This document shows positions 1-64,000 of a DNA stretch of 64,000 nt, piece by piece. Positions within the stretch are counted from its first letter, which is position 1. Each line of letters opens with the position of its first letter. Both the position numbers and the translations under genes were made by a program. The DNA is from Gluconobacter albidus (lineage in GTDB: Bacteria > Pseudomonadota > Alphaproteobacteria > Acetobacterales > Acetobacteraceae), in contig NZ_BEWL01000009.1 of the NCBI RefSeq assembly GCF_002723915.1, positions 1-64,000 of the forward strand. The letters are read 5' to 3'. The notes below the pieces were generated by a model. It was not told the DNA's origin and ran no database searches. It saw only the letters and a list, made by a program, of their open reading frames with translations.

Positions 1-2
1 CC

Positions 3-286
3 CTTGATCGTATTCTGGCAACAGAAGCCTCTGCCATGGCCGGACTTGCACCAATGGCTCATGACAATGGCGTGATGCATAGAAAACGTGTCATTTCCAG
101 AGGAGGAAGATTTCTCCGTCAGCCCCTGTTTCCGGCAGGATTGGCAACTGCGTACCATAAACCCTTCTGAAAGATGTTTCCAAACCCATGAAACAACCGG
201 GTAAACCACACAAACTGGTGATCGTCGCTATCGTACGGCGTCTCATTGCAATCACCAATACAGTCCTCAAAACAAGGCTGCCATGA
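3..286 (+). pseudogene. IS110-family transposase, C-terminal remnant, frameshifted
   Basis: Translation from base 3 gives an IS110/transposase_20-like C-terminal segment (LDRILATEASAMAGLAP, later GGRFLRQPLFPAGLATAYHKP) that hits a stop at 168-170. The family's continuing C-terminus (KPHKLVIVAIVRRLIAITN) resumes in a frame starting about base 167 and stops at 284-286. The 5' part lies outside the window. The frame break within the conserved domain shows a dead gene, unless it reflects a sequencing error. The family call is from residue pattern only. Confidence 0.6.
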
Positions 287-351
287 CGTATTAGATCCGC
301 CACTCCAACATAGTTTCTAACATCTGAAATTTCCTCGCGAGATTATGAAAA

Positions 352-1200
352 ATGACCAGACCGGTTCCGTTTATCTCCCGCATTCTGATCTTTCCGATTA
401 AATCATTGGATCCGGTGGGAGTCACAAATGCGCGGGTTCTTACTAGCGGGGCCTTGGCAGACGACCGGTGCTGGGCTCTATTTGACGCACAGGGGCGTGT
501 GGTTAACGGCAAGAACCACGCAGAGATTCATCGCATCCGCGCTGGTTTCGATCTTGATAAACGGACCGTAAGCCTACGAGATGACTCTGGTCGAGGTCTG
601 CCTACTGTTCTGTTCAATCTTGATGGCACTGCAAGACCAATAGAGGCATGGCTAAGTCGGTTTTTCGGTTTTCCAGTCCACCTTCGGGCGGATACCACTA
701 CGGGACATCCTGATGATACGGATTCGCCTGGTCCGACTATCATCAGCGTTGCGACGCTAGAGGCGATTGGAATATGGTTCGGGTTGCCAGTCGAGCAAGT
801 TCGGGCCCGCTTTCGGACCAATATCGAGATCGGGGGCGTCCCGGCTTTTTGGGAAGATGCACTGTTCGGAGGACTTGGAGACGAAGTCGAGTTTCACCTT
901 GGTGGCACAGAGTGGTTGGGAATAAACCCCTGTCAGCGTTGTGTCGTGCCGTCTCGCGATCCGCTAACTGGTCAGAGAGACAATGCTTTTGCCCGCCGCT
1001 TCGCAGAGTACAGGCGCCGGACGCAGCCGGCATGGTCTAATCCCGCGCGCTTTAATCATTTTTTTCGTGTAGCGATCAATACTCGGTCAGCACGCACCGG
1101 CGTTAACACAAGGATCGCACTGAACGATATCGTTACAACGTATAACAATGCAGCGGCATGCACGGCGTTGGAAGAAAACAAACGCCCCGCAGGATTCTGA
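352..1200 (+). CDS. MOSC domain protein (MOSC N-terminal barrel + MOSC)
   Basis: 282 residues. The N-terminal part (PVPFISRILIFPIKSLDPV) is the MOSC N-terminal beta-barrel; the C-terminal half is a MOSC domain with the cysteine-bearing NPCQRCVVPSRDP segment around residues 195-207, the kind of site that handles sulfur or Moco-type chemistry. Members often form the front half of longer proteins fused to an FAD/NAD reductase and a plant-type ferredoxin. Here those downstream domains survive only as debris from 1210 onward, so this is probably the front of a broken fusion protein. Substrate unknown. Confidence 0.75.
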   Translation: MTRPVPFISRILIFPIKSLDPVGVTNARVLTSGALADDRCWALFDAQGRVVNGKNHAEIHRIRAGFDLDKRTVSLRDDSGRGLPTVLFNLDGTARPIEAWLSRFFGFPVHLRADTTTGHPDDTDSPGPTIISVATLEAIGIWFGLPVEQVRARFRTNIEIGGVPAFWEDALFGGLGDEVEFHLGGTEWLGINPCQRCVVPSRDPLTGQRDNAFARRFAEYRRRTQPAWSNPARFNHFFRVAINTRSARTGVNTRIALNDIVTTYNNAAACTALEENKRPAGF

Positions 1201-1209
1201 GCGGGCACC

Positions 1210-1625
1210 ATGTATATCATTCACGTGCGAGCCGAAACGCCAGATATCCGTTCGTTCAGACGACGCCCGCTGGTAGGTGAACGGCTTCCCTTCCGTTTTA
1301 TCGCCGATCATCATATGCGTATTTGCGGCCCAGTTGCTATGGTCGCCGCGGCGCTTGTATTGTGTGATGAACTCGGGACTTCACCTGAACGGATCGCCTG
1401 TGAATCGTTCGGCGGCGTTCTGTCGCACGGAGATAGCCTGCCGGACACCAAGGAATATCCGATCAGCTTCTCGCTATCGGGCACAACCTACACTGCAAAG
1501 TCAAGCTCATAAAAGGCACCATCACAACCGGTTGCGAAGTCGGTCTATCGGCGGCAGACAAGAAGGCGGGCTACATCCTGGCGTGTCAGGCAAAACCTCG
1601 TGGGCCACTGCTCATGGTACGATAG
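1210..1625 (+). pseudogene. Decayed flavin reductase NAD-binding / [2Fe-2S] ferredoxin tail
   Basis: From 1315 the frame reads MRICGPVAMVAAALVLCDELG and later ERIACESFGG, the end of an NAD-binding ferredoxin-reductase domain (ICGP and ESFG motifs). It stops at 1512. In another frame from 1503 the sequence reads GCEVGLSAADKKAGYILACQAKPRGP up to a stop at 1623-1625, the end of a plant-type [2Fe-2S] domain including its last ligand Cys. The CxxxxCxxC cluster that should lie between is gone. FAD domain and cluster ligands are missing, so the product cannot carry electrons. It probably belonged to the MOSC gene just upstream. Confidence 0.6.
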
Positions 1626-1703
1626 TGTCCACTTAGCAGATGATCGCCAGATATGCGGTTCCAACTGGATTTTTTGGCACCCGTGGTGTTCACCGAACCG
1701 ACA

Positions 1704-1736
1704 AACCGGAGGGCTCTAAAAACCCTCCGGTTTTTC
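1704..1736 (+). terminator. Rho-independent terminator
   Basis: Arms AACCGGAGGG and CCCTCCGGTT enclose a short A-rich loop and are followed by a T run. It would end transcription of the MOSC locus. Confidence 0.8.
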
Positions 1737-1806
1737 TAGGAGAATAAGGTCCCCATTCCGCCAAAATTGGTTCGTACCTCTTTAATTGCGTCCCTTGACG
1801 GGAGTT

Positions 1807-2373
1807 TTAAAGTTGATTGGCGATACGTCGATAGGAGTGTGCCAGACTAACATTCATCTCCGCGACGCTCTCAGAAAATGCCGTCGCATCCTGAGTGACC
1901 TGCGTAATCGTCAATAGATCTGTATTCGAATGAATTGTTGTCGTGGACGGAATATAAAACTGCTCCGGCAAGACGCAGTCTTCGACAACGGAATTATGCC
2001 TCACAACGCAGCCACGCTCGACCGTGCAGTTGAAGATCACGGAATTGAAGCCAATGAATACCTCGTCTCCAACAGCGCAAGGACCGTGAATGATCGAGCG
2101 ATGTGCAATGGACGTGCGCGACCCGATCGTCACGGCCGCGCCGTCTTTCGAGTGGATGACAACACCATCCTGAATGTTTGATCCACTCCCGATCAGGATA
2201 GGCTCGACATGGCCATTTTCATCGGCTTCATCGGCACGAATAACAGCATAAGGACCGATGAACACATTGTCCTCGACAATCACATGACCGCACAGGATCG
2301 CGGTCGGATCGACAAAGGCACTTTCAGAAACCACGGGAAAATCACCACGTGGATTAGGTCTCAGCATAGCCAC
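1807..2373 (-). CDS. Gamma-class carbonic anhydrase-like protein
   Basis: 188 residues of left-handed beta-helix hexapeptide repeats. The three metal-binding histidines of the family are visible: one in GVVIHS and two in the AHRSIIHG segment. The predicted reaction is CO2 hydration; gamma enzymes accept Fe or Co as well as Zn. Start GTG at 2373 follows an AAGGAAG ribosome site; an ATG lies two codons later. It is the last gene of the leftward folE-hisI-COG0523-adh operon, so it is probably a zinc-limitation stand-in for a housekeeping carbonic anhydrase. Confidence 0.82.
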   Translation of the reverse strand: MAMLRPNPRGDFPVVSESAFVDPTAILCGHVIVEDNVFIGPYAVIRADEADENGHVEPILIGSGSNIQDGVVIHSKDGAAVTIGSRTSIAHRSIIHGPCAVGDEVFIGFNSVIFNCTVERGCVVRHNSVVEDCVLPEQFYIPSTTTIHSNTDLLTITQVTQDATAFSESVAEMNVSLAHSYRRIANQL

Positions 2374-2385
2374 GTTTCATCTTCC

Positions 2386-3549
2386 TTAAAGATCATTCAG
2401 AATGACGCCAGGCAGGTTATTCGACAGGGTTTCGCCCGGCTGATAGTGCATGACAGAGCGAATGGCCTCTCCCCGATGCAGAAGGTCAAATGCCGTATTG
2501 ATCCGATCATGAGTCATGTTGTGGGTGATGTAAGGGTCAACGCTAAACTTCCCCGCCAGCCATTCATCGACCATACCGGGTAACTGCGAACGCCCTTTTA
2601 CCCCCCCAAAGGCCGTGCCCCGCCAGACCCGTCCCGTGATCAGCTGGAAAGGCCGCGTCGAGATCTCCTCGCCAGCCCCAGCGACACCGATGACTGTGCA
2701 TTCACCCCAGCCTTTATGGCAACACTCAAGGGCCGCTCGCATGACATCGACCCTACCGATCGCCTCAAAGGAATAATCCACGCCGCCACCCGTCATCTCC
2801 ACGATAACTTTCTGGATTGGATCGGTATGATCGGTCGGATTGACGAGATCGGTCGCCCCCAGATTTCGGGCCAGCAGGAACTTCGCCGGATTGGTGTCGA
2901 TGCCGATGACCCTTGCAGCACCGGCCATGACAGCCCCCTGAATGACGGCCATGCCGATCGCACCGAGACCAAAGACGGCAACAGTCGATCCCGCTTCCAC
3001 TTTCGCAGCGTTCCGCACGGCTCCCATACCTGTCGGGACGGCGCAGCCCATGACGCTGGCTTTCGCAAGCGGCGCCTCTTTGGTGATCTTCGCCACGGCA
3101 ATTTCGGGCAGCACGGTATATTCGCTGAACGTGCTGGTGCCCATGTAATGAAAGATCTGGCGGCCCTTGTATGAAAAACGGCTGGTGCCGTCTGGCATCA
3201 GACCGAGCGCCTGTGTCTCGCGGATAGTCGAGCAGAGATTGGTTTTGCCCGAACGGATCATCGGGCAGTTCGGGTCTTCGGGAATATAGAGCGGAATGAC
3301 ATGATCACCCGGAGCGACAGAGGTAACACCTTTACCCACATCCTCGACGATCCCCACCCCCTCGTGACCGAGAATACATGGAAAACGTCCTTCCGGATCA
3401 TGCCCCGACAGGGTAAACATATCCGTATGACACAGGCTCGTGGTCACGATGCGGACCAGAACCTCGCCGTCTTTCGGGCCTTCGAGATCAACCAGATCGA
3501 TCTCAAGCGGCATGTTAGGTTCCCACGCAATTGCAGCTCGGGTTTTCAT
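2386..3549 (-). CDS. Class III alcohol dehydrogenase lacking part of the structural zinc site
   Basis: 387 residues, medium-chain zinc dehydrogenase resembling S-(hydroxymethyl)glutathione dehydrogenase. Catalytic zinc ligands are present: Cys in SLCHTD, His in GHEGVG, Cys in MGCAVPTG. The cofactor fold shows [14 protein letters not shown]. The structural-zinc loop usually reads ECxxCxxC...NLC; here it reads [16 protein letters not shown], so two of four cysteines are replaced (Asp and Ile). Start ATG 3549 (MKTRAAIAW) follows GAGGAA; the upstream TTG is less likely. The position in a zinc-responsive operon suggests a one-zinc version of a two-zinc enzyme. Confidence 0.85.
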
Positions 3550-3585
3550 GAAAATATTCCTCAATAATAGCGTGTGGGAATTCGT

Positions 3586-4815
3586 TCAGGCCGACTCAAG
3601 GCTTTCCGACTGGCGACGCCAAAGAGGAAAGGGATCAGGGAGGCGTGCATAGCGCGACGGCTCAAAAGGGGTGTCTCCGAGATCTGGAACAAGACAGGCA
3701 TCAAGTTCCTGCCGAAGTCCGGATTCATCCATATCTCCATTGCCGATGAAGACGATTTCCTGACGACGGTCGCCGAAGACCGGATCCCAGTTTCCCAATA
3801 CGAAGTCCCGCCACTGATCAGTATCCGGCCACTGATTTTTCGGGATCGCCGCCCACCACAGCCCCATCGCCTCGCTTCGCACCAGGGCTCCAGCCTGACT
3901 CATTTCACCTACCCAGTCCGGGCGCGTAGCTAACCAGAAATGGCCCTTGGCGCGTACGACGCCAGGCCAACTCCGATCAAGGAAGGCCTGGAATTCCGCT
4001 GGTTGGAACGGACGGCGCGCACGATAGACAAAATTACGGATGCCATATTCGTCTGTTTCAGGAACATGGCTGGAAAAGCCGTAAAGTTCCTTGAACCACA
4101 ACGGATGCTGATGTGCCTTGTCGTAATCGAAACGGCCTGTATTCAGGATCCGCTCAACAGGAACAGACCCCATGTCGGTCTCGATGATATCAGCGTCCGA
4201 ATTCAACGCACGAATGATCTGCCTCGCCGCATCAACCTGATCCGGTGTAGCGGTGGAGACTTTGTTGATCACCACGACATCCGCAAACTCGATCTGCTGG
4301 ACGAGCAGATCGACCAGGGCACGCTCGTCGTCCTCCCCGGCCGTTTCACCCCGATCCTTCAGGAAATCGCTGGAAGAATAATCGCGCAGGAGATTGACCG
4401 CATCAACGACCGTCACCATCGTATCCAGTCGTGCGATATCGCTCAGGCTGACGCCACTCTCGTCACGAAACTCAAACGTTGCGGCTACGGGCAGCGGTTC
4501 CGCAATGCCTGTAGATTCAATGAGCAGATAATCGAATTTCCGCTCCTCTGCGAGCCTCCGTACTTCCTGCAACAAATCGTCGCGCAGCGTGCAGCAAATG
4601 CAGCCATTGGTCATTTCAACCAACTTTTCATCGGTACGCGACAGATTGCTGCCGCCCTCGCGCACCAGAGCGGCGTCAATGTTGACCTCGCTCATATCAT
4701 TCACGATGACCGCGACCTTATAGCCCTGGCGGTTATTCAGTACGTGATTGAGCAAAGTCGTCTTTCCCGCGCCAAGAAAGCCGGACAGCACGGTAACGGG
4801 AAGTTGGTCATCCAT
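3586..4815 (-). CDS. COG0523-family GTPase, probable zinc metallochaperone (CobW/ZigA-like)
   Basis: 409 residues. Walker [12 protein letters not shown] lies near residue 10-20, the conserved metal-binding CxCC motif appears as [12 protein letters not shown], and the GTPase segment IESTGIAEP and an NKVS base-recognition motif follow. A CobW C-terminal domain ends the protein. The family uses GTP hydrolysis to deliver metal; the zinc subgroup clusters with zinc-enzyme paralogues as here. ATG 4815 lies 13 nt after the hisI stop. An open frame extends upstream but lies inside hisI, so it is not the start. Confidence 0.87.
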
Positions 4816-4828
4816 GGGGATTTTTCCT

Positions 4829-5335
4829 CTAAAGCTTTGTCGGGTTTGGGGCGTCGCCATAGACGGCGAGCGGATCGAATATTTTGTGCGTTTCGCAAAA
4901 GAGGAGTGCTGCCGATGATGACGGAATGCCTTCCTCAGAAGTGAGATCAACACGCCGATAAAAACAGCTTCGATAACCCACATGGCAGTTCACTCCTGTG
5001 CCCGCAGTGTGAACGCGCAGCCAGATCGCGTCCTGATCGTCGTCGATCCGCATTTCGAGGACATGCTGGACCAGCCCGCTCGTGGCGCCCTTTCGCCAGA
5101 GACACTGACGGCTCCGGCTCCAGTAATGCGCCTCACGGGTTGCGATAGTGCGTGCGAGCGCCTCTGCGTTCATGACGCCAACCATCATGACATCACCGCT
5201 TTCTGCGTCCGTTGTGACCACGGTCAGCAGTCCGCTGGCGTCGAAACGTGGGGCGAGATCGCTCCCCTCCTCGACCTGCTCAATTGAGACGCGCGACCCA
5301 AATGCCGTGGACACAGAAGATACAGTTGTGCCCAT
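4829..5335 (-). CDS. hisI: Phosphoribosyl-AMP cyclohydrolase paralogue with an altered zinc site
   Basis: 168 residues, single-domain HisI. It catalyses the third step of histidine synthesis. Conserved stretches include [17 protein letters not shown] and [11 protein letters not shown]. In HisI the zinc ligands are three cysteines: one in a DCD motif and two in the CHxGxxSC motif. Here the last two are present but the first is Asp (RIDDDQDA), with a two-residue insertion after it. ATG 5335 overlaps the folE stop (TGATG); a GTG one codon earlier is possible. It probably substitutes for the housekeeping HisI when zinc is scarce. Confidence 0.88.
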
Positions 5336-5946
5336 CACACGCCCCCCATTCCCGTCATGGTGAAGAACTGGCGTCGCAGAGATTCCGACGTCTCGAACTC
5401 GCCCAGCAGGCGGCTGGTCACCATACTCACGCCTGGCTTATGTACTCCGCGTGTGGTCATGCACTGGTGAGCCGCGTCGATCACGACCGCGACGCCACGC
5501 GGTTGAAGCACGCCCTGGATTGTATCCGCGATCTGGGCCGTCAGTTTTTCCTGGATCTGTAGACGATGGGCGAAGACGTCCACGAGACGCGCCAGCTTGC
5601 TGATGCCAACTACCCGCTTGTCGGGCAGATACGCCACATGCGCCTTACCGATCAGCGGAATGATATGATGCTCGCAATGGGATTCCAGACGGATATCGCG
5701 TAACACCACCATCTCGTTGTAGTTACCGCTCTCTTCGAAGGTCCGCTCCAGAAGAGCGACCGGGTCGTCCTGATATCCCTCGAAAAACTCCTCATAGGCC
5801 CGCACCACGCGGTCAGGCGTACCGACAAGCCCCTCGCGATCAGGATCATCACCGGTCCAGGCGAGCAGGGTTCGCACCGCCTCTTCCGCCTGAGCCCGGG
5901 TCGGCCGGGTTCGCACTTGTCGTGGAATGTCCATCAGTGTGTCCAT
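5335..5946 (-). CDS. folE: GTP cyclohydrolase I (type IA) paralogue
   Basis: 203 residues. Converts GTP to 7,8-dihydroneopterin triphosphate, first step of folate synthesis. Zinc ligands look intact: Cys and His in [12 protein letters not shown] and Cys in [11 protein letters not shown]. It is the first gene of the leftward zinc-island operon, downstream of the palindrome at 5971. Starts at 5946 (MDTLMDIP) or four codons later. Duplicate FolE genes beside COG0523 genes are a recurring zinc-limitation arrangement. Unlike hisI and adh here, no ligand is lost, so the benefit may be dosage or metal promiscuity. Confidence 0.9.
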
Positions 5947-5970
5947 TGAGGTTTATCTGCTATTGACTAT

Positions 5971-5988
5971 GTTATGTTATAACGTAAC
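5971..5988. promoter_or_regulatory. Zur-like operator palindrome in the divergent promoter
   Basis: GTTATGTTATAACGTAAC is an 18-bp palindrome with one mismatched pair. It resembles the GTTATA(A/T)-type boxes bound by Zur. It lies 25 nt before folE and 39 nt before the DUF1826 gene, so one site could control both arms. A near-identical site occurs at 9349. Confidence 0.75.
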
Positions 5989-6027
5989 CATAGGGACGTT
6001 CGCCACTCATCGTCAAGCTCGGGAACC

Positions 6028-6729
6028 ATGTCTCCTCCCTCACAGCAACATCCCGCCTCGACGGATATGACCGTACGCGCACCGCAAGAAAGCCTCGGCG
6101 CCGTGCTGTTCATGGAGAGCTGGCCCGCGCCAACGATCGACCCGCCGGAAAACAGTACTCTGGGCCGTCTTGCACCGCATGTGGTCGCCTGTGCTCACGC
6201 GACAGTCTTGATGGATCTGCAGCGACCGGATGTCGATATGGTCGTGTGGGGGCGCCGGATTCCGGCAACATGGGAAGGAGCTTTCACAAACTGCTCACAA
6301 GCCCCATCTGCTCTCACTCTCGCCGGCACACCTTCGGAAATCTCAGATTCCCTTGTAAACCCGGCTTTGCAGCAGGATTGGTCTCCGCTCATCCTGACTG
6401 ATGTCAGGGACCTAGCCGCACTGTTCGGTGCGCTGACAGGAGGCGTCCGGCAGCACATCCAGCTAATAACGCCATCCCGTGAGGAGACTGCGTTCGAGTT
6501 GCCCCCCGATGCACTTCGGCTGATCTGCGCCTATGGGGGCGCTGGACCAGAGTGGTGCGGCAGCCAAAATCCAAAAAGTAGTATTGTCAGTTCCCTGACA
6601 CCGTTCGCAGTAGCGTTCATTAAAGGGGCGGCTGAAGGCAAATCCGGATGCCTTCATCGTCTCCCGGCAAATATCGCAAACGGTGCAAGACCTGGGCCGG
6701 TCCTCGTGATGGATACAATTTCCCGATGA
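6028..6729 (+). CDS. DUF1826-like zinc-island protein
   Basis: 233 residues. Family-like segments: VDMVVWGRRIP (residues 70-80), LRLICAYGGAGPEWCG (about 164-179) and AFIKGAA...GCLHRLPAN near the end, matching the Rll.TYrGpGTeW and vHRsP blocks I recall for DUF1826. A Cys/His block expected before the RLL motif is not visible. DUF1826 genes commonly neighbour COG0523 genes; the biochemical role is unknown. It is first in the rightward operon and shares an ATGA overlap with the regulator gene downstream. Confidence 0.6.
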   Translation: MSPPSQQHPASTDMTVRAPQESLGAVLFMESWPAPTIDPPENSTLGRLAPHVVACAHATVLMDLQRPDVDMVVWGRRIPATWEGAFTNCSQAPSALTLAGTPSEISDSLVNPALQQDWSPLILTDVRDLAALFGALTGGVRQHIQLITPSREETAFELPPDALRLICAYGGAGPEWCGSQNPKSSIVSSLTPFAVAFIKGAAEGKSGCLHRLPANIANGARPGPVLVMDTISR

Positions 6730-7223
6730 AGGAGCGTGTCATGCCGCCGTCTCGCGACGCACTTCAAGGTTGCGATGCATTCAAAAGGCGGGCCACGGCT
6801 TTACGGAATGATGTGCTCGACGTGCTGACGAAGGCAGATGTCCCACTCTCGGCTTACGATATCCTTCGGTGTGTCAGCTCTCCAGATTGCCGGCGAATCG
6901 CCCCGACTATGATTTATCGGGCTCTCGGAAAGCTGATTGCCAGCGGGTTAGTGGGACGGCTCGAAAGCCGCAATGCCTTCGTCCGGATCCGGACAAACGA
7001 CCCCTCTCGCCTTGTCTACTGTATCTGCGACCAGTGTGGTGCCGCGCAAGCAGTGGAAAATACACTATCCTGTCAATTGATCGACGCTGCGGCCGAGACC
7101 CTTGGATTTCAGGTCCGGCATCGGATCATCGAAGTCCAGGGCGTCTGCGCACGATGCAGCGTCTGCCCGTCTTTCTTGCCGACACAACAAAAGCACAAGC
7201 TTCCGACCCGCGCGCCCAAATGA
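6726..7223 (+). CDS. zur: Fur-family regulator, probable Zur
   Basis: 165 residues from the ATG overlapping the upstream stop (ATGA). A winged-helix N-terminus with the recognition helix TMIYRALGKLIASGLVGRLES is followed by two cysteine pairs (CDQCG and CARCSVC) that would hold a structural metal. Fur-family proteins bind A+T-rich palindromes when metal-loaded. Gene context (zinc-enzyme paralogues, GTTATGTTATAAC boxes) favours zinc sensing over iron sensing; the sensory ligands cannot be assigned with certainty. It is likely autoregulated from the 5971 box. Confidence 0.8.
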   Translation: MKERVMPPSRDALQGCDAFKRRATALRNDVLDVLTKADVPLSAYDILRCVSSPDCRRIAPTMIYRALGKLIASGLVGRLESRNAFVRIRTNDPSRLVYCICDQCGAAQAVENTLSCQLIDAAAETLGFQVRHRIIEVQGVCARCSVCPSFLPTQQKHKLPTRAPK

Positions 7224-7263
7224 ACCGCGGCCCCTCGCCGCTCTTCTCCGTTAAGGCTCTCTC

Positions 7264-9132
7264 ATGTTATCGACCACCATCTCTTCCCGTCCTTCATCCC
7301 ATCAACCAAAGGATATGCTTGCCTGCCGTGTGGACGGAATTATCAACGATCTCTCGTCCACAACTGGTGACCAACTGGCTGATCCTGTCTTCCGTTCAGA
7401 CACTGAGGCGCTTTCCCTGATCCGCCATGACACAGCGCATGTCCTTGCGCAGGCCGTCAGTGAACTGTTTCCCAATACCGCGCTCGCGACAGGACCCGCC
7501 ACGGAGCAGGGATTTTTCTACGATTTCGCGGCTGAGCACGCTTTTACTGATGACGACCTCATCCGGATCGAATCCCGCATGCACGAGATCATTGATCGTG
7601 ATGAAACAATCGTCAGGGAAGAATGGGATCGCGAGAGAGCGCTGTCCTGGTGCAGGGAGAATGGACAGCCCTACAAGGCCGAGATCATCATGTCCCTGCC
7701 TGCTGATGCCACCCTGAGCTTTTATCGACAAGGCAACTTCGTCGATCTCTGCCGAGGGCCACATCTCGTCAGCACAGGACAGATCGGACACGCCTTTCGA
7801 CTTCTCGGTACGGCTGGTGCCTACTGGAAAGGTGATCGCAGCAATCCAATGCTGCAGAGGATTCACGGAACGGCCTGTCGTGATGCCGACGAACTCGCCG
7901 CGTGGGAGCAGCGTCAGGAAGCAGCAGCACGGCGTGATCATCGTCGTCTCGGGCGCGAGATGGATCTGTTCCATTTCCAGGCCGAAGCTCCAGGCGCGGT
8001 GTTCTGGCATCCGAACGGCTGGACACTGTTCCAGACCCTGCTCGCTTATCTGCGCGAACGTCAGAAGGCCGAGAACTATGTGGAGATCAATACACCCGAC
8101 ATCATGGATCTGTCGCTCTGGCAGGCCTCCGGCCATTGGGAAAAATTCGGGGAGAACATGTTCACCACCGAAACCGAAGGGCGCATCTATGCCCTCAAAC
8201 CCATGAACTGTCCTGGTGGCGTGCAGGTTTTCCGCCAAGGCCTGAAGAGCTATCGCGACCTGCCCCTGCGGATGGCCGAATTCGGCAAAGTCCATCGCTT
8301 TGAACCGTCAGGAGCGTTGCATGGCCTGATGCGCGTACGTGCATTCACGCAGGATGACGCACATATTTTCTGCACACCGGAACAGATGGAGGCCGAGACG
8401 CAGCGGATCTGCCATCTCGTGCTTTCGATCTATAAGGACTTCGGTTTTGAAGATGTCCGTATCAAATTTTCCGACCGGCCTGACAAACGTGTCGGATCGG
8501 ACGAGATCTGGGATCGCTCGGAGGAAGCGTTACAGCGCGGGGTCGAAGCTTCAGGCCTCTCCTACACACGCAATCCAGGAGAAGGCGCTTTTTACGGTCC
8601 CAAGCTGGAGTTCGTACTGCGTGATGCAATCGGCCGGGACTGGCAGTGCGGTACCGTTCAGGTCGATCTCAATCTGCCTCAGCGTCTGGACGCGCATTAT
8701 ATTGGCGCGGATGGAGAAAAACATCCGCCCGTCATGCTGCATCGCGCCCTGTTCGGTTCGCTTGAACGTTTCATCGGCATTCTCCTTGAACACCATGCCG
8801 GCCACCTGCCTTTCTGGCTTGCACCCATTCAGGTCGTGGTGGCAACAATCACCGGCGCTGCGAACGATTACGCAGTCGATCTGATTAAAGCGCTCCGCCA
8901 ACGTGGAGTCCGAGCAGAGCCCGATTTGCGCAATGAAAAAATCGCTTACAAAATCCGCGAACACAGCCTCGCGAAAGTACCCATGTTGCTGATCGTCGGG
9001 AAGAAGGAAGCACAGGCAGGCACCGTGTCTATCCGGGAATATGGAAGCTCAGAAACACCAATGTTGGATATGGACTCCGCTATCAATTTAATCTCCAAAG
9101 CATCGGAGTCTCGTTTGGCACAAGTCTTTTAG
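7264..9132 (+). CDS. thrS: Threonyl-tRNA synthetase paralogue with truncated TGS domain
   Basis: 622 residues against about 640 for housekeeping ThrRS. The editing domain begins with RHDTAHVLAQAV and carries GPHLVSTGQIG. The class II catalytic core has motif 2 and the three zinc ligands: Cys in MNCPGG, His in QDDAHIF and His in VMLHRALFGS. The C-terminal anticodon-binding domain is present. Only the end of the TGS domain (ACRVDGIINDL) is recognisable. The usual MNCPGH reads MNCPGG. A second thrS in a zinc-limitation cluster is a known pattern. The start at 7264 is tentative; ATG 7315 is an alternative. Confidence 0.88.
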   Translation: MLSTTISSRPSSHQPKDMLACRVDGIINDLSSTTGDQLADPVFRSDTEALSLIRHDTAHVLAQAVSELFPNTALATGPATEQGFFYDFAAEHAFTDDDLIRIESRMHEIIDRDETIVREEWDRERALSWCRENGQPYKAEIIMSLPADATLSFYRQGNFVDLCRGPHLVSTGQIGHAFRLLGTAGAYWKGDRSNPMLQRIHGTACRDADELAAWEQRQEAAARRDHRRLGREMDLFHFQAEAPGAVFWHPNGWTLFQTLLAYLRERQKAENYVEINTPDIMDLSLWQASGHWEKFGENMFTTETEGRIYALKPMNCPGGVQVFRQGLKSYRDLPLRMAEFGKVHRFEPSGALHGLMRVRAFTQDDAHIFCTPEQMEAETQRICHLVLSIYKDFGFEDVRIKFSDRPDKRVGSDEIWDRSEEALQRGVEASGLSYTRNPGEGAFYGPKLEFVLRDAIGRDWQCGTVQVDLNLPQRLDAHYIGADGEKHPPVMLHRALFGSLERFIGILLEHHAGHLPFWLAPIQVVVATITGAANDYAVDLIKALRQRGVRAEPDLRNEKIAYKIREHSLAKVPMLLIVGKKEAQAGTVSIREYGSSETPMLDMDSAINLISKASESRLAQVF

Positions 9133-9348
9133 CTTGTAGATACGATTTCTTTGGTTGTGAGGCATCATCGGGATAAATTATTATACGAACAATATTTATA
9201 ATAATTCCTGAATTTCTAACTACTTCCCGACGTCGATTTCGAAAGCCTAATCGATACACAGAAACGCTTGATTATTTCTACGCAACTTAAGTCTGGGATC
9301 GAATGCGTTAGTCTCATGCTTGACGAACATTGAGAGGTAGGGCTATTC

Positions 9349-9366
9349 GTTATGTTATAACGTATT
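9349..9366. promoter_or_regulatory. Second Zur-like operator
   Basis: GTTATGTTATAACGTATT has the same 13-bp core GTTATGTTATAAC as the 5971 site. It lies in the 374-bp A+T-rich gap between thrS and the S46 peptidase gene, 140 nt before the latter's ATG. The rest of the gap holds long A/T runs and no recognisable gene. Confidence 0.65.
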
Positions 9367-9506
9367 TGTTGCCACCGAAAATAAAATTTTTCGACGCGAA
9401 TCAACAAACTACAACTCGTTAAACAAGGAACGGGAATTATTACAATGTAAAACGTTAAGAAAATTTATATTAACGTATCTTTAAGGTCTTTTAGTTGGGT
9501 TTATTT

Positions 9507-11594
9507 ATGAGAAAAAAATCAATTTTGTTTGCGGTTATTCCTGCGTTTATTGGATCCGCTCAGGCTGAAGAAGGCATGTGGACGTTTGATCATTTGCCTG
9601 TGCGTCAGATGAAGCAGCAATATGGGTTTGAACCCTCTGTAGAATGGATTAATCATGTCATTCAGTCTTCGGCACGCTTGGCGGAAGGCTGCTCTGCCTC
9701 GTTCGTATCAGGTGATGGTTTGGTGATGACAAATCATCATTGTGCCAATACGTGTCTCACGGATCTGTCTGATAAAAATCACGATTATTTCCATGATGGT
9801 TTCTCGGCTCCAGAGGTCTCAAAAGAGCCTAAGTGTCCGGGAATGGAACTGGATCGTCTGGATCAGGTGAAAGATGTAACGGGTCGTGTCGCAGAAATGA
9901 CCGCAGGAAAACATGGCGCGGAATATGCCAAGGCTTTGCAGGTTGCCAATAGTGTCCTGACCAAGGAATGCGCGGTGGGTGATGCCTCACACTGGCGTTG
10001 CGATGTCGTGACACTCTATCATGGTGGACAGACGGCGCTTTATCGCTACCGCCGTTATCAGGATGTCCGTCTCGTGATGGCGCCCGATCAGGATATAGCA
10101 TTCTTTGGTGGTGATCCCGATAACTTTACATTCCCGCGTTATGATATTGATCTATCGATGCTGCGGGTGTTTGAAGACGGAAAGCCGGTTCATACGCCGT
10201 TTTTTAAATTCGATCCAAAGGGCCCCAAGGCTGGTGATCTGGTCTTCACATCCGGAAACCCAGGACGCACACAACGCTCCCTTCCGGCCAGCGTCTTGAC
10301 ATTTCAACGAGATGTCAGCCTGCCAACCATTATTGCCGCTTATTCGACCCTTGAAGGAGCGCTGTGGCAGTATTCCAGAGAAAGCAAGACCCACCTAATT
10401 GACGCACAAAATACGCTTTTCGGTGTTCAGAACGCACTGAAATCTCTGTCTGGTACAGCAAAGGCTTTGCGCGAACCTGAAGTGATAGAAAAGCGCGAGG
10501 CGGAAGATCAAGCCCTACAGGCGTGGATTGACGCAGATGCAGAACGTCGCAAGACTTATGGTGATCCGTACAAAAAAGTGGAAGCCGCTCTTGCTGTGCA
10601 GCGTCAGTATTATGTGCATGATTTTGCCATAACACGCACAGTTCATGGTCTGCTGGGAGACGCTGTTATGCTGGTGTCAGCGGCGCATGAACGAAAGAAG
10701 CCAGATACAGAGCGTCGGGCCGGTTACCATGATGCGGAATTAGCCGCACTTGAAACCGAGATCGCTGCGAAAGTGCCGGTGCATACTGAATTGGAAACTA
10801 CGACTTTGGCGTTAGGTATGACGACCATGCGCCAGATACTGGGGGAGGATGATGCAGCGGTCCATCTGATTCTGGGAACAAAAAGCCCGGATGAGCGCGC
10901 CGTAGAACTGATACAGGGCACGAAACTGGCGGATCCCGCAGAGCGTCTTGCGCTTTACAAAGGTGGCGTCAAGGCCATTGAAGCATCCAAAGATCCAATG
11001 ATCGTTCTGGCACGTCACTTACAGCCGGTTCTGGACACGATCCGCAATCGCAGCCGTGACCAGATTGAAGCACCGATGCACGAAGCCCAGGGTACGATTG
11101 CACGGGCCCAGTTCGCGCGTGCTCAGGCAAAAGGAAAGGCTGATACACTTTATCCGGATGCCACCTTCTCGCCGCGACTGTCTTACGGCACGGTTAAAGG
11201 CTTCCAGGATGGCGCAAAGGCCATTGCACCCTTCACGGATTTTGCAGGGATGTACAAACATGCAACGGGCAGTGATCCGTTCCGTCTGCCGCAAGTCTGG
11301 TTGGATGCGAAGCCACATCTAAACCTCTCTACGAAGCTTGATTATGTGTCGACCAATGACATTGTCGGCGGCAATTCAGGCTCCCCTGTTATTAACCGTC
11401 AAGGCGATGTCGTTGGCCTGATTTTTGACGGTAACCTCGATAGCCTGGCGGGCGATCTTTATTACGACATCGAGCGCAATCGTGCTGTTTCCACGGATAC
11501 AAGTGCCATCATGGCTGCGTTGAGGACAGTGTATCACGCTGATGCTCTTGCGGATGAACTTGAGTCGGGGAAGCTAAAGTCGCGTCCGGAATAA
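9507..11594 (+). CDS. Exported S46-family serine peptidase (DPP7/DPP11-like)
   Basis: 695 residues from ATG 9507; an upstream in-frame TTG is less likely because the signal peptide MRKKSILFAVIPAFIGSAQA begins at the ATG. The catalytic His lies in GDGLVMTNHHCA, Asp probably in the ENFTFPR-like DPDNFTFPRYD region, and Ser in GGNSGSPVINRQGDVVGLIFDGN. S46 enzymes are periplasmic dipeptidyl-peptidases. As a non-metal peptidase downstream of a Zur-like box it could replace zinc peptidases when zinc is low; that is inference. Base composition is more A+T-rich than the flanking zinc island. Confidence 0.88.
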   Translation: MRKKSILFAVIPAFIGSAQAEEGMWTFDHLPVRQMKQQYGFEPSVEWINHVIQSSARLAEGCSASFVSGDGLVMTNHHCANTCLTDLSDKNHDYFHDGFSAPEVSKEPKCPGMELDRLDQVKDVTGRVAEMTAGKHGAEYAKALQVANSVLTKECAVGDASHWRCDVVTLYHGGQTALYRYRRYQDVRLVMAPDQDIAFFGGDPDNFTFPRYDIDLSMLRVFEDGKPVHTPFFKFDPKGPKAGDLVFTSGNPGRTQRSLPASVLTFQRDVSLPTIIAAYSTLEGALWQYSRESKTHLIDAQNTLFGVQNALKSLSGTAKALREPEVIEKREAEDQALQAWIDADAERRKTYGDPYKKVEAALAVQRQYYVHDFAITRTVHGLLGDAVMLVSAAHERKKPDTERRAGYHDAELAALETEIAAKVPVHTELETTTLALGMTTMRQILGEDDAAVHLILGTKSPDERAVELIQGTKLADPAERLALYKGGVKAIEASKDPMIVLARHLQPVLDTIRNRSRDQIEAPMHEAQGTIARAQFARAQAKGKADTLYPDATFSPRLSYGTVKGFQDGAKAIAPFTDFAGMYKHATGSDPFRLPQVWLDAKPHLNLSTKLDYVSTNDIVGGNSGSPVINRQGDVVGLIFDGNLDSLAGDLYYDIERNRAVSTDTSAIMAALRTVYHADALADELESGKLKSRPE

Positions 11595-11612
11595 AAGTAG
11601 AAAGATAATAAC

Positions 11613-12116
11613 TTGAACAACTCTATACCCGTTCGGATTGCAATTCTCACCATTTCGGATAGTCGGAATTTAGAAACCGATATTTCCGGTATGATATTGG
11701 CCGACAGAGTCACAGAAGCAGGGCATGTTCTTGTGGATAGGTCCATTGAAATAGATGACATCGATAAGATTACTGATGCTCTCAATGTCATGATCGATAA
11801 TAAGGATGTTGATGTCATAATTACTACAGGAGGAACTGGATTAACCAAACGAGATGTCACTCCAGAAGCATTCAATCTCGTCATAGACAAATGCATTCCC
11901 GGTTTCGGAGAGTTGTTTCGAATGTTGTCTTATAAAAAGATAGGGACCTCTACAATACAATCGAGAGCAATGGCGGGAGTTTCCCGTGGGAAATTACTAT
12001 TTGCTCTTCCCGGATCACCAGGTGCAGTGAAAGATGGGTGGGATGATATTTTAAAAAACCAGCTAAATAGCGATCATAAGCCGTGTAATTTTGTCGATAT
12101 TATTTCAAGGATATGA
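11613..12116 (+). CDS. moaB: Molybdenum cofactor protein MoaB/MogA family
   Basis: 167 residues with IAILTISDSR at the N-terminus, VIITTGGTGLTKRDVTPEA (the family TTGGTG loop that binds molybdopterin) and the LFALPGSPGAV segment. The family adenylylates molybdopterin during cofactor synthesis. The start appears to be TTG at 11613; no nearby in-frame ATG gives the full domain. It follows the S46 gene by 18 nt and may be co-transcribed. It is strikingly A+T-rich for the window, consistent with separate acquisition. Confidence 0.82.
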   Translation: MNNSIPVRIAILTISDSRNLETDISGMILADRVTEAGHVLVDRSIEIDDIDKITDALNVMIDNKDVDVIITTGGTGLTKRDVTPEAFNLVIDKCIPGFGELFRMLSYKKIGTSTIQSRAMAGVSRGKLLFALPGSPGAVKDGWDDILKNQLNSDHKPCNFVDIISRI

Positions 12117-12132
12117 GAAAAATTATGTGGGA

Positions 12133-13522
12133 GGATCGAAAAGCCGTTAATTGATGTCCATGGTTTTGATTTGGTGCCTTGGGCGTGCTGATTAACGGTT
12201 TTCGTGGGCGCTTTTGATCTGTATTTTGAGCAGATGGAGGGTTCGAAAACCCCTCTGGTTTTGAGGCTGCCTTTGTGATTCCATCTCTCCTGCGTTGATT
12301 GGGGATGATGGCAGATGAAGCAGCCGGGTTTCTTTGATGTTGAAGAGCGGTTGGCCCGCTTAAGCGGGCTGGGTGATCAACTCGAAGCGTTTTCCCGGAC
12401 TGTGGATTTTGAAGTGTTCCGTCCTGATCTGGAGAAGGCTCTGGCCTATTCAGACGGGAGTAAAGGCGGACGACCGCCATTTGATCCGGTGCTAATGTTC
12501 AAAATTCTGGTGATCCAGACGCTCAACAATCTGTCTGATGAGCGGACAGAATATCTGATCAACGACCGCCTCTCCTTTATGCGTTTCCTTGGGCTGGCGC
12601 TTTCAGATCGGGTGCCTGATGCCAAAACGGTCTGGCTGTTTCGTGAACGCCTGACCCAGTCGGGAGCGATCGAGGGTCTGTTCAACCGCTTTGACGCGAC
12701 CCTGCGCAACGCCGGGTATTTACCGATGTCAGGCCAGATCCTGGATGCCACACTGGTGGCTGCTCCAAAGCAGCGGAACACCAATGCAGAAAAAGCCGAT
12801 CTCCGGGCAGGCCGTATTCCCGAAAACTGGCAGGACAAGCCGTCAAAGCTGTCGCACAAGGATTGTCATGCGCGCTGGACACTGAAGTTCACGAAGGCAA
12901 AACGGCAGGATGACGGAACAATCCCCGCAACGGATCTCGCTATCCCGTTCTTTGGCTATAAATCGCACATTTCTATCGATCGGAAATACCGGTTCATCCG
13001 AAAATGGAAGACAACGGATGCCGCTGCCAGTGATGGTGCGCGATTGAGAGAGGGGCTGCTGGATAAAACCAATACGGCCTCAAGCGTCTGGGCAGACACT
13101 GCTTATCGCTCCAAAGCCAACGAAGACTTCATGGAAAAGCAGGGCTTTGTCTCCAGGGTTCATCGCAAAAAGCCGCATCTCAAGCCCATGTCCCGCCATA
13201 TTCAGCGGTCCAATGCAGGGAAATCAGTGATCCGCTCGCGCGTCGAGCATGTCTTTGCTGACCAGAAATCGCAGACCGGGTTGTTCGTCCGAACCGTGGG
13301 TATTACCCGGGCCACCATGCGGATCGGCCTGGCCAATATCGTCTACAACATGCGCCGCCTCCTCTTCCTGGAGCGGATAAACGTCGCCGCGTAGCCATCC
13401 AGAGGGTAACACCCACCGATCCGCTCAAAACGCAGACCGGATGCCATCGCAAAAACCGTCAATCAAAGCGTCAAAACCCAGAAATTACCGGCCAAGCACA
13501 TCAATCAACGGTTCTTCGATCC
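12133..13522. mobile_element. IS5-family insertion sequence
   Basis: A transposase gene is framed by terminal inverted repeats of about 31 bp: 12133-12163 against the reverse complement of 13492-13522, 26 of 31 matching, both beginning GGATCGAA. I cannot see a convincing target-site duplication. The element separates moaB from the exported methyltransferase gene, whose start lies 23 nt beyond the right end. Confidence 0.8.
12315..13394 (+). CDS. IS5-family DDE transposase
   Basis: 359 residues. An N-terminal DUF772-type domain (GGRPPFDPVLMFKILVIQTLNNLSDE) is followed by a DDE domain: Asp in GQILDATLVAAPKQ, Asp in SSVWADTAYRSKAN, and Glu in the IRSRVEHVFADQKSQ signature typical of IS5 transposases. 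The reading frame is intact and the terminal repeats are present, so the element may still be mobile. Confidence 0.9.
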   Translation: MKQPGFFDVEERLARLSGLGDQLEAFSRTVDFEVFRPDLEKALAYSDGSKGGRPPFDPVLMFKILVIQTLNNLSDERTEYLINDRLSFMRFLGLALSDRVPDAKTVWLFRERLTQSGAIEGLFNRFDATLRNAGYLPMSGQILDATLVAAPKQRNTNAEKADLRAGRIPENWQDKPSKLSHKDCHARWTLKFTKAKRQDDGTIPATDLAIPFFGYKSHISIDRKYRFIRKWKTTDAAASDGARLREGLLDKTNTASSVWADTAYRSKANEDFMEKQGFVSRVHRKKPHLKPMSRHIQRSNAGKSVIRSRVEHVFADQKSQTGLFVRTVGITRATMRIGLANIVYNMRRLLFLERINVAA

Positions 13523-13545
13523 CTCCAGATGATTGGATCATAATT

Positions 13546-14298
13546 ATGCGCAAAGCAGTCTCAGCCGCCGTGATCACGCTTCTGGCGTCTTCTGTAGCTT
13601 ATGCCGCCCCCTTAGAAAATTATATCTCGTCTGCAATGACTGCTCCAATTCGCCAGAGCGACAGAGCGGATGATACCCGTCGACACGGAGCTGAAATTGC
13701 TGCGCTGGCTGAGATCAAGCCAAGCGAGCATGTTGCTGATTTTCTGCCGGGAGGTGGTTATTGGACCCGTATTTTCTCTGGTATTGTTGGCCCTGAAGGT
13801 AAGGTGCTGGATATATGGCCAGCCGGTATGGTCGCTCCAGGATCAAAGGGCGAAACCCGCATGAAATCGCTTGTCGAGGCATCAGGGGCAAACAACGTAG
13901 TGGCTGTCCCTGATGACCTTGCTCATCTCACCTTGCCAGCCCCTGTGGACGTATTCTTCACGTCTCAGAACCTTCATGATCTACCAACTCCATTTCTGGG
14001 CAACGTAGATATCACCGCATTCAGCAAACAGGTTTTTGATCTCCTGAAACCTGGTGGCCGCTTTGTTGTCATTGATCATGTGGCCGCCCCAGGAACAGGC
14101 CTCAGTGAGACGAACACTTTGCACCGGATTGATCCGGAAGTCGCCAAAAAAGCCATTCTGAATGCGGGCTTTACCTTGAAATCTGAAAGTAAATTACTTT
14201 CAAATCCTGATGATGATCATCATCTCAAAGTTTTTGATCCTGCCATTCGAGGAAAGACCGATCAGTTCATCTTCGTATTTATCAAGCCGGAACGTTAA
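13546..14298 (+). CDS. Exported class I SAM-dependent methyltransferase-like protein
   Basis: 250 residues from ATG 13546. A signal peptide MRKAVSAAVITLLASSVAYA precedes a Rossmann methyltransferase-like domain: motif I ADFLPGGGYWTRIFS, acidic strand LDIWPAG, and LLKPGGRFVVIDHVA. Export of such a domain is unusual but recurs in a poorly characterised proteobacterial group; the substrate is unknown. The IS5 element ends 23 nt upstream, so native promoter sequences are probably displaced. A longer frame starting inside the IS exists but would bury the signal peptide. Confidence 0.75.
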   Translation: MRKAVSAAVITLLASSVAYAAPLENYISSAMTAPIRQSDRADDTRRHGAEIAALAEIKPSEHVADFLPGGGYWTRIFSGIVGPEGKVLDIWPAGMVAPGSKGETRMKSLVEASGANNVVAVPDDLAHLTLPAPVDVFFTSQNLHDLPTPFLGNVDITAFSKQVFDLLKPGGRFVVIDHVAAPGTGLSETNTLHRIDPEVAKKAILNAGFTLKSESKLLSNPDDDHHLKVFDPAIRGKTDQFIFVFIKPER

Positions 14299-14374
14299 TT
14301 TATCCGAATGAGTCTATTTTTTGTGCCAAAGAAATAGACTCATTCAAGTGTGAACGTCGGATTTTCCTCCTAAA

Positions 14375-14412
14375 CTGCCTGTCTGCCCAATGATACAAAA
14401 GCAGACAGGCAG
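14375..14412. repeat. Module-boundary hairpin repeat, copy A
   Basis: A perfect 12-bp inverted repeat, CTGCCTGTCTGC and GCAGACAGGCAG, is separated by 14 nt and followed 5 nt later by CGCCT. Copy C (23465) shares arm length, spacer length and flank; copy B (16064) is diverged. No T run follows, so it is not a simple terminator. Confidence 0.7.
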
Positions 14413-14469
14413 CTATCGCCTCATGTCGGACATGCCACATTATGAAGTGAATTCCGCATAGCGGACATA

Positions 14470-14497
14470 AAGCAGACCGACAGCTTCCGGTCTGCTT
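14470..14497. terminator. Possible terminator hairpin in the 14299-14581 gap
   Basis: AAGCAGACCG and CGGTCTGCTT form a 10-bp stem with an 8-nt loop, followed by a pyrimidine-rich stretch (CCTCTTTGCTTC). It could end the methyltransferase transcript. Apart from this and copy A the gap holds nothing I recognise. Confidence 0.4.
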
Positions 14498-14581
14498 CCT
14501 CTTTGCTTCTCTAGGTCTGTCGGTTATCATGATCTTACGTTCTCTGTGAAAACCCACAGAGCGAATTAGGCAAGCAGCCAG

Positions 14582-15634
14582 GTGGCCGAGAAAGATATTG
14601 ACCTTGAACTGAAATTCGACGGGGTTCCTGTGCAGAGATTGCACGGGGCTCCGGCAGAGGCCGTGATCGCGTCGCTCAACGCGCTCCAACGCATGGTCTA
14701 TATCATCGGAATGAGTGCTGATGGGCGCGTCTTGAGCGAGCGGTTGAAGCCTACCGTCAAGGTAAAGCGCGAGTACGCCGTCGTGTGCCGCGCGCCTCGA
14801 AAGGGCAGCCATATTCAGCCTTTTACTGTTGCCTCACAGGCCGGTGAAATGAGCAGTTCCTCTTTCGCTGCTCGAGAGAAGCTGCTTGCAACTTTGCGCG
14901 CCTTCGATAGTGGCGAAGATACGCGGCTTAAATCTGTGATTCCAAATGCTCGGGAGCGTTGGTTCTTAGCCAAAGCGGCGACCGGCTTACTTCCTCCAGA
15001 AGATAGCGGGCTGGAAATAATGATCCGCGCCGGTACGCGCGGCCCCTTTGCATTCAAGGCTGATCGTGCGCGAAGTCTACTGAGGACGTATGACACTCCC
15101 CGACCACCTGCTATCGATGAGGAAACGGTGGTGGGAAAGCTACGGGCCATCGACTATCAACAAACAATTATGACGATCAAGCCGGGATCAAACCCTGCGC
15201 TTCGCATGGACTATCCACTCCAGCTGGAAAGCTGGCTCCAAACCAACGTCCGCAAGCGGCTCAAAATTAGCGGTCGTCCTAAGACCAATGCTCGTGGTGA
15301 CATAAGTTCATTCGATGAAATTTATAACATCGTGGAACTTGAGCCGCATCTTCAATCCATTGATCACTTTACATCGGGCGGCACAGTATTCTGGACAAAT
15401 CGTCCCATCAGCTTGCCTGTAACTGTCTACTGGGTCGATCGACTGTTCGGTTTCACGGATTCTCAGCTAGGCATTGATGTCGTCGTCGATAACCTGTCCG
15501 AGCTTCGCGTAGGCGTAATGTCAGAGCTTGACCTAGTTTGGCGGCAATACGCTCAGGCCGACGACGACGAACTCGATGACGAGGCAGTTGAAGTTAAGCG
15601 ACACCTACTTTCTCGTTTTAGGTCCATTGACTAA
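14582..15634 (+). CDS. Unrecognised 350-residue protein of a two-gene unit
   Basis: Begins with GTG (MAEKDIDLELKFDG). I do not recognise a family. No transmembrane segment, Walker motif or nuclease motif is evident; an acidic stretch (ADDDELDDEAVEVKRH) lies near the C-terminus. The stop overlaps the next start (TAATG), so the two genes are translationally coupled. It is the first gene of the defence island, beside Septu-like and McrBC genes, which suggests but does not prove a defence or toxin-antitoxin role. Confidence 0.65.
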   Translation: MAEKDIDLELKFDGVPVQRLHGAPAEAVIASLNALQRMVYIIGMSADGRVLSERLKPTVKVKREYAVVCRAPRKGSHIQPFTVASQAGEMSSSSFAAREKLLATLRAFDSGEDTRLKSVIPNARERWFLAKAATGLLPPEDSGLEIMIRAGTRGPFAFKADRARSLLRTYDTPRPPAIDEETVVGKLRAIDYQQTIMTIKPGSNPALRMDYPLQLESWLQTNVRKRLKISGRPKTNARGDISSFDEIYNIVELEPHLQSIDHFTSGGTVFWTNRPISLPVTVYWVDRLFGFTDSQLGIDVVVDNLSELRVGVMSELDLVWRQYAQADDDELDDEAVEVKRHLLSRFRSID

Positions 15635-15918
15635 TGACAAGAGATCGGAAGGACATTGACGCTTCTTTGCAACGTAAGGGCTTCAAGCGTGATAACGGCG
15701 ATCATCAATATTACATCTACCACAATCTCGCTGGTCGAAAGACGATCAAGAAGACCAAAATGAGTATGGGACAGTCGCACAAAACAATCGGTGATCCCCT
15801 GCTCGGACAAATGGCGCGACAGCTTGGCTTGAACAAGACGAGTTTTCTGAAGCTAGTTGACTGTACGCTCGACCAGGTTGGCTACGAGGCCTTGGCCTTT
15901 CCACAGAAGAAGAATTGA
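15634..15918 (+). CDS. Small HicA-like basic protein coupled to the preceding gene
   Basis: 94 residues. The pattern DIDASLQRKGFKRDNGDHQYYIYHN...TKMSMGQSHKTIGDPLLGQMARQLGLNKTSFLKLVDC resembles HicA/YcfA-type dsRNA-binding-fold proteins (kkGF...gdH..y and the trailing helix). HicA proteins are mRNA interferases using a conserved His; the His in GDHQYY is a candidate. No HicB-like partner is seen; the coupled partner is the larger upstream protein. Family call is tentative. Confidence 0.6.
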   Translation: MTRDRKDIDASLQRKGFKRDNGDHQYYIYHNLAGRKTIKKTKMSMGQSHKTIGDPLLGQMARQLGLNKTSFLKLVDCTLDQVGYEALAFPQKKN

Positions 15919-16063
15919 GCGCAAAGTTTAGATTCGCAACGAGGTCCGACTTCCGCGAACCAAGATGGGGCTCAACGAGCTTGCGTTACTGTCTCCCAAA
16001 CACAATGAGCCAGCACGGCAAGAAACTTAGTCTGTGCGCTTCACATCAGACCCGCCGCACTGC

Positions 16064-16108
16064 CCTGTCAGACGGCCTGCTTGCCTCATCAAGAACAGAA
16101 CTGACAGG
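16064..16108. repeat. Module-boundary hairpin repeat, copy B (diverged)
   Basis: CCTGTCAG (16064-16071) pairs with CTGACAGG (16101-16108) and is followed by CCGACATCGCCT, similar to the flank of copies A and C. It lies in the 473-bp gap 15919-16391, in which I see no convincing gene. Confidence 0.45.
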
Positions 16109-16391
16109 CCGACATCGCCTTCATGGCTGGTGTGAGTGCCTAGATTTGTGGGTGCCAGAAGCAGACGTGAGCATAACCGATCTTTTCAGCGATTCACGCC
16201 ATCGTAATCCGGCGAGACAGATTCTTATTTGCACGATCGAGAACCAGCCTTTCAGAGACGAACTTCAGGAGATAAGTTTTTTATAAAATTACTCATTTGA
16301 GCTTTTCTCGGCTAATAAGTCATTTAACAATGACCGCACATTTTTGACAAATACCCTACCGGTTAAAATTCCAGAATTATGAGATGAGCAT

Positions 16392-18140
16392 ATGAAAATC
16401 GTATATGCAGGCGCCCAACAAGATGTTCGAAAGAAATATTTAGCTTCGAAAGATGATTTCCTTCTCCTGCTTCACGACCGCTGGGACGACTACAATTACC
16501 AGACTCGCTTCCCAACCCTCTGTAGAGTCGGCGGCGAGTTAGTCGAACTCGGTGCGGTAAAAATTCTGTTTGCAGGAGAGAGGGCCTCGCATTCATTCCT
16601 GATCAAAAAACGTGAAAATGGCTGGAATGGCGAATTTCCGCTTAAGGATGCCGACTATATCTCGGTGACTGAAGCGACGACATTCTATGAGCAGTTGTTG
16701 GAAATTCTACCCGAGAAAGGGGCATTAAAAGTCGCTCAGAAACTGCGCGACGCCAGCTATCTGGCTCATATGGCACAAGACGACAAGGCACTGGCTCTAA
16801 TCGATACGGAAGGCTTTCGGAACTCATTGCAGCGAGAACGTTCGCTGCAGAACAGTTTTGCAGAAGGCTGGCGGGTTTTAAACGGGCAGGCTTTGGACGT
16901 CGCTAATCTCAGCTTTACCTTTCGCAGTCCTACAGACGACCTTTCCACACTGCGTATGAACTTCGCGAGCAGATCGCTGCTTCCACATGATGTGAATGTG
17001 ATCATTGGGCCGAACGGTGTGGGAAAGTCTTCTTTGCTACGTCAGATGGTTAAGGCGTGGATACAGCCGGGCGTAGGTCACGCCGCCTTGAAAGGAGCAT
17101 TCTTCGAACCTAGACCAAATCTCAGTCAGTTGGTCGCCATCGCCTACAGTCCGTTCGAGCGCTTGCCGGTCGATACCGATGACGAGGAAAGCCTCGATAG
17201 GCCTCTTAAGGACAAGGATATCTATCGCTTCTTTGGCTTCCGCGGACGACTGCCATCGCAGAAGACCGGGCGGCCGACGCGTATCAGAAATAGCCTGACT
17301 GTACCGAAGGTCAATGCGGCTCGGTCGCTTATCCAGTGCCTGACAGATGATTTACGATACAGCAACCTAAAGGCGTGGGCGAATAAGCTGCGGACCTTAC
17401 AGGAGGTGCTTGGTAGCGGAATCGATTTTGACGTGGCAGCCGTTCGACTTCTGCCCGATACGCCGTCCGAGGAACTTATCGCAGACGACACCTTAGATGC
17501 GATTGATCTGATCAAAATTGAGGATACGGATAGCAAGGGTAAAAAGGTTACGGTGTGCTATGTCCCGATCGCTCCTGAATCGAGTGGAATCAACGTGCCT
17601 AGCTTGCTTCGCCACGCCGATCTCGACCATGGCGTCAGTTTTTTTAAGGGCGATGCGCCGTTGCAGCTCAGTTCTGGGCAACGTTTGTTTTTCTACATTG
17701 TCGTCAACATTCTTGGCGTGATTCGTCGCAACAGTCTGGTGATCGTCGATGAACCGGAATTGTTCCTTCACCCAACGCTGGAACTGCAGTTCGTCTCGAT
17801 GCTCAAGCAGATCCTGCGTACATATGGCTCAAAGGCATTACTTGCCACGCATTCGGTGGTAACAGTACGTGAAGTGCCGAGTAGTTGTGTCCATGTGCTA
17901 GAGGCGACTGAAGAAGGACTTGCGATCAAATCGCCGCCCTTCGAAACGTTCGGCGGCGACGTCCAGCGGATCACCAGTTATGTTTTTGGCGACCGCTCAG
18001 TTTCCAAGCCACACGAGGCTTGGTTGCGCAAGCTGCTCGCCAAGTACGACACAGCCGATGAGGTCATTGAAGCGCTTGGAACAGAGCTCAACGAAGAGAT
18101 GATCATTCAGTTACATGCAATGGAAAATGGAAAATGGTGA
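16392..18140 (+). CDS. Septu-like AAA ATPase (PtuA-like)
   Basis: 582 residues. Walker A GPNGVGKSSLL lies near residue 206, an ABC-type SSGQR-like signature (LQLSSGQRLFFYIV) near 431, and Walker B LVIVDEPELFLHP near 448, followed by ATHS. This is the SMC/OLD-type ATPase architecture. The next gene, an HNH nuclease, overlaps it by 7 nt; an ATPase-HNH pair is the composition of Septu antiphage systems. An N-terminal extension of about 170 residues before the ATPase core is not recognised. Confidence 0.78.
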   Translation: MKIVYAGAQQDVRKKYLASKDDFLLLLHDRWDDYNYQTRFPTLCRVGGELVELGAVKILFAGERASHSFLIKKRENGWNGEFPLKDADYISVTEATTFYEQLLEILPEKGALKVAQKLRDASYLAHMAQDDKALALIDTEGFRNSLQRERSLQNSFAEGWRVLNGQALDVANLSFTFRSPTDDLSTLRMNFASRSLLPHDVNVIIGPNGVGKSSLLRQMVKAWIQPGVGHAALKGAFFEPRPNLSQLVAIAYSPFERLPVDTDDEESLDRPLKDKDIYRFFGFRGRLPSQKTGRPTRIRNSLTVPKVNAARSLIQCLTDDLRYSNLKAWANKLRTLQEVLGSGIDFDVAAVRLLPDTPSEELIADDTLDAIDLIKIEDTDSKGKKVTVCYVPIAPESSGINVPSLLRHADLDHGVSFFKGDAPLQLSSGQRLFFYIVVNILGVIRRNSLVIVDEPELFLHPTLELQFVSMLKQILRTYGSKALLATHSVVTVREVPSSCVHVLEATEEGLAIKSPPFETFGGDVQRITSYVFGDRSVSKPHEAWLRKLLAKYDTADEVIEALGTELNEEMIIQLHAMENGKW

Positions 18141-18976
18141 CTCACCTTCCGAAACCTAAAGCATGTAGCATAGCTCTTGTCGATGCGATCGTCGCTGAAC
18201 GTGCGAGCGGGCGAAACGCCACGTTTTTTAATGGGCTTGCCGCAGAGTGGCGTAAACGTATCAAGTATTACATTGCTGAGCATGGCAATCCCGAAACTGT
18301 CCCCACCTGGTCAAAAGCAACCGATCGTAGAACGTCCTTTCTGACGCTTTACAACACGCCACGCAAAGACTCCTCGCAACTCCCCATACTTAACCAGCTG
18401 CGCGATCGAACGCTCCGGTTCTGTCCGTCGTGCGGAGAGGAGGGAACGCCTAATACGTTAGATCATTACCTACCAAAAGAACAGTTTCCGCACTTTGCGA
18501 TCACTCCTCTCAACCTAACGCCGATGTGTGATATTTGTCAGGGTGCAAAAGGAACCAAGACTACCGACAAGAGCGGTCGCAGAATGTTTTTGCATCCCTA
18601 TTACGATGAATTCCTTGCCTCGCAGGTTGTCCATCTTACCATTGGCCGTCCTTTCAGCGCGCCCAACGACTTCTTCCTAAAGCCTAGTCCTGACTTACCA
18701 AACGAACTCTTTGAATTGGTTGATCGTCATATTAATGGGCTTGAAATGGAATGTCGTTACAGCAAATTTTTTCGTGACGAATACATCCGTCTACTTCGCC
18801 TATCTCAAGAAGCGCGCGATGCCGGAGATGACGTTCGTAAAGACATTCAGAAGTTCAAACGCATGCACGAAATGCGCGCCGTGAACTTGTGGCCACACAT
18901 TTTCTATGATGCTGTTGTGAAAAATCAAGAGTTGCTGGATTATCTCGCAAATGGCGATTTGCCAGCCATGCTTTGA
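18134..18976 (+). CDS. HNH endonuclease, Septu PtuB-like
   Basis: 280 residues. The treble-clef HNH core reads CPSCGEEGTPNTLDHYLPKE then FAITPLNLTPMCDICQGAKG, with both CxxC pairs and the LDHYLPK catalytic His. This matches nucleases paired with Septu-type ATPases, which cut nucleic acid during phage infection. The start ATG lies inside the ATPase gene (7-nt overlap). The 283-bp gap after it (18977-19259) holds nothing I recognise. Confidence 0.8.
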   Translation: MVTHLPKPKACSIALVDAIVAERASGRNATFFNGLAAEWRKRIKYYIAEHGNPETVPTWSKATDRRTSFLTLYNTPRKDSSQLPILNQLRDRTLRFCPSCGEEGTPNTLDHYLPKEQFPHFAITPLNLTPMCDICQGAKGTKTTDKSGRRMFLHPYYDEFLASQVVHLTIGRPFSAPNDFFLKPSPDLPNELFELVDRHINGLEMECRYSKFFRDEYIRLLRLSQEARDAGDDVRKDIQKFKRMHEMRAVNLWPHIFYDAVVKNQELLDYLANGDLPAML

Positions 18977-19259
18977 GATATAGTATTGGAAAAGCTATCC
19001 GCTATCTGGTTTTTGGACCGAAACTGGACCTTCTGCTATCCACCCCTGATCAGCCGGGTGGATATGGGTGGACTAGCGAGAAACCGTGAAGTCATGACCC
19101 GCTGCCTCCCCGAAGGACGTGGTGCGCTGACTATCTTGCATCGCTTTGATTTATTGTGGTTGTGCGAGTATTCTAAACAGCCATTCGCTAGCAAGCAACC
19201 GGCACGTGACAAGGGAAAACCGGTTAGTCCCGGAGTTCCCAAAACAAAGAGAGGTGTCC

Positions 19260-21893
19260 ATGCGCGAGGCTGAATTCCGTGCCGGCTTAGACAGGCGTCC
19301 TGGGCCGGGCGTGCCGTTGACCAAGCAGATCCCTAGTCTGACACGTGAGGCCGTGGAAACGGTCATGCGTGAATTTGATCAAAGCAGTAACACGTTTATG
19401 CGCCAACACGGGTTTGCGGCGAATTTCGATTACGTTGTTTTCCGTCCGGGCGAACAGCAACGTTATCCGGCCAAAGCGGTCTTTTTGGTTGCCTATAGTT
19501 CAATTCCCGGGAATCCCAATCTGACTGTTAGAGACCAGCGCGATACGTTCCGAGACACTGAAGGCGGAGCAATTCATACCGAATTTCGTCGCTTGGGCTA
19601 CGAGGTCGAAAACCGGCAATTTGGTAGCAAGGAAGTTCTCGCTGAGCGTATCCGCCAACACTTGATCGCGCACTATATCGCCCCTGCTCGCCAGCGCGGC
19701 GACCACCTTGTCACAATCCGGGCGGGAGATGTTCACAAGGAACTTGACCTGACCAACCAGATGCCCAACGTGTGTCAGACGATCGCAGGCAAGAAGTTTC
19801 GTAACGCGGCGAACCTGGGTGAGCCTGAGATCCTTTCAGGCCCTGTCCGCGAGCGCGGCGGTAACATGGTTTACCGTTTCATTCTGCTCTCCAGTCAAGA
19901 ACAAGGGGTATCGCCTGGTGACGAACAGATCCTTGCGCGGTTCGATGGTAATCCAGAATTTCGCGCCAGGCGCCCTGACTGGACCCGCGAACAGCAGGCT
20001 GCATTTTGCCGGATGGCGCGAGCCGTTCATGCGGTCGGGCTTGACTGGTACCAGACCGACATTCCGCAGACCCGGTTCGGACGAAAATCGTCTCAGCTTA
20101 GACCGGCCGAGGGTACGCTCGGTGCATTACTGTGCAGAATGACGGAACCATTCCTGCAGTTCACGCACCAGAGTAATTCGCTTGGTCTGGCGGGGGATTA
20201 CCCCTTTGATGAGAATGGCGCTGAACGATTTGAACGAATTATTGCCGATGCTGAGCCAGTCATCCGCAGCTGGCAAGAAAATCGTCCGGAGCGTCAAGGT
20301 AAGTGGCCCGATGAATATAGCCAGCCTAACCAGGCAATCTCCGGAAGCACAGACATGACCATGCCAAACAATCTGATACTTTACGGTCCGCCTGGCACCG
20401 GAAAAACCTACAACACGGCACTGGAAGCGGTGAAGCTGTGTGATGGTACCGCCAGCGATCCGGAAAACAAAGAAGGTCGCTCTGCTCTGATGGCGCGGTA
20501 CAATGAACTAGTCGCCGACAAGAGGATTGCCTTTGTTACTTTTCACCAAAACTATGGTTACGAAGACTTTGTTGAGGGTCTTCGCCCTGTACCCATTGGG
20601 AACAACGACGGGGAATCTGTGGGATTCCATCTGCAACCAGAACCGGGCATTTTCCGACTGATCGCAGAACGTGCAGAAACAGGGAGTCTTGTTGTAGGCA
20701 GCGAGCCTTTGAATGTCGTTGATCGAGCGGTTTACAAAATGTCGCTGGGAGAGGTCGCTGATTCAGCTGATGATTTTGTTTTTACGGAATCTATCAAGAA
20801 TAATTACTGCCTTTTCGGCTTTTGCGATATCGATTGGACCAATCCGCGTTTTTCGGATCGGGAAGAAATATTCTCAGAGGTGAAAAAGCAATTTCCCGAT
20901 GAGGACGTCACCCCGAACAAGGGTATCGTGCAATCGCCCGATGTATTCCGCAATCAGCTGCAAATCGGCGATATTCTCATTATCTCCAAGGGCAATTATC
21001 GGTTCAGGGCCATTGGGATTGTCGAGGGCGAATACGAATATGCGCCTCGTCCCGATGGCCGGTACTGCCATCGTAGGAAAGTGCGATGGCTATGGCACAA
21101 CAAGGACGGTCTGGAGGTCAGCGAATTGTACCCTCCAAAGTTTATCCAAAAAACGCTTTACCGGCTTAAGGACGCGGAACTCAACCGGGCCCTGATTGCA
21201 CGACTGATTTCAGAAAGCGATGGCCAGGGCAAGGAAGGCGATCCGTTACCGCACGTTCTCATTATCGACGAAATCAACCGTGCCAATGTGTCGAAGGTCT
21301 TTGGTGAACTCATCACGCTGCTGGAGCCTGACAAGCGGGCAGGTATGGAAAACGCGCTTTCGGTGTCTTTGCCCTATTCAAAACGGCAGTTTTCCGTTCC
21401 TGCCAACCTTCACATCATCGGAACAATGAACACGGCAGACCGCTCTATCGCACTTCTGGATACGGCATTGCGGCGGCGTTTCAATTTCCGGGAAATGGCT
21501 CCTGAACCCAGCTTGCTGGCGGCCACCAGTAAGCGGACAGGGATCAATCTTGCCCGCGTTTTGACTGCCATCAATGACCGCATTGAATATCTGCTCGACC
21601 GGGAACATCGCATCGGGCACGCCTTCTTCATTGGCTGTGAAACGGCTGAGCAGGTTCATGATACCATGCGCCACAAGGTCATCCCGTTATTGCAGGAGTA
21701 TTTCTTCGAGGACTGGAGCCGCATTCACGCGGTGCTTGGCGACGGTTTCATCGGTAGCCGAATGCTCAAATGCCCTCTTGGAGAAGGTGAGGATAAACCT
21801 AGCTGGTTCGTTCGGCCTGAGTTCAGTCTCGATGCTTATACGCGCAAACTTGGCTTTACCGCGACCGACCTTTTGCAAGAGGCAGAGGCATGA
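19260..21893 (+). CDS. mcrB: McrB-like GTP-dependent restriction ATPase with EVE-like insert
   Basis: 877 residues from ATG 19260, preceded by AAAGAGAGG. Walker A LYGPPGTGKTYNT is near residue 376, Walker B HVLIIDEINRANVSKVFGEL near 666, and the McrB GTP-specificity element MNTADRSIALLDTALRRRF near 722. Between Walker A and B, residues about 512-630 carry an EVE/YTH-like module (LQIGDILIISKGNYRFRAIGIVEGEYEY), a fold that reads modified bases. An N-terminal domain of about 350 residues is not recognised. With the following mcrC it forms a type IV (modification-dependent) restriction system. Confidence 0.85.
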   Translation: MREAEFRAGLDRRPGPGVPLTKQIPSLTREAVETVMREFDQSSNTFMRQHGFAANFDYVVFRPGEQQRYPAKAVFLVAYSSIPGNPNLTVRDQRDTFRDTEGGAIHTEFRRLGYEVENRQFGSKEVLAERIRQHLIAHYIAPARQRGDHLVTIRAGDVHKELDLTNQMPNVCQTIAGKKFRNAANLGEPEILSGPVRERGGNMVYRFILLSSQEQGVSPGDEQILARFDGNPEFRARRPDWTREQQAAFCRMARAVHAVGLDWYQTDIPQTRFGRKSSQLRPAEGTLGALLCRMTEPFLQFTHQSNSLGLAGDYPFDENGAERFERIIADAEPVIRSWQENRPERQGKWPDEYSQPNQAISGSTDMTMPNNLILYGPPGTGKTYNTALEAVKLCDGTASDPENKEGRSALMARYNELVADKRIAFVTFHQNYGYEDFVEGLRPVPIGNNDGESVGFHLQPEPGIFRLIAERAETGSLVVGSEPLNVVDRAVYKMSLGEVADSADDFVFTESIKNNYCLFGFCDIDWTNPRFSDREEIFSEVKKQFPDEDVTPNKGIVQSPDVFRNQLQIGDILIISKGNYRFRAIGIVEGEYEYAPRPDGRYCHRRKVRWLWHNKDGLEVSELYPPKFIQKTLYRLKDAELNRALIARLISESDGQGKEGDPLPHVLIIDEINRANVSKVFGELITLLEPDKRAGMENALSVSLPYSKRQFSVPANLHIIGTMNTADRSIALLDTALRRRFNFREMAPEPSLLAATSKRTGINLARVLTAINDRIEYLLDREHRIGHAFFIGCETAEQVHDTMRHKVIPLLQEYFFEDWSRIHAVLGDGFIGSRMLKCPLGEGEDKPSWFVRPEFSLDAYTRKLGFTATDLLQEAEA

Positions 21894-21963
21894 ATGTCCA
21901 TACGCTTATTTTCCACAAAGGACTGACTAATCGCACTGATCGCGTTATCGCTCGTTCCCATCC

Positions 21964-23274
21964 ATGACGCATCTGACGATCCATGAATGGGGACGGACGA
22001 GCGTTTATAATGGCACCGGCTCCGCACCGAAGGAGACCTTTACCCGCACTCAGGCCAATACTCTGCTGCGGGCGGCGCGATCACATGCGCTGGCCAACCA
22101 ATTCGGGAGCAATATTCTTGTCGATCGTTACAGCGAGATAAGAGCCCAGCAGGTTGTCGGCGTTATTGCCGCCCCAGGATGCAGTCTTGAAATTCTGCCT
22201 AAAATCGACGCCGCATCAGATGAGAGCGATGAAACACTCCGCACCCGGCTTGTTACTATGCTCGATGTAGCGCTCGGGCTCAAACTCGGAGACGGACAGG
22301 CTCTGGCCATGGCGCGCCAGAAGGAAACCCTTCTCGACATCCTGATTCGATTGTTTGCTGATCGCTTTTTGGCCGAGGCGCGTCGTGGCCTGCCCCGCGG
22401 TTATGTCGCACAAAAGGAAGATCTCGCAACGCTGCGCGGGCGGCTTGATGTCATTCGCCAGTTCACTCACCATGCAGTGCGTCCCGACCGCTTAGCGTGC
22501 CAGTTTGACATTCTGATACCAGATACGCCTCTTCTGCGTGTGATGAAAGCTTGCGTCGTGACGCTGCGCCGCTACGCTCGTGTATTGGAAACGCAGAGAC
22601 GACTTGATGAGCTGCGTTTTCTTCTTATGGATGTCGGGGATGTTCCAATTAATGCTTTGCCTTGGAGCCAAGTGCGCATCGACCGGACGAGCCGCCGTTG
22701 GGAAACACTCTACGTATTGGCAAAGCTGTTCCTGAAACGCGAATGGCAAGGGACCAACCACGACGCCAAGGCTGGTCAAGGAGTCACTCTGTTATTCGCC
22801 ATGAACGATCTGTTCGAAACCTATATTGCCGCCCTAACTCGCAAGGCGTTGCAGGGTCGCGATCTAACCGTTCATTCGCAAGGCGGATTACGCTATTGCC
22901 TAATGGAAGAAGGCGAAGGCGGCAGACCACGTTTCCAGACGAAACCTGACATTCTCATAAAACGGGGTGAACAAACCCAAATGGTGATCGACACCAAGTG
23001 GAAGCTGATTAGCCGAAACCCCGAAGACAAGAAACGCGGCGTTTCGCAATCCGACGTCTATCAGATGATGGCGTATGCCCGCCTCTATCAATGCAGCGAT
23101 CTGCTCTTGCTATACCCCCATCATGTCGGTCTTAGCGTCGACGCTCTTAATGCTAGTTATGCCATGATGGCGGGAGATGAACGTTTACGAATCGTCAGCG
23201 TCGATCTTTTGCACGGATCGGCTGCAGTTGCTCAGCGACTCAGAGAGCTCATTTCTGAAGAAAAATTACATTAG
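21964..23274 (+). CDS. mcrC: McrC nuclease subunit
   Basis: 436 residues, the usual McrC length. An N-terminal McrC-type domain contacts the McrB ring; the C-terminal PD-(D/E)xK nuclease site is visible as RFQTKPDILI and MVIDTKWKLI around residues 324-347, followed by QSDVYQMMAYARLY. It lies 70 nt after mcrB in the same orientation. Confidence 0.88.
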   Translation: MTHLTIHEWGRTSVYNGTGSAPKETFTRTQANTLLRAARSHALANQFGSNILVDRYSEIRAQQVVGVIAAPGCSLEILPKIDAASDESDETLRTRLVTMLDVALGLKLGDGQALAMARQKETLLDILIRLFADRFLAEARRGLPRGYVAQKEDLATLRGRLDVIRQFTHHAVRPDRLACQFDILIPDTPLLRVMKACVVTLRRYARVLETQRRLDELRFLLMDVGDVPINALPWSQVRIDRTSRRWETLYVLAKLFLKREWQGTNHDAKAGQGVTLLFAMNDLFETYIAALTRKALQGRDLTVHSQGGLRYCLMEEGEGGRPRFQTKPDILIKRGEQTQMVIDTKWKLISRNPEDKKRGVSQSDVYQMMAYARLYQCSDLLLLYPHHVGLSVDALNASYAMMAGDERLRIVSVDLLHGSAAVAQRLRELISEEKLH

Positions 23275-23448
23275 AATGTTTTGAAGGACTTGCCATGGTT
23301 TGGTTACGGCGGCTTCGTTGAGAAGTGTAGGTTGCCGAGAAGTATCAAGGATTATTGAGGCGAACAAAGCGACGTGAAACTTTGTGCGCTGGACATATAT
23401 GTACATGTCCGGTTTCTTGATTGCCTTACAAAAAGCGGTCGTTCCGTT

Positions 23449-23460
23449 CCCCCCCCCCCC
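23449..23460. repeat. C12 homopolymer tract in the 23275-23777 gap
   Basis: Twelve consecutive cytosines. The 503-bp gap has no convincing gene. A shorter C8 tract (27988-27995) lies just beyond the other end of the STAND gene. Confidence 0.7.
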
Positions 23461-23464
23461 TGAA

Positions 23465-23502
23465 CCGCCTGTCCGCTCAAGGAATATGAAGCAGACAGGC
23501 GG
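23465..23502. repeat. Module-boundary hairpin repeat, copy C
   Basis: CCGCCTGTCCGC and GCAGACAGGCGG (11 of 12 paired) with a 14-nt spacer, then CGCCT, the same geometry as copy A at 14375. A second motif, ATGGTTGC...CCGACATT, follows at 23538-23560 and recurs at 27942-27980 on the far side of the STAND gene. Confidence 0.7.
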
Positions 23503-23777
23503 CAGACGCCTACACCTCAGACATCGAAGTGATGATGATGGTTGCCCGAAAGCCGACATTGTCAGGCGAACCACGATAGACCGCGTTTGGAACTTTGCAG
23601 TCATTCTCGGGCCGCCGTCGAAAGAGCGGCTTACAGTCGAACACCGTAAGTTTTCAAAGACAGCAAGGGGCTGCGGGGAGCGGAAAGGACGGGCCGGATA
23701 CGGCAAGGTCGAATGACGTGACGCCGTTTTTCGTATAAACGAAACAATCTATTGAAGCTCACTACTGCGGCTGGCGA

Positions 23778-26700
23778 ATGACCCCTGATATCGACTTTTC
23801 AAAAATTCGTGCGGAACGCGGCGGCCAGAGAGAGGGCTTCGAAGAGTTCTCTGTCCAGATTTTCCATCATTACAGTGTAGCTGCGGGCTCGCAGTACAAG
23901 CGGAATCACGGCGATGGCGGCGATGGCGGCGTCGAAGCGATCTGGCGATTACCCACAGGAAAAGTCGTCGGCCTTCAGGCGAAATACTTTCTGCCACTTA
24001 AGGCTGCACATCTCTCCCAGCTCGAAAAGTCGCTCGACACAGCCCTCGACAATCATCCTGACCTTCAAACCTATATCGTCACTCTGCCATTTGACCCGAC
24101 TCCAACGGTCAAAGCGCGTAAAGGTGAAGGCCAGGCGGAAAAGCTGGAGACTTGGCGAAGAGGCCTAATTGATCGCGCTGCCAAGCGTGGCATCACGATT
24201 GAGGTCGTGTGGTGGCATGAAAGCGAGCTGAAGTCTCGACTCCTCGGCATGAACAACCCCGATGGGCGTATATTGTACTGGTTCGGCTCGCCGCATCTAA
24301 GCATGGCGACGCTTGAAAGTGCCGCCACCGTGGCTGAAGGCGTGGCCGGCCCGCGATATTCACCTCGCCTTCGGGTCGGAAACGACGCCGGCGATACGAT
24401 CAAGGCCTTTGGCCTCGATCCGAGTTGGCCAGCGGTCCATCAGGGCTGGGTAGAGCGGTTGGACGAAGCAGTGCGTGTTTGGAGCGACATGGCCCCAAAA
24501 GCGCATCCTGCTTGGTGCGAGCAGATATTGGCGGCCCTAAACGATGCGAAACTTCATTTTGCCGCGGTCGAGAAGCTCTGCTTCACGGAAGTCGACCGCT
24601 TAGCACTGCATAGCCTCGCCAGTAATACGCTTCCCATCGCCCAGTCTCTGGAAGCCGAAGTTAAAAGTGAATTTGACAGTACGCATGGTGCACAAAACGA
24701 TAACATTCTCTGGCGGCAACACCAGGCTGCCTATCAGTGTGTATTCCCCGCCGCAGATCTCGATCACGCTCGCGAGGCGTGTGCACTCCTGCGCGACATC
24801 CTCACGTTCGCCGAAAGCTCAGCTGCGATCGCCGCCGGAGCGGACATTTTGCTCATGCGGGGGGCTGCCGGCATCGGCAAGACACACACCACGATCGATG
24901 CAACCAAGGAACGGATATCTGCCGGGCGGGGGGCATTGGCCATACTCGGACAGGAAATAACACACGGCCAGAATCTGTGGAGCGTGGTGGCAAGCAAGCT
25001 AGCCATCGGTCCGTCGGCGAGTAAGTCCGAGATCTTGGGCGTGTTGGCCGCGTTCACCGAGGGCACAAATGCGCCGTTCCTGATTTGCGTAGATGCGATT
25101 AATGAAACCCCCGATCGGCGGCAATGGCGATCCTGGCTTCCTCAACTCAAGGTGGACCTCGTAGGGCAGCCGATCAAACTGCTTCTCACCTGCCGGGACA
25201 TCTTCATAGAGGATGCGCTCGAGGCCGCAGCCGACGACCTTCCCTTCTTTACGCATGCGGGCTTTATCGGCCGTGAATATGACGCTGCATACGCCTTTGC
25301 AGCATTTTACAAGGTTGGCCCGCCCGCAGAAGTGGTCGCGCAACCCGAGTTCGCCAATCCACTGTTCCTTCACCTAGTCTGCCGAGCAGCAGTGAACCTG
25401 AAATGGGATCGCATTCCGAGCGGTCAGATTAGCCTCACTACGCTGATCACTGCAATCCTCGACGGCGCGAACGGGAAGGCAGCCGAACTGCTTGATTTTG
25501 ACGTCCGCATCGATAATCCGGTGCGAGACGGGGCTCTGGCCCTTGCTCAAGCCATGGGGCAAATAGGTGCTCGCCAGTTGCCACTGGTCGATGCCAAGAC
25601 AATCCTCACGGGCGTTTGGCCAGCACAGGGCGCCTCGAGATCCTTGCTGAGGGCGATGGAAGAGGCCGACTTGGTCTCGGTCGCTTCCGACAGCGGCGCC
25701 TCGTTCCTCCGGTTCGCCTTTGAGCGTTTGGGTGATGTGCTGATTGCACAAGCGAGCATCGCGGATCAGGACAAAGCGACCGTATGCACACGGTTCCTTT
25801 CGGGAGACCTGGCGGCGCTTGTTGCGACGCCAGACGCCGTGTCTGAGAATGCCGGCCTGATCCAGGCCTATTCGATCCTCTTGCCTGAACTGCACGAAAT
25901 CGAAATCGCCGACCTGCTCAGAAGCACTACGACCAACCTGGAAGTGACGATGCTAGCACTCGGCGTGCTTGCTTGGCGGGATATTACCAGTTTCACTAGC
26001 ACGGCCTGGGTGCTGCATCACAGTAGGTTCGTCGATCTCATCGCCGTTCTCGAGCGTGTTCTCGCGGTCGCTGCGGTGCCTGGGCATCCGGTGAATGCAG
26101 ACTGGTTGAATTGGTGGTTAGGGAGCTGTCCGCAACTTAACAGAGACGCAATTTGGACGGAGGCACTGAAACAGGCTTGGGAACAAAGGGGAGCAGCCCA
26201 CCAGCTCGTCGTTATCGCGCGGGGTCAGGACCTCACGCACCTGTCGACGAAATCAGCACTTCTTCTCGGCATCGCCTTGGCCTGGTTTACTGGCAGTGCC
26301 GACCTGCTTATTCGCGATGAAGCGTCCGATGCCTTGACTCGTCTTTTGGTCGCACAGTCGATATCCGGCGAACTGCTCCGCTACTTTATCCTGTGCGACG
26401 ATGATTTCGTGCGCGAGCGCGTACTGAATTCGGCATATGGCGCGGGCCTGCTGAAGCATAATCCTGCCTATTGGGGCAAGATCGCCGACATCGTGTTCGA
26501 CAGCTTCTTCGCGTCAGGCGTGCCGCCTGAAAATGTGTTGCTGCGGGATTTGGGGCGACTTATCGTCGAGGAGGGTATAGCGGCAGGTACTATGGCGAAG
26601 ACGCCGCCTCCCGCATTAGTGCAGCCACCCTATAAAAGCACGTGGCCGCTCCAATTCATGTTTCCGGATTGGTCGGCGCTTGATGTTGCGCATCCCGACC

Positions 26701-27911
26701 TACCGACGAACCTTAAATTGGGGGCACAGTTGCAACCCGACTTCGCGCGCTACGTCGTCGAGCCCGCCGCGAGGGATTTCAACATTGCCGCCACCGGACT
26801 GACGCTTGCGAACCTGAACCAATGGATCGTCGAGCAAATCCTGACGCTTGGCTATGATGGCTCAAGAAAATTAGCGCTTGCCTATGACTGGAAGCTCATC
26901 GAGGAACATGGTCAGGAACGCGGCGTACCCAATCGCCATCGGCGCGTTAGCAAGAAGCATCAGTGGATATTCCTAGCGCGGCTACTGGGTCTGCTCCACG
27001 ATCACGTCTCCCACAATCCGCCTTCATGGAAAACGCCTCGAAAACCAACAGATTTGCAGGCAGTCGAACTTCGCACGCTCGATCCGACGGACTTGTCGGG
27101 CGATCTAGTGGCACCGCTTCCGGAGAGTAAGGTCTCAGATTTTTTCATCGTGTCCTCCACCCCGCCTGAGGCGCGCGATTCCAAGGATTGGGTTGCCGAG
27201 CTTTTTGTCAGCCAAGATATCAAACTGGTTGGAGAGAACTGGCTACTACTGGCGGGTCATCAGAGTTGGCAATATGGCGACAAGGCTAATAGGCGCGATT
27301 TGTTCGCCTCCCGGCACGTGGCAGCGATGCTCGTTCCAGAGAGCAAGATGGTAGCGCTGAAGGAATCCTTCGCCTCGTTCATTCCAGACTTAGATATTCC
27401 TGAACTCAGCAAGTTGTACCAAGGTGAGTTTCCAGGAAGCGCTGCCCTGCGTGCACATTCTAGCCAATGGTCACTCAAAACCGAGTTCGGCATTCCGGCA
27501 TCTGTGATCGTCAGTCAATTCGACCGCCCAGAGACTCCGGTGCATTTGCTCTGGGCACCAGCTTCGGACCTTATAACTCATAATATGGCTACTTGGGACG
27601 GTGCGCGTAAATGGATGGATGCATCAGGCGAGGTAATAGCCGCACAGATCGGCAGCGGCGACGACGTCGCTTTAGTCTTCGATAAGGCGAAACTGCTTGC
27701 ATATCTGACGGTGACCAAATCCCAGATCGTATGGGTCTTGGACGAGAGCCGGAACGCTTCGATCGCATACAAGCCGGTGGCTTCTAGTGATCTTCGTCAC
27801 GCTTGGTGCTGGAATGGCACAAAGCTGAGCAAGCTTGCCGAGACACAGAATAGTTACGTCGATGAAGATAAGGCCAAGGAGACTGGCAAATTGCCGGATG
27901 ACGACAGTTAG
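23778..27911 (+). CDS. Nuclease-STAND NTPase, candidate antiviral (Avs-like) protein
   Basis: 1377 residues. The N-terminus has an Mrr/PD-(D/E)xK-like nuclease motif: GDGGVEAIW then GLQAKYF (residues about 48-71). A STAND/NACHT-type NTPase follows with Walker A RGAAGIGKTHTT (about 361-372), Walker B FLICVDAINET (about 434) and LLLTCRD (about 468). The remaining 850 residues are helical in character with no motif I can name, a plausible sensor region. The nuclease-STAND-sensor order matches antiviral STAND proteins that recognise phage proteins. The specific subtype is unresolved. Confidence 0.72.
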   Translation: MTPDIDFSKIRAERGGQREGFEEFSVQIFHHYSVAAGSQYKRNHGDGGDGGVEAIWRLPTGKVVGLQAKYFLPLKAAHLSQLEKSLDTALDNHPDLQTYIVTLPFDPTPTVKARKGEGQAEKLETWRRGLIDRAAKRGITIEVVWWHESELKSRLLGMNNPDGRILYWFGSPHLSMATLESAATVAEGVAGPRYSPRLRVGNDAGDTIKAFGLDPSWPAVHQGWVERLDEAVRVWSDMAPKAHPAWCEQILAALNDAKLHFAAVEKLCFTEVDRLALHSLASNTLPIAQSLEAEVKSEFDSTHGAQNDNILWRQHQAAYQCVFPAADLDHAREACALLRDILTFAESSAAIAAGADILLMRGAAGIGKTHTTIDATKERISAGRGALAILGQEITHGQNLWSVVASKLAIGPSASKSEILGVLAAFTEGTNAPFLICVDAINETPDRRQWRSWLPQLKVDLVGQPIKLLLTCRDIFIEDALEAAADDLPFFTHAGFIGREYDAAYAFAAFYKVGPPAEVVAQPEFANPLFLHLVCRAAVNLKWDRIPSGQISLTTLITAILDGANGKAAELLDFDVRIDNPVRDGALALAQAMGQIGARQLPLVDAKTILTGVWPAQGASRSLLRAMEEADLVSVASDSGASFLRFAFERLGDVLIAQASIADQDKATVCTRFLSGDLAALVATPDAVSENAGLIQAYSILLPELHEIEIADLLRSTTTNLEVTMLALGVLAWRDITSFTSTAWVLHHSRFVDLIAVLERVLAVAAVPGHPVNADWLNWWLGSCPQLNRDAIWTEALKQAWEQRGAAHQLVVIARGQDLTHLSTKSALLLGIALAWFTGSADLLIRDEASDALTRLLVAQSISGELLRYFILCDDDFVRERVLNSAYGAGLLKHNPAYWGKIADIVFDSFFASGVPPENVLLRDLGRLIVEEGIAAGTMAKTPPPALVQPPYKSTWPLQFMFPDWSALDVAHPDLPTNLKLGAQLQPDFARYVVEPAARDFNIAATGLTLANLNQWIVEQILTLGYDGSRKLALAYDWKLIEEHGQERGVPNRHRRVSKKHQWIFLARLLGLLHDHVSHNPPSWKTPRKPTDLQAVELRTLDPTDLSGDLVAPLPESKVSDFFIVSSTPPEARDSKDWVAELFVSQDIKLVGENWLLLAGHQSWQYGDKANRRDLFASRHVAAMLVPESKMVALKESFASFIPDLDIPELSKLYQGEFPGSAALRAHSSQWSLKTEFGIPASVIVSQFDRPETPVHLLWAPASDLITHNMATWDGARKWMDASGEVIAAQIGSGDDVALVFDKAKLLAYLTVTKSQIVWVLDESRNASIAYKPVASSDLRHAWCWNGTKLSKLAETQNSYVDEDKAKETGKLPDDDS

Positions 27912-28016
27912 TTGGCAGGCCTATGAGCAAAAGCGCAGGGAATGGTTGCTTTCGGCTATCGCTTCTCGATAACCGACATTCCGCTGTCCCCCCCCTTCTA
28001 ACTATTTTCCCGAGTT

Positions 28017-31000
28017 TCACGCAGCTTCGAGCGCGGCCTTTGCTTCAGCTTTTTCCGCTTTCTCGCGGCGCTGCGTATCGGCAGCCAGATCCGCCTCAAG
28101 GGCCGCCATGGCCTCGTGCTTCTCCTGCAACAAAGCCGCCTCCGGGAACGCCAGACCCACACGGGCGCGGTAGCCGGGCAGCTTGCGCTCGGCTTCCTCC
28201 ACCTGACGGCGCGCGTCCGCCAGTTCCGCCTCGAACCGCAACAATGCGTTCTCGATGCGGCTGACCAGCCCGACCGGGCTTGTCTCGCGGTCGAAGTCCA
28301 TGCCGAGGATCCGCCCGTCCAGCACAAGACCGAGGGTCGCGTCCCACGTCTCCTCGCCGTCAAAGCGGGTGCGCCAGGTCTCGCACAGGATCTTAAAACC
28401 GCCGATCGCACCTAAGGTCCACTTGCCTTTCTCCCCGGACTTCGCCGCGAGACGGGCCTGCGAAAGAAGCCACTGACCGGCTTTCTCACGCTCGGTCATC
28501 TCCCGGTCCTTGCGCACCAGCCGGAACGCTTCACCGCGTGTCGGCTCACGCTTTGCGATGTCGTTCTGAAGACGCGGGATCACGGCCTGCGCTGTGTCAC
28601 GGTCACGCTCGGCGCGGTCGATGGCGCGACGGACGTTATACTGATCGTCGTGATGGGCGGCCTGCAACCGCTCCAGACGGGCCAGCTCGGCCTCCAGTCC
28701 GGCCTTCTGCATCAGGCGTTCGTCTCCCGACGCAAGGGCCTTCGCCATGGCGAACTGGTTGGCTTCTGCGCCCACGTCTTCCAGACGGCGGATGGTCCGG
28801 TCTCCGGACATGGCGAGGCAGATGAACTTCTGCTTGCGCTCCAGCATCTGCCAGTTGGACGCGTCCACCGAGCCTTTCAGGGCATAGGCATAGAGCTGGA
28901 TCACCGGGTTCTGGTTGCCCTGCCGCTCGATGCGGCCTTCACGCTGGATGATGTCCGAGACCAGCCAGGGCACATCGAGGTGATGCAGGGCAATCAGCCG
29001 CTGCTGCGCGTTCACTCCGGTTCCCATGGTGGCAGAAGACCCGATCAGGATCCGCTTGCGTCCGGAGTTCATGTCACGAAAGAGCGCCTGCTTGGCGGTG
29101 CTCTTCTTGTAGTGCTGCATGAAAGCGATTTCGTCGCGCGGCACGCCCATGCGGATCAACTCATCGCGGATCCAGCGATAGGCCGAGAAACCGCGTGTCT
29201 CCAGCACGGATTCCGTGCCCAGATCCGAAAAGATCATCTGCGTGGCACCGGGCAGGTCGTACTCCCGTCCCGTCTCCGGGTCGGTGTAGCGATTGGCCGA
29301 CGTGTCCTGCCAGATCTGGAAGACCTTGCGGATCATGACATTCAGCTTGTTGCTGTTGTCATTATCCGTCCAGTTCCGCACGAAACGCAGGTCGATGGCG
29401 GCGTGCCGGGCATCGGTGATGACGGACAGCAGGATGTCGTCACCCTTCTGGGGCTTGCCCGTGCGCTCTTCAATCGTCTTGATCCGCTCCGCGAGCGTCT
29501 TCTGATACTCGCGGAAGGCCTCCCCACTATCGGCCACGACGATCTCACGCCTGCCGCCCGCCACCTCTGGCAGTTTGACGTAGCGTCGCAGGTCGTCCTG
29601 CTGCACGACGTCGGCAAAGTCGCGATACATCGCCATCAGGTCGGCGACATTCACGAACTCGGAGAACCGCGTGACCGGCTTGTAAAGCCCGCTCGGCTGA
29701 AGCTCCAGTTCCGTGCGGGTCTCGCCAAAACTTGCGGCCCAGGCGTCGAACTCGTGCAGACCGCGCTCGACAAGCGCTGGCAGATCCATGAAACGCTGGA
29801 TCGAGAACATCTCGCCCAGGGTGTTGGTAATCGGCGAGCCTGACGCCATCACCAGCACGCGCTCGGGATTGCGCTTTGCGAGGTAGCGCGTTTTCACGAA
29901 CAGATCCCAGGCACGCTGGCTGCCGTTCGGGTCGATCCCCTTCAGATCGGACTGGTTCGTGCCGAAAGACAGTTTGCGGAACTGCTGCGCCTCGTCCACG
30001 AGGATCTGGTCCACCCCGATCTCGCCGAGATGCACCATGTCATCCTTGCGGCTGGACAGGGCTTTCAGCTTGGCTTCCATCCCCTCCTTAAGGCGCTCGA
30101 TGCGCTTGCGCGACAGACGGTCGTCCCGGTTCACGTTCTCCAGAAGGCTTTCGTAGGACGCGATCTGGTCCTCGACCATCTCCTGCTCAAAGGCGCTCTC
30201 GACCGGCACGAACTTGAAGGCGTCATGCGTGATGACAATGGCGTCCCAGTTCCCCGTGGCCGCCCGGGCCAGGAACCGCTGGCGCTTGTCCTTCACGAAG
30301 TTGGTCTCGTCCGCCACGAGGATCTGGGCGTTCGGGTAGAGCATCATGAACTCACGCGCCATCTGCGCAAGGCAGTGTCCCGGCACCACGATCATGCCCT
30401 TGGAAATCAAACCGAGGCGCTTTTGCTCCATCACGGCCGCGCACATCGAGAACGTCTTTCCGGACCCCACCGCATGGGCCATGTAGGTGCTGCCCTTGGC
30501 GATGATCCGCCAGATCACCCGCTTCTGATGGTCGCGCAGGCTGATGGCCGTGCTCGCTCCCGGCAGTTTCAGGTGCGCGCCATCGAACGTGCGCGGGACA
30601 AGGTTGTTGAACGCATCGTTATACAGCCGCACCAGACGCTCGGCGCGTTCAGTGTCCTGCCACACCCACGTCTCGAACGCGGTCTTGATCGCGGCCAGCT
30701 TTTCCTTGGCGGCCTCGGTCTCCTTCGTATTCAGTTCACGGTGTTCGCCATTCACATCGCGCCAGGTGTCCCAGATTTTCGGGCTGGCCTGATTGAGCGC
30801 ATCGTCCAGCAGATCCCCGGCATGGCGGCGCTGTGTTCCCCAGACCGAGGTGGCCTCCGCCTTGCCAGAAAACCCGCTCTTGTCCACGCTCCAGGTCGCC
30901 ACCTCCATCGTGTGGTGAATGGTCGTGCGGACCCCCATGACCTCTGCCACGAAAGCCTCGACATCCGGCACAGGGATCCACGGGGCTCCGAGACGGGCCG

Positions 31001-33125
31001 TAATGTCAGACGGGCGCAGGTCTTCGGGCTGGACCTCTTCAAGGGCCGCGACATTGCGCAGGTAGCGTCGGTCGCGCTCGGCAGCCTCCCGGGCCTGCGC
31101 CAGCTTGGTGCGGACCGCCCCTGACAGGGCCTCGTCGGCCGTCACCCAGACCTCACGGCCACCTGTGCTGCGGATCGGATCGAGATAGACCGAGGATCCG
31201 AGTTCGGCGAGCACCTCCTCACCCGGGCGGCCAAGAAGCTCCGCCATGCGCTCGACGTCCACGCCGCCTGTGTCGTGCAGAGAGACCGCCAGCGCATCAT
31301 GAGCGCCGTGAACCTCGGGCTCGGACGGCGCCTGAATCACGCGCTCGCTGAAGATCGGACCTGGACGGCCGGTCTGGCTCTTCTCGTCATACTCTTCGAT
31401 CGAGCTGACCAGCCACACATCCGGGTCGTCATAGAACGGCTGAAGGTTCGGACGCCGCTGTGTGGACTTCTCCTCACCCGTCTCTTCATCCACCCGCGTT
31501 GTGGTGTTGGTGAGGTTGATCGGCCCGAACTGACGGGCAAAGGCCTGATACGCGCGTTTGAGATCGGCCTGATGGGCGCTGTAGGGCAGGTTTTCCACCT
31601 GTGCCCGAAGCACGAGCCGGGCCGCATCCCTGACAGGAATCAGGCCCTTGATGATCGCGGCGTGCTTCTGGAAGATCCCTTCCTTCTGCTCGCCTTTCTT
31701 CACCTTCACCAGCACGGTTTCGCCGTCAATGATCTGGTGCAGCACGCCCTTGTGCAGCAGGTAGCTCCCCTCTTTCAAAAGGGCAACGTCTGCGGCCGTT
31801 CCGACGTCGGCGGCGTGGTTATCCTGCACAGTCGCAACATCGAGCGTCTGCGGGTCCGGGAAGCGGGCCAGAGAAGAGAGACGGCCAAGGGCCAGTGGCA
31901 GGGCCTCGTCCAGCATCTCGAGCGGATTGGCCTTGCAGGTGTATTCGGGTCCGAACTGACCGCTCGTCCAGTCGTGCCGGCCGAGAACCTGCTGGCCGTT
32001 TTCCGCGAAATAGCGGTTGATCCGCAGCGGGCCTTCGCCCTGATCGGTGTCAGCCAGCGCGGCCACGTCCAGCCAGGTGGCATCGCCCGCGTCCTCGCCC
32101 GGTGCGCGGCGGCGGAACACCAGAACGTCCACCACGACATCGGTTCCGGCATCGTCGCGCATGGCACCCGCTGGCAGGCGTGCGCCGCCCACGAAATCGG
32201 CTGTCTCGAACATTGTGCGCCGTGCGCCGGCATCGGACTTGTCCATCGTCCACCGCGACGTGACGAACATCGCCAGCGCTCCGGGACGCAGACGGGAGAT
32301 GGACCGGGCGATGAAGTAGTCATGCAGGGACAGGCCAAGGCGGCCCAGCTCGTCCGTGCCTCGAACCGTGCGGTTGCTGAAGGGCGGGTTGCCGATCACC
32401 AGATCGTAGCGCTCCGCGAGCTTGGCCGTCGTGAAGTCCTCGGACCGGACCCACTGGTTCGGAAACAGCTTGCGCGTGATCCGGGCCGTCAGCGGGTCGT
32501 TCTCGATCGCGGTCCAGGCGGTTTTCGGGGCCAGCTTCGGGGGCACGCTCGCCATGAACAGCCCGGTTCCGCAGCCCGGTTCCAGCGCGCGTCCGCCCCG
32601 GAAGCCCATCTGTGCGGCCAGATCCCACAGCGCATGGACGATCAGCTCGGGCGTGTAATGGGCGTACTGCGTGGCCCGTGCCAGACCCGCCCGCTCCTGC
32701 TGGCTGGTCAGTTCCTCAAGCTGGCTGCCAATCTCTTCCCAGCCTGCCCGGAAGGTTTCGCCAGCACGCGGGAACAGGCTGTTGGCCAGCTCCCCTGCCC
32801 CGAACCCGGTGAAGCGGGCGAGGACAGCCTGCTCGTCGGGGCTGGCGTTGCGGTCCTCGGCTTCAAGCGTGGCCAGAAGGCGGATCGCCGCAAGATTGTC
32901 CCGCGCACGCTCTTTCCAGCCCTGGGCGAGGCCACGCGTTCCGGTCAGGGCGAAGTCCACCTTCGGCAGGACAGCGGGGATCGGGGCCGGGGCTTTTGCC
33001 GCCTGTTGGGCCGCAGCGGCGGCTTCCTCAAGGGCGCGGTCTCCCGGAAGCTCGCCCCAGTACAGATTGGACTGGCTGCCGCCGAGTGCTGAGGTGTCGA
33101 AGAAGCTCAGTTGAGACGTGGACAT
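28017..33125 (-). CDS. Giant adenine methyltransferase-SF2 helicase (DarB-like)
   Basis: 1702 residues. The N-terminal N6-adenine methyltransferase has motif I EPGCGTGLFM (about residue 181) and catalytic VIGNPPFSN (about 243). A C-terminal SNF2/SF2 helicase has AHAVGSGKTFS (about 883), VDEAQQFRKL (about 1040) and IQREGRIERQG (about 1398). A coiled-coil-like Ala/Glu/Lys tail ends it. Such fusions occur on large plasmids and phages, including P1 DarB, where they counter restriction. It could protect incoming plasmid DNA. It is transcribed leftward, after a 3-4 gene run from 35043. Confidence 0.85.
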   Translation of the reverse strand: MSTSQLSFFDTSALGGSQSNLYWGELPGDRALEEAAAAAQQAAKAPAPIPAVLPKVDFALTGTRGLAQGWKERARDNLAAIRLLATLEAEDRNASPDEQAVLARFTGFGAGELANSLFPRAGETFRAGWEEIGSQLEELTSQQERAGLARATQYAHYTPELIVHALWDLAAQMGFRGGRALEPGCGTGLFMASVPPKLAPKTAWTAIENDPLTARITRKLFPNQWVRSEDFTTAKLAERYDLVIGNPPFSNRTVRGTDELGRLGLSLHDYFIARSISRLRPGALAMFVTSRWTMDKSDAGARRTMFETADFVGGARLPAGAMRDDAGTDVVVDVLVFRRRAPGEDAGDATWLDVAALADTDQGEGPLRINRYFAENGQQVLGRHDWTSGQFGPEYTCKANPLEMLDEALPLALGRLSSLARFPDPQTLDVATVQDNHAADVGTAADVALLKEGSYLLHKGVLHQIIDGETVLVKVKKGEQKEGIFQKHAAIIKGLIPVRDAARLVLRAQVENLPYSAHQADLKRAYQAFARQFGPINLTNTTTRVDEETGEEKSTQRRPNLQPFYDDPDVWLVSSIEEYDEKSQTGRPGPIFSERVIQAPSEPEVHGAHDALAVSLHDTGGVDVERMAELLGRPGEEVLAELGSSVYLDPIRSTGGREVWVTADEALSGAVRTKLAQAREAAERDRRYLRNVAALEEVQPEDLRPSDITARLGAPWIPVPDVEAFVAEVMGVRTTIHHTMEVATWSVDKSGFSGKAEATSVWGTQRRHAGDLLDDALNQASPKIWDTWRDVNGEHRELNTKETEAAKEKLAAIKTAFETWVWQDTERAERLVRLYNDAFNNLVPRTFDGAHLKLPGASTAISLRDHQKRVIWRIIAKGSTYMAHAVGSGKTFSMCAAVMEQKRLGLISKGMIVVPGHCLAQMAREFMMLYPNAQILVADETNFVKDKRQRFLARAATGNWDAIVITHDAFKFVPVESAFEQEMVEDQIASYESLLENVNRDDRLSRKRIERLKEGMEAKLKALSSRKDDMVHLGEIGVDQILVDEAQQFRKLSFGTNQSDLKGIDPNGSQRAWDLFVKTRYLAKRNPERVLVMASGSPITNTLGEMFSIQRFMDLPALVERGLHEFDAWAASFGETRTELELQPSGLYKPVTRFSEFVNVADLMAMYRDFADVVQQDDLRRYVKLPEVAGGRREIVVADSGEAFREYQKTLAERIKTIEERTGKPQKGDDILLSVITDARHAAIDLRFVRNWTDNDNSNKLNVMIRKVFQIWQDTSANRYTDPETGREYDLPGATQMIFSDLGTESVLETRGFSAYRWIRDELIRMGVPRDEIAFMQHYKKSTAKQALFRDMNSGRKRILIGSSATMGTGVNAQQRLIALHHLDVPWLVSDIIQREGRIERQGNQNPVIQLYAYALKGSVDASNWQMLERKQKFICLAMSGDRTIRRLEDVGAEANQFAMAKALASGDERLMQKAGLEAELARLERLQAAHHDDQYNVRRAIDRAERDRDTAQAVIPRLQNDIAKREPTRGEAFRLVRKDREMTEREKAGQWLLSQARLAAKSGEKGKWTLGAIGGFKILCETWRTRFDGEETWDATLGLVLDGRILGMDFDRETSPVGLVSRIENALLRFEAELADARRQVEEAERKLPGYRARVGLAFPEAALLQEKHEAMAALEADLAADTQRREKAEKAEAKAALEAA

Positions 33126-33239
33126 GGAAAAACTCCGGACAAGCGGCAGCGCCCGGTGCTGCGCGGAGGCAGACCGGGGGGCCGGAAAACAGGATCAGTG
33201 CGGGGAGAGAGGCGTCAGGCCTCCCGGATCAGTTCGGGG

Positions 33240-33500
33240 TCAGAAGGGACCAAAGCGCAGGCGGATTTGCTCACGCTCGCATTCGGACAGGCGGGCCAGC
33301 GCGTCACAGTGGTAAGCCGACCCTTCCCGTGCCTTCGTCGCCACGCGCCACCAGGCTTGCGGATCGCTGCAATGCAAACCCACCAGATGCGTCTCGTCGT
33401 TCTCGGGTCCGCATCCTTCGAGGAGCGTCCAGCCTTCCTTGTGGGCCTGTCTGGGATCAAAGGCCTTGGCCTGTGCGGAGCGTTCGAGGGTCTCTGACAT
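33240..33500 (-). CDS. Small conserved-looking plasmid protein
   Basis: 86 residues (MSETLERSAQAKAFDPRQAH...). Trp- and Cys/His-containing (GWTLLEGCGPENDETHLVGLHCSDPQAWWRV); no family recognised. It sits 114 nt upstream of the methylase-helicase gene in the same orientation, consistent with one operon. Confidence 0.6.
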   Translation of the reverse strand: MSETLERSAQAKAFDPRQAHKEGWTLLEGCGPENDETHLVGLHCSDPQAWWRVATKAREGSAYHCDALARLSECEREQIRLRFGPF

Positions 33501-33697
33501 CGTCTTTATTTCCTTTCCTGACCCTCTCCGGCGAGCGCAGGACAGCGCGACCTGCCAGAGCGGCGCGCAGCGTCGGGACCGCCCGGCCCGCAGCGTAGCG
33601 AGGACACGGACGGACCCACCTCTTGCGGGGCGGGCTGGCCTGTGCTGCCCCCCTCCCCTCTTTTTCCTTTTTTAACCTTCTGTTTTTTTTGCTTTTT

Positions 33698-34669
33698 TCA
33701 GGTCGGCCCCGCCCCCTGCCCGAACGCTCCGGCCGGTAGCTCCCAGGCTGGTGTGAGGACGGTCGGGATCGGACGCGGCGACAGGCACGCGCGGGCCAGT
33801 TCGGGCGCTGCCAGAGCGGCGGCATACGGCCTGCCCTGCTCTGCGAGCTGCTCCAGCGAGACGGTGCGCTTGATCGTGCAGCCGAACTGTTGCTCGTACT
33901 GCACCAGGCGTTCGAAGCGGGCAGGATCAAGCCAGCGGATCGTTGCAAACTGCCGCGCATCGCCAAAGATACAGGTGGCACAGGACAGCCTGGAGAAGCC
34001 GATCCGGTATGGGAGCGCCGGCAACACCTTCCAGCGTTTCAGACTGTCCCAGACCTGCGCCTCGCTCCACTGGTGGACCGACCGCCAGTGATCGACATGC
34101 CGGCGACGGCGCGTGCCATGTCGCGTATCCGTGCGGTGCGGCTCAAAGGCGGCATAGCGGGCACGGTTGGGACTTTCTTCGGCCCGCTCGCCCGTTACGA
34201 ACAGCGTGCGCCGGTTCAGAAAGCGCTCCTGCCCGCGCAAGGCGCGATCGGCGACGTCGATCTTGGTGACGGCTGAGCACCAGCGCGTCGTCAGACTGGC
34301 CGAGACCTGGGGAAAGCGCAGGCGCGTCCCGTTCGGCCCCTCCCCGCCTGTACGGATCAGCCCGTCAGGGCTTTCGAAGAGAACAGGCGCCGTCGGGGCA
34401 GCGTTGCGCAGCATCTCCCGCTCGAAGCCGCCCTCTCGCCAGGAGCGATAGAGCGGCAGCCCGAAATCCTGCGCCAGCGCGCTCACATAGGGCGAGGTGG
34501 AGGGCCAGTCCATGAAGGATGGCCCCTGCCCGTCCACTTCGTGGTGCCACAGTTCCAGACGGTCCTTCGGAGCCCCGGCTTCAAGGAGGGCAAGGAGGCA
34601 GGCGGTGCCGTATTTCCCGCCTGACACGGCCACGATGATGCTGTCATAGGAGGTCAGATCCCGCGTCAT
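33698..34669 (-). CDS. PAPS reductase / DndC-like ATP-pyrophosphatase superfamily protein
   Basis: 323 residues from ATG 34669. The N-terminal P-loop VAVSGGKYGTACLL corresponds to the SGGxDS PP-loop of the PAPS-reductase/ATP pyrophosphatase superfamily, with the usual Asp-Ser replaced. LSCATCIFGD carries a cysteine pair typical of FeS or metal-binding relatives, and LWHHEVDG follows the domain pattern. Versions on plasmids and phages are of unknown role; DNA sulfur modification (DndC) is a relative, but no dnd partners are present. The ATG overlaps the stop of the upstream gene (ATGA). Confidence 0.75.
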   Translation of the reverse strand: MTRDLTSYDSIIVAVSGGKYGTACLLALLEAGAPKDRLELWHHEVDGQGPSFMDWPSTSPYVSALAQDFGLPLYRSWREGGFEREMLRNAAPTAPVLFESPDGLIRTGGEGPNGTRLRFPQVSASLTTRWCSAVTKIDVADRALRGQERFLNRRTLFVTGERAEESPNRARYAAFEPHRTDTRHGTRRRRHVDHWRSVHQWSEAQVWDSLKRWKVLPALPYRIGFSRLSCATCIFGDARQFATIRWLDPARFERLVQYEQQFGCTIKRTVSLEQLAEQGRPYAAALAAPELARACLSPRPIPTVLTPAWELPAGAFGQGAGPT

Positions 34670-35043
34670 GGCACAAACCTGCTGACAGGGGCACCTGTCC
34701 GGACAGAGCGGCACATCAGGGCGGTGGGGACAGGAGCGGCCCGGAGCAGGAGTGGCTTTACATGCCTGTTGTCCCAGCTCAGGCCTTCGCAGCGTGAGAG
34801 GAGTCCAAGCTGGGTCGCCGCCTCATCCCGGCACGCACACACCCGCTCATTGCCGCCCGCACTGCGACGGCAGGGCTCATGGGCTGGCGCGTTGCAGCCC
34901 GTGCAGGCAATCGTCAGCGCCGGATCGCCACTTTCCCAGTGCTCGTTGCACTTGCGGCAGGACACAGGCTCCTGGGTGTCGGTCCAGCGCATGGGCGGCC
35001 GACCGCGTGGAGTTGGAACATAAGGAAGGTAATGACGACGCAT
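34666..35043 (-). CDS. Small cysteine-rich zinc-finger-like protein
   Basis: 125 residues. SCRKCNEHWESGDPALTIACTGCNAPAHEPCRR...RVCACRD provides paired cysteines and a His consistent with one or two zinc fingers. It is translationally coupled (ATGA) to the PAPS-reductase-like gene, implying joint function. Family not recognised. Confidence 0.6.
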   Translation of the reverse strand: MRRHYLPYVPTPRGRPPMRWTDTQEPVSCRKCNEHWESGDPALTIACTGCNAPAHEPCRRSAGGNERVCACRDEAATQLGLLSRCEGLSWDNRHVKPLLLRAAPVPTALMCRSVRTGAPVSRFVP

Positions 35044-35239
35044 GATGCTCGATCCATTTCTGGTTTTTGAACATCGTCGCGTCCGGCTGGGGGCTGTTCA
35101 GACTGCAACAGTGCCGCGTAGCGGCAGGATCAACGCGGCCCGCAGTCACGCGCAGGCGGCGCAGCCGGCGAGCATGGCGAGGACGCGCGTTGACCCAACT
35201 GTTGCAGGCTGGGCAGCTCCCAGCCAGCCCTTCCCTTTT

Positions 35240-35324
35240 TTATCGGGTTTTTCTTTTTACCCGGTTTTTCTTTTTATCTGGTTTTTTCTCTTACCGGGTT
35301 CCTGCTCTTATCCGGTTTTTTGCC
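35240..35324 (+). repeat. 17-bp iterons, cluster 1a (five copies)
   Basis: TTAYCNGGTTTTTNNNN units start at exact 17-bp intervals: 35240, 35257, 35274, 35291, 35308. Repeated by the tandem duplication at 35736-35820. Confidence 0.85.
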
Positions 35325-35394
35325 CTGATCCCGCTTCAGAAGCCGCCAATGGAAGGGTGAGTTGGAACACTCCTGTTGAAGTCATGGGAAGATA

Positions 35395-35462
35395 TTACCC
35401 GGTTATATTTATTACCAGATATATATTTTTATCTGGTTTTAACACTTATCCGGTTTACTAAA
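35395..35462 (+). repeat. 17-bp iterons, cluster 1b (four copies)
   Basis: Units start at 35395, 35412, 35429 and 35446 with cores TTACCCGG, TTACCAGA, TTATCTGG and TTATCCGG. The cluster ends 56 nt before the truncated parA copy. Its duplicate is 35891-35958, ahead of the intact parA. Confidence 0.85.
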
Positions 35463-35518
35463 ACAGGAGGCGGCACTACGAACTTAGGTCAGCACGGCTT
35501 CTTTGAGCGGAGAACACA

Positions 35519-35689
35519 ATGCCTGTCATCGCTATCGCGTCCCCCAAAGGAGGCGCTGGAAAATCGACTACTGCTGTCATCTTGGGAACCCAGCTTGCAC
35601 ACTATGGAGCAGAGGTAACTCTGTTAGACTGCGGCCCGCAGCCACGCGCAGGCGGCGCAGCCGGCGAGCATGGCGAGGACGCGCGTTGA
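35519..35689 (+). pseudogene. Truncated parA copy (first 37 codons plus readthrough)
   Basis: A copy of the parA start with the same ribosome site. It encodes the KGGAGKST P-loop and LLDC strand, then passes the duplication joint and reads 19 foreign codons to a TGA at 35687. The 56-residue product would lack most of the ATPase. It is a by-product of the 496-bp duplication. Confidence 0.8.
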
Positions 35690-35735
35690 CCCAACTGTTG
35701 CGGGCTGGGCAGCTCCCAGCCAGCCTTTCCCTTTT

Positions 35736-35820
35736 TTATCGGGTTTTTCTTTTTACCCGGTTTTTCTTTTTATCTGGTTTTTTCTCTTACCGGGTTCCTG
35801 CTCTTATCCGGTTTTTTGCC
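35736..35820 (+). repeat. 17-bp iterons, cluster 2a (duplicate of 1a)
   Basis: Five units at 35736, 35753, 35770, 35787 and 35804, offset 496 bp from cluster 1a. Confidence 0.85.
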
Positions 35821-35890
35821 CTGATCCCGCTTCAGAAGCCGCCAATGGAAGGGTGAGTTGGAACTCTCCTGTTGAAGTCATGGGAAGATA

Positions 35891-35958
35891 TTACCCGGTT
35901 ATATTTATTACCGGATATATGTTTTTATCTGGTTTTAACACTTATCCGGTTTACTAAA
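35891..35958 (+). repeat. 17-bp iterons, cluster 2b (duplicate of 1b)
   Basis: Four units at 35891, 35908, 35925 and 35942 directly upstream of the intact parA. They probably serve as operator and/or centromere sites for the partition proteins. Confidence 0.85.
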
Positions 35959-36014
35959 ACGGGAGGCGGCACTACGAACTTAGGTCAGCACGGCTTCTTT
36001 GAGCGGAGAACACA

Positions 36015-36677
36015 ATGCCTGTCATCGCTATCGCGTCCCCCAAAGGAGGCGCTGGAAAATCGACTACTGCTGTCATCTTGGGAACCCAGCTTGCACACTA
36101 TGGAGCAGAGGTAACTCTGTTAGACTGCGACCCGAACGAAGCGCTGACTTTATGGGCTGACCGCGCGCCGAAGCCGCCTAGAATCAGCCTGATAACGAAG
36201 GTCTCTGAAAGCGACATCATAAAGACGATCAAAAGGCACGATGCTGATGGAAAAATCGTCATTGTTGATTTGGAAGGCGTCGCATCGAGATTGGTTTCGC
36301 GCGCGATTTCTCAAGCAGATTTGGTCTTGACGCCCATGCGAGGAACCACGTTGGACGCGACCATCGGAGCGAGAGCCCTTGCTCTAGTAGCAGAGGAAGA
36401 AGAGTCTTTAGGGCGCAAAATTCCTCACTCAGTTGTTTTCACAATGACGCGGGCAATTCGCTCCAAACAGCATTCAGGCATTGAAGCTTCACTCAGGGAA
36501 TCAGGCGTGGACGTGATAACGCCCCCTCTAATGGAGCGTGCTGCATTTTCCGCTCTTTTCGAGTTTGGTGGAGATCTTCACTCGATCCCACCACAAGGTA
36601 ACATGGTGGCAGCGATCGAAAACGCCGATGGCTTTGCACAAGCTGTGTACCGACGCCTTACAGGAGCGGCAGAATGA
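36015..36677 (+). CDS. parA: ParA-family partition ATPase (type Ib, short form)
   Basis: 220 residues, the short ParA class without an N-terminal DNA-binding domain. Deviant Walker A SPKGGAGKSTTAV (residues 8-20), LLDCDPNEALTLWAD, and IVIVDLEGVAS as Walker B. It powers plasmid segregation by forming ATP-dependent gradients on the nucleoid. A GCGGAGA ribosome site precedes it. It overlaps the small ParB gene by ATGA and lies between iteron arrays. Confidence 0.9.
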   Translation: MPVIAIASPKGGAGKSTTAVILGTQLAHYGAEVTLLDCDPNEALTLWADRAPKPPRISLITKVSESDIIKTIKRHDADGKIVIVDLEGVASRLVSRAISQADLVLTPMRGTTLDATIGARALALVAEEEESLGRKIPHSVVFTMTRAIRSKQHSGIEASLRESGVDVITPPLMERAAFSALFEFGGDLHSIPPQGNMVAAIENADGFAQAVYRRLTGAAE

Positions 36678-36970
36678 CAGAGAAAAAGCCTTTTGCGATT
36701 GATGTTGGAAAGCTCAGGTCGCGAGAAAAAGTCGCATCTGCCTCCGCTGTTGAACGAGTTGATCGTGTCGCTGCGAATCATGGTTTCATAGCTAGAGAAC
36801 CTGCGAAACGTAGAGGACGCCTACCCAGCCCTCGAACAGGACAACTGCACGCTAAGGTATTTCCCAACGTCTCCGACGAAATCGCTAAGGAGGCAACCAG
36901 GCGAGGCGTTACCCAAGGCGTTGTCATAGAAGAAGCTTGGAAGTTGTATAAAGAAAATAATCCGGTTTGA
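36674..36970 (+). CDS. Small ParB-like partition protein (predicted ribbon-helix-helix)
   Basis: 98 residues. The basic N-terminal half (ARE PAKRRGRLPSP) may contact ParA or DNA; the C-terminal half QLHAKVFPNVSDEIAKEATRRGVTQGVVIEEAWKLY fits a ribbon-helix-helix fold. Type Ib systems pair a short ParA with such a small centromere-binding protein. The flanking 17-bp iterons are its likely binding sites. No homology to canonical ParB is seen. Confidence 0.75.
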   Translation: MTEKKPFAIDVGKLRSREKVASASAVERVDRVAANHGFIAREPAKRRGRLPSPRTGQLHAKVFPNVSDEIAKEATRRGVTQGVVIEEAWKLYKENNPV

Positions 36971-37028
36971 TAGTTTATCAGGTTTTATAATAAACCCGGT
37001 AATTGTAGTTACCGGGTTTATTATAAAA
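36958..37028. repeat. Downstream iteron array with a 20-bp inverted repeat
   Basis: Four units in 17-bp phase (36958, 36975, 36992, 37009) begin inside the last codons of parB. The last two lie in a long inverted repeat: arms 36983-37002 and 37009-37028 pair perfectly over 20 bp around TTGTAG. It may be a centromere part, a bidirectional terminator, or both. Confidence 0.75.
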
Positions 37029-37050
37029 AACTTGCAATCGCGTCAGGTTT

Positions 37051-37065
37051 GTTCTCTTTATGTTC
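37051..37065 (+). promoter_or_regulatory. LexA (SOS) box, alphaproteobacterial type
   Basis: GTTC-TCTTTAT-GTTC fits the GTTC-N7-GTTC operator exactly. It ends 18 nt before the imuA start codon, so DNA damage should derepress the mutasome operon. Confidence 0.85.
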
Positions 37066-37083
37066 TCGTTAAGGAGAAGAAAG

Positions 37084-37875
37084 ATGACAACGGACGCCGT
37101 GGCGCGACTGCGCGAGCAGGTCCGACGCCTGGAGCGTCGAAGCCTTCCTCATTCCCATGCTGACACCCTGCCTACCGGGCATTCTGCCGTCGATGACCAT
37201 CTTGGCGGCGGCCTCAAAACGGGTAGCCTGCATGACTTTCTGATCTCCGATCCTCTGGAGACGGGGGCCAGCCTCGCCATGCTGCTGCCCATCCTGAAAG
37301 AGGGCAGGGGGCCGGTCTTCTGGATCAGCGACACACCTGCCGAATTGAACGCCTGCGGGCTGCATCAGTCCGGTGTTTCACTGGACCATCTGGTCTGCAT
37401 TGAAACGGACCCGGCCAGCCTGCTGTCGGCCGCCGAGGACATCTTGCGCGGGCCAGAACACGCACTGGCCGTGATCGCAGGACGTCACGCCCCAACGCTC
37501 AAGGAAATCCGCCGCCTCAATCTGGCTGTGGAGGCGAGCGGGAACACAGGCTTTTTCCTGCGCTCTGCGCCCCTCGCACAAGCTCCTGGGAAAGACCCCT
37601 GTGCGTGCGCCACGCGGTGGCGGCTCCTCTCCCATCCTTCATCGCCTCAAACGCTTCCGGGACTGGCCATGCCGCGTCCCGGTTCCCGACGCCTTTCTGC
37701 CGCGCTGTTGCGGGTGAGGGGAGGCCGCCCTGCTCACTGGATCCTCGACTGCACCGATCATGCGCCGCTTTCTCGCTCTCTGGATGCCCTTCTGGCGCAC
37801 CGAGCGCCTCCAGCTCTCCCGCCCGGGAGACTTCCCGACCGACAGGCCGCTCGTTGTGCACGCGCTGGCACATAA
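37084..37875 (+). CDS. imuA: ImuA, mutasome RecA-like accessory protein
   Basis: 263 residues from ATG 37084 after AAGGAGAAGAAAG. It is RecA-like in layout (LPTGHSAVDDHLGGGLKTGSLHDFL) but lacks a clear Walker A, as usual for ImuA. It supports translesion synthesis with ImuB and DnaE2. The reading frame runs 116 nt into imuB; the last 39 codons look like overhang beyond the conserved domain. Confidence 0.85.
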   Translation: MTTDAVARLREQVRRLERRSLPHSHADTLPTGHSAVDDHLGGGLKTGSLHDFLISDPLETGASLAMLLPILKEGRGPVFWISDTPAELNACGLHQSGVSLDHLVCIETDPASLLSAAEDILRGPEHALAVIAGRHAPTLKEIRRLNLAVEASGNTGFFLRSAPLAQAPGKDPCACATRWRLLSHPSSPQTLPGLAMPRPGSRRLSAALLRVRGGRPAHWILDCTDHAPLSRSLDALLAHRAPPALPPGRLPDRQAARCARAGT

Positions 37876-39289
37876 CCGTCACACCGTCACCGGTGTCAGT
37901 CCGGCTGCGCTCGCGGCTGGACTGACACCGGGACTGCCGCTGGCACAGGCCCGCTCCCTGGTGCCGGATCTTCTGACGGCAGAGGAAGACGCAGAAGCAC
38001 AGAGGGCAGCGCTGACCGATCTGTGCTCCTGGCTGATCTGGCTGTCGCCGCTGCCCGCGTTCGATGCTCCGGACGGTCTCTACAGCGACACCACCGGATG
38101 CGCCCATCTTTACGGGGGTGAGGCGGCCATGCTGAATCTCGTCAGGGAACGCCTGAGGGCAAGGGGGCATTCCTGCTCTGTGGCGCTAAGCGATACGGCC
38201 GCTGCCTCACGCGCCCTGGCCCGCTCGGGGATCGACCGGATCTGTCTCGTGCCTCCAGGTCAGCAGAAACAGGCTCTGCATCCTTTGCCCTGTACAGCGC
38301 TTCCGCTACCCGAAAAGACACTCTCCAGCCTTACCCGGCTCGGCCTGACCACTATTGGCGACCTTGCAGACCTCCCTCGCGCGCCTCTGGCCAAGCGATT
38401 TGGGGCGCAGCTTCTCACCTGCCTCGATGAGGCTCTGGGACGGCAGGCTAGCCCGCTCAGCGTGTTTCAACCTGCGGACCGGATTTCCCTGACCCGGTCT
38501 CTGGTCGAGCCCATCAGCACACCGGACGCTATTGCCACGGTGATTGCCGCACTCGTGCCGGTTGTCTGCGAAAAGCTGACGGCGCGCGGGGAGGGGGCGC
38601 GGCAGCTCGACTTTCTCTGCGTGCGCGTGGACGGATCCATTCAGGCCATCCGCGTGGGGACATCCGATCCGTCGGCTGACGTGACACGTCTGATGCGCCT
38701 GCTGGGAGACCAGATCCCGCAGATCGCGCCCGAGTTTGGAATTGAAACCGTCATCCTGACCGTCAGCGCGAACGAACCGCTCGAAGCCGGACCTGAGCGG
38801 TCTGTCCTGCCGGACGTCGGGGCATCCTCGGAGCGCGCTCTCCCAGCCACTCTGATCGACCGGCTGTTGAACCGTCCGGGGGTTGTTTCTGTCCACCAGC
38901 TCGCGCCCCGGTTTTCCGCCTGGCCAGAGGACGGGCAGTCTCGCGTTTCCCCAGACGACATGGCAAAACCGCCTCTCGCGCGCCAGATGCTCTGGGCGCG
39001 GCCGAACATTCTGTTCGATCTGCCCGTCCGGGTGCAGGTGACTGCCCTGCTTCCGGACGGTGCGCCACGCCAGTTCGTCCTCAAACGCCAGACACATCGC
39101 ATTGCGGCGGCCGATGGCCCCGAACGTCTGCTGGGTGAGTGGTGGCAGGCGGCCGAACGCTACGGCGCGATCCGCGACTACTGGCAGGTCGAGACCACGA
39201 CCGGCCTGCGCCTGTGGCTGTTTCGCAAAGGCGACGGAACCCACGACTGGTCCGGGTCAGGCGCGTGGTTTCTTCAGGGGGTGTTCTGA
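37760..39289 (+). CDS. imuB: ImuB, inactive Y-family polymerase-like hub of the mutasome
   Basis: 509 residues starting MRRFLALWMPFWRTERL, the usual ImuB start. Y-family palm and little-finger regions are recognisable, but ImuB proteins lack catalytic acidic residues and instead bridge the beta clamp, ImuA and DnaE2. The start lies inside imuA. The stop overlaps the next start (TGATG). Confidence 0.88.
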   Translation: MRRFLALWMPFWRTERLQLSRPGDFPTDRPLVVHALAHNRHTVTGVSPAALAAGLTPGLPLAQARSLVPDLLTAEEDAEAQRAALTDLCSWLIWLSPLPAFDAPDGLYSDTTGCAHLYGGEAAMLNLVRERLRARGHSCSVALSDTAAASRALARSGIDRICLVPPGQQKQALHPLPCTALPLPEKTLSSLTRLGLTTIGDLADLPRAPLAKRFGAQLLTCLDEALGRQASPLSVFQPADRISLTRSLVEPISTPDAIATVIAALVPVVCEKLTARGEGARQLDFLCVRVDGSIQAIRVGTSDPSADVTRLMRLLGDQIPQIAPEFGIETVILTVSANEPLEAGPERSVLPDVGASSERALPATLIDRLLNRPGVVSVHQLAPRFSAWPEDGQSRVSPDDMAKPPLARQMLWARPNILFDLPVRVQVTALLPDGAPRQFVLKRQTHRIAAADGPERLLGEWWQAAERYGAIRDYWQVETTTGLRLWLFRKGDGTHDWSGSGAWFLQGVF

Positions 39290-39522
39290 TGGAGCCCCGT
39301 GATGACCTGATCCCGGCCAGCACCTCGGACGTGGCCGAAGTGCTGATGCACGCGCTGTGCTATGACGGACGCAGGCGGACGCATGACGCCGCTGAACTGA
39401 TGGCCCGTCTCGTGGCCGAGCGTCTGGTCGCCTATCTGGAACGCTCGGGCTTCGTGGTCATGCGCGCGCCGACCAGCAACGCTCCAGACAGCAGCCGGCA
39501 CCCGCATCCGCACAGGCGCTAG
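39289..39522 (+). CDS. Small protein between imuB and dnaE2
   Basis: 77 residues (MEPRDDLIPASTSDVAEVLMHALCYDGRRRTHDAAELMARLVAERLVAYLERSGFVVMR...). Helical, no family recognised; it reads as a real gene because it is translationally coupled to imuB (TGATG) and abuts dnaE2. It could be a plasmid-specific mutasome component. Confidence 0.6.
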   Translation: MEPRDDLIPASTSDVAEVLMHALCYDGRRRTHDAAELMARLVAERLVAYLERSGFVVMRAPTSNAPDSSRHPHPHRR

Positions 39523-39525
39523 GCC

Positions 39526-42500
39526 GTGACTATGCCTTACGTCGAATTGCAGGTGACGTCTTCGTTTTCGTTCCTGCGCTCGGGCAGCCAGCCGGATGAA
39601 CTGATGTTCCAGGCAAAGGCCCTGGGCTATGACACCATCGGTCTGACCGACTGGAACACTGTGGCCGGGGTGATCCGCGCCCATCTGGCGGCGCGTGAAG
39701 CCGGTCTGCGTCTCCTGCCCGGATGCCGTCTCACTCTGCGCGATGGGAGTGCGCTCCTGGCCTATCCCCGCAATCGCGCGGGCTGGGCAGGTCTGTGCCA
39801 GCTCCTGAATCTTGGCCATCACCGGGGCGAGCGGGATGTGTTCCTTCTGGGGTGGGAGGATCTCGCCGCCGCGGCCCCGGACCTCCTCCTGATCCTGTTG
39901 CTGCCCGAGGACCTGGCAGAAGTTTCTGGTCAGGTTCAGAGCCTGCTGGATCTGCCCGGACAAAGGGCGGGCGAAGAAGAGAGCCGGTTTCTCGCGCTGA
40001 CGATGCTCCGGCAGCCGGGAGATCTGGCGCGGCTTCACGCGCTCGCGGCGTTCAGTGCGGCACAAGGTCTGGCCTGCGTCGCGACGGGAGATATTCTTTA
40101 CCACGATGCGCGCCGGCACGTTCTTCAGGACGTCGTCACGGCGATCCGGGAAGGCTGCACGGTCGATGCTCTCGGCAACCGCCGTCACGTTCACGCCGAT
40201 CGCCATCTGAAAGCCCCTGAAGAGCAGGCACGCCTGTTTGCTGCCTTTCCGGAGGCTCTGGCCAACACGCGGCGGATTGCCGAGGCCTGCGCCTTCAGTC
40301 TCGATGATCTCACTTATCAGTATCCGACCGAAACCGAGCGCACAGGCGAAAGCGCGCAGGAGACCCTGGCACGCCTGGTCCAGGCCGCACTGCCGCGTCG
40401 CTACCCGGCCGGGGCACCGCCTGACGTCGAGACACAGATAGCCCACGAGCTGAGGCTGATCGGCTCTCTGGCCTACGCGCCGTATTTCCTGACCGTGAAT
40501 ACGATCGTGCGTCATGCCCGCTCACTTGGCATTGTCTGTCAGGGGCGGGGATCTGCCGCGAACTCGGCCGTCTGCTATGTTCTGGGCATCACGAGTATTG
40601 ATCCGGTCCGCTCGGGCCTGCTGTTCGAGCGGTTCATCTCGGCCGAACGGCAGGAACCGCCCGACATCGACGTGGATTTCGAGAGTGACCGCCGAGAAGA
40701 GGTCATCCAGTGGATCTACCGACACTACGGCCGCCACCGCGCGGCCCTGTGCGCGACCGTGCAGCGCTATCAGCCCAAAGGCGCGTTGCGGGAAGTGGGT
40801 AAGGTTCTGGGGCTCCCGGAAGATCTGACCGGCCAGCTTTCAAAACACATCGCTTCATCGTTAGCCGATCCCGATCTGTGCAAGGCGCGTGCGGCCGATC
40901 TTGGCCTGAACCTGAAGGATCGCCGACTCAGTCTGACGTTCCATCTTGCCCGCCAGCTTCTCGGCTTTCCGCGCCAGCTTGGCACCCATCCGGGCGGATT
41001 TGTGCTGACCGAGGATCGCCTGGATGAACTCGTCCCCCTGATGCCGACCGCCATGGACGGGCGGCAGATCATCGTCTGGGACAAGGATGACATCGACGTC
41101 CTGCGCTTCATGAAGGTGGATGTTCTGGGTCTCGGGATGCTCGGCTGTCTGCGGCGCGGATTTGAGCTGCTGCACACCGTGTATCAGACCCGCATGGATC
41201 TCGCTTCGATCCCGGCCGAGGATCCGCAGACCTATCGCATGGTCCAGAAGGCAGACACGCTCGGGACGTTCCAGATCGAAAGCCGGGCGCAGATGTCGAT
41301 GCTGCCGCGCATGAAGCCTGCGACCTTTTATGATCTGGTGATTCAGGTGGCGATCGTGCGGCCGGGGCCGATCCAGGGGGACATGGTCCATCCTTATCTG
41401 AGGCGGCGGGAGAAATTGGAGCCTGTCACCTATCCGTCCAAGACCCTGCGCGGGATCCTCGGGAAGACCTTGGGCGTGCCACTCTTCCAGGAGCAGGCCA
41501 TGCAGGTGGCGATCCACTGCGCGGGCTTCACGCCAGGCGAAGCCGACCAGCTCCGCCGCGCGATGGCGACGTTCAAAATGACAGGTGGGGTGTCGCCGTT
41601 CCGGAACAAGCTGGTGAACGGGATGCTGGCCAATGGCTATGAGCAGGACTTTGCCGAGCAGACCTTCGCGCAGCTTGAAGGCTTTGGCAGCTACGGCTTC
41701 CCCGAAAGCCATGCCGCCTCGTTCGCCCTGATCGCCTATGCCTCGGCGTGGATGAAATGCCATTACCCGGACGTGTTCTGTGCCGCCCTGCTGAACAGCC
41801 AACCGATGGGGTTTTATGCGCCCTCGCAGATTGTTCAGGACGCACAGCGCCATGGGGTCGAGGTCCGGCCGATCTGCATCAACGCCTCACGATGGGATTG
41901 CACACTGGAGCGCGGCCGGAACGGACGGCACGCGGCGGTCCGGCTGGGGTTCAGGATGGTGCGCGGGTTGGCGAACGGCCATGGGGCCGCCCTGATCGCG
42001 GCCCGGATGCCGGACTATGAGAGTATTGACGATGTCTGGCGCCGTGCGGATGTGCCGGTCTCGGCCCTGGAATGTCTTGCGGAAGCAGATGCCTTCCGGG
42101 TGTTCGGGCAGATGCGCCGTGCTGCCCTGTGGTCGATCAAGGGTCTCGCCGATACCGCCCTGCCGCTGTTTGAGGCGGCGGATCGGGGCCGGAACTTTCC
42201 GCTACCGGAAGTGATCGAGCCGGAGATTACCTTACCACTGATGTCAGAGCGGGCCTCAGTGCATGAGGATTACCGGGCGACGGGACTCAGCCTGAACGGG
42301 CATCCCGTCGCGTTTCTACGGGAGGGCTTACGGGAAGAAGGGATCGTTCGTTGCGGGGATCTCCCTTATCTGCGGGATGGACGCCGGATCCAGCTCACCG
42401 GACTGGTGTTGATGCGGCAAAGGCCAGGGACGGCCAACGGTACCATGTTCGTCACCATTGAGGACGAAACCGGCACGGCCAATCTGATTGTCTGGAAGGA

Positions 42501-42666
42501 TGTGCAGGAGAAATACCGCCGTCCTCTTCTCGCGTCCCGTCTTCTGGCCTGTAAGGGCCGGCTTCAGAAGGAAGGCGATGTGATCCATGTCGTTGTGCTC
42601 AGTCTGGAAGACAGAACGCCGTTGCTTCAGGGATCTGAACTCCTGAAGGCACGGGATTTCCGTTAG
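39526..42666 (+). CDS. dnaE2: Error-prone DNA polymerase III alpha subunit DnaE2 (ImuC)
   Basis: 1046 residues from GTG 39526 (ATG two codons later). An N-terminal PHP domain ([33 protein letters not shown]) precedes the polymerase palm with [12 protein letters not shown] near residue 378 and [14 protein letters not shown]-terminal OB domain ([26 protein letters not shown]) is present. It performs damage-induced mutagenic synthesis and is the last gene of the SOS-controlled operon. A 189-bp gap follows with no recognisable feature. Confidence 0.92.
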
Positions 42667-42855
42667 GCAAGAACGGCGGTTCGGCCAATCTTCTTATCAT
42701 AATATGAAGCTTATGTTGGTGTTGAACCTGTGGGGTTGTGGGCAGAGCCGCGCCTGTGGTCAGCCTGCAGGGCTGTCCATCAGGACGAGAGCGACCGTAA
42801 AACGGCTGTCCATAAATCCACAGGCTTTACGCACGTCGAAAGTTAAATCCGTACA

Positions 42856-43260
42856 TTATTCGTGCGGCTGTGACGGTGCCGCAACCTTCACGACTGAAAC
42901 CCGGGCGTTTGAGTAGGGTGTAGCGGACGGATCAGGATGTGTGATGATGTCTGAACCGGCAGCGGCGGCAAGTAATGTGCCAAAATATGGATCATTTTCA
43001 TCTGCGATCGCGAGCACCTCGTCCGCGCTGACGGGCGCGCCAAACTCTTTCCCGAGCTTGCTCAGGATATAATTGTCCAGCACCGCATGAATCATGAACG
43101 GCTGATTCCGGAGAGACAGCAGAGCTAACAGATTCTCTGGCATGTCTTCGTCAGGCTCCGCCTCCATCACAGCATCCACATTATCGAGCAGAACGTGGAG
43201 CACGACGCCATATATCGTAATCTCCAGCACACGCTGCTCACCGGTCTCTGTATCAGTCAT
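42856..43260 (-). CDS. Unrecognised 134-residue plasmid protein
   Basis: Acidic, no motif recognised (VLEITIYGVVLHVLLDNVDAVMEAEPDEDMPENLLALLSL). It has a good AGGAG site that lies in the 3' arm of a leader hairpin (arms 43269-43275 and 43282-43288). The T[CT]AGTCGCA box at 43307 precedes it, grouping it with the transfer genes. Confidence 0.65.
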   Translation of the reverse strand: MTDTETGEQRVLEITIYGVVLHVLLDNVDAVMEAEPDEDMPENLLALLSLRNQPFMIHAVLDNYILSKLGKEFGAPVSADEVLAIADENDPYFGTLLAAAAGSDIITHPDPSATPYSNARVSVVKVAAPSQPHE

Positions 43261-43268
43261 TCCTGGCT

Positions 43269-43315
43269 CTCCTGTTTGGTGACAGGAGGATAGTTGGGCT
43301 GCGTTGTGCGACTGA
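43269..43315 (-). promoter_or_regulatory. TCAGTCGCA box and SD hairpin (gene starting at 43260)
   Basis: TCAGTCGCA on the minus strand occupies 43307-43315, 46 nt before the start codon. In between, CTCCTGT and ACAGGAG form a 7-bp inverted repeat whose 3' arm contains the ribosome site. Confidence 0.55.
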
Positions 43316-43322
43316 GAAGTGA

Positions 43323-43337
43323 CCTATCAATGATAGG
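43323..43337. promoter_or_regulatory. Palindrome in a divergent promoter region
   Basis: CCTATCA-A-TGATAGG is a perfect 7-bp inverted repeat between the divergent genes at 43260 and 43480. It is a plausible operator; no regulator is assigned. Confidence 0.4.
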
Positions 43338-43479
43338 ACGAGGATTCTATCTCGGAAGAGGCACTGTGCTCCAGCGGCGAATTGTCTCAGCAGGGCGCTA
43401 CTATTACTTTTCTCCGGATAGCCTTTTAACTCGCACGAAAAGAGCGGAACTCCAGCGTGTAATTTGGGGATGACTGAAT

Positions 43480-44424
43480 ATGACTGACAAGCATACGACC
43501 ATAAGGAAAATTTGCGTTCTGATCACTCTCGGCGCGATCATGGTGCTTCGTTGTTCTGTGGCGTTAGCAGGCGTCGAAGCTATTCAGATCGAAAAATCAG
43601 GTATCAAACCAAGTATTATCGTACCAGGCGTTCATGCTCCTGTCTTCGGTATCGAGGCGCCAAGTGCAGCCGTTTTCGTAGGAAAATCAGTCCTTCTTTC
43701 TGAAGGGACGGAAGCCAACCAAGACGCAAAGACCCAACCTGAGAAACTCGAACATTCCGTACCTGAAATCGTACTTAATCCTACCGTGGTCGCCTCGTGG
43801 GTCAACGGCATAGATATCGAGAAACTTAAGTCCAGACTGCAACTACATCTCGCATGTTATACTGGACAGGAAATGCTTCGAGCACGTAATACAGATATGT
43901 ACTCGCGTGTACTGTTGAACATGAAGACAGCACAAGCAGCAGAATTTATTCTCGAAATGCCATGCCCGCAGCCAGCAGGTCTATCCCGTGACGACCTCGT
44001 GCGCACTGAAGCGCAAGAATCAGGCGTCACGATCAAGCGGCTTGAACATCTCAACGAGTGGGAGGCGGTCCAAAAGGAAATTCCGGATGACTACTATCGT
44101 GACTCAATCGTTGAGATGCTCAAACGACCTGAGGAGAACCTTTCGTCGCCCCCATTCGTGTCCTTCGTCCAAAACGGACAGTACGATGAATTCGACGCCT
44201 GGATCAGAAATCGTAACGTCACGGTAAGCCAGAAGAAAATGTATGAGTACGATGTCACCAAACGAACCAGCCAGATGTATCGAGCTATGACCCCATATGT
44301 ACGATCTGGCGGTGCAGTCATTTTAATCGGAGCTGCTCATCTTGGCGGCCCAGATGGATTGGCGGCTCTACTGCGACGCGATGGGTATTATTTGCGTCCG
44401 ATCACACTGCCCGAGCATAAATAG
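43480..44424 (+). CDS. TraB/GumN-family exported protein
   Basis: 314 residues with a hydrophobic N-terminal export signal (ICVLITLGAIMVLRCSVALAG). Family features: VPGVHAP early His, LLSEGTE acidic motif, and VILIGAAHLGGPDGLAALLRRDGY near the C-terminus, matching the GxxH...G block of GumN/TraB (PF01963) proteins, which are thought to be metal-dependent peptidase-like. It stands alone between the mutasome and ars operons. Confidence 0.65.
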   Translation: MTDKHTTIRKICVLITLGAIMVLRCSVALAGVEAIQIEKSGIKPSIIVPGVHAPVFGIEAPSAAVFVGKSVLLSEGTEANQDAKTQPEKLEHSVPEIVLNPTVVASWVNGIDIEKLKSRLQLHLACYTGQEMLRARNTDMYSRVLLNMKTAQAAEFILEMPCPQPAGLSRDDLVRTEAQESGVTIKRLEHLNEWEAVQKEIPDDYYRDSIVEMLKRPEENLSSPPFVSFVQNGQYDEFDAWIRNRNVTVSQKKMYEYDVTKRTSQMYRAMTPYVRSGGAVILIGAAHLGGPDGLAALLRRDGYYLRPITLPEHK

Positions 44425-44556
44425 ACTATTCACGCTAAATGGCCGCCTTCGAGCCGATTAGGGGGGTAAACGGAATGTCTGGTCTGAGCGGAAAAATTGA
44501 GGAAGCCGACAGTCGTGATCTCCGTTTCCTCACATAGGATAGCTTGACTTACGACG

Positions 44557-44580
44557 ATATATCCACAATTCTGGATATAT
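44557..44580. promoter_or_regulatory. ArsR operator overlapping the arsR start codon
   Basis: ATATATCCA-CAATTC-TGGATATAT is a perfect 9-bp inverted repeat whose right arm runs into the arsR ATG (44579). Its position suits autorepression and implies a very short or absent leader. Confidence 0.7.
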
Positions 44581-44932
44581 GGACACAGAATCTACCCTCG
44601 CAGCCCTGAGCGCCCTGTCGCAGTCTACACGGCTGGAGATTTTTCGCCTGCTGGTGCGCTACGAGCCGGACGGATTACCCGCCGGAGATGTCGCGCGGCA
44701 TCTCAATGTCCCGCAGAACACCATCTCGGCCCATCTCGCCACCCTGGCCCGTTCCGGGCTGCTGACCTCGGAGCGCCATAGCCGGCTGATCGTCTATCGC
44801 GCTTGTCTTCCGCGCCTGCGAGACCTGATGCTCTTCCTCGTCAGGGACTGCTGCGCGGGCAGTCCCGAACTCTGCGCGCCCCTGGTCGCAACCCTGTCCT
44901 CCTGCTGTCCCTCCCCGGAAGCCCGATCATGA
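44579..44932 (+). CDS. arsR: ArsR-family arsenic-responsive repressor
   Basis: 117 residues. Winged helix with recognition segment LPAGDVARHLNVPQNTISAHLATLARSGLL. Cysteines lie at the C-terminus (RDCCAGSPELCAP and SSCC), a likely As(III) site outside the classic alpha-3 CVC motif, as in several alternative ArsR types. It shares an ATGA overlap with arsC. Confidence 0.88.
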   Translation: MDTESTLAALSALSQSTRLEIFRLLVRYEPDGLPAGDVARHLNVPQNTISAHLATLARSGLLTSERHSRLIVYRACLPRLRDLMLFLVRDCCAGSPELCAPLVATLSSCCPSPEARS

Positions 44933-45351
44933 CCATCACGATCTACCACAACCCGGCCTGCGGCACGTCGCGCAATGTGCTGGCACTGATCCGCAACAGC
45001 GGCGAGGAGCCTCGGATCATCGAATATCTGAAAACCCCGCCCAGCCGTGCGGAACTGGTCAGTCTGATCGCCCGTATGGGCGTTCCGGTGCGCTCGATCC
45101 TGCGGGAAAAGGGTACGCCCTTTCACGAACTCGGCCTCAATAATCCGGCCCGGAGCGATGATGCGCTGATCGACGCCATGATCGCGCATCCGATCCTGAT
45201 GAACCGGCCCATCGTCGTCACCCCGCTGGGTGGGGCACTCTGCCGTCCGTCTGAGGCGGTTCTGGACATCCTGCCCAACCCGCAGAGAGGCGCTTTCGTC
45301 AAAGAGGACGGGGAGAAGATCGTCGATGAATCTGGCAAGCGGATCATCTGA
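44929..45351 (+). CDS. arsC: Arsenate reductase, glutaredoxin-coupled ArsC
   Basis: 140 residues. [15 protein letters not shown] carries the catalytic Cys; [21 protein letters not shown] is the family C-terminal substrate region. Reduces As(V) to As(III), which ArsB exports. Overlaps arsR and abuts arsB (stop and start share a base). Confidence 0.92.
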
Positions 45352-46646
45352 TGCTGGCGCTTCTGATTTTCGTTGTCACGCTGGTTTTTGTCATATGGCA
45401 GCCTCGGGGGCTGGGTATCGGCTGGAGCGCAATGGCCGGTGCCGCCGTGGCCCTGGCGGCTGGTGTGATCCACTGGCACGACATTCCTGTCGTCTGGCAC
45501 ATCGTCTGGGACGCGACTTTCACCTTCATCGCGCTGATCGTCATCTCGCTGTTGCTGGATGAGGCCGGATTCTTCCATTGGGCCGCGCTGCACGTCGTGC
45601 GCTGGGGCAAAGGGCGAGGCCGGACGCTATTCCCGCTGATCGTGGTGCTGGGAGCGGCCATTGCGGCGGTTTTCGCCAATGATGGTGCGGCCCTGCTGCT
45701 CACGCCCATTGTCATCGCCATCCTCACTCAACTTCGCCTGAGCCATACCGCAGCCCTGGCCTTCATCATTGCGACCGGCTTCGTCGCAGACACCACAAGC
45801 CTGCCGCTGGTCATCTCCAATCTGGTGAACATCGTCAGCGCCAATTTCTTTGGCATTGCGTTCGATCGCTATGCCGCGATCATGGTCCCTGTCGATCTGG
45901 TAGCACTTGGCGCAACGCTTGCCGTTCTGTGGTTGTGGTATCGGCGGCAGGTGCCTGCGACCTATCCCGTCGCCGAACTGCCAGCACCCGCCACGGCCAT
46001 TCGTGACCACCATGTATTCCGGGCGGCCTTTCCGCTGTTGGCCCTGGTTCTGGCGGCCTATTTCCTGACCGCACAGTTTCATATCCCGGTCTGTGTCGTA
46101 GCCTGCCTGGCCGCCGGAATCCTCTTACTCGTCGCCGGATATGGTCGGGTCATCCCTGTTCTCAAGGTGCTGCGGGGCGCACCGTGGCAGATCGTGATCT
46201 TCTCGCTGGGTATGTATCTGGTGGTGTATGGCCTGCGCAATGCCGGGCTGACCGACTACCTTGCAACCGCACTGATCTGGCTCGGCCATCAGGGACCGTT
46301 CACCGCTACGATCGGCACCGGCTTTCTGGCGGCTGTTTTGTCGTCCATCATGAACAATATGCCGAGTGTGCTGGTCGGGGCGCTGGCGATCCAGCAGGCT
46401 CACGACATCACGCCGCTGACCCGTGAACTGATGGTCTATGCCAATGTCATCGGTTGTGACCTCGGCCCCAAATTCACCCCGATCGGCAGTCTCGCCACGT
46501 TGCTGTGGTTGCATGTGCTGGCATCCAAGAAGCATCGGGTCACATGGGGGCAGTATATGAAAGTGGGGCTGGCGATCACCCCGCCTGTCCTGCTGGTCAC
46601 GCTCGCAGTGCTGGCCCTGTGGTTGCCTGCCATCAGCCGCCCGTAA
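45351..46646 (+). CDS. arsB: Arsenite efflux permease ArsB
   Basis: 431 residues, about 11-12 transmembrane helices. [44 protein letters not shown] and [20 protein letters not shown] are diagnostic ArsB segments. It exports As(III)/Sb(III) across the inner membrane. Confidence 0.93.
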
Positions 46647-46669
46647 TGTGCAAAGGAAGCAAGACCGCG

Positions 46670-46804
46670 ATGACCGAACCTGACGACACGCTCCGCCCGC
46701 ACCCGGATTATCGCCACGGGATCAATGGCGCACGGCAGCCCAAAGTAGCGCTGCCAGCGATCGTCATCGTCGAGACTGGTCTCCCGCAGGTTCGGGCCAC
46801 ATAG
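46670..46804 (+). CDS. Short ORF between arsB and the acetyltransferase gene
   Basis: 44 codons (MTEPDDTLRPHPDYRHGINGARQPKVAL...). An AAAGGA sequence lies about 14 nt upstream. No family recognised; it may be a remnant or simply intergenic. Confidence 0.25.
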   Translation: MTEPDDTLRPHPDYRHGINGARQPKVALPAIVIVETGLPQVRAT

Positions 46805-46822
46805 AACAAGAGGCAACGAGAC

Positions 46823-47362
46823 ATGTCCGTTCCGAGTATCCGCCAGGTACGTGCTGCTGACGCCCCCGCCATCGCAGCGATTTATGCCCATCACGTCGAA
46901 CATGGCACAGCAAGTTTTGATTACGAACCACGCTCACTTACCGAGACTGAGGAGAAGATCGAAAGTGTGCGGGCACGAAATTGGCCCTTTCTCGTCGCAG
47001 TGCAAGACGAACAGGTGGTGGGCTATGCCTATGCCACGCAATTCAGGGACAGGCCCGCCTACAGCTTCACATGCGAGAATTCGATTTACGTCCACCCCGA
47101 CCACATCAGGCAAGGTGTCGGTTCAGCCCTATTATCCGATCTGTTAGGTCACGCCGAAGCATCGGGCTTTCGCCAGATGATTGCGGTGATCGGTGGCGGT
47201 GAACCCGGATCGATTGCACTGCATGCGCGCCATGGATTTGCCCATGCTGGGCAGATGCGTTCGGTGGGCCGCAAATTCGGCCGCTGGCTCGACACGTTCT
47301 ACATGCAGGCCTCGTTGGGCGCGGGCGATGGTGACGACCCGCTGAAGGAACCACAAACATGA
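46823..47362 (+). CDS. GNAT N-acetyltransferase, ArsN/PAT-like
   Basis: 179 residues. Resembles phosphinothricin acetyltransferase: [31 protein letters not shown], acetyl-CoA loop [19 protein letters not shown] and IALHARHGF. In ars operons such genes (ArsN) are linked to resistance against arsinothricin or organic analogues. Substrate here is inferred from position between arsB and arsH. ATGA overlap with arsH. Confidence 0.82.
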
Positions 47363-48054
47363 CTGACACGCTCTCGCCCCTAAACTCGGAGTCTCTTGAT
47401 CCACTCGATCTTGCAAAGCTCGAACCAGCACAGCGCACCACGCACGCACCGCGTATCCTTCTGCTCTATGGCTCTTTGCGACCCCGATCCTTCAGCCGCC
47501 TATTGGTGCTTGAGGCGGAACGCATCCTGAAAGTGCTGGGGGCCGAAACACGGGTGTTCGACCCGACCGGCCTGCCGGTAGCGGATTCTGTGCCCGCGAC
47601 CCATCCGAAAGTGCAGGAACTGCGGGAACTCTCGATCTGGTCGGAAGGTCAGGTCTGGTGCAGCCCTGAACGGCACGGCAACATGACGGCAGTATTCAAA
47701 AACCAGATCGACTGGCTACCTCTGACCGAAGGCTCAATCCGCCCGACGCAGGGCCGCACGCTGGCGGTCATGCAGGTTTCGGGTGGGTCGCAGAGCTTCA
47801 ATTCCGTCAATGCCCTGCGGGTGCTGGGTCGGTGGATGCGGATGTTCACCATCCCCAACCAGTCCAGCGTACCAATGGCCTATACGCAGTTCGGTGACGA
47901 TGACCGCATGAAGCCGTCCCCCCTTTATGACCGGATGGTAGATGTCATGGAGGAACTGATGAAATTCACATGGCTGCTGCGCGACCGGGCCGACTATCTA
48001 GTGAACCGCTATAGTGAACGCAACTCGGAACACCGCTTGCCTGAAAAGCTATGA
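47359..48054 (+). CDS. arsH: ArsH organoarsenical/NADPH-dependent FMN oxidoreductase
   Basis: 231 residues. Flavodoxin-like FMN loop [13 protein letters not shown], the ArsH signature [28 protein letters not shown], and [25 protein letters not shown]. It oxidises trivalent organoarsenicals. Last gene of the operon. Confidence 0.93.
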
Positions 48055-48188
48055 GCCGGGCTGGCGCGTATTTCTGGCACACGACGTCTGCTTACCAAAA
48101 CCCTAAGCGACCCACCTTACGACCGAGATGAGGCGTAAGCCGACATGCGGCTAGTCCTTTCTGTTGGGGACAGCATAAGTTCCATATC

Positions 48189-48292
48189 CCTGTCGTAAAA
48201 CAGATGATTCCCGACAGGGGGGAACGCCAGTCTGGCGCACTAGCATGTTTCCTGGACAAAATTTCCATGAGGTGTGGCGACAAACCCTGTCG
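48189..48292. other. Putative res (recombination) site
   Basis: Within the 282-bp gap before the resolvase, CCCTGTCG occurs three times: 48189-48196 and 48285-48292 direct, and 48213-48220 inverted. The first two form an inverted pair. Direct plus inverted sub-sites upstream of a serine recombinase are typical of res. Confidence 0.45.
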
Positions 48293-48336
48293 GATTGGTA
48301 TAAGTGACGGAAACGGCAAAATTAGGGTTTTCCGAC

Positions 48337-49002
48337 ATGCTTATCGGCTATATGCGCGTTTCTTCTGTCGATGAGCGCCAGTCAGTGGATTTGCAGCGCG
48401 ATGCTCTGGTGCAGGCGGGCGTCGATGAGCGACACATCTTCCAGGACAAGGCCTCTGGAGCACGCGATGACAGACCCGGTCTTAAAAAATGCCTCTCTTA
48501 TATAAAGAGTGGTGACACACTCGTTGTCTGGAAGCTGGATCGGCTGGGTCGATCTCTTCCGCATCTCCTGACGATCATAGAAGATCTTAAGGCGAGATCC
48601 GTATCTTTCCGTTCCTTAACCGAACAGATGGACACAACAACGTCTCATGGCGAGCTGATGTTCTCCTTGTTTGGCGCCTTGGCTCAATACGAACGCGCTC
48701 TGATTCATGAGCGTGTCATGGCAGGGCTTGCGGCCGCAAAACGTCGAGGCCGAATAGGCGGACGGCCTCCGTCAATCAGTCAGGAGCGTTTGGACATGGC
48801 GCTCGACTACCTCAACAAGGGTGAGAGTAAGCTCTCCGTTGCGCGACGTCTCACAATTCCACGCACAACCCTCTTGAACACTCTTGAGCGGATAGGCTGG
48901 CAACCACGCTCAGAGAGTGAGGAAGGCGACGGTGATGTTGACGAGCGTACCGCAGAAAACAATGAGAAGAAGCCGCTCAACCGCCGCAGACGACAGGCCT
49001 GA
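48337..49002 (+). CDS. Serine recombinase, resolvase/invertase family
   Basis: 221 residues from ATG 48337 (MLIGYMRVSSVDERQS with the catalytic Ser). KLDRLGRSLPHLL and EQMDTTTSHGELMFSLFGALAQYERALIHER are family blocks; a C-terminal helix-turn-helix (SVARRLTIPRTTLLNTL) is followed by an acidic/basic tail. It probably resolves plasmid multimers or belongs to a lost Tn3-like element that carried the ars genes; no transposase is present. Confidence 0.87.
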   Translation: MLIGYMRVSSVDERQSVDLQRDALVQAGVDERHIFQDKASGARDDRPGLKKCLSYIKSGDTLVVWKLDRLGRSLPHLLTIIEDLKARSVSFRSLTEQMDTTTSHGELMFSLFGALAQYERALIHERVMAGLAAAKRRGRIGGRPPSISQERLDMALDYLNKGESKLSVARRLTIPRTTLLNTLERIGWQPRSESEEGDGDVDERTAENNEKKPLNRRRRQA

Positions 49003-49110
49003 TGAGGATGGGTTAGACCGCAGATACTTCACCCGCGCATACCCGGCCAAGATCAGACTGATCCCAACAATCCCGGATACCATGGCCACACGGTAGGACA
49101 ATGCCGTCAT
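48910..49110 (-). CDS. Small membrane protein, possible
   Basis: 66 residues with two hydrophobic segments (VAMVSGIVGISLILAGYARV and ERLLLIVFCGTLVNITVAFL). It overlaps the resolvase 3' end in antisense and has only a distant AAGGAG site, so its reality is uncertain. Confidence 0.35.
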   Translation of the reverse strand: MTALSYRVAMVSGIVGISLILAGYARVKYLRSNPSSSGLSSAAVERLLLIVFCGTLVNITVAFLTL

Positions 49111-49170
49111 TGCTGGCGTAGAAATCTGGCTTCTCCTTCAAGGTGTGTCCGCAATGGACACACCAGTAAG

Positions 49171-49455
49171 TCACATTCCCAAAGCACGACGATAGATGTC
49201 CAGAAGGGTTTCCTGTTCCTCAACCTGGGCAGGCTCCATTTTCCGAAGCTTCAGGATCTGCTTAATGATCTTAACGTCGAACCCGGCCGACTTGGCTTCG
49301 CTGAAGATGTCCTTGATGTCTCCGGCCAACGCCTTTCGTTCTTCTTCCAGGCGTTCAACCCGCTCAATGATGGATCTCAGGCGATCCGCTGCAATTCCTC
49401 CGGTCTGAACGGTGGTCTCAGCAGATGCTGTGTCCTGTTCTTCATGTGCCAACAT
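49171..49455 (-). CDS. GapR-like DUF2312 nucleoid-associated protein
   Basis: 94 residues. IAADRLRSIIERVERLEEERKALAGDIKDIFSEAKSAGFDVKIIKQILKLRKME is the DUF2312/GapR coiled-coil core, which clamps overtwisted A+T-rich DNA in alphaproteobacteria. A plasmid copy beside repC may act on replication or topology. AAAGGAG precedes it, and the TCAGTCGCA box lies 39 nt upstream. Confidence 0.88.
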   Translation of the reverse strand: MLAHEEQDTASAETTVQTGGIAADRLRSIIERVERLEEERKALAGDIKDIFSEAKSAGFDVKIIKQILKLRKMEPAQVEEQETLLDIYRRALGM

Positions 49456-49494
49456 ACAGTTCTCCTTTCACTCGCCCAATCTGCCACCTCAGTC

Positions 49495-49503
49495 TGCGAC
49501 TGA
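49495..49503 (-). promoter_or_regulatory. TCAGTCGCA box (gapR-like gene)
   Basis: TCAGTCGCA on the minus strand, 39 nt before ATG 49455. The + strand shows it inside a perfect palindrome CTCAGTC-TGC-GACTGAG. No SD hairpin is seen in this leader. Confidence 0.55.
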
Positions 49504-49507
49504 GGCG

Positions 49508-50752
49508 TCAATGGTAGGTTCGGTCGGTCGAAAGATCCGAGGCCAGCCCATAGAGGGTCCGGTCCAGAGCCAGCGTTCCGTCAAGGTGACGTTCGATCAT
49601 GGCCCGAAGCAGGCCACCAGCCGACCGCACTTTCCCTTTGCGGGACTTCGCGGAAATCACACAGACGGCGACGGCGGCCTCGTATCGGCCCATGACGCTG
49701 CACGCCTGGCGCCAGGCATGAGAGGAAATTCCCAGAGAACCTGTGAGCATCTCGACGGCCTCGATCAGCTCGGCCTCATGTGGGCGACTGCTGGTGCACA
49801 GGTCTCGCAAGTCAGGAACAAGCTGAAGAAGGAAATTCGGTCCGGCCTTGAAGCCCCGAAGCGGTGAGGCCTTGGAACGGGAGACACTGTCAGACCCAAC
49901 TACTCCTTCCTCTATGCCAACGCCGGCGTAGCCGGCTCCGCTTACAGTAACTTTAGTTATAGTATTTGGGTTTGTATCAGTATTGTGGGGTCCATCAGTG
50001 CGCCCCATGGGGTCCATTTCCACAGGGTCAGCCCCTGCAATCATGGCCTCCAGACGCTCGACCAAACCCTCCATCTGCTCAACCAGCGGCGACAGGATGT
50101 CCAGGTCGTGGTCATTGCCACGCAGTGCCAGGAGCTGATGCCCGTTCTGCTGGATGCTCATGACCGTCGGCCTGTCAGCCGTCGTCTCCAGGGCCGTGGC
50201 ACAAAGGGCCGCAATGCGGCGACCTAAGACCATGGCTCTCTTATGCAGACGCTTTCCTTCGCGTTCCCGCTCTCTGAAGGCCTCAACGCGTTGGAGCATT
50301 TCGTCGTAGCGCCGAGACAGCGGCGACAGATCGAACCCGTATCCCTCCAGGATCGCACCATTGCGGCCGTCGCGTCTCAACCAGCGCTGCTGATTCGGAC
50401 TGTCGCGCATGATGATCCAGCCTAATTCGCTGAGGCCGCGAAGCCAGCGTTTGACCGTGGATCTCTCGATCCCGAACCGCTCGCAGATGTCGCGATTGCG
50501 CACAGAGCAGATGGTGAGATTGTCGTCTTCCCAGTCCACTGGCTTCGTGCGGCTGATCAGAAAGCCAAGCAGATCGGACTGGCGCGGCTGAAGGCCAAGC
50601 GCCCGGGGCTCCGTATGCAAAGCGCTGAGGATCTGGGCCTTGGTAGCACCGCTGCGGGGCAGGGCCTCACACTGCATTTCGGCCAGGATCATGGCCGGAG
50701 TAATGCGTCTCACCCCGGCCTGATGGGGGTCATGCGAAAGCGAATAGGTCAT
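49508..50752 (-). CDS. repC: Plasmid replication initiator RepC
   Basis: 414 residues from ATG 50752 (MTYSLSHDPHQAG). The N-terminal winged-helix domain (LGFLISRTKPVDWEDDNLTICSVRNRDICERFGIERSTVKRWLRGLSELGWI) is characteristic of RepC of repABC-type replicons; a C-terminal RepC domain follows a variable linker. No repA/repB lies adjacent; partition is supplied by the distant parA locus. An upstream in-frame start (50839) exists. Confidence 0.87.
   Translation of the reverse strand: MTYSLSHDPHQAGVRRITPAMILAEMQCEALPRSGATKAQILSALHTEPRALGLQPRQSDLLGFLISRTKPVDWEDDNLTICSVRNRDICERFGIERSTVKRWLRGLSELGWIIMRDSPNQQRWLRRDGRNGAILEGYGFDLSPLSRRYDEMLQRVEAFREREREGKRLHKRAMVLGRRIAALCATALETTADRPTVMSIQQNGHQLLALRGNDHDLDILSPLVEQMEGLVERLEAMIAGADPVEMDPMGRTDGPHNTDTNPNTITKVTVSGAGYAGVGIEEGVVGSDSVSRSKASPLRGFKAGPNFLLQLVPDLRDLCTSSRPHEAELIEAVEMLTGSLGISSHAWRQACSVMGRYEAAVAVCVISAKSRKGKVRSAGGLLRAMIERHLDGTLALDRTLYGLASDLSTDRTYH
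49915..49985. other. Candidate oriV: A+T-rich stretch inside repC
   Basis: A locally A+T-rich run (TTACAGTAACTTTAGTTATA and following) sits in the variable linker of repC. In repABC-family plasmids the origin lies within repC in such a stretch. No iterons seen here. Confidence 0.45.
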
Positions 50753-51323
50753 GGAAAACTTCTCAGGATTTCGGGATTTCCGAAGCCCTGCTCTCCAACC
50801 CTTCAAACAAGCCCCTCCCGTTTGCAAAAACTCTTGCATTCGAAGCTGAAATGTAGGATTGAAAATTCAGCAGATGAATTTCAATCCAGTTCAATCGGTT
50901 TGGCGACCGATGGGACTACGTTCTTAGGGCCTCGTGAAAGCGGGGCCTTAAACGTATCTGGGCTCTGGCTAACTCACTCAAACAATTCCTTCTTCAAGCC
51001 CAAATAGGCGATTTGCCTTTATGCTTCTCCTGTAGCGAGAAAGAAAGGCCCTTTTCAGAGTCTCCCGGCCGCTGAAACATCGCCACAAGGATCTGCGACT
51101 TTCATCTGTAACATGAGTCTGTTCCACGCCCGCAAGGGAGCGATGAGAACAAAAGCGGCCTTCCGTAATTTTTTTTCACAATTCGTTAAGGAAACCTTTT
51201 TTCTTTGCGGCCGCCCGTGCTACGAGCGAACAAGAGTAATGATAAAGGCAAAGTTAAACTTGACGATGCTGTACCGGTTTTGCCTTTATCTCTCGAAGAG
51301 TTTTGTAGTTGTAAAGGTGCCAG
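50753..51323. other. 571-bp region upstream of repC
   Basis: No convincing gene. It probably carries the repC promoter and leader. A variant box AAAGTCGCA (minus strand, 51094-51102) resembles the T[CT]AGTCGCA boxes but lies 341 nt from the repC ATG. Long leaders with antisense RNA control are usual for repC, but I cannot identify one here. Confidence 0.35.
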
Positions 51324-51647
51324 ATGGGTTCGACAGTTCCTTCAGCCAATAGTCCTACAAGTTTTAGTGATTATACTTCACGAGAGATATTGAAAGACTT
51401 CCACAGTAGCTTAATGCTGATTAAAGAACAGTCACACGAACTTTCTTGTTCCTTCGCCATTACGGCTACAGATATTCAAAAAATTTTTCAATGCTTCGAG
51501 GCTGCTCGTCGTCTCTCAACCCGAGTTGCGACACTTTCGTTCGAGAACCCTGAGAGCGAAAACCTGAAACGAGAGTGTCTGAACTGTCTTGCTATTCTCG
51601 AAGCGGGTCTTTGCTTCGAAGAAGAACCGGGCTCTCTGCCAGACTGA
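51324..51647 (+). CDS. Hypothetical 107-residue protein
   Basis: Helical, no family recognised (SREILKDFHSSLMLIKEQSHELSCSFAITATDIQKIFQCFEAARRL). An AAAGGTG site precedes ATG 51324. Plausible small plasmid gene between the replicon and transfer region. Confidence 0.45.
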   Translation: MGSTVPSANSPTSFSDYTSREILKDFHSSLMLIKEQSHELSCSFAITATDIQKIFQCFEAARRLSTRVATLSFENPESENLKRECLNCLAILEAGLCFEEEPGSLPD

Positions 51648-51663
51648 GATAGAAGTTTCCCGT

Positions 51664-51709
51664 TAAGTCGCAGAAGCTTGCGCAATTCTCTGATCTCCAC
51701 TCAGGAGAT
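51664..51709 (+). promoter_or_regulatory. TAAGTCGCA box and SD hairpin (lipoprotein gene)
   Basis: TAAGTCGCA at 51664-51672, 43 nt before ATG 51716. ATCTCC (51693-51698) and GGAGAT (51704-51709) pair; the 3' arm is the ribosome site. Confidence 0.5.
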
Positions 51710-51715
51710 TCACAT

Positions 51716-52015
51716 ATGATGACGCGTCTTTTGCCAGTCTTCGGACTTCTTATTCTGACCGCCTGCTCAGGCAACGTTTCCGCCTATCATGGCCATGGCC
51801 CCAAGCCGCCTCCACTCAAACATGCTCGCTATGAGCCGGGTGCGGCCTACGGGTCATCCAGAGCCGTCTGGGCACCACCTGTCTATGATCGGCAAGGTCA
51901 TATCGTGAAGGTGGAAGATCCCCGCAATTCTGGGGGCCGTGAAGACTACGAGCACGCGGCCTGGGCCGTTGGTGGCCCCAACAACAACTCCACGCACCCA
52001 CCCGGAACCTTCTAA
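51716..52015 (+). CDS. Small lipoprotein of the transfer region
   Basis: 99 residues. Lipobox LLILTAC at residues 11-17 predicts lipidation at Cys17. The mature part is Pro/Gly/His-rich (YHGHGPKPPPLKHARYEPG). Probably an outer-membrane accessory of the conjugation machinery by location and shared box; no family recognised. Confidence 0.65.
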   Translation: MMTRLLPVFGLLILTACSGNVSAYHGHGPKPPPLKHARYEPGAAYGSSRAVWAPPVYDRQGHIVKVEDPRNSGGREDYEHAAWAVGGPNNNSTHPPGTF

Positions 52016-52020
52016 AAGAA

Positions 52021-52046
52021 AAGCGGCCCTCTGGGGCCGCTTCCTG
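52021..52046. terminator. Hairpin between convergent genes
   Basis: AAGCGGCCC and GGGCCGCTT pair around TCTG; A-rich before and T-rich after, so it could end both the lipoprotein gene and the leftward gene ending at 52049. Confidence 0.7.
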
Positions 52047-52048
52047 TT

Positions 52049-52576
52049 TCAGGACCGTCGAGGAAAAAGGGTGTCGGCCTCTCTGATATAGGCCAGCATC
52101 CCGGCCTTCCTTCGCTGACGAAACTGCCAGTTCATCCACCCATTCTGCAGAATATAGAGCCCCAGAGCGAACCAGAACGGCATCATCTCGATCGCGGTCA
52201 CAAGCGTCTGGCTCCGCCACGACCCGCTAAGGCCGACAATGATCCACGCAGCGAGAAGGCACGCCCCTATGAGGGCAGCGGCCCAGGCGCGCTGATACGT
52301 CCTGGCCTGCTGGTTCTGGAGATAGATCTCTACCGCGGCCGGACTGACGTCATACACGTCAGCCGTCGCAACAATGTCGATGCGACCCAATTCATCAACC
52401 TGAAACCCGTCGTCCGCTTCAGGTTTTCTCCGGACGATGCCCCATAGTGTCCGAAGCAGACTGTAGCCGTCACGAATACTCGTGGCCCCGACTGCGACAG
52501 ATGGAGAGCCTACAACGAAACGGGCTGCCCGGCCTGTTTTGGCGAGAACCCCTTTCTTTTCGTCCGCCCCACTCAC
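52049..52576 (-). CDS. Inner-membrane transfer protein, TraX/IcmV-like candidate
   Basis: 175 residues with two adjacent transmembrane segments (AWAAALIGACLLAAWIIVGLSG and MMPFWFALGLYILQNGWMNW). Size, topology and location next to DotA/TraY suggest the TraX/IcmV position of I-type systems; sequence support is weak. ATGA overlap with the thioredoxin-fold gene upstream. Confidence 0.5.
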   Translation of the reverse strand: MSGADEKKGVLAKTGRAARFVVGSPSVAVGATSIRDGYSLLRTLWGIVRRKPEADDGFQVDELGRIDIVATADVYDVSPAAVEIYLQNQQARTYQRAWAAALIGACLLAAWIIVGLSGSWRSQTLVTAIEMMPFWFALGLYILQNGWMNWQFRQRRKAGMLAYIREADTLFPRRS

Positions 52577-53586
52577 TGGCTGACATCCATCAGGAACTTG
52601 TTCAGGTCGGGAGGCACCCCGTCGAGACGCCCCAGAGACCCATCATGATGCTTCCAGAAAAAGGTCGGTGTGCCTGTCAGCGATACCGCTTTAGCGGCTG
52701 CCATGTTTGCATCAAGTCGCGACTGCGCTTCAGGAGACGGTTGATCCAGCACATTCGAGAGGCCGCCAGACGTCCAAGCCTGAACCATACTGGCATCCGC
52801 AGGCAGCGAAGTCATGGCCTTGGCGTAGCGCGTACTTGCGCCGCCATCCTCATAATCCAGGAGCGAAAGCGGTACGACCCTTAGACGCAGCTTGCCGCTA
52901 TCAACGGCGGGCTGAAGGAGCTGCATAGCCCGGATCGAGAACGTGCAGCGCGGATCAATGAACATGATCACTTCCGGCGCACCCTTCTGGCCGATCACAC
53001 CAGCATAGATCTGCTCGGACAACGAACCGGCCGAGGCCTTTCCGCCTCCCTGGACGTCAATCCGAACCGTGGGGACGGCCCCTGGAATATAGCGGATCTG
53101 CTGCCTTGTGACGTTTTTACCTGCGGTATCCCATATTGTGCCCGCAATCGCGGCCTGACCGTCTGGCGTCGCATAGACAACCTGGAAACGGTCGCCATTG
53201 CGCACAAACATGCCTCTGGTGTTGCGCCAGACCTCAAGATCTGTAGCCCGCTTGCCCATCAGCTCGTGAAGGCGATCATAGGGGACGGGAATGAGCGTCC
53301 CGCCAATAATGAAGCTGTGATTTTCCGGTGTGAAGAAAACAAGAAGCTGGTTATCGCCGTGCGCAACGCCAGTCTGGAGGCCGTGCTGTGGCTCTGCCCA
53401 CAGGATCTCGCTGCCTGCCTGGACCAGTCGCTGGATCGCGTCAGTCGGCTGAGGCCCGAGCGAAGCGGCCTTTTGAGGTGGTGATGTTTGGGCAGGCGGG
53501 GAAGGAACAGCACATTGGGTCTGCGCCATTGCCGGCGCAGCCAGGAACAGCGATCCGGCGAGATAAAGAGAAGTACGAGAACGCAT
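52573..53586 (-). CDS. DsbC/DsbG-like periplasmic protein with an altered CxxC
   Basis: 337 residues. Signal peptide MRSRTSLYLAGSLFLAAPAMA, a DsbC-like N-terminal dimerisation-type region, then a thioredoxin fold: EVIMFIDPRCTFSI...LTGTPTFFWKHHDGSLGRLDG with cis-Pro (GTPTF). The canonical DPxCxYC active site reads DPRCTFS, so the second cysteine is missing. It may bind or isomerise disulfides in transfer proteins but cannot act as a normal dithiol oxidoreductase. Confidence 0.78.
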   Translation of the reverse strand: MRSRTSLYLAGSLFLAAPAMAQTQCAVPSPPAQTSPPQKAASLGPQPTDAIQRLVQAGSEILWAEPQHGLQTGVAHGDNQLLVFFTPENHSFIIGGTLIPVPYDRLHELMGKRATDLEVWRNTRGMFVRNGDRFQVVYATPDGQAAIAGTIWDTAGKNVTRQQIRYIPGAVPTVRIDVQGGGKASAGSLSEQIYAGVIGQKGAPEVIMFIDPRCTFSIRAMQLLQPAVDSGKLRLRVVPLSLLDYEDGGASTRYAKAMTSLPADASMVQAWTSGGLSNVLDQPSPEAQSRLDANMAAAKAVSLTGTPTFFWKHHDGSLGRLDGVPPDLNKFLMDVSQ

Positions 53587-53589
53587 AAA

Positions 53590-53638
53590 GGGTCTCCTGA
53601 AGAATTAAGGAGACCCTATCGAGCTAAGATGCGACTAA
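53590..53638 (-). promoter_or_regulatory. TTAGTCGCA box and SD hairpin (DsbC-like gene)
   Basis: TTAGTCGCA on the minus strand at 53630-53638, 43 nt before ATG 53586 and overlapping the stop of the preceding gene. GGGTCTCC (53609-53616) and GGAGACCC (53590-53597), given as minus-strand 5' and 3' arms, form an 8-bp stem containing the ribosome site. Confidence 0.6.
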
Positions 53639-54069
53639 GAGCTGCTTTTTGGAGCGTCTGGCAGAGGACCGTAAAGGGAGCGATATTGTTTGAGCGAAGC
53701 CTCGGCTTTATCTGCCCAAGCCTTCAACTCGTCGTAGTTAGCTTCCGACTTATCGCCAAAATCTTTCCACTGGTTTGTTAAAGACTGCTGACGCTCCAAA
53801 TCAGAGCGCGCCTGGACCAGATCTGCCTCAAGAGCCGCAATCTGGTCCTTGCGCTCCTTCATAATCCCTTCTTGCCACTTGATATGGTCGAGGAACTCCT
53901 GCGCTTTGGCTACCAGAACTGCGTACTTGTCCTGCCAGCTCTCAGAAGGACGACGCAGTAGATTGTCCACCACCTCACGTCGGCGACGCGTGGAATCGGC
54001 AGACATTTGGCCAAGCATGTACCCGGCCCATCCACTCATTCCATCATTGCCAAACATTTCAGACCTCAT
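53635..54069 (-). CDS. Coiled-coil protein at the end of the transfer operon
   Basis: 144 residues. After a Gly/Met-rich start (MFGNDGMSGWAGYMLGQM) a long heptad-like region follows (KERKDQIAALEADLVQARSDLERQQSL). ATG 54069 overlaps the DotA/TraY stop (ATGA); ATG 54057 has a better GAGG site. Function unknown. Confidence 0.6.
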   Translation of the reverse strand: MRSEMFGNDGMSGWAGYMLGQMSADSTRRRREVVDNLLRRPSESWQDKYAVLVAKAQEFLDHIKWQEGIMKERKDQIAALEADLVQARSDLERQQSLTNQWKDFGDKSEANYDELKAWADKAEASLKQYRSLYGPLPDAPKSSS

Positions 54070-56402
54070 GTGGTACGGCTTAACGTTGTATCTACCAAGT
54101 TAGAGCCTTGTTTTGTCAATGCGCCACCGTTTTTCGAGTTACCTGCCGTCTCACCTTTTTTAGAAGGTGCAAGCGAACTTTCAATTCCTTTCAAAGTACC
54201 GGCCATACCGATTACCGCAGCATCCTTAGAAAACTGATCCAGATCGACGCGGTTCCCTTCATGAAAGCCGATCATGGCAGGAACACGCTCTGGCAGGATA
54301 GCAATCAGCCTGAAGCACATCAGCGCCAGCGTGATATGGACCGTGACGTACATTCCGAGCATGACGACAACGCCAATAAGATTGGTCACGATCCAGCCAT
54401 GCGACAGCACGAACCCTGCTGCCACACCAAATGTCTGGTGGATCAGCCAGGACATGGCATCAAACACGAAGTAGCCGAGGAAAAGCCCGAACAGCATCAG
54501 GGTCGGTCGAAAAAGGACGTTGAAGATAAGAGCATACCCTGCTTTCGCGTGCCCATGCAGACCTTCTCCGGACATCGTCATGTGGGCCAGCATCCAGAGC
54601 GGAACAGCGATTACGCCTTCGCACACCAGAATGAGCCAGCCAGCAACGCCCGCCATCCACATCACCCAGGGGATCATCGGCAGCACGAACGCGAGTGTAA
54701 GGCCCGGAAGCAGAAGCGCCATTGCGCCTGTGAGGATTGGCGTGCTGAGGAACTGCACGACGACATGCCCCACACCAATGCCAGCAGCCCCCGCGAAATT
54801 GCCGGTTAGAGCCGCACCCGCCGCCGTCACCGCAGATCCAGCGTCCGAGCTGAGAAGTGCTGCGGACGCCATGACCAAAAGGGCCGTGGTGATCATCCAG
54901 TTTCCGAGGCCCATGAGGTTTCCGAACGGATCCGTCCAGTAGCCTTCAGCGCCAGATGGCTCGATGAACGCCATGACCGTCTGAAGCGTGTAGTCGCTCA
55001 GATGCAAAGACCGCGCGACCTGAGACAGCACCCCTGCGCCATCACCGCTCGGCGTGACACCGGCATAGAGATCACTGCTTCCGCCTGGAGCATTCATGCC
55101 GTCCTGCGTGGCGACCATATTGGAGATATTGGCCAGGAGTGCGCCAATCGACTGCATCATCGGCGCAATATCTCCGTGCACGTCCTCGCCCAGTCCAACA
55201 TAGGTCGGAGCGCTGACAGTCGGAGTGGATGCCATCAGGGACATTGTTTCCCCGTTGAGACGGGCAAACTCAAGGTAGTAGGCGCCCGCACCTGTCCAGC
55301 CGAGACTATCCAGACGGCCCTTGGTGTTGGCCGCGTCTCCGTTGGTCCCGCTGTTCCACGCCTGGAAGCTGGTACTGCGCTGTGTGACGGCTGCCTGAAC
55401 CTGCTGGCGGATACTGGCAGCTTTGGCCGTCAGCTTGCTGGTGTAGTCATTGGTCGCCTGCGTCATAAGGGTCACGAGAGGTGCCAGACTGGAGGACTTC
55501 TTGGTCTGCCAGAACTGGGTTGCAACCTGCTGGACCTGCGGCCGGATCTCGCCCACCAGGACACTATCCAGAATCTGCTGCTGCATGGCGGCCGTATCGA
55601 CCGTGATCCCCAGGATCTTCGTCGCTGCGCGCGGAGCCTGGATCGTGACAGAACCGCAGACCGGCTGCCCGTCTCCCGTGGTCATCTGATAGGGATAGGT
55701 AATCATACCCAGATCGGAGCCGGATACGGCCTTCACGGTTCTCCCGGTCGGGGCTGGCACAAGGCTCGAATTTGATGAGGCCAGGTTGACCAGATCCCGG
55801 CACATTTCATTGGCGATCAGGCCAGCCACAATGGTTTTCGTACCCGGTACCATGGGCTGTGCGATGGTTTTTCCGTCCGGACCAATCGCCTGCACGGCGG
55901 AGGAATAGACCGTCTTCGCCATGCCGACACCCCAGAGCGAACCCTGAACGAACGCGGCCTGACCCGCACTGAAGCCGCCTGCAACCGGAAGCATCATGAT
56001 GGCGCCAAAGGCCATACGCACGATACTCATGGACGTCTGATTGGATCCAAGCACCTTCGACGTTTCGGCCGAGCGGTGCATGTTCATCATCATGACGTAA
56101 GAAACAAAGGCCATGGCCAACGCCATGACGAAGCCGGACAGATCGCCCAGCATGGTTCCGATAACCGTGGCCTCGGTGCCGGTGGTTGTCGAGGACGACC
56201 CGAACACCGGAAAGACCGACTTGATCATGGTCGCGGCCCAATCATCACCAGGATCGAGCATGTTCCACGTCACGCCATAAGTGGAGTTTCCCGACGTCGA
56301 ATTGCCTGTGACCGACTGTGCGTGAGCTATTCCTGTCGTGAGGAAGATGGGCAGGACGCTGAGCGCCCTACCCGTGTTTCTGAAGCGTCTGAGAGAAGTC
56401 AT
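54066..56402 (-). CDS. traY: DotA/TraY-family inner-membrane protein of the type IVB secretion system
   Basis: 778 residues. Signal-like N-terminus, periplasmic region, and at least seven hydrophobic segments including a C-terminal cluster (FVLPMIPWVMWMAGVAGWLILVCEGVIAVPLWMLAHM, a DotA/TraY hallmark). It forms a large ring-like assembly in the inner membrane/periplasm of Dot/Icm and IncI-type systems. ATG 56402; a GTG one codon earlier directly abuts the upstream stop. Confidence 0.88.
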   Translation of the reverse strand: MTSLRRFRNTGRALSVLPIFLTTGIAHAQSVTGNSTSGNSTYGVTWNMLDPGDDWAATMIKSVFPVFGSSSTTTGTEATVIGTMLGDLSGFVMALAMAFVSYVMMMNMHRSAETSKVLGSNQTSMSIVRMAFGAIMMLPVAGGFSAGQAAFVQGSLWGVGMAKTVYSSAVQAIGPDGKTIAQPMVPGTKTIVAGLIANEMCRDLVNLASSNSSLVPAPTGRTVKAVSGSDLGMITYPYQMTTGDGQPVCGSVTIQAPRAATKILGITVDTAAMQQQILDSVLVGEIRPQVQQVATQFWQTKKSSSLAPLVTLMTQATNDYTSKLTAKAASIRQQVQAAVTQRSTSFQAWNSGTNGDAANTKGRLDSLGWTGAGAYYLEFARLNGETMSLMASTPTVSAPTYVGLGEDVHGDIAPMMQSIGALLANISNMVATQDGMNAPGGSSDLYAGVTPSGDGAGVLSQVARSLHLSDYTLQTVMAFIEPSGAEGYWTDPFGNLMGLGNWMITTALLVMASAALLSSDAGSAVTAAGAALTGNFAGAAGIGVGHVVVQFLSTPILTGAMALLLPGLTLAFVLPMIPWVMWMAGVAGWLILVCEGVIAVPLWMLAHMTMSGEGLHGHAKAGYALIFNVLFRPTLMLFGLFLGYFVFDAMSWLIHQTFGVAAGFVLSHGWIVTNLIGVVVMLGMYVTVHITLALMCFRLIAILPERVPAMIGFHEGNRVDLDQFSKDAAVIGMAGTLKGIESSLAPSKKGETAGNSKNGGALTKQGSNLVDTTLSRTT

Positions 56403-56405
56403 CAC

Positions 56406-57953
56406 TTATAATCCCGGGCTTGCGCTGGCTGACGCAGAAGGGGACGGCCGGAAAACAGAGGCGACGGCCTCAACCGCCTTTTTCACCAGCTCACGGGCCT
56501 TCTCTGAGAGCTCTTCGACCATGCTGGTCCCGGCTTCCTTTCCCGGCACCCCCTTGGCGAGTTCGCCAATCTTGCTGTCCAGGCCGTTGAAGCGCTGCTC
56601 GACCTGAGCCTCTGTTCCTCGCTGCACCCCAATATCGGCAGCTTTCTCACGATGAGCGCCGTAGGCCGCGACCGCCTCACCCGCTTCCTTCAACTGCGCT
56701 GCGAACGCCTGGTTGGTGCTCCGCTCGGTTTGAAATCGCGATTGCAGGCCTTCATGCCGACCTCCCGGCCGCATTTCGCTCAACACACCATCCATGCCGT
56801 TTGGCTCTGATTTCGCGGCCTCAGCGATCTCCCGCATGACCGAAGACGCCGGAGTATTCTGCACGGCTTCCAGAGCACTTTGCGCCTTCAGGCCCAGGGC
56901 CTCGGTCTGATCCAGATGGTTGGCGTCGGCCTGCTGCCCATGGGCAGCATTCATCGTCTGCGCCTTGGCCATCCAGTTAGACCCGGGCGTGACGGCCTGC
57001 TGCACGGCCTCAGGACGAATGGCCTGTGCGAGACGGGTAAAGAGACCCGGGCCGCGCACCTGATAAACGACCTTCTCATCGGCTTCCTGTTCAGGGGGTT
57101 TCGCCTCCTCCTTCGCCGGTCCAGGTCTATTCTGCGCTTTAGCTCCGGTATCAGCTTTGCTCGATGCCTCTGGTGCTGCCTTCTTGTTCTCGGTTGCGCC
57201 AGCGTTTGCCGGTCGCTCAGGGCGGTGGGCCTGTGGCTGGTCTGCTCCCGGCTCCCCGCCTCCAGGAGAGGCGTGCATCCGTGGATCGGCCTTTTCTTCC
57301 GAAGAGGGACGAGTTGAGGTGTCACCCTCTTGCAGACGTGGATCCTCACTGTCCTCTGGCTCAGGGGCGTCCGGAATATCATCGAAAGGTGGTGGCTCAG
57401 GACTTCCATCAAACTCGGAGGCCGGTTCCACAGGTCTGACGTCTGCCTGTTCGTCCTGTGTAACGGTCTGCGCGTCAGGGTCGTGTGTCGAGAACCGTGC
57501 GGCAGTGGCAACCCGCTCGGACAGGGATTGAAGAACCTCGTCAATCTCCGGATTACCCTGCTGATCGGCCCCCATGGAGGCGACGCGCTCCGACACAGAG
57601 CGCACCGTGTCCACCAGTCGCTGATCCATCAGATCGGCGGTCTGCCCCATAAAGCCCTTGAGGGTCTCGGACGTCAGGCCGGGCACGCTCATGGCACGCT
57701 GTGTCATCTCTTCGCGCAGCCCATTTTCCTGCGGCAGAACCGGTCCGACCAGACGCTCGGCGTCCTGAAGCACATAGGCGACGTTGGTCCGAAACCGCTC
57801 ATTGGCCGCAAGGTCCGGATCCTGATGCTTCTGGGCAAGCAGGGTGATCTGCCCGGCCAGTTGGGGCGCATCCTTCTCAAGTTGGGGCCGCACACGCTCC
57901 AGGCTCTGGAAGACGTCCGCGAGGGCAGGGATCTGCGTATCATTCTGGGCCAT
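56406..57953 (-). CDS. Pro/Glu/Ala-rich linker protein of the transfer operon
   Basis: 515 residues from ATG 57953. Helical N-terminal domain, a low-complexity Pro/Glu/Ala middle (about residues 140-300) and a helical, Ala/Glu-rich C-terminus. No family recognised; no membrane segment. It lies between TraW-like and DotA/TraY genes with 1-3 nt spacing, so it is likely a transfer component or substrate. Confidence 0.6.
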   Translation of the reverse strand: MAQNDTQIPALADVFQSLERVRPQLEKDAPQLAGQITLLAQKHQDPDLAANERFRTNVAYVLQDAERLVGPVLPQENGLREEMTQRAMSVPGLTSETLKGFMGQTADLMDQRLVDTVRSVSERVASMGADQQGNPEIDEVLQSLSERVATAARFSTHDPDAQTVTQDEQADVRPVEPASEFDGSPEPPPFDDIPDAPEPEDSEDPRLQEGDTSTRPSSEEKADPRMHASPGGGEPGADQPQAHRPERPANAGATENKKAAPEASSKADTGAKAQNRPGPAKEEAKPPEQEADEKVVYQVRGPGLFTRLAQAIRPEAVQQAVTPGSNWMAKAQTMNAAHGQQADANHLDQTEALGLKAQSALEAVQNTPASSVMREIAEAAKSEPNGMDGVLSEMRPGGRHEGLQSRFQTERSTNQAFAAQLKEAGEAVAAYGAHREKAADIGVQRGTEAQVEQRFNGLDSKIGELAKGVPGKEAGTSMVEELSEKARELVKKAVEAVASVFRPSPSASASASPGL

Positions 57954-57954
57954 G

Positions 57955-59148
57955 TCAGCCTCCGGGATTGACGTTTGGTGATGGGATGGGGGCAAGTCTC
58001 TTGGCCTCGCTTTCCTCCTCGTGCTGCGCCACCTGTGTTGCGGCGAGCGAAGACTGGAAAAGCCCGAGACGGTAAGTCTGCAAGGCGAGGTAGTTGGCCT
58101 GAGCCTGCTCGATCGCCAGCTCACGCATGACCGTTGCGGGTGGCATCTGCTGAAGGTTCTTGTTCCAGGTCACGCCTGAGACACGGCGATTGACCTCAAG
58201 GCTCATCGACGTCAGCCACGAGGCCTGATCCGAGACAGTCATGCCCTCGGCCTGCATCTCGGTTTTCTGCACATCGGTCAGGTTGATCGACGGGATCTCC
58301 AGCGAGGTGATGAAATTCATCACGTAGCGCGAGAGCGACATGCGGGCGTTGTAGGCGCGACGACGCAACGCAGCCTCGCGTCCGGACGTGGACGTAAGCT
58401 GCTCGCCGCGCAGTGCGGCAGGGGCTACAGGCTGGATAAGTGTGGTGCTGTAGTCGTTGGCAGCGTCCACACCGCCGTCAGCCGACAGGGTGTCCTGCCC
58501 GAACAGGGAAATGGCCCTTTGGTCCGCATTGGGCAGACGGGAAAGAGCCGAGCACAGACCGGCTGTGACGTCTTCCTGCGAGCAATAGCGCCGCCCATGC
58601 AGCGCCATGCTCGATGCCACACCCTGGCCTTTGCCATAGTAAGACGGCGTTCCAGCGTCGGCCTCTCCGCGACTGTCCGTAATCGTCGCAATCGCGCGGG
58701 TTGCCGTTCTGGCTGACTGAGACGCGCCCTGGGTGGCCTGCGACCCGTCGATCCCTGTGCAGAACTCCGGGTTCATCATGTGCTCGTCGCGGATCGTGGT
58801 ATCCTGCTGGCGGCGAGCGAACTCCGCCATCGCTGTATTGGACGCATCCGCGATGCGCTGTTGAGCAGCGACACCGGCCTTTTCGTAGTTACTGAGCTGT
58901 GTGAAGCCCTTGTTCAGCATGGAACTGACGGAGTTCGGGTTCGTCAGGCTATCCATTGAATTGTTCAACTGAGACGTCAGCGTCTTGGTCATCGACGACA
59001 GCGCGGAGCCCGTGAACTTCTGCAACGCGCTGATGGCCGCGACGACCGCCGCTTCACCGATGAACGCATTCGCAGGCTTCGGCATCGCGACAAGAACTGT
59101 CGTGCAGAGGAGCATCGTTGCGATTGTTGGATTGAGGCGGATCTTCAT
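57955..59148 (-). CDS. TraW-like exported transfer protein
   Basis: 397 residues from ATG 59148 (overlapping the upstream stop as TGATG). Signal peptide MKIRLNPTIATMLLCTTVLVAMPKPANA, then helical segments with several cysteines (MNPEFCTGIDG, RRYCSQEDVTAGLC). Length, signal and position beside DotA/TraY fit IncI-type TraW; identity not certain. Confidence 0.6.
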   Translation of the reverse strand: MKIRLNPTIATMLLCTTVLVAMPKPANAFIGEAAVVAAISALQKFTGSALSSMTKTLTSQLNNSMDSLTNPNSVSSMLNKGFTQLSNYEKAGVAAQQRIADASNTAMAEFARRQQDTTIRDEHMMNPEFCTGIDGSQATQGASQSARTATRAIATITDSRGEADAGTPSYYGKGQGVASSMALHGRRYCSQEDVTAGLCSALSRLPNADQRAISLFGQDTLSADGGVDAANDYSTTLIQPVAPAALRGEQLTSTSGREAALRRRAYNARMSLSRYVMNFITSLEIPSINLTDVQKTEMQAEGMTVSDQASWLTSMSLEVNRRVSGVTWNKNLQQMPPATVMRELAIEQAQANYLALQTYRLGLFQSSLAATQVAQHEEESEAKRLAPIPSPNVNPGG

Positions 59149-59690
59149 CAGAATACCCCGTCCAGAGAGGTGCTGGTGTAGCCGGTCGGCAGACGTGGCT
59201 CCCCCCGGACATACCCGTTTGAATCGCCATTCCCGAGGCTCCCGGCCGCAAGCTGCGGACCACTGCCGCCAAAATTCAGGGAGGGGCACATGAGGCCGTT
59301 TCCGCCTGACAGGCCGAGACCGACATTCACACCGTTCAGGCTTAACCCGCATTGCTGGGCTGCTCCGACGGTATTGTCCCATTCGGTCTGGGCGGCCGAG
59401 CAGATTTCTCCTTCGACCTGCCCGACAACGTCATTAATCAGCGCTGCCGGGTTCGCAATGTTCGTCAGGAGATTGAGGCCCGTTCCATTGAAAAACTTGT
59501 CCAGGCAGGAGAGGCCACTGACACTTTCAGGCTGCTTCTCATAAGCATTGTTAGCCTTGATGCGCCCGTTTACGGCGTCCGCTGCGGCCTGCGTGAGGGT
59601 TGCGCAGGCCTGGCTACCCTGTGTTGCGGCAGATGCGCTCAGAGGGACCGAAAGAGTAGCGGCCACGAAAAGAAAGGATGCCCGTTTCAT
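59148..59690 (-). CDS. Exported cysteine-containing transfer-operon protein
   Basis: 180 residues. Signal peptide MKRASFLFVAATLSVPLSASA; four to six cysteines in the mature part (SQACAT, LSCLDKFF, GEICSAA, QQCGLSL, LMCPSL) and a Gly/Asn/Ser-rich tail. No family recognised. Coupled on both sides by overlapping stop/start codons. Confidence 0.6.
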   Translation of the reverse strand: MKRASFLFVAATLSVPLSASAATQGSQACATLTQAAADAVNGRIKANNAYEKQPESVSGLSCLDKFFNGTGLNLLTNIANPAALINDVVGQVEGEICSAAQTEWDNTVGAAQQCGLSLNGVNVGLGLSGGNGLMCPSLNFGGSGPQLAAGSLGNGDSNGYVRGEPRLPTGYTSTSLDGVF

Positions 59691-60073
59691 GCGGCCGCCC
59701 TTTCTGCTTCTGGATCGAGAAGGTCGCGCAGAAGCGCGAGACGATCTTCAGAAAAGACGCGCGCGGACAGCTCTGCCCTTTTCTGACTGTCTGTCCATGC
59801 GACCAGTTCAGCACGGCTGGAGACCGCAGATGCTACAAGATCCTCTCCGCCGCTGACGGTCGAGACCACTTCGGAAACAAAGGTCCGTCGCTCCTCGCTC
59901 GGTAAAGACACAAGGAGGTCGGCCAGAGAGGCGATGATCGCCCCGTCCGTGCCGGAAGTGTGTCCATTCCGGACACGGAAATGCTCAAGCAGATTGTGCC
60001 GTGCAAGAGCAAGGTTAGGGGCCAGAGAACTCTGCGGGGTGTCCCTGTGCGGTGTTGGATCGTCTGGTGACAT
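59687..60073 (-). CDS. First gene of the leftward transfer operon, unrecognised
   Basis: 128 residues, acidic and helical (LADLLVSLPSEERRTFVSEVVSTVSGGEDLVASAVSS). Overlaps the next gene (ATGA). It begins a chain of six coupled genes (60073 to 53635). The ribosome site lies in a 9-bp leader hairpin. Confidence 0.6.
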   Translation of the reverse strand: MSPDDPTPHRDTPQSSLAPNLALARHNLLEHFRVRNGHTSGTDGAIIASLADLLVSLPSEERRTFVSEVVSTVSGGEDLVASAVSSRAELVAWTDSQKRAELSARVFSEDRLALLRDLLDPEAERAAA

Positions 60074-60078
60074 GCCTC

Positions 60079-60124
60079 TCTCCTGGGTAAGTCCCAGGAG
60101 AAAAGCAGCTCGATCTGCGACTAA
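60079..60124 (-). promoter_or_regulatory. TTAGTCGCA box and SD hairpin (main transfer operon)
   Basis: TTAGTCGCA on the minus strand at 60116-60124, 42 nt before ATG 60073. TCTCCTGGG (60093-60101) and CCCAGGAGA (60079-60087) form a 9-bp stem with a 5-nt loop; the 3' arm holds the AGGAGA ribosome site. Confidence 0.65.
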
Positions 60125-60127
60125 CGC

Positions 60128-60544
60128 TTATTTCTTCAAAATAGTGACGTGCGCGCGCCCGACCTCGATACGCTCGCCAAGCGGGCTGACTGTGGTGGCC
60201 AGAACCTTGTTCCATTCCCGACCGCCCTGCCAGTCCACGGCCTCACCTGGATCAACGCCCGCACCGTAAGTGACACGGACACCTGATGGAACGATCTGCC
60301 TCACGGCGAACGACAATGGCACCTGATGACCATAGCCAGTCGTCATGCGGAAGTGATGAACCACTTTCGGCGGCTCGGCCTGCACGGATGGCTCTGCGGG
60401 AGGTGCCAGAGAGACTGGTCCCGAAGGGGCTGGCGAAGGAAGGGGCGGGGGCGCATGACTGATCTCGAAGGCCGCTTCAGTCAGCATTGCTTTGGGCATT
60501 GCTGGAGCTGGCTGCACATGGGCGGGAGGCAACATTACAAACAC
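60128..60544 (-). CDS. TcpQ-domain (PilL-like) protein
   Basis: 138 residues from GTG 60544, spaced well from GGAGAAA (ATG three codons later). A Pro/Ala-rich N-terminal part is followed by VPLSFAVRQIVPSGVRVTYGAGVDPGEAVDWQGGREWNKVL, the TcpQ/PilL-type module seen in pilus and IncI-type transfer proteins. A longer frame upstream lacks a ribosome site. Confidence 0.65.
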   Translation of the reverse strand: MFVMLPPAHVQPAPAMPKAMLTEAAFEISHAPPPLPSPAPSGPVSLAPPAEPSVQAEPPKVVHHFRMTTGYGHQVPLSFAVRQIVPSGVRVTYGAGVDPGEAVDWQGGREWNKVLATTVSPLGERIEVGRAHVTILKK

Positions 60545-60590
60545 TCGGTTTCTCCTGAAATAACTTAATATTCTAAATCGCAGATCGACA

Positions 60591-60599
60591 TGCGACTGA
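60591..60599 (-). promoter_or_regulatory. TCAGTCGCA box (TcpQ-domain gene)
   Basis: TCAGTCGCA on the minus strand, 46 nt before GTG 60544, in the divergent region with the XRE regulator gene (60708). The neighbouring TCGCA...TGCGA is an imperfect inverted pair. No SD hairpin. Confidence 0.5.
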
Positions 60600-60707
60600 G
60601 GAGAGATGTTAAATTCGAACTCAGTTGTCAGGGGCGCTCTCGTAGGTATTTTGCAGTATCCGGACCCGAAGTCCGGTGCGTAAGCCTGCCGAGAGAGAGA
60701 ACTAGCC

Positions 60708-61478
60708 ATGAACAAGAAAACAGAGACGCAGGCAAATGATGCTTCTGTTGAAGGATATCTGACTGAGTTAGGCGATAGAGTACGCGAAGTTCGGGAGAAA
60801 CGGGAACTGAATGTGGTACGAGTCTGCTTTATGAGTGGGCTGTCAGTAAATACAGTTCAGAACATGGAGAAAGGTAAGGCGCCCGCCTACAACTCTCTAT
60901 GGAAACTAATTCAAGGTCTTGAAGAAGTTCCTGAAAACGTATTACCTCCCGACAGACATGAAATATTACCGTTGGAAGGCCAAGCCTCTGATGAGGAGCT
61001 ACAGGTCTGCCTTTCGCTCAGTAAGATATTCGAAAAGAACAGAGCTTCATTGCTTGAAATCCTTTCAGAAGTGGAGAGGATAAAGACAGACCAAACTCTT
61101 AATGAGGGCAAAAAAGTCCCGCCCGACAAGAGACAGCCAGTTCTCGTAGAGCTTGGCGAACGAATACGCGACATTCGCCTGGCCAGAGGCTTGAGCGGTG
61201 CTGACTTGGCTGCTGCCAGCGGACTTCATGCGCCCGCAATCCATCTTATTGAGATAGGAATGCGAAACCCCAATCTCGATACCCTCTTGAAGATTGCGGC
61301 AGCCCTACGTGTACCGACAGCGTTGCTATTCGCAGGCTTTCCGAAGGTAGACGCCACTTTTGCTCTCTTTCGTGTTCGGGGCCTTTACAGCGGAATCCTA
61401 TCCACATCCGAACAGGCAAGGATATTGTTCGATAAACTGGACGTTCTGCAGCGCGTCACGAAAGACGTTATGAACTGA
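60708..61478 (+). CDS. Double-HTH XRE-family regulator
   Basis: 256 residues with two Cro/C1-type HTH domains: residues about 18-70 (LGDRVREVREKRELNVVRVCFMSGLSVNTVQNMEKGK) and about 147-205 (LGERIRDIRLARGLSGADLAAASGLHAPAIHLIEIGMRNPNLDTLLKIAAAL). The arrangement resembles an internal duplication. It is divergent to the TcpQ gene and lies ahead of palindromes at 61483 and 61546, so it is a candidate regulator of transfer. Confidence 0.8.
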   Translation: MNKKTETQANDASVEGYLTELGDRVREVREKRELNVVRVCFMSGLSVNTVQNMEKGKAPAYNSLWKLIQGLEEVPENVLPPDRHEILPLEGQASDEELQVCLSLSKIFEKNRASLLEILSEVERIKTDQTLNEGKKVPPDKRQPVLVELGERIRDIRLARGLSGADLAAASGLHAPAIHLIEIGMRNPNLDTLLKIAAALRVPTALLFAGFPKVDATFALFRVRGLYSGILSTSEQARILFDKLDVLQRVTKDVMN

Positions 61479-61482
61479 AGAG

Positions 61483-61562
61483 ACGATAAGATTATCGTTT
61501 GGTGCGGTTTTTTCTTGCATTACAGGTCTCATCGCTAGATAAGCGTATCGTTCGTAACGATA
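61483..61562. promoter_or_regulatory. Paired palindromes ahead of the second regulator gene
   Basis: ACGATAA-GA-TTATCGT (61483-61498) and TATCGTT-CGT-AACGATA (61546-61562) are perfect 7-bp inverted repeats sharing the half-site TATCGT. The second ends 16 nt before ATG 61578. They look like operators for one of the two regulators. Confidence 0.55.
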
Positions 61563-61577
61563 ACGGTGCGTCTAGCG

Positions 61578-62624
61578 ATGTCTGTAGCTCTCCATCCGTC
61601 ATTTGCCCTGTCCACCCAGGCCTATCTGGCTTCGGGGATGCAGCTTCCGAGTAAGGACCAAGACACCTCTCCTTCGTCTGGACTCTCGCCGTTCGGCCCA
61701 GCCTTGCAAGCACGATCCCTTTTGAAAAAGATGATCGTTCATGGTGTGAATGTTGCGCACATCGCGGCCGCACTTTTCATAAGCCGCCTGGAGATCGAAG
61801 CCATTGCGCGAGAGGAAGGACTTCCTCTCAAGCGCACCGCGCTGAGGAACAGCCCTCGCGCGTGGTCCCTTCTCGACATCAGCCGCCTCAGCCGCGCATG
61901 GGCCGAGGGCGAAGACCTTCCCGCCATAGCAAAGCGCCTCGACCGCACAGTCATGGCCGTTCGCAAGAAGCGCGCCGCCCTCGGCTTGCCCGCACGAGAG
62001 CGCTATGCCGAGGTGGTCTGGACGGACGCCGACGTTGCCACTCTTCTGGCCCACCGTGAGCGTCGCATCGGGCTCCAGCGCATTGCCAAACAGATGGGCC
62101 GCAGTGTCCGCAGCCTGCAACGCAAGCTCATCAGTCTCCAGCCTCCTGCTGAGTCTGTGGCCATTCCCGCTGATCCATCCGTTGTTCTAACCTGGGAGCA
62201 GGCCTCCCGCCTGACACCAGAAGAGCGTCGGGGCCGCAGATGGCAGGTCCGGAACTCACCAACCGGGCTGGTTATCGGCTTCAGCCGGAATGCCTGCACC
62301 ACACGCTGGTCCGTCGAAATGCAGCACGAGCTGGCCATGCGGCATTTTGCTCACCAGTCCCCTGATGCTGTTGCCGAGGACTTCCTGCTGACAGATCGCA
62401 CCATCGTCAGCCAGTCCGGCTGGCTCCATCTGCCGCGGCGCTCCAAGAAAGACATGCGCAAGGCGTTCGATCCCAACCTGTATGAGGTCTATCTGAAGAA
62501 GATGGATTACGTGCGCCGCGAATGCCTCGGCAAGGCCGGGTTCTATTTCTGGACTACCCGCCGTAACGGCCGCCGTATCAGCCGTTTGCACCAGCAGACC
62601 GCCGTCATGCGCTCGGGCGATTAA
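61578..62624 (+). CDS. Predicted DNA-binding protein with repeated HTH-like units
   Basis: 348 residues. Several Myb/GcrA-like helical units are visible: VAHIAAALFISRLEIEAIAREEGL, LPAIAKRLDRTVMAVRKKRAALGL and LQRIAKQMGRSVRSLQRKLISL. The C-terminal half is basic and unrecognised. ATG 61578 chosen over GTG 61566. Probably a transcriptional regulator of the rightward transfer genes. Confidence 0.6.
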   Translation: MSVALHPSFALSTQAYLASGMQLPSKDQDTSPSSGLSPFGPALQARSLLKKMIVHGVNVAHIAAALFISRLEIEAIAREEGLPLKRTALRNSPRAWSLLDISRLSRAWAEGEDLPAIAKRLDRTVMAVRKKRAALGLPARERYAEVVWTDADVATLLAHRERRIGLQRIAKQMGRSVRSLQRKLISLQPPAESVAIPADPSVVLTWEQASRLTPEERRGRRWQVRNSPTGLVIGFSRNACTTRWSVEMQHELAMRHFAHQSPDAVAEDFLLTDRTIVSQSGWLHLPRRSKKDMRKAFDPNLYEVYLKKMDYVRRECLGKAGFYFWTTRRNGRRISRLHQQTAVMRSGD

Positions 62625-62651
62625 TCCGCAAATTTCTCCATTTTTTCAGCT

Positions 62652-62660
62652 TCAGTCGCA
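62652..62660 (+). promoter_or_regulatory. TCAGTCGCA box (dotI-dotH unit)
   Basis: TCAGTCGCA, 35 nt before a 19-codon leader ORF at 62696 and 91 nt before dotI. Confidence 0.5.
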
Positions 62661-62695
62661 GATCAACGGGTCACGGTGACGATGACACAGTCATC

Positions 62696-62755
62696 ATGAG
62701 GTTTGAAATGCCATCCGCAGCCCCGCTGTCGTTCCACGGAGATACCGCGCCATGA
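62696..62755 (+). CDS. 19-codon leader ORF coupled to dotI
   Basis: ATG 62696 to TGA 62755 (MRFEMPSAAPLSFHGDTAP). Its stop overlaps the dotI ATG (ATGA), and its distance from the TCAGTCGCA box matches that of real genes in the set. It could couple translation into dotI. Confidence 0.35.
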   Translation: MRFEMPSAAPLSFHGDTAP

Positions 62756-63381
62756 GCCGCTCCTCGGGATCCCTGAGCCGACGCCTGACCGATCCTGATT
62801 TTCAGGGAAAGATCGTTGAGCGTTCCTTGCAGACGTCCATCGCCCTCGCGGCTGTCGTGGTCGTTCTGGCCGTTCTTCTGGCCCGCGCGTGGTCGTATCA
62901 TCCGCTCCCGAAGTATTTCTTCGTGGACGGGATCAACGCCCCTCGCCCGGCTATCGCGCTGAACAGTCCGATCCTCAGTCAGGAAGATTTCCTGTCGTGG
63001 GTCATCAAGTGGTCGCTCAAGCCCTACAACATCAATTACCGGGATTATCCGTCGCAGCTTAACGCAGCCGGATCGCATTTCACCATCAATGGCTGGAATA
63101 CGTTCGCGCAGTCCTTCGTCCAGGACGGCAATCTGGCGAAAATGAAAGAGGCCAAGCTGCTCTGCTACGCGCAGCCGACGCGTGCCGCCACCATTCGCCA
63201 GCAAAGCATGGTCAACGGTCATCACCATTACGTCGTGCAGTTCCCGTTCGTTCAGACCTGCGAGAACGTCAATGTGGAAAGCTCCCAGACCCTGATTGCA
63301 ACCGTGCATGTCGAGCGTGTCGATGACGCTGATCACCCTGACGGCATTGCCATCACCCAGCTTGTGGCCAGCCCGCAGTGA
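62752..63381 (+). CDS. dotI: DotI/IcmL/TraM-family inner-membrane core component
   Basis: 209 residues. One transmembrane helix (SIALAAVVVVLAVLLARAW) is followed by the IcmL periplasmic domain: PKYFFVDGINAPRPAIALNSPILSQEDFLSWVIKWSLKPYNINYRDYPSQLNAAGSHFTINGWNTF. It forms part of the inner-membrane/periplasmic type IVB core complex. It precedes dotH as in Dot/Icm and IncI clusters. Confidence 0.88.
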   Translation: MSRSSGSLSRRLTDPDFQGKIVERSLQTSIALAAVVVVLAVLLARAWSYHPLPKYFFVDGINAPRPAIALNSPILSQEDFLSWVIKWSLKPYNINYRDYPSQLNAAGSHFTINGWNTFAQSFVQDGNLAKMKEAKLLCYAQPTRAATIRQQSMVNGHHHYVVQFPFVQTCENVNVESSQTLIATVHVERVDDADHPDGIAITQLVASPQ

Positions 63382-63392
63382 GGATCCGTGCC

Positions 63393-64000
63393 ATGAAAAC
63401 CCGTTCCTTTTCGTTAGCCCTTCTTGGCCTCATGGGCTTCATGCCCTTCACCGCGCTGGCACAGTCGGCAGCCCCTGGTCCGGAGACCGCACCAGCGTCT
63501 CCCCCTCTCTCTGCCGAACAACAGGATCAGCAGGCCGCCGAAGATGAGGCCATACCCCTGACGCCGGAGATGATCCGTCGTCTCGGCAACCGTCTCAAAG
63601 AGAACCAGAAGGCGCGTGAGGATGTCGCTACGGAAGTCGCGGCTCCGACAAGCCGCCCGGCCATTCGCGTGTCTTTCGCACCCGGTCAGCAGACATCGCT
63701 GATTTTCACGACCAAGGGCTATCCCACGGCCGTCTCGTTCGTGGACCGCTCCGGAGCACCCTGGCCGATTGCGTGGAACACGACCAGCACATCCGCCAAT
63801 CCGGATGGTCTGAAGAACTGCTCGTCTGACGGGGGCAAAGGGGGTTCCCCTGCCGTGCAGACCACGGGTTTTTACACCTGCGTTCCTTATTCTGGCAGCA
63901 ACACCATCAACATCGAGCCCCTGTCGCTGTCTCCGCGTGGTGGCCTGCTCGTCACGCTCAAAGGCGCCATCAAGCCGATCTCGTTCCTGCTTTTGGCCGG
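63393..64000 (+). CDS. dotH: DotH/IcmK/TraN-family outer-membrane core component (partial)
   Basis: Open from ATG 63393 through the window end (at least 202 codons). Signal peptide MKTRSFSLALLGLMGFMPFTALA, then LTPEMIRRLGNRLKENQKARED and FTTKGYPTAVSFVDRSGAPWPI, the IcmK/DotH hallmark. The family builds the outer-membrane ring with DotC and DotD. The C-terminus lies outside the window. Confidence 0.88.
   Translation, partial: MKTRSFSLALLGLMGFMPFTALAQSAAPGPETAPASPPLSAEQQDQQAAEDEAIPLTPEMIRRLGNRLKENQKAREDVATEVAAPTSRPAIRVSFAPGQQTSLIFTTKGYPTAVSFVDRSGAPWPIAWNTTSTSANPDGLKNCSSDGGKGGSPAVQTTGFYTCVPYSGSNTINIEPLSLSPRGGLLVTLKGAIKPISFLLLA

Follow-up and report, generated by a model that had tools for sequence, protein, structure and literature searches.

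Middle promoters of bacteriophage T4 work by sigma appropriation with AsiA. At the transposase genes of IS10/IS50 and at T4 gene e, a hairpin over the ribosome site needs a left arm supplied by read-through RNA, which is silenced in this way. IncI plasmids have TraB/TraC as regulators. In T4 middle promoters, a MotA box near -30 replaces the -35 element and lies 12 ± 1 bp from a sigma70 -10 element, as described in excerpts of two papers (PMC2988021, PMC6755090). For GcrA, an alphaproteobacterial sigma70 cofactor, an excerpt of PMC7403470 gives residues 108-173 as the C-terminal sigma-interacting domain. The window analysed here, 64,000 nucleotides of a Gluconobacter albidus contig (C9), carries, according to annotations, the same kind of transfer apparatus genes as IncI-type (MPF_I, Dot/Icm-like type IVB) plasmids. 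In our main reading, to which we assign a probability of roughly three in four on sequence grounds, HTHr, a tandem-HTH protein with a GcrA-type DNA-binding domain (61566..62624, plus strand; the start may be the ATG at 61578), would activate dedicated sigma70-type transfer promoters via a short box, with codes private to each plasmid lineage and with hairpins silencing read-through RNA. The wider proposition, that alphaproteobacterial conjugative plasmids carry their own promoter-specificity factor re-aiming host sigma70, with private codes that keep co-residents apart and with hairpin insulation, seems to us evenly poised.

The first-pass annotation had reported a nine-base box before seven plasmid genes, and exactly seven occurrences of TNAGTCGCA were found in the window, each at a coordinate it had named; dinucleotide-preserving shuffles gave a mean of 2.36, and 2 of 100 shuffles reached seven. 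On the minus strand, the box TCAGTCGCA (43307..43315) precedes a hypothetical gene (42856-43260), with the -10 sequence AACTAT at 43290-43295 and a predicted start at about 43283, and the box at 49495..49503 precedes a GapR-like gene (49171-49455; PF10073 match of the product, E 1.7e-32), with CAGATT at 49478-49483 and a predicted start at about 49471. The same strand holds the boxes of a DsbC-like gene (box 53630..53638, gene 52573-53586, TAGGGT at 53613-53618, predicted start about 53606), of the main type IVB operon (box 60116..60124; first gene 59687-60073) and of a TcpQ-type gene (box 60591..60599, gene about 60128-60544), which is divergent from the gene of an XRE protein. On the plus strand, a small lipoprotein-like gene (51716-52015) has its box at 51664..51672, AATTCT at 51684-51689 and a predicted start at about 51696; the dotI operon has its box at 62652..62660, CACGGT at 62672-62677 and a predicted start at about 62684, followed by a mini-ORF from 62696 and by dotI at 62752-63381 (DotI, PF11393, E 2e-47). 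Both key bases of the -10 element, A-11 and T-7, are present at five of the seven sites and one of the two at the others: the main type IVB operon has TTTTCT at 60099-60104 (T-7 present, A-11 absent) and the TcpQ-type gene GATTTA at 60574-60579 (A-11 present, T-7 absent). Outside the window, the same contig holds 13 further full matches. The distance of 35-46 nt claimed between box and start codon holds for six genes (46, 39, 43, 43, 42 and 46 nt) but not for dotI, whose start (62752) lies 91 nt from the box; the short value refers to the ATG at 62696, which opens the mini-ORF that runs into the dotI start. Similarly, the weaker match described upstream of repC is present (AAAGTCGCA, 51094..51102, minus strand), but it lies 254 nt 5' of repC and has the -10 T without A-11, so that its arrangement is not that of the boxes and it was excluded from the box set.

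Counted over the whole window or genome, the box is not enriched: AGTCGCA occurs at 11 sites in the window against a shuffle mean of 10.2, THAGTCGCA gives 43 matches in the genome (16 on C9) against 93 for the reversed pattern, and the full two-part pattern AGTCGCA-N12-A-N3-T is found 22 times genome-wide against 24 times reversed, with enrichment on C9 only. The signal therefore lies in position and replicon. C9 makes up 4% of the 3.3 Mb genome and holds 18 of the 22 full matches, with four elsewhere, and 18 of its 25 AGTCGCA sites fit the full pattern. In the annotated sister plasmid NZ_CP043045 (93 CDS, 84% coding), no heptamer is more enriched than AGTCGCA in the interval 25-75 nt before starts (12 against 0.54 expected, Poisson p 9e-13), and 19 of its 25 sites fall between genes; thus, the box is not as frequent within coding sequence as upstream of starts. 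Motif scans of the whole plasmid and of related plasmids gave a plasmid-restricted box that is carried by the orthologous operon heads of many plasmids, and it was found less at the genes gY (44/68) and gX (56/71). The spacing, the restriction, the conservation at operon heads and the within-plasmid box versions support the earlier suggestion of a promoter element that may define a plasmid-wide transfer regulon.

The architecture was analysed on sets drawn from 327 box sites and made non-redundant at 70% identity, comprising 135 upstream sequences aligned on TCGC and 137 leaders. Counted from the T of the TCGC core, only two positions downstream of the box stand out, an A at +17 (91%) and a T at +21 (87%). 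Both bases occur together in 110 of the 135 sequences, and other offsets from 11 to 24 reach at most 7.4%. As the alignment kept sites matching [ACG][GT]TCGC[AG], the conservation of the core columns is by choice, and +17 and +21 are not affected. The box resembles the 5' half of a promoter built from two parts at rigid spacing, in which +17 A and +21 T resemble the hallmarks of a sigma70 -10 element. At the place of TTGACA with a 17-bp spacer, there was little sign of this element (2.16 vs 1.46 matches of 6), position -12 is G or C in 102 of the 135 sequences and an extended -10 TG is found in 4%. In a start-position scan whose search pattern included both the -10 A and T, 280 non-redundant matches contained 17 ATGs at +28/+29 opening at least 50 aa; the remaining offsets between +22 and +34 had 0-3 each. 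These genes were missed by a box-distance sweep of 35-72 nt and caught by the separate pattern scan, and 11 of the 17 ATGs are known, annotated or in-frame upstream starts. The cluster points to an RNA start at this place, and we predict that transcription begins at +28/+29.

Since conjugation genes are frequently under repression, HTHr might instead be a repressor whose box overlaps the polymerase site and keeps the transfer genes silent until relief, and the box does occupy roughly -31 to -22 within the promoter, where repressors commonly bind. We consider this unlikely, because the strict phasing to the -10 element is unnecessary for repression and because promoters with no clear -35 and such a poor -10 element should be very weak when unaided. 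For activation by HTHr, the best model is that it would act on host sigma70 polymerase as T4 MotA does. In comparison with T4 middle promoters as excerpted above, the plasmid promoters likewise have a putative activator box near -30 at a fixed distance from a sigma70-like -10 element and no -35 element, relative to a predicted start; the distance from TCGC[AG] to the -10 hexamer is 11 bp, against 12 ± 1 bp for the MotA box. The box itself is different, HTHr is plasmid-borne and consists of HTH units whereas the MotA domain is a double-wing, and no MotA chain was among the PDB matches of HTHr at E 10.

Orthologous operon heads in related plasmids carry lineage-specific versions of the box, and the likeness of boxes between different genes was 0.68 within and 0.40 between plasmids (25 loci, permutation p 0.001). 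In plasmids of class 2, the box is a different one, CACYCACA, at the register seen in class 1, and CACYCACA-N12-A-N3-T was found 13, 14 and 5 times in three of these plasmids, with 0 for the reversed control. In one Gluconobacter strain, the codes are separated between two plasmids (16 vs 2 and 0 vs 13), and the G. thailandicus plasmids have two HTHr proteins and the promoter boxes AGTCGCA and CACTCACA. The box type tracks HTHr and not the host genus, Acetobacter alone having three types. An unbiased search for recurrent pentamers at the promoter geometry returned TCGCA 11 times in locus L018 (class 1) and TCACA 4 times in locus L113 (class 2), and any pentamer at most 2 times in the Acidiphilium, Martelella, Methylorubrum and P. 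putida loci. The Methylorubrum and Acidiphilium loci, with weak HTHr matches, are without a recurrent box, and the Martelella, P. putida and A. persici loci (the last left out of the box scan) gave no HTHr match at E 10. Box, -10 element, spacing, plasmid restriction, joint change within plasmids, the class 2 code and the hairpin geometry described below are established by comparison of sequences. If an alternative sigma factor used the box as its -35 element, with a short spacer, two parts at fixed spacing would be expected, and TTCGCA matches TTGACA in 4 of 6 bases; this explanation is improbable, as the spacer would be 11 bp and none of the six Sigma70_r2 matches of the genome is on C9. Moreover, with two codes in one strain and a box type that tracks the plasmid protein, a host sigma factor is unlikely to set the sequence.

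HTHr was found in 72 of the 77 loci scanned, and three class 2 plasmids have one copy each; its gene adjoins dotI in both classes, and one of its HTHs resembles GcrA. In the structure model, HTHr of the window has four HTH units. One HTH of the protein matched the GcrA DNA-binding domain in the PDB (7ye1, E 1.9e-8; 5yiu, E 4.1e-6), and hhalign against the host GcrA gave a probability of 95 over 48 columns. PF07750 (GcrA) was matched at E 0.01 or better by 9 of 26 HTHr relatives and not by the window protein itself, and when the window genome was searched with PF07750, the matches listed at E 10 included no protein of C9. Foldseek with the HTHr model gave no PDB match at E 0.001 or better, and phmmer with a class 2 HTHr gave nothing in the PDB at E 1. 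HTHr thus resembles GcrA in one DNA-binding HTH but differs in having four units in the window model where GcrA has one, and in showing no match to the sigma-interacting domain (the 7ye1 alignment covers only 2-88 of the chain and hhalign only the 48 columns). None of the 25 AGTCGCA sites on C9 has a preceding G, so that none holds GAGTC as a form of the methylated GANTC of GcrA sites. The probable reader of the box is a relative of this cell-cycle regulator that the plasmid itself encodes. The first-pass annotation had named two candidate binders, this HTH-repeat protein, which our comparison favours, and the XRE protein with its two HTHs (60708..61478, plus strand), which is hardly plausible as the reader: it adjoins HTHr in class 1 (71 of 77 loci), but two whole class 2 plasmids gave no match to it while HTHr and the promoter geometry persist with a different box, the third gave no more than a weak fragment, located in a 1,347-aa frame, and its N-terminal HTH is absent in Roseomonas, Methylocella and Lichenicola. 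Association of residues with the box was lowest for XRE at two of three positions, and HTHr did no better in this covariation than the control proteins DotI and gY, which were as high or higher, so that the measure does not discriminate between the candidates. We infer that HTHr binds the box and activates.

Strong Shine-Dalgarno hairpins were found in 32 of the 137 leaders, a set from which dotI boxes farther than 70 nt were excluded (median shuffle p 0.27), and in 0 of 17 at gY. In 29 of the 32, the left arm ends at or before +28, the predicted start. Among 101 operon heads hand-picked from seven plasmid stretches, a hairpin beating all 60 shuffles was present in 16 of 49 heads with a box and in 1 of 52 without a box in range. 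In the window, an inverted repeat (GGGTCTCCT/AGGAGACCC, 53590..53616, minus strand) covers the Shine-Dalgarno of the DsbC-like gene with its left arm 5' of the predicted start, and the hairpin of the orthologous leader in locus L014 was better than 60 of 60 shuffles. Another (60074..60106, minus strand) hides that of the main type IVB operon, as judged from the sequence and orthologous leaders; the L014 leader orthologous to that of the TcpQ-type gene is without a strong hairpin. One strong hairpin belongs to a gene with a divergent neighbour (the lipoprotein-like gene in L014), and the inverted repeat of the Gluconobacter gX leader ends in a terminator-like T run. As in IS10/IS50 and T4 gene e, the left arm would mostly lie 5' of the gene's own start, here predicted; unlike there, many genes of one promoter set are concerned, only a subset of leaders is involved and the function is putative. 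We infer a role in silencing read-through RNA; the small share of leaders with a strong hairpin and the one hairpin next to a divergent neighbour speak against it. That the box is instead an RNA element of the leader, acting jointly with the hairpin, is very improbable, for although it lies in the 5' region and hairpins are over-represented beside it, the sigma70-like -10 element at fixed spacing sets the start of RNA 3' of the box, and a gene whose ATG is at +28/+29 would have no transcribed box left.

In the proposed mechanism, HTHr would dock on the box with its centre near -27, recruit host RNA polymerase to a weak -10 element (mostly [G/C]AnnnT) without a -35 partner, start RNA 28-29 nt past the T of TCGC and so fire transfer operons and several other plasmid genes together. 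As box and factor change jointly, each plasmid lineage would have a private code, allowing separate control of plasmids that share a cell. An inverted repeat in some of the leaders would hide the Shine-Dalgarno with its left arm within the promoter; RNA from the gene's own promoter would then lack this arm and be translated, and read-through RNA would fold and stay silent. If true, a large and little-studied group of conjugative plasmids, found in acetic acid bacteria, Roseomonas and methanotrophs, would have a master switch open to testing, and their regulons could be read from sequence; promoter takeover of sigma70 in the style of T4 would extend to plasmids, and a cell-cycle regulator domain would have been reused in conjugation. 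It would also offer matched activator/promoter sets from nature, seemingly without cross-talk in one cell. HTHr and the box did not turn up in listings of open-licence papers, in agreement with the earlier remark that no described element with this sequence is known. On pGOX1 (NC_006672; HTHr gene GOX_RS00540) of Gluconobacter oxydans 621H, for which a table of transcription start sites has been published according to an excerpt of PMC5756330, 14 promoters are predicted, with starts at about 101393, 113325, 119266, 127506, 131402, 136024 and 160363 on the plus strand and at about 5981, 6380, 25383, 51083, 101298, 109380 and 142224 on the minus strand.

All seven boxes of the type T[CTA]AGTCGCA that the first-pass annotation had reported upstream of plasmid genes were confirmed, each at its position. 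In the source genome (3.29 Mb, 49 contigs), THAGTCGCA has 43 matches, 16 of these on the plasmid contig NZ_BEWL01000009.1 (C9; 139,725 b), whose positions 1-64000 make up the window, and the reversed pattern has 93. The plasmid is most similar to those of Gluconobacter, sharing 95% identity with NZ_CP043045 of G. thailandicus across 88% of 49000-64000. No heptamer is more enriched upstream of genes on this annotated sister plasmid than AGTCGCA, of whose 25 sites 19 are intergenic though 84% of the plasmid is coding, in line with the proposal that the box belongs before genes rather than inside them.

We searched the DNA preceding genes of seven families, taken from 68 DotI-bearing loci (genome contigs), eight annotated-plasmid pieces and the window, for the core [ACG][GT]TCGC[AG], 38-70 nt upstream of the start (dotI: 40-104 nt). 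The core was present at dotI (60/73), TcpQ (65/69), opA, the first gene of the main operon (59/65), gX (56/71), gY (44/68), dotD (27/33) and dsbC (16/16). When 135 non-redundant sequences were aligned on the T of TCGC (position 0), only two strong columns stood out beyond the core, +17 (A in 91%) and +21 (T in 87%), with a spacing of 4 as for A-11 and T-7 in the sigma70 -10 element. The two bases occurred jointly in 110 of the 135 sequences, compared to at most 7.4% at other offsets from 11 to 24. An A/T tract at -16 to -13 was weak, -12 was G or C in 102 sequences, an extended -10 TG occurred in 4%, and no clear -35 was found in the 135 sequences, TTGACA matches being slightly in excess where a -35 usually lies. 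On the basis of these sequences, we consider it close to certain (probability about 0.93) that the box is part of a promoter element, of which it would form the upstream half.

On C9, both -10 bases follow 18 of the 25 AGTCGCA sites, one base follows four, and neither follows three (15773, 31830 and 36730), all of which lie within ORFs. The full pattern AGTCGCA-N12-A-N3-T occurs 22 times in the genome, 18 of them on C9 (binomial p ~1e-21); since the reversed pattern occurs 24 times genome-wide, the enrichment is confined to C9. Sixteen of the 18 full matches have an ORF start (at least 40 aa) 44-96 nt downstream, and an ATG lies at +28 of the remaining two (88717 and 93705). The closest known systems include IS10/IS50 and T4 gene e, as well as IncI-type conjugation with its regulators. 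No description of such a promoter element or regulator was found in the open-licence literature searched. In T4 middle promoters, 12 +/- 1 bp separate the -10 from a MotA box centred at -30 (PMC2988021, PMC6755090).

Plasmids of another type IVB class (class 2) served as control, namely NZ_CP043044, from the same Gluconobacter strain as NZ_CP043045 (DotI 28% identical), and a plasmid of A. vaccinii. The TCGCA promoter was absent at all eight heads (gene or operon starts) examined in each. Instead, gX, dsbC and other genes were preceded by GCACTCACA or GC[AG]C[TC]CACA boxes, which have the A and T at the same spacing; GC[AG]C[TC]CACA had 21 sites in the three class 2 stretches (L113-L115), 13 of them with both -10 bases. 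Across whole plasmids, CACYCACA-N12-A-N3-T occurred 13 times in NZ_CP043044, 14 in pGOX1 (NC_006672), five in A. vaccinii and never in NZ_CP043045 (no match to the reversed control in any of the four), compared to 2, 2, 0 and 16 for AGTCGCA-N12-A-N3-T (reversed: 3, 0, 1 and 2). NZ_CP043045 and NZ_CP043044 therefore use separate codes in one strain with one host polymerase.

The box code also varies with the plasmid within the TCGC class, being TCAGTCGCAGAT in Gluconobacter, GGTCGCATGATG-like in Acetobacter, Kozakia and Komagataeibacter, CGTTCGCACC in Roseomonas and Lichenicola, and GTTCGCGCC in Methylocella and kin. Flanking positions of boxes of different genes agreed at 0.68 within a plasmid (211 pairs) versus 0.40 between plasmids (4,943 pairs; 25 loci; permutation p 0.001, the minimum possible with 1,000 permutations).

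From the sigma70 geometry, RNA synthesis is predicted to start near +28. In 280 non-redundant pattern matches from both classes, the main peak of ATGs opening at least 50 aa lay at +43 to +56, and an extra peak (11 at +20) fell within the -10 itself (CATGAT-type). Nine further ATGs lay at +28 and eight at +29, compared to 0-3 per offset at +22 to +27 and +30 to +34, which gives independent support for the predicted start. Six of these 17 are dotI starts by homology (loci L060, L064, L067, L077, L079 and L082; locus position 10001), two are annotated starts (L013 46020, L114 27708), three precede annotated starts in the same frame (dotI of L019 and two pGOX1 genes), and six are unproven, of which at least that of L018 dsbC lies inside a leader. 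Genes with an ATG at +28/+29, including dotI of the six loci and of L019, would be transcribed as leaderless mRNAs. In L019, this ATG is 24 nt upstream of the annotated dotI start. In pGOX1, the in-frame ATGs 81 and 111 nt before the annotated starts of GOX_RS00585 and GOX_RS00645 coincide with the predicted transcription start, and both genes may be longer than annotated. A G. oxydans start-site study gives -35 as ttGnnn and -10 as nAtnnn (PMC5756330); a term search of its main text returned none of the pGOX1 gene tags tried. A mini-ORF at window 62696-62755 begins 40 nt past the box-core T and extends into the dotI start, and comparable mini-ORFs (ATG 40-56 nt past the box) are found before dotI in loci of Acetobacter, Kozakia and Komagataeibacter.

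Two proteins were considered as reader of the box. The XRE protein (window 60708-61478) had one strong match in the whole of NZ_CP043045, none in the whole of NZ_CP043044 and pGOX1, and, for the A. vaccinii plasmid, a weak partial match (E 2e-4) within a 1,347-aa frame. The tandem-HTH protein HTHr (window 61566-62624; 348-352 aa), which adjoins dotI, was found in 72 of 77 loci with a profile from seven copies, those seven counted in; of the other five, L013 lacks dotI and four are on contigs that start with dotI or shortly ahead of it. With the same profile, HTHr was also found in each class 2 stretch (three of three, E 6e-13 to 7e-12), and each of the four whole plasmids carries one HTHr gene. 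Within Acetobacter, three box types are each paired with the HTHr nearest to plasmids of that type: L029/L030 group with Gluconobacter (48-50% identity), L047/L048 with Komagataeibacter and Novacetimonas (69-72%), and L015/L032/L046 together (69-93%). Residue covariation with the box did not single out HTHr, and no sigma factor domain was found on C9. We regard HTHr as the likely reader of the box and, given binding, it would probably act as an activator rather than a repressor.

The AlphaFold2 model of the window HTHr (mean pLDDT 85, pTM 0.57) contains four three-helix units (40-80, 98-134, 150-187 and 246-282). A 26-copy profile matched GcrA chains in the PDB (7ye1, E 1.9e-8; 5yiu, E 4.1e-6) outside the sigma-interacting domain (GcrA domains are described in PMC7403470), and HTHr aligned with the host chromosomal GcrA over 48 columns (hhalign probability 95). 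PF07750 matched 9 of 26 members at E 0.01, the window protein not among them. For the class 2 copies it gave E 2.5e-5, 1e-4 and 0.07, which do not reach its curated cut-off. NCBIfam matched none of the 26, and Foldseek gave no match at E 0.001. The Gluconobacter and A. estunensis proteins have an extra stretch (window 61578-62621, columns 155-210 of A1) that separates the GcrA-like HTH from the last one and is itself an HTH in the window protein model. Two adjacent A. tropicalis ORFs (L015:25527-26958) both match the profile and represent a duplicate or split gene. The class 2 HTHr match of A. orientalis AP018516 (142133-142730) is split in two and falls under features whose annotations are endonuclease and putative homing endonuclease.

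Part of the box leaders carry an inverted repeat with the Shine-Dalgarno sequence in its 3' arm. This hairpin beat all 60 shuffles at 16 of 49 box heads versus 1 of 52 heads without a box in range. Strong hairpins (score at least 17, and at most 3 of 100 shuffles) were present in 32 of 137 non-redundant leaders (median p overall 0.27), and the hairpin is thus a feature of a subset and no general rule. Among these strong hairpins, the end of the left arm falls at +25.2 (sd 2.8) relative to the box, in 29 of 32 at or before +28, with an sd of 5.0 if measured from the start codon; the box-ATG distance correlates with loop length (r 0.62) and hardly with arm end (r -0.27). The arm sequences vary from gene to gene, which argues for action in RNA and against an operator. 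By gene, strong hairpins numbered 12/23 for gX, 4/7 for dsbC, 7/25 for opA, 5/16 for dotD, 3/18 for dotI, 1/31 for TcpQ and 0/17 for gY. The scarcity at TcpQ, whose upstream neighbour XRE is divergent (1/31 versus 31/106 in the rest, Fisher p 0.0015), is what a protective role of the hairpin against read-through would predict; contrary to this, gY lies downstream of a same-strand gene and lacks strong hairpins, and the L014 lipo gene carries one despite a divergent repC upstream. In the leaders that have it, the hairpin may well be insulating.

The promoter and gene start (window 43313) of the hypothetical gene at 42856-43260 have a near-identical copy at C9 131495, at the opposite contig end. 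In the TcpQ promoter (window 60578-60595), an inverse TGCGA follows TCGCA by 8 nt. Window 44579-48999, flanked by the box genes at 43.3 and 49.5 kb, is an arsenic-resistance-like insert that encodes an ArsR-type HTH, ArsC, ArsB and an FMN reductase, with a resolvase gene after them.
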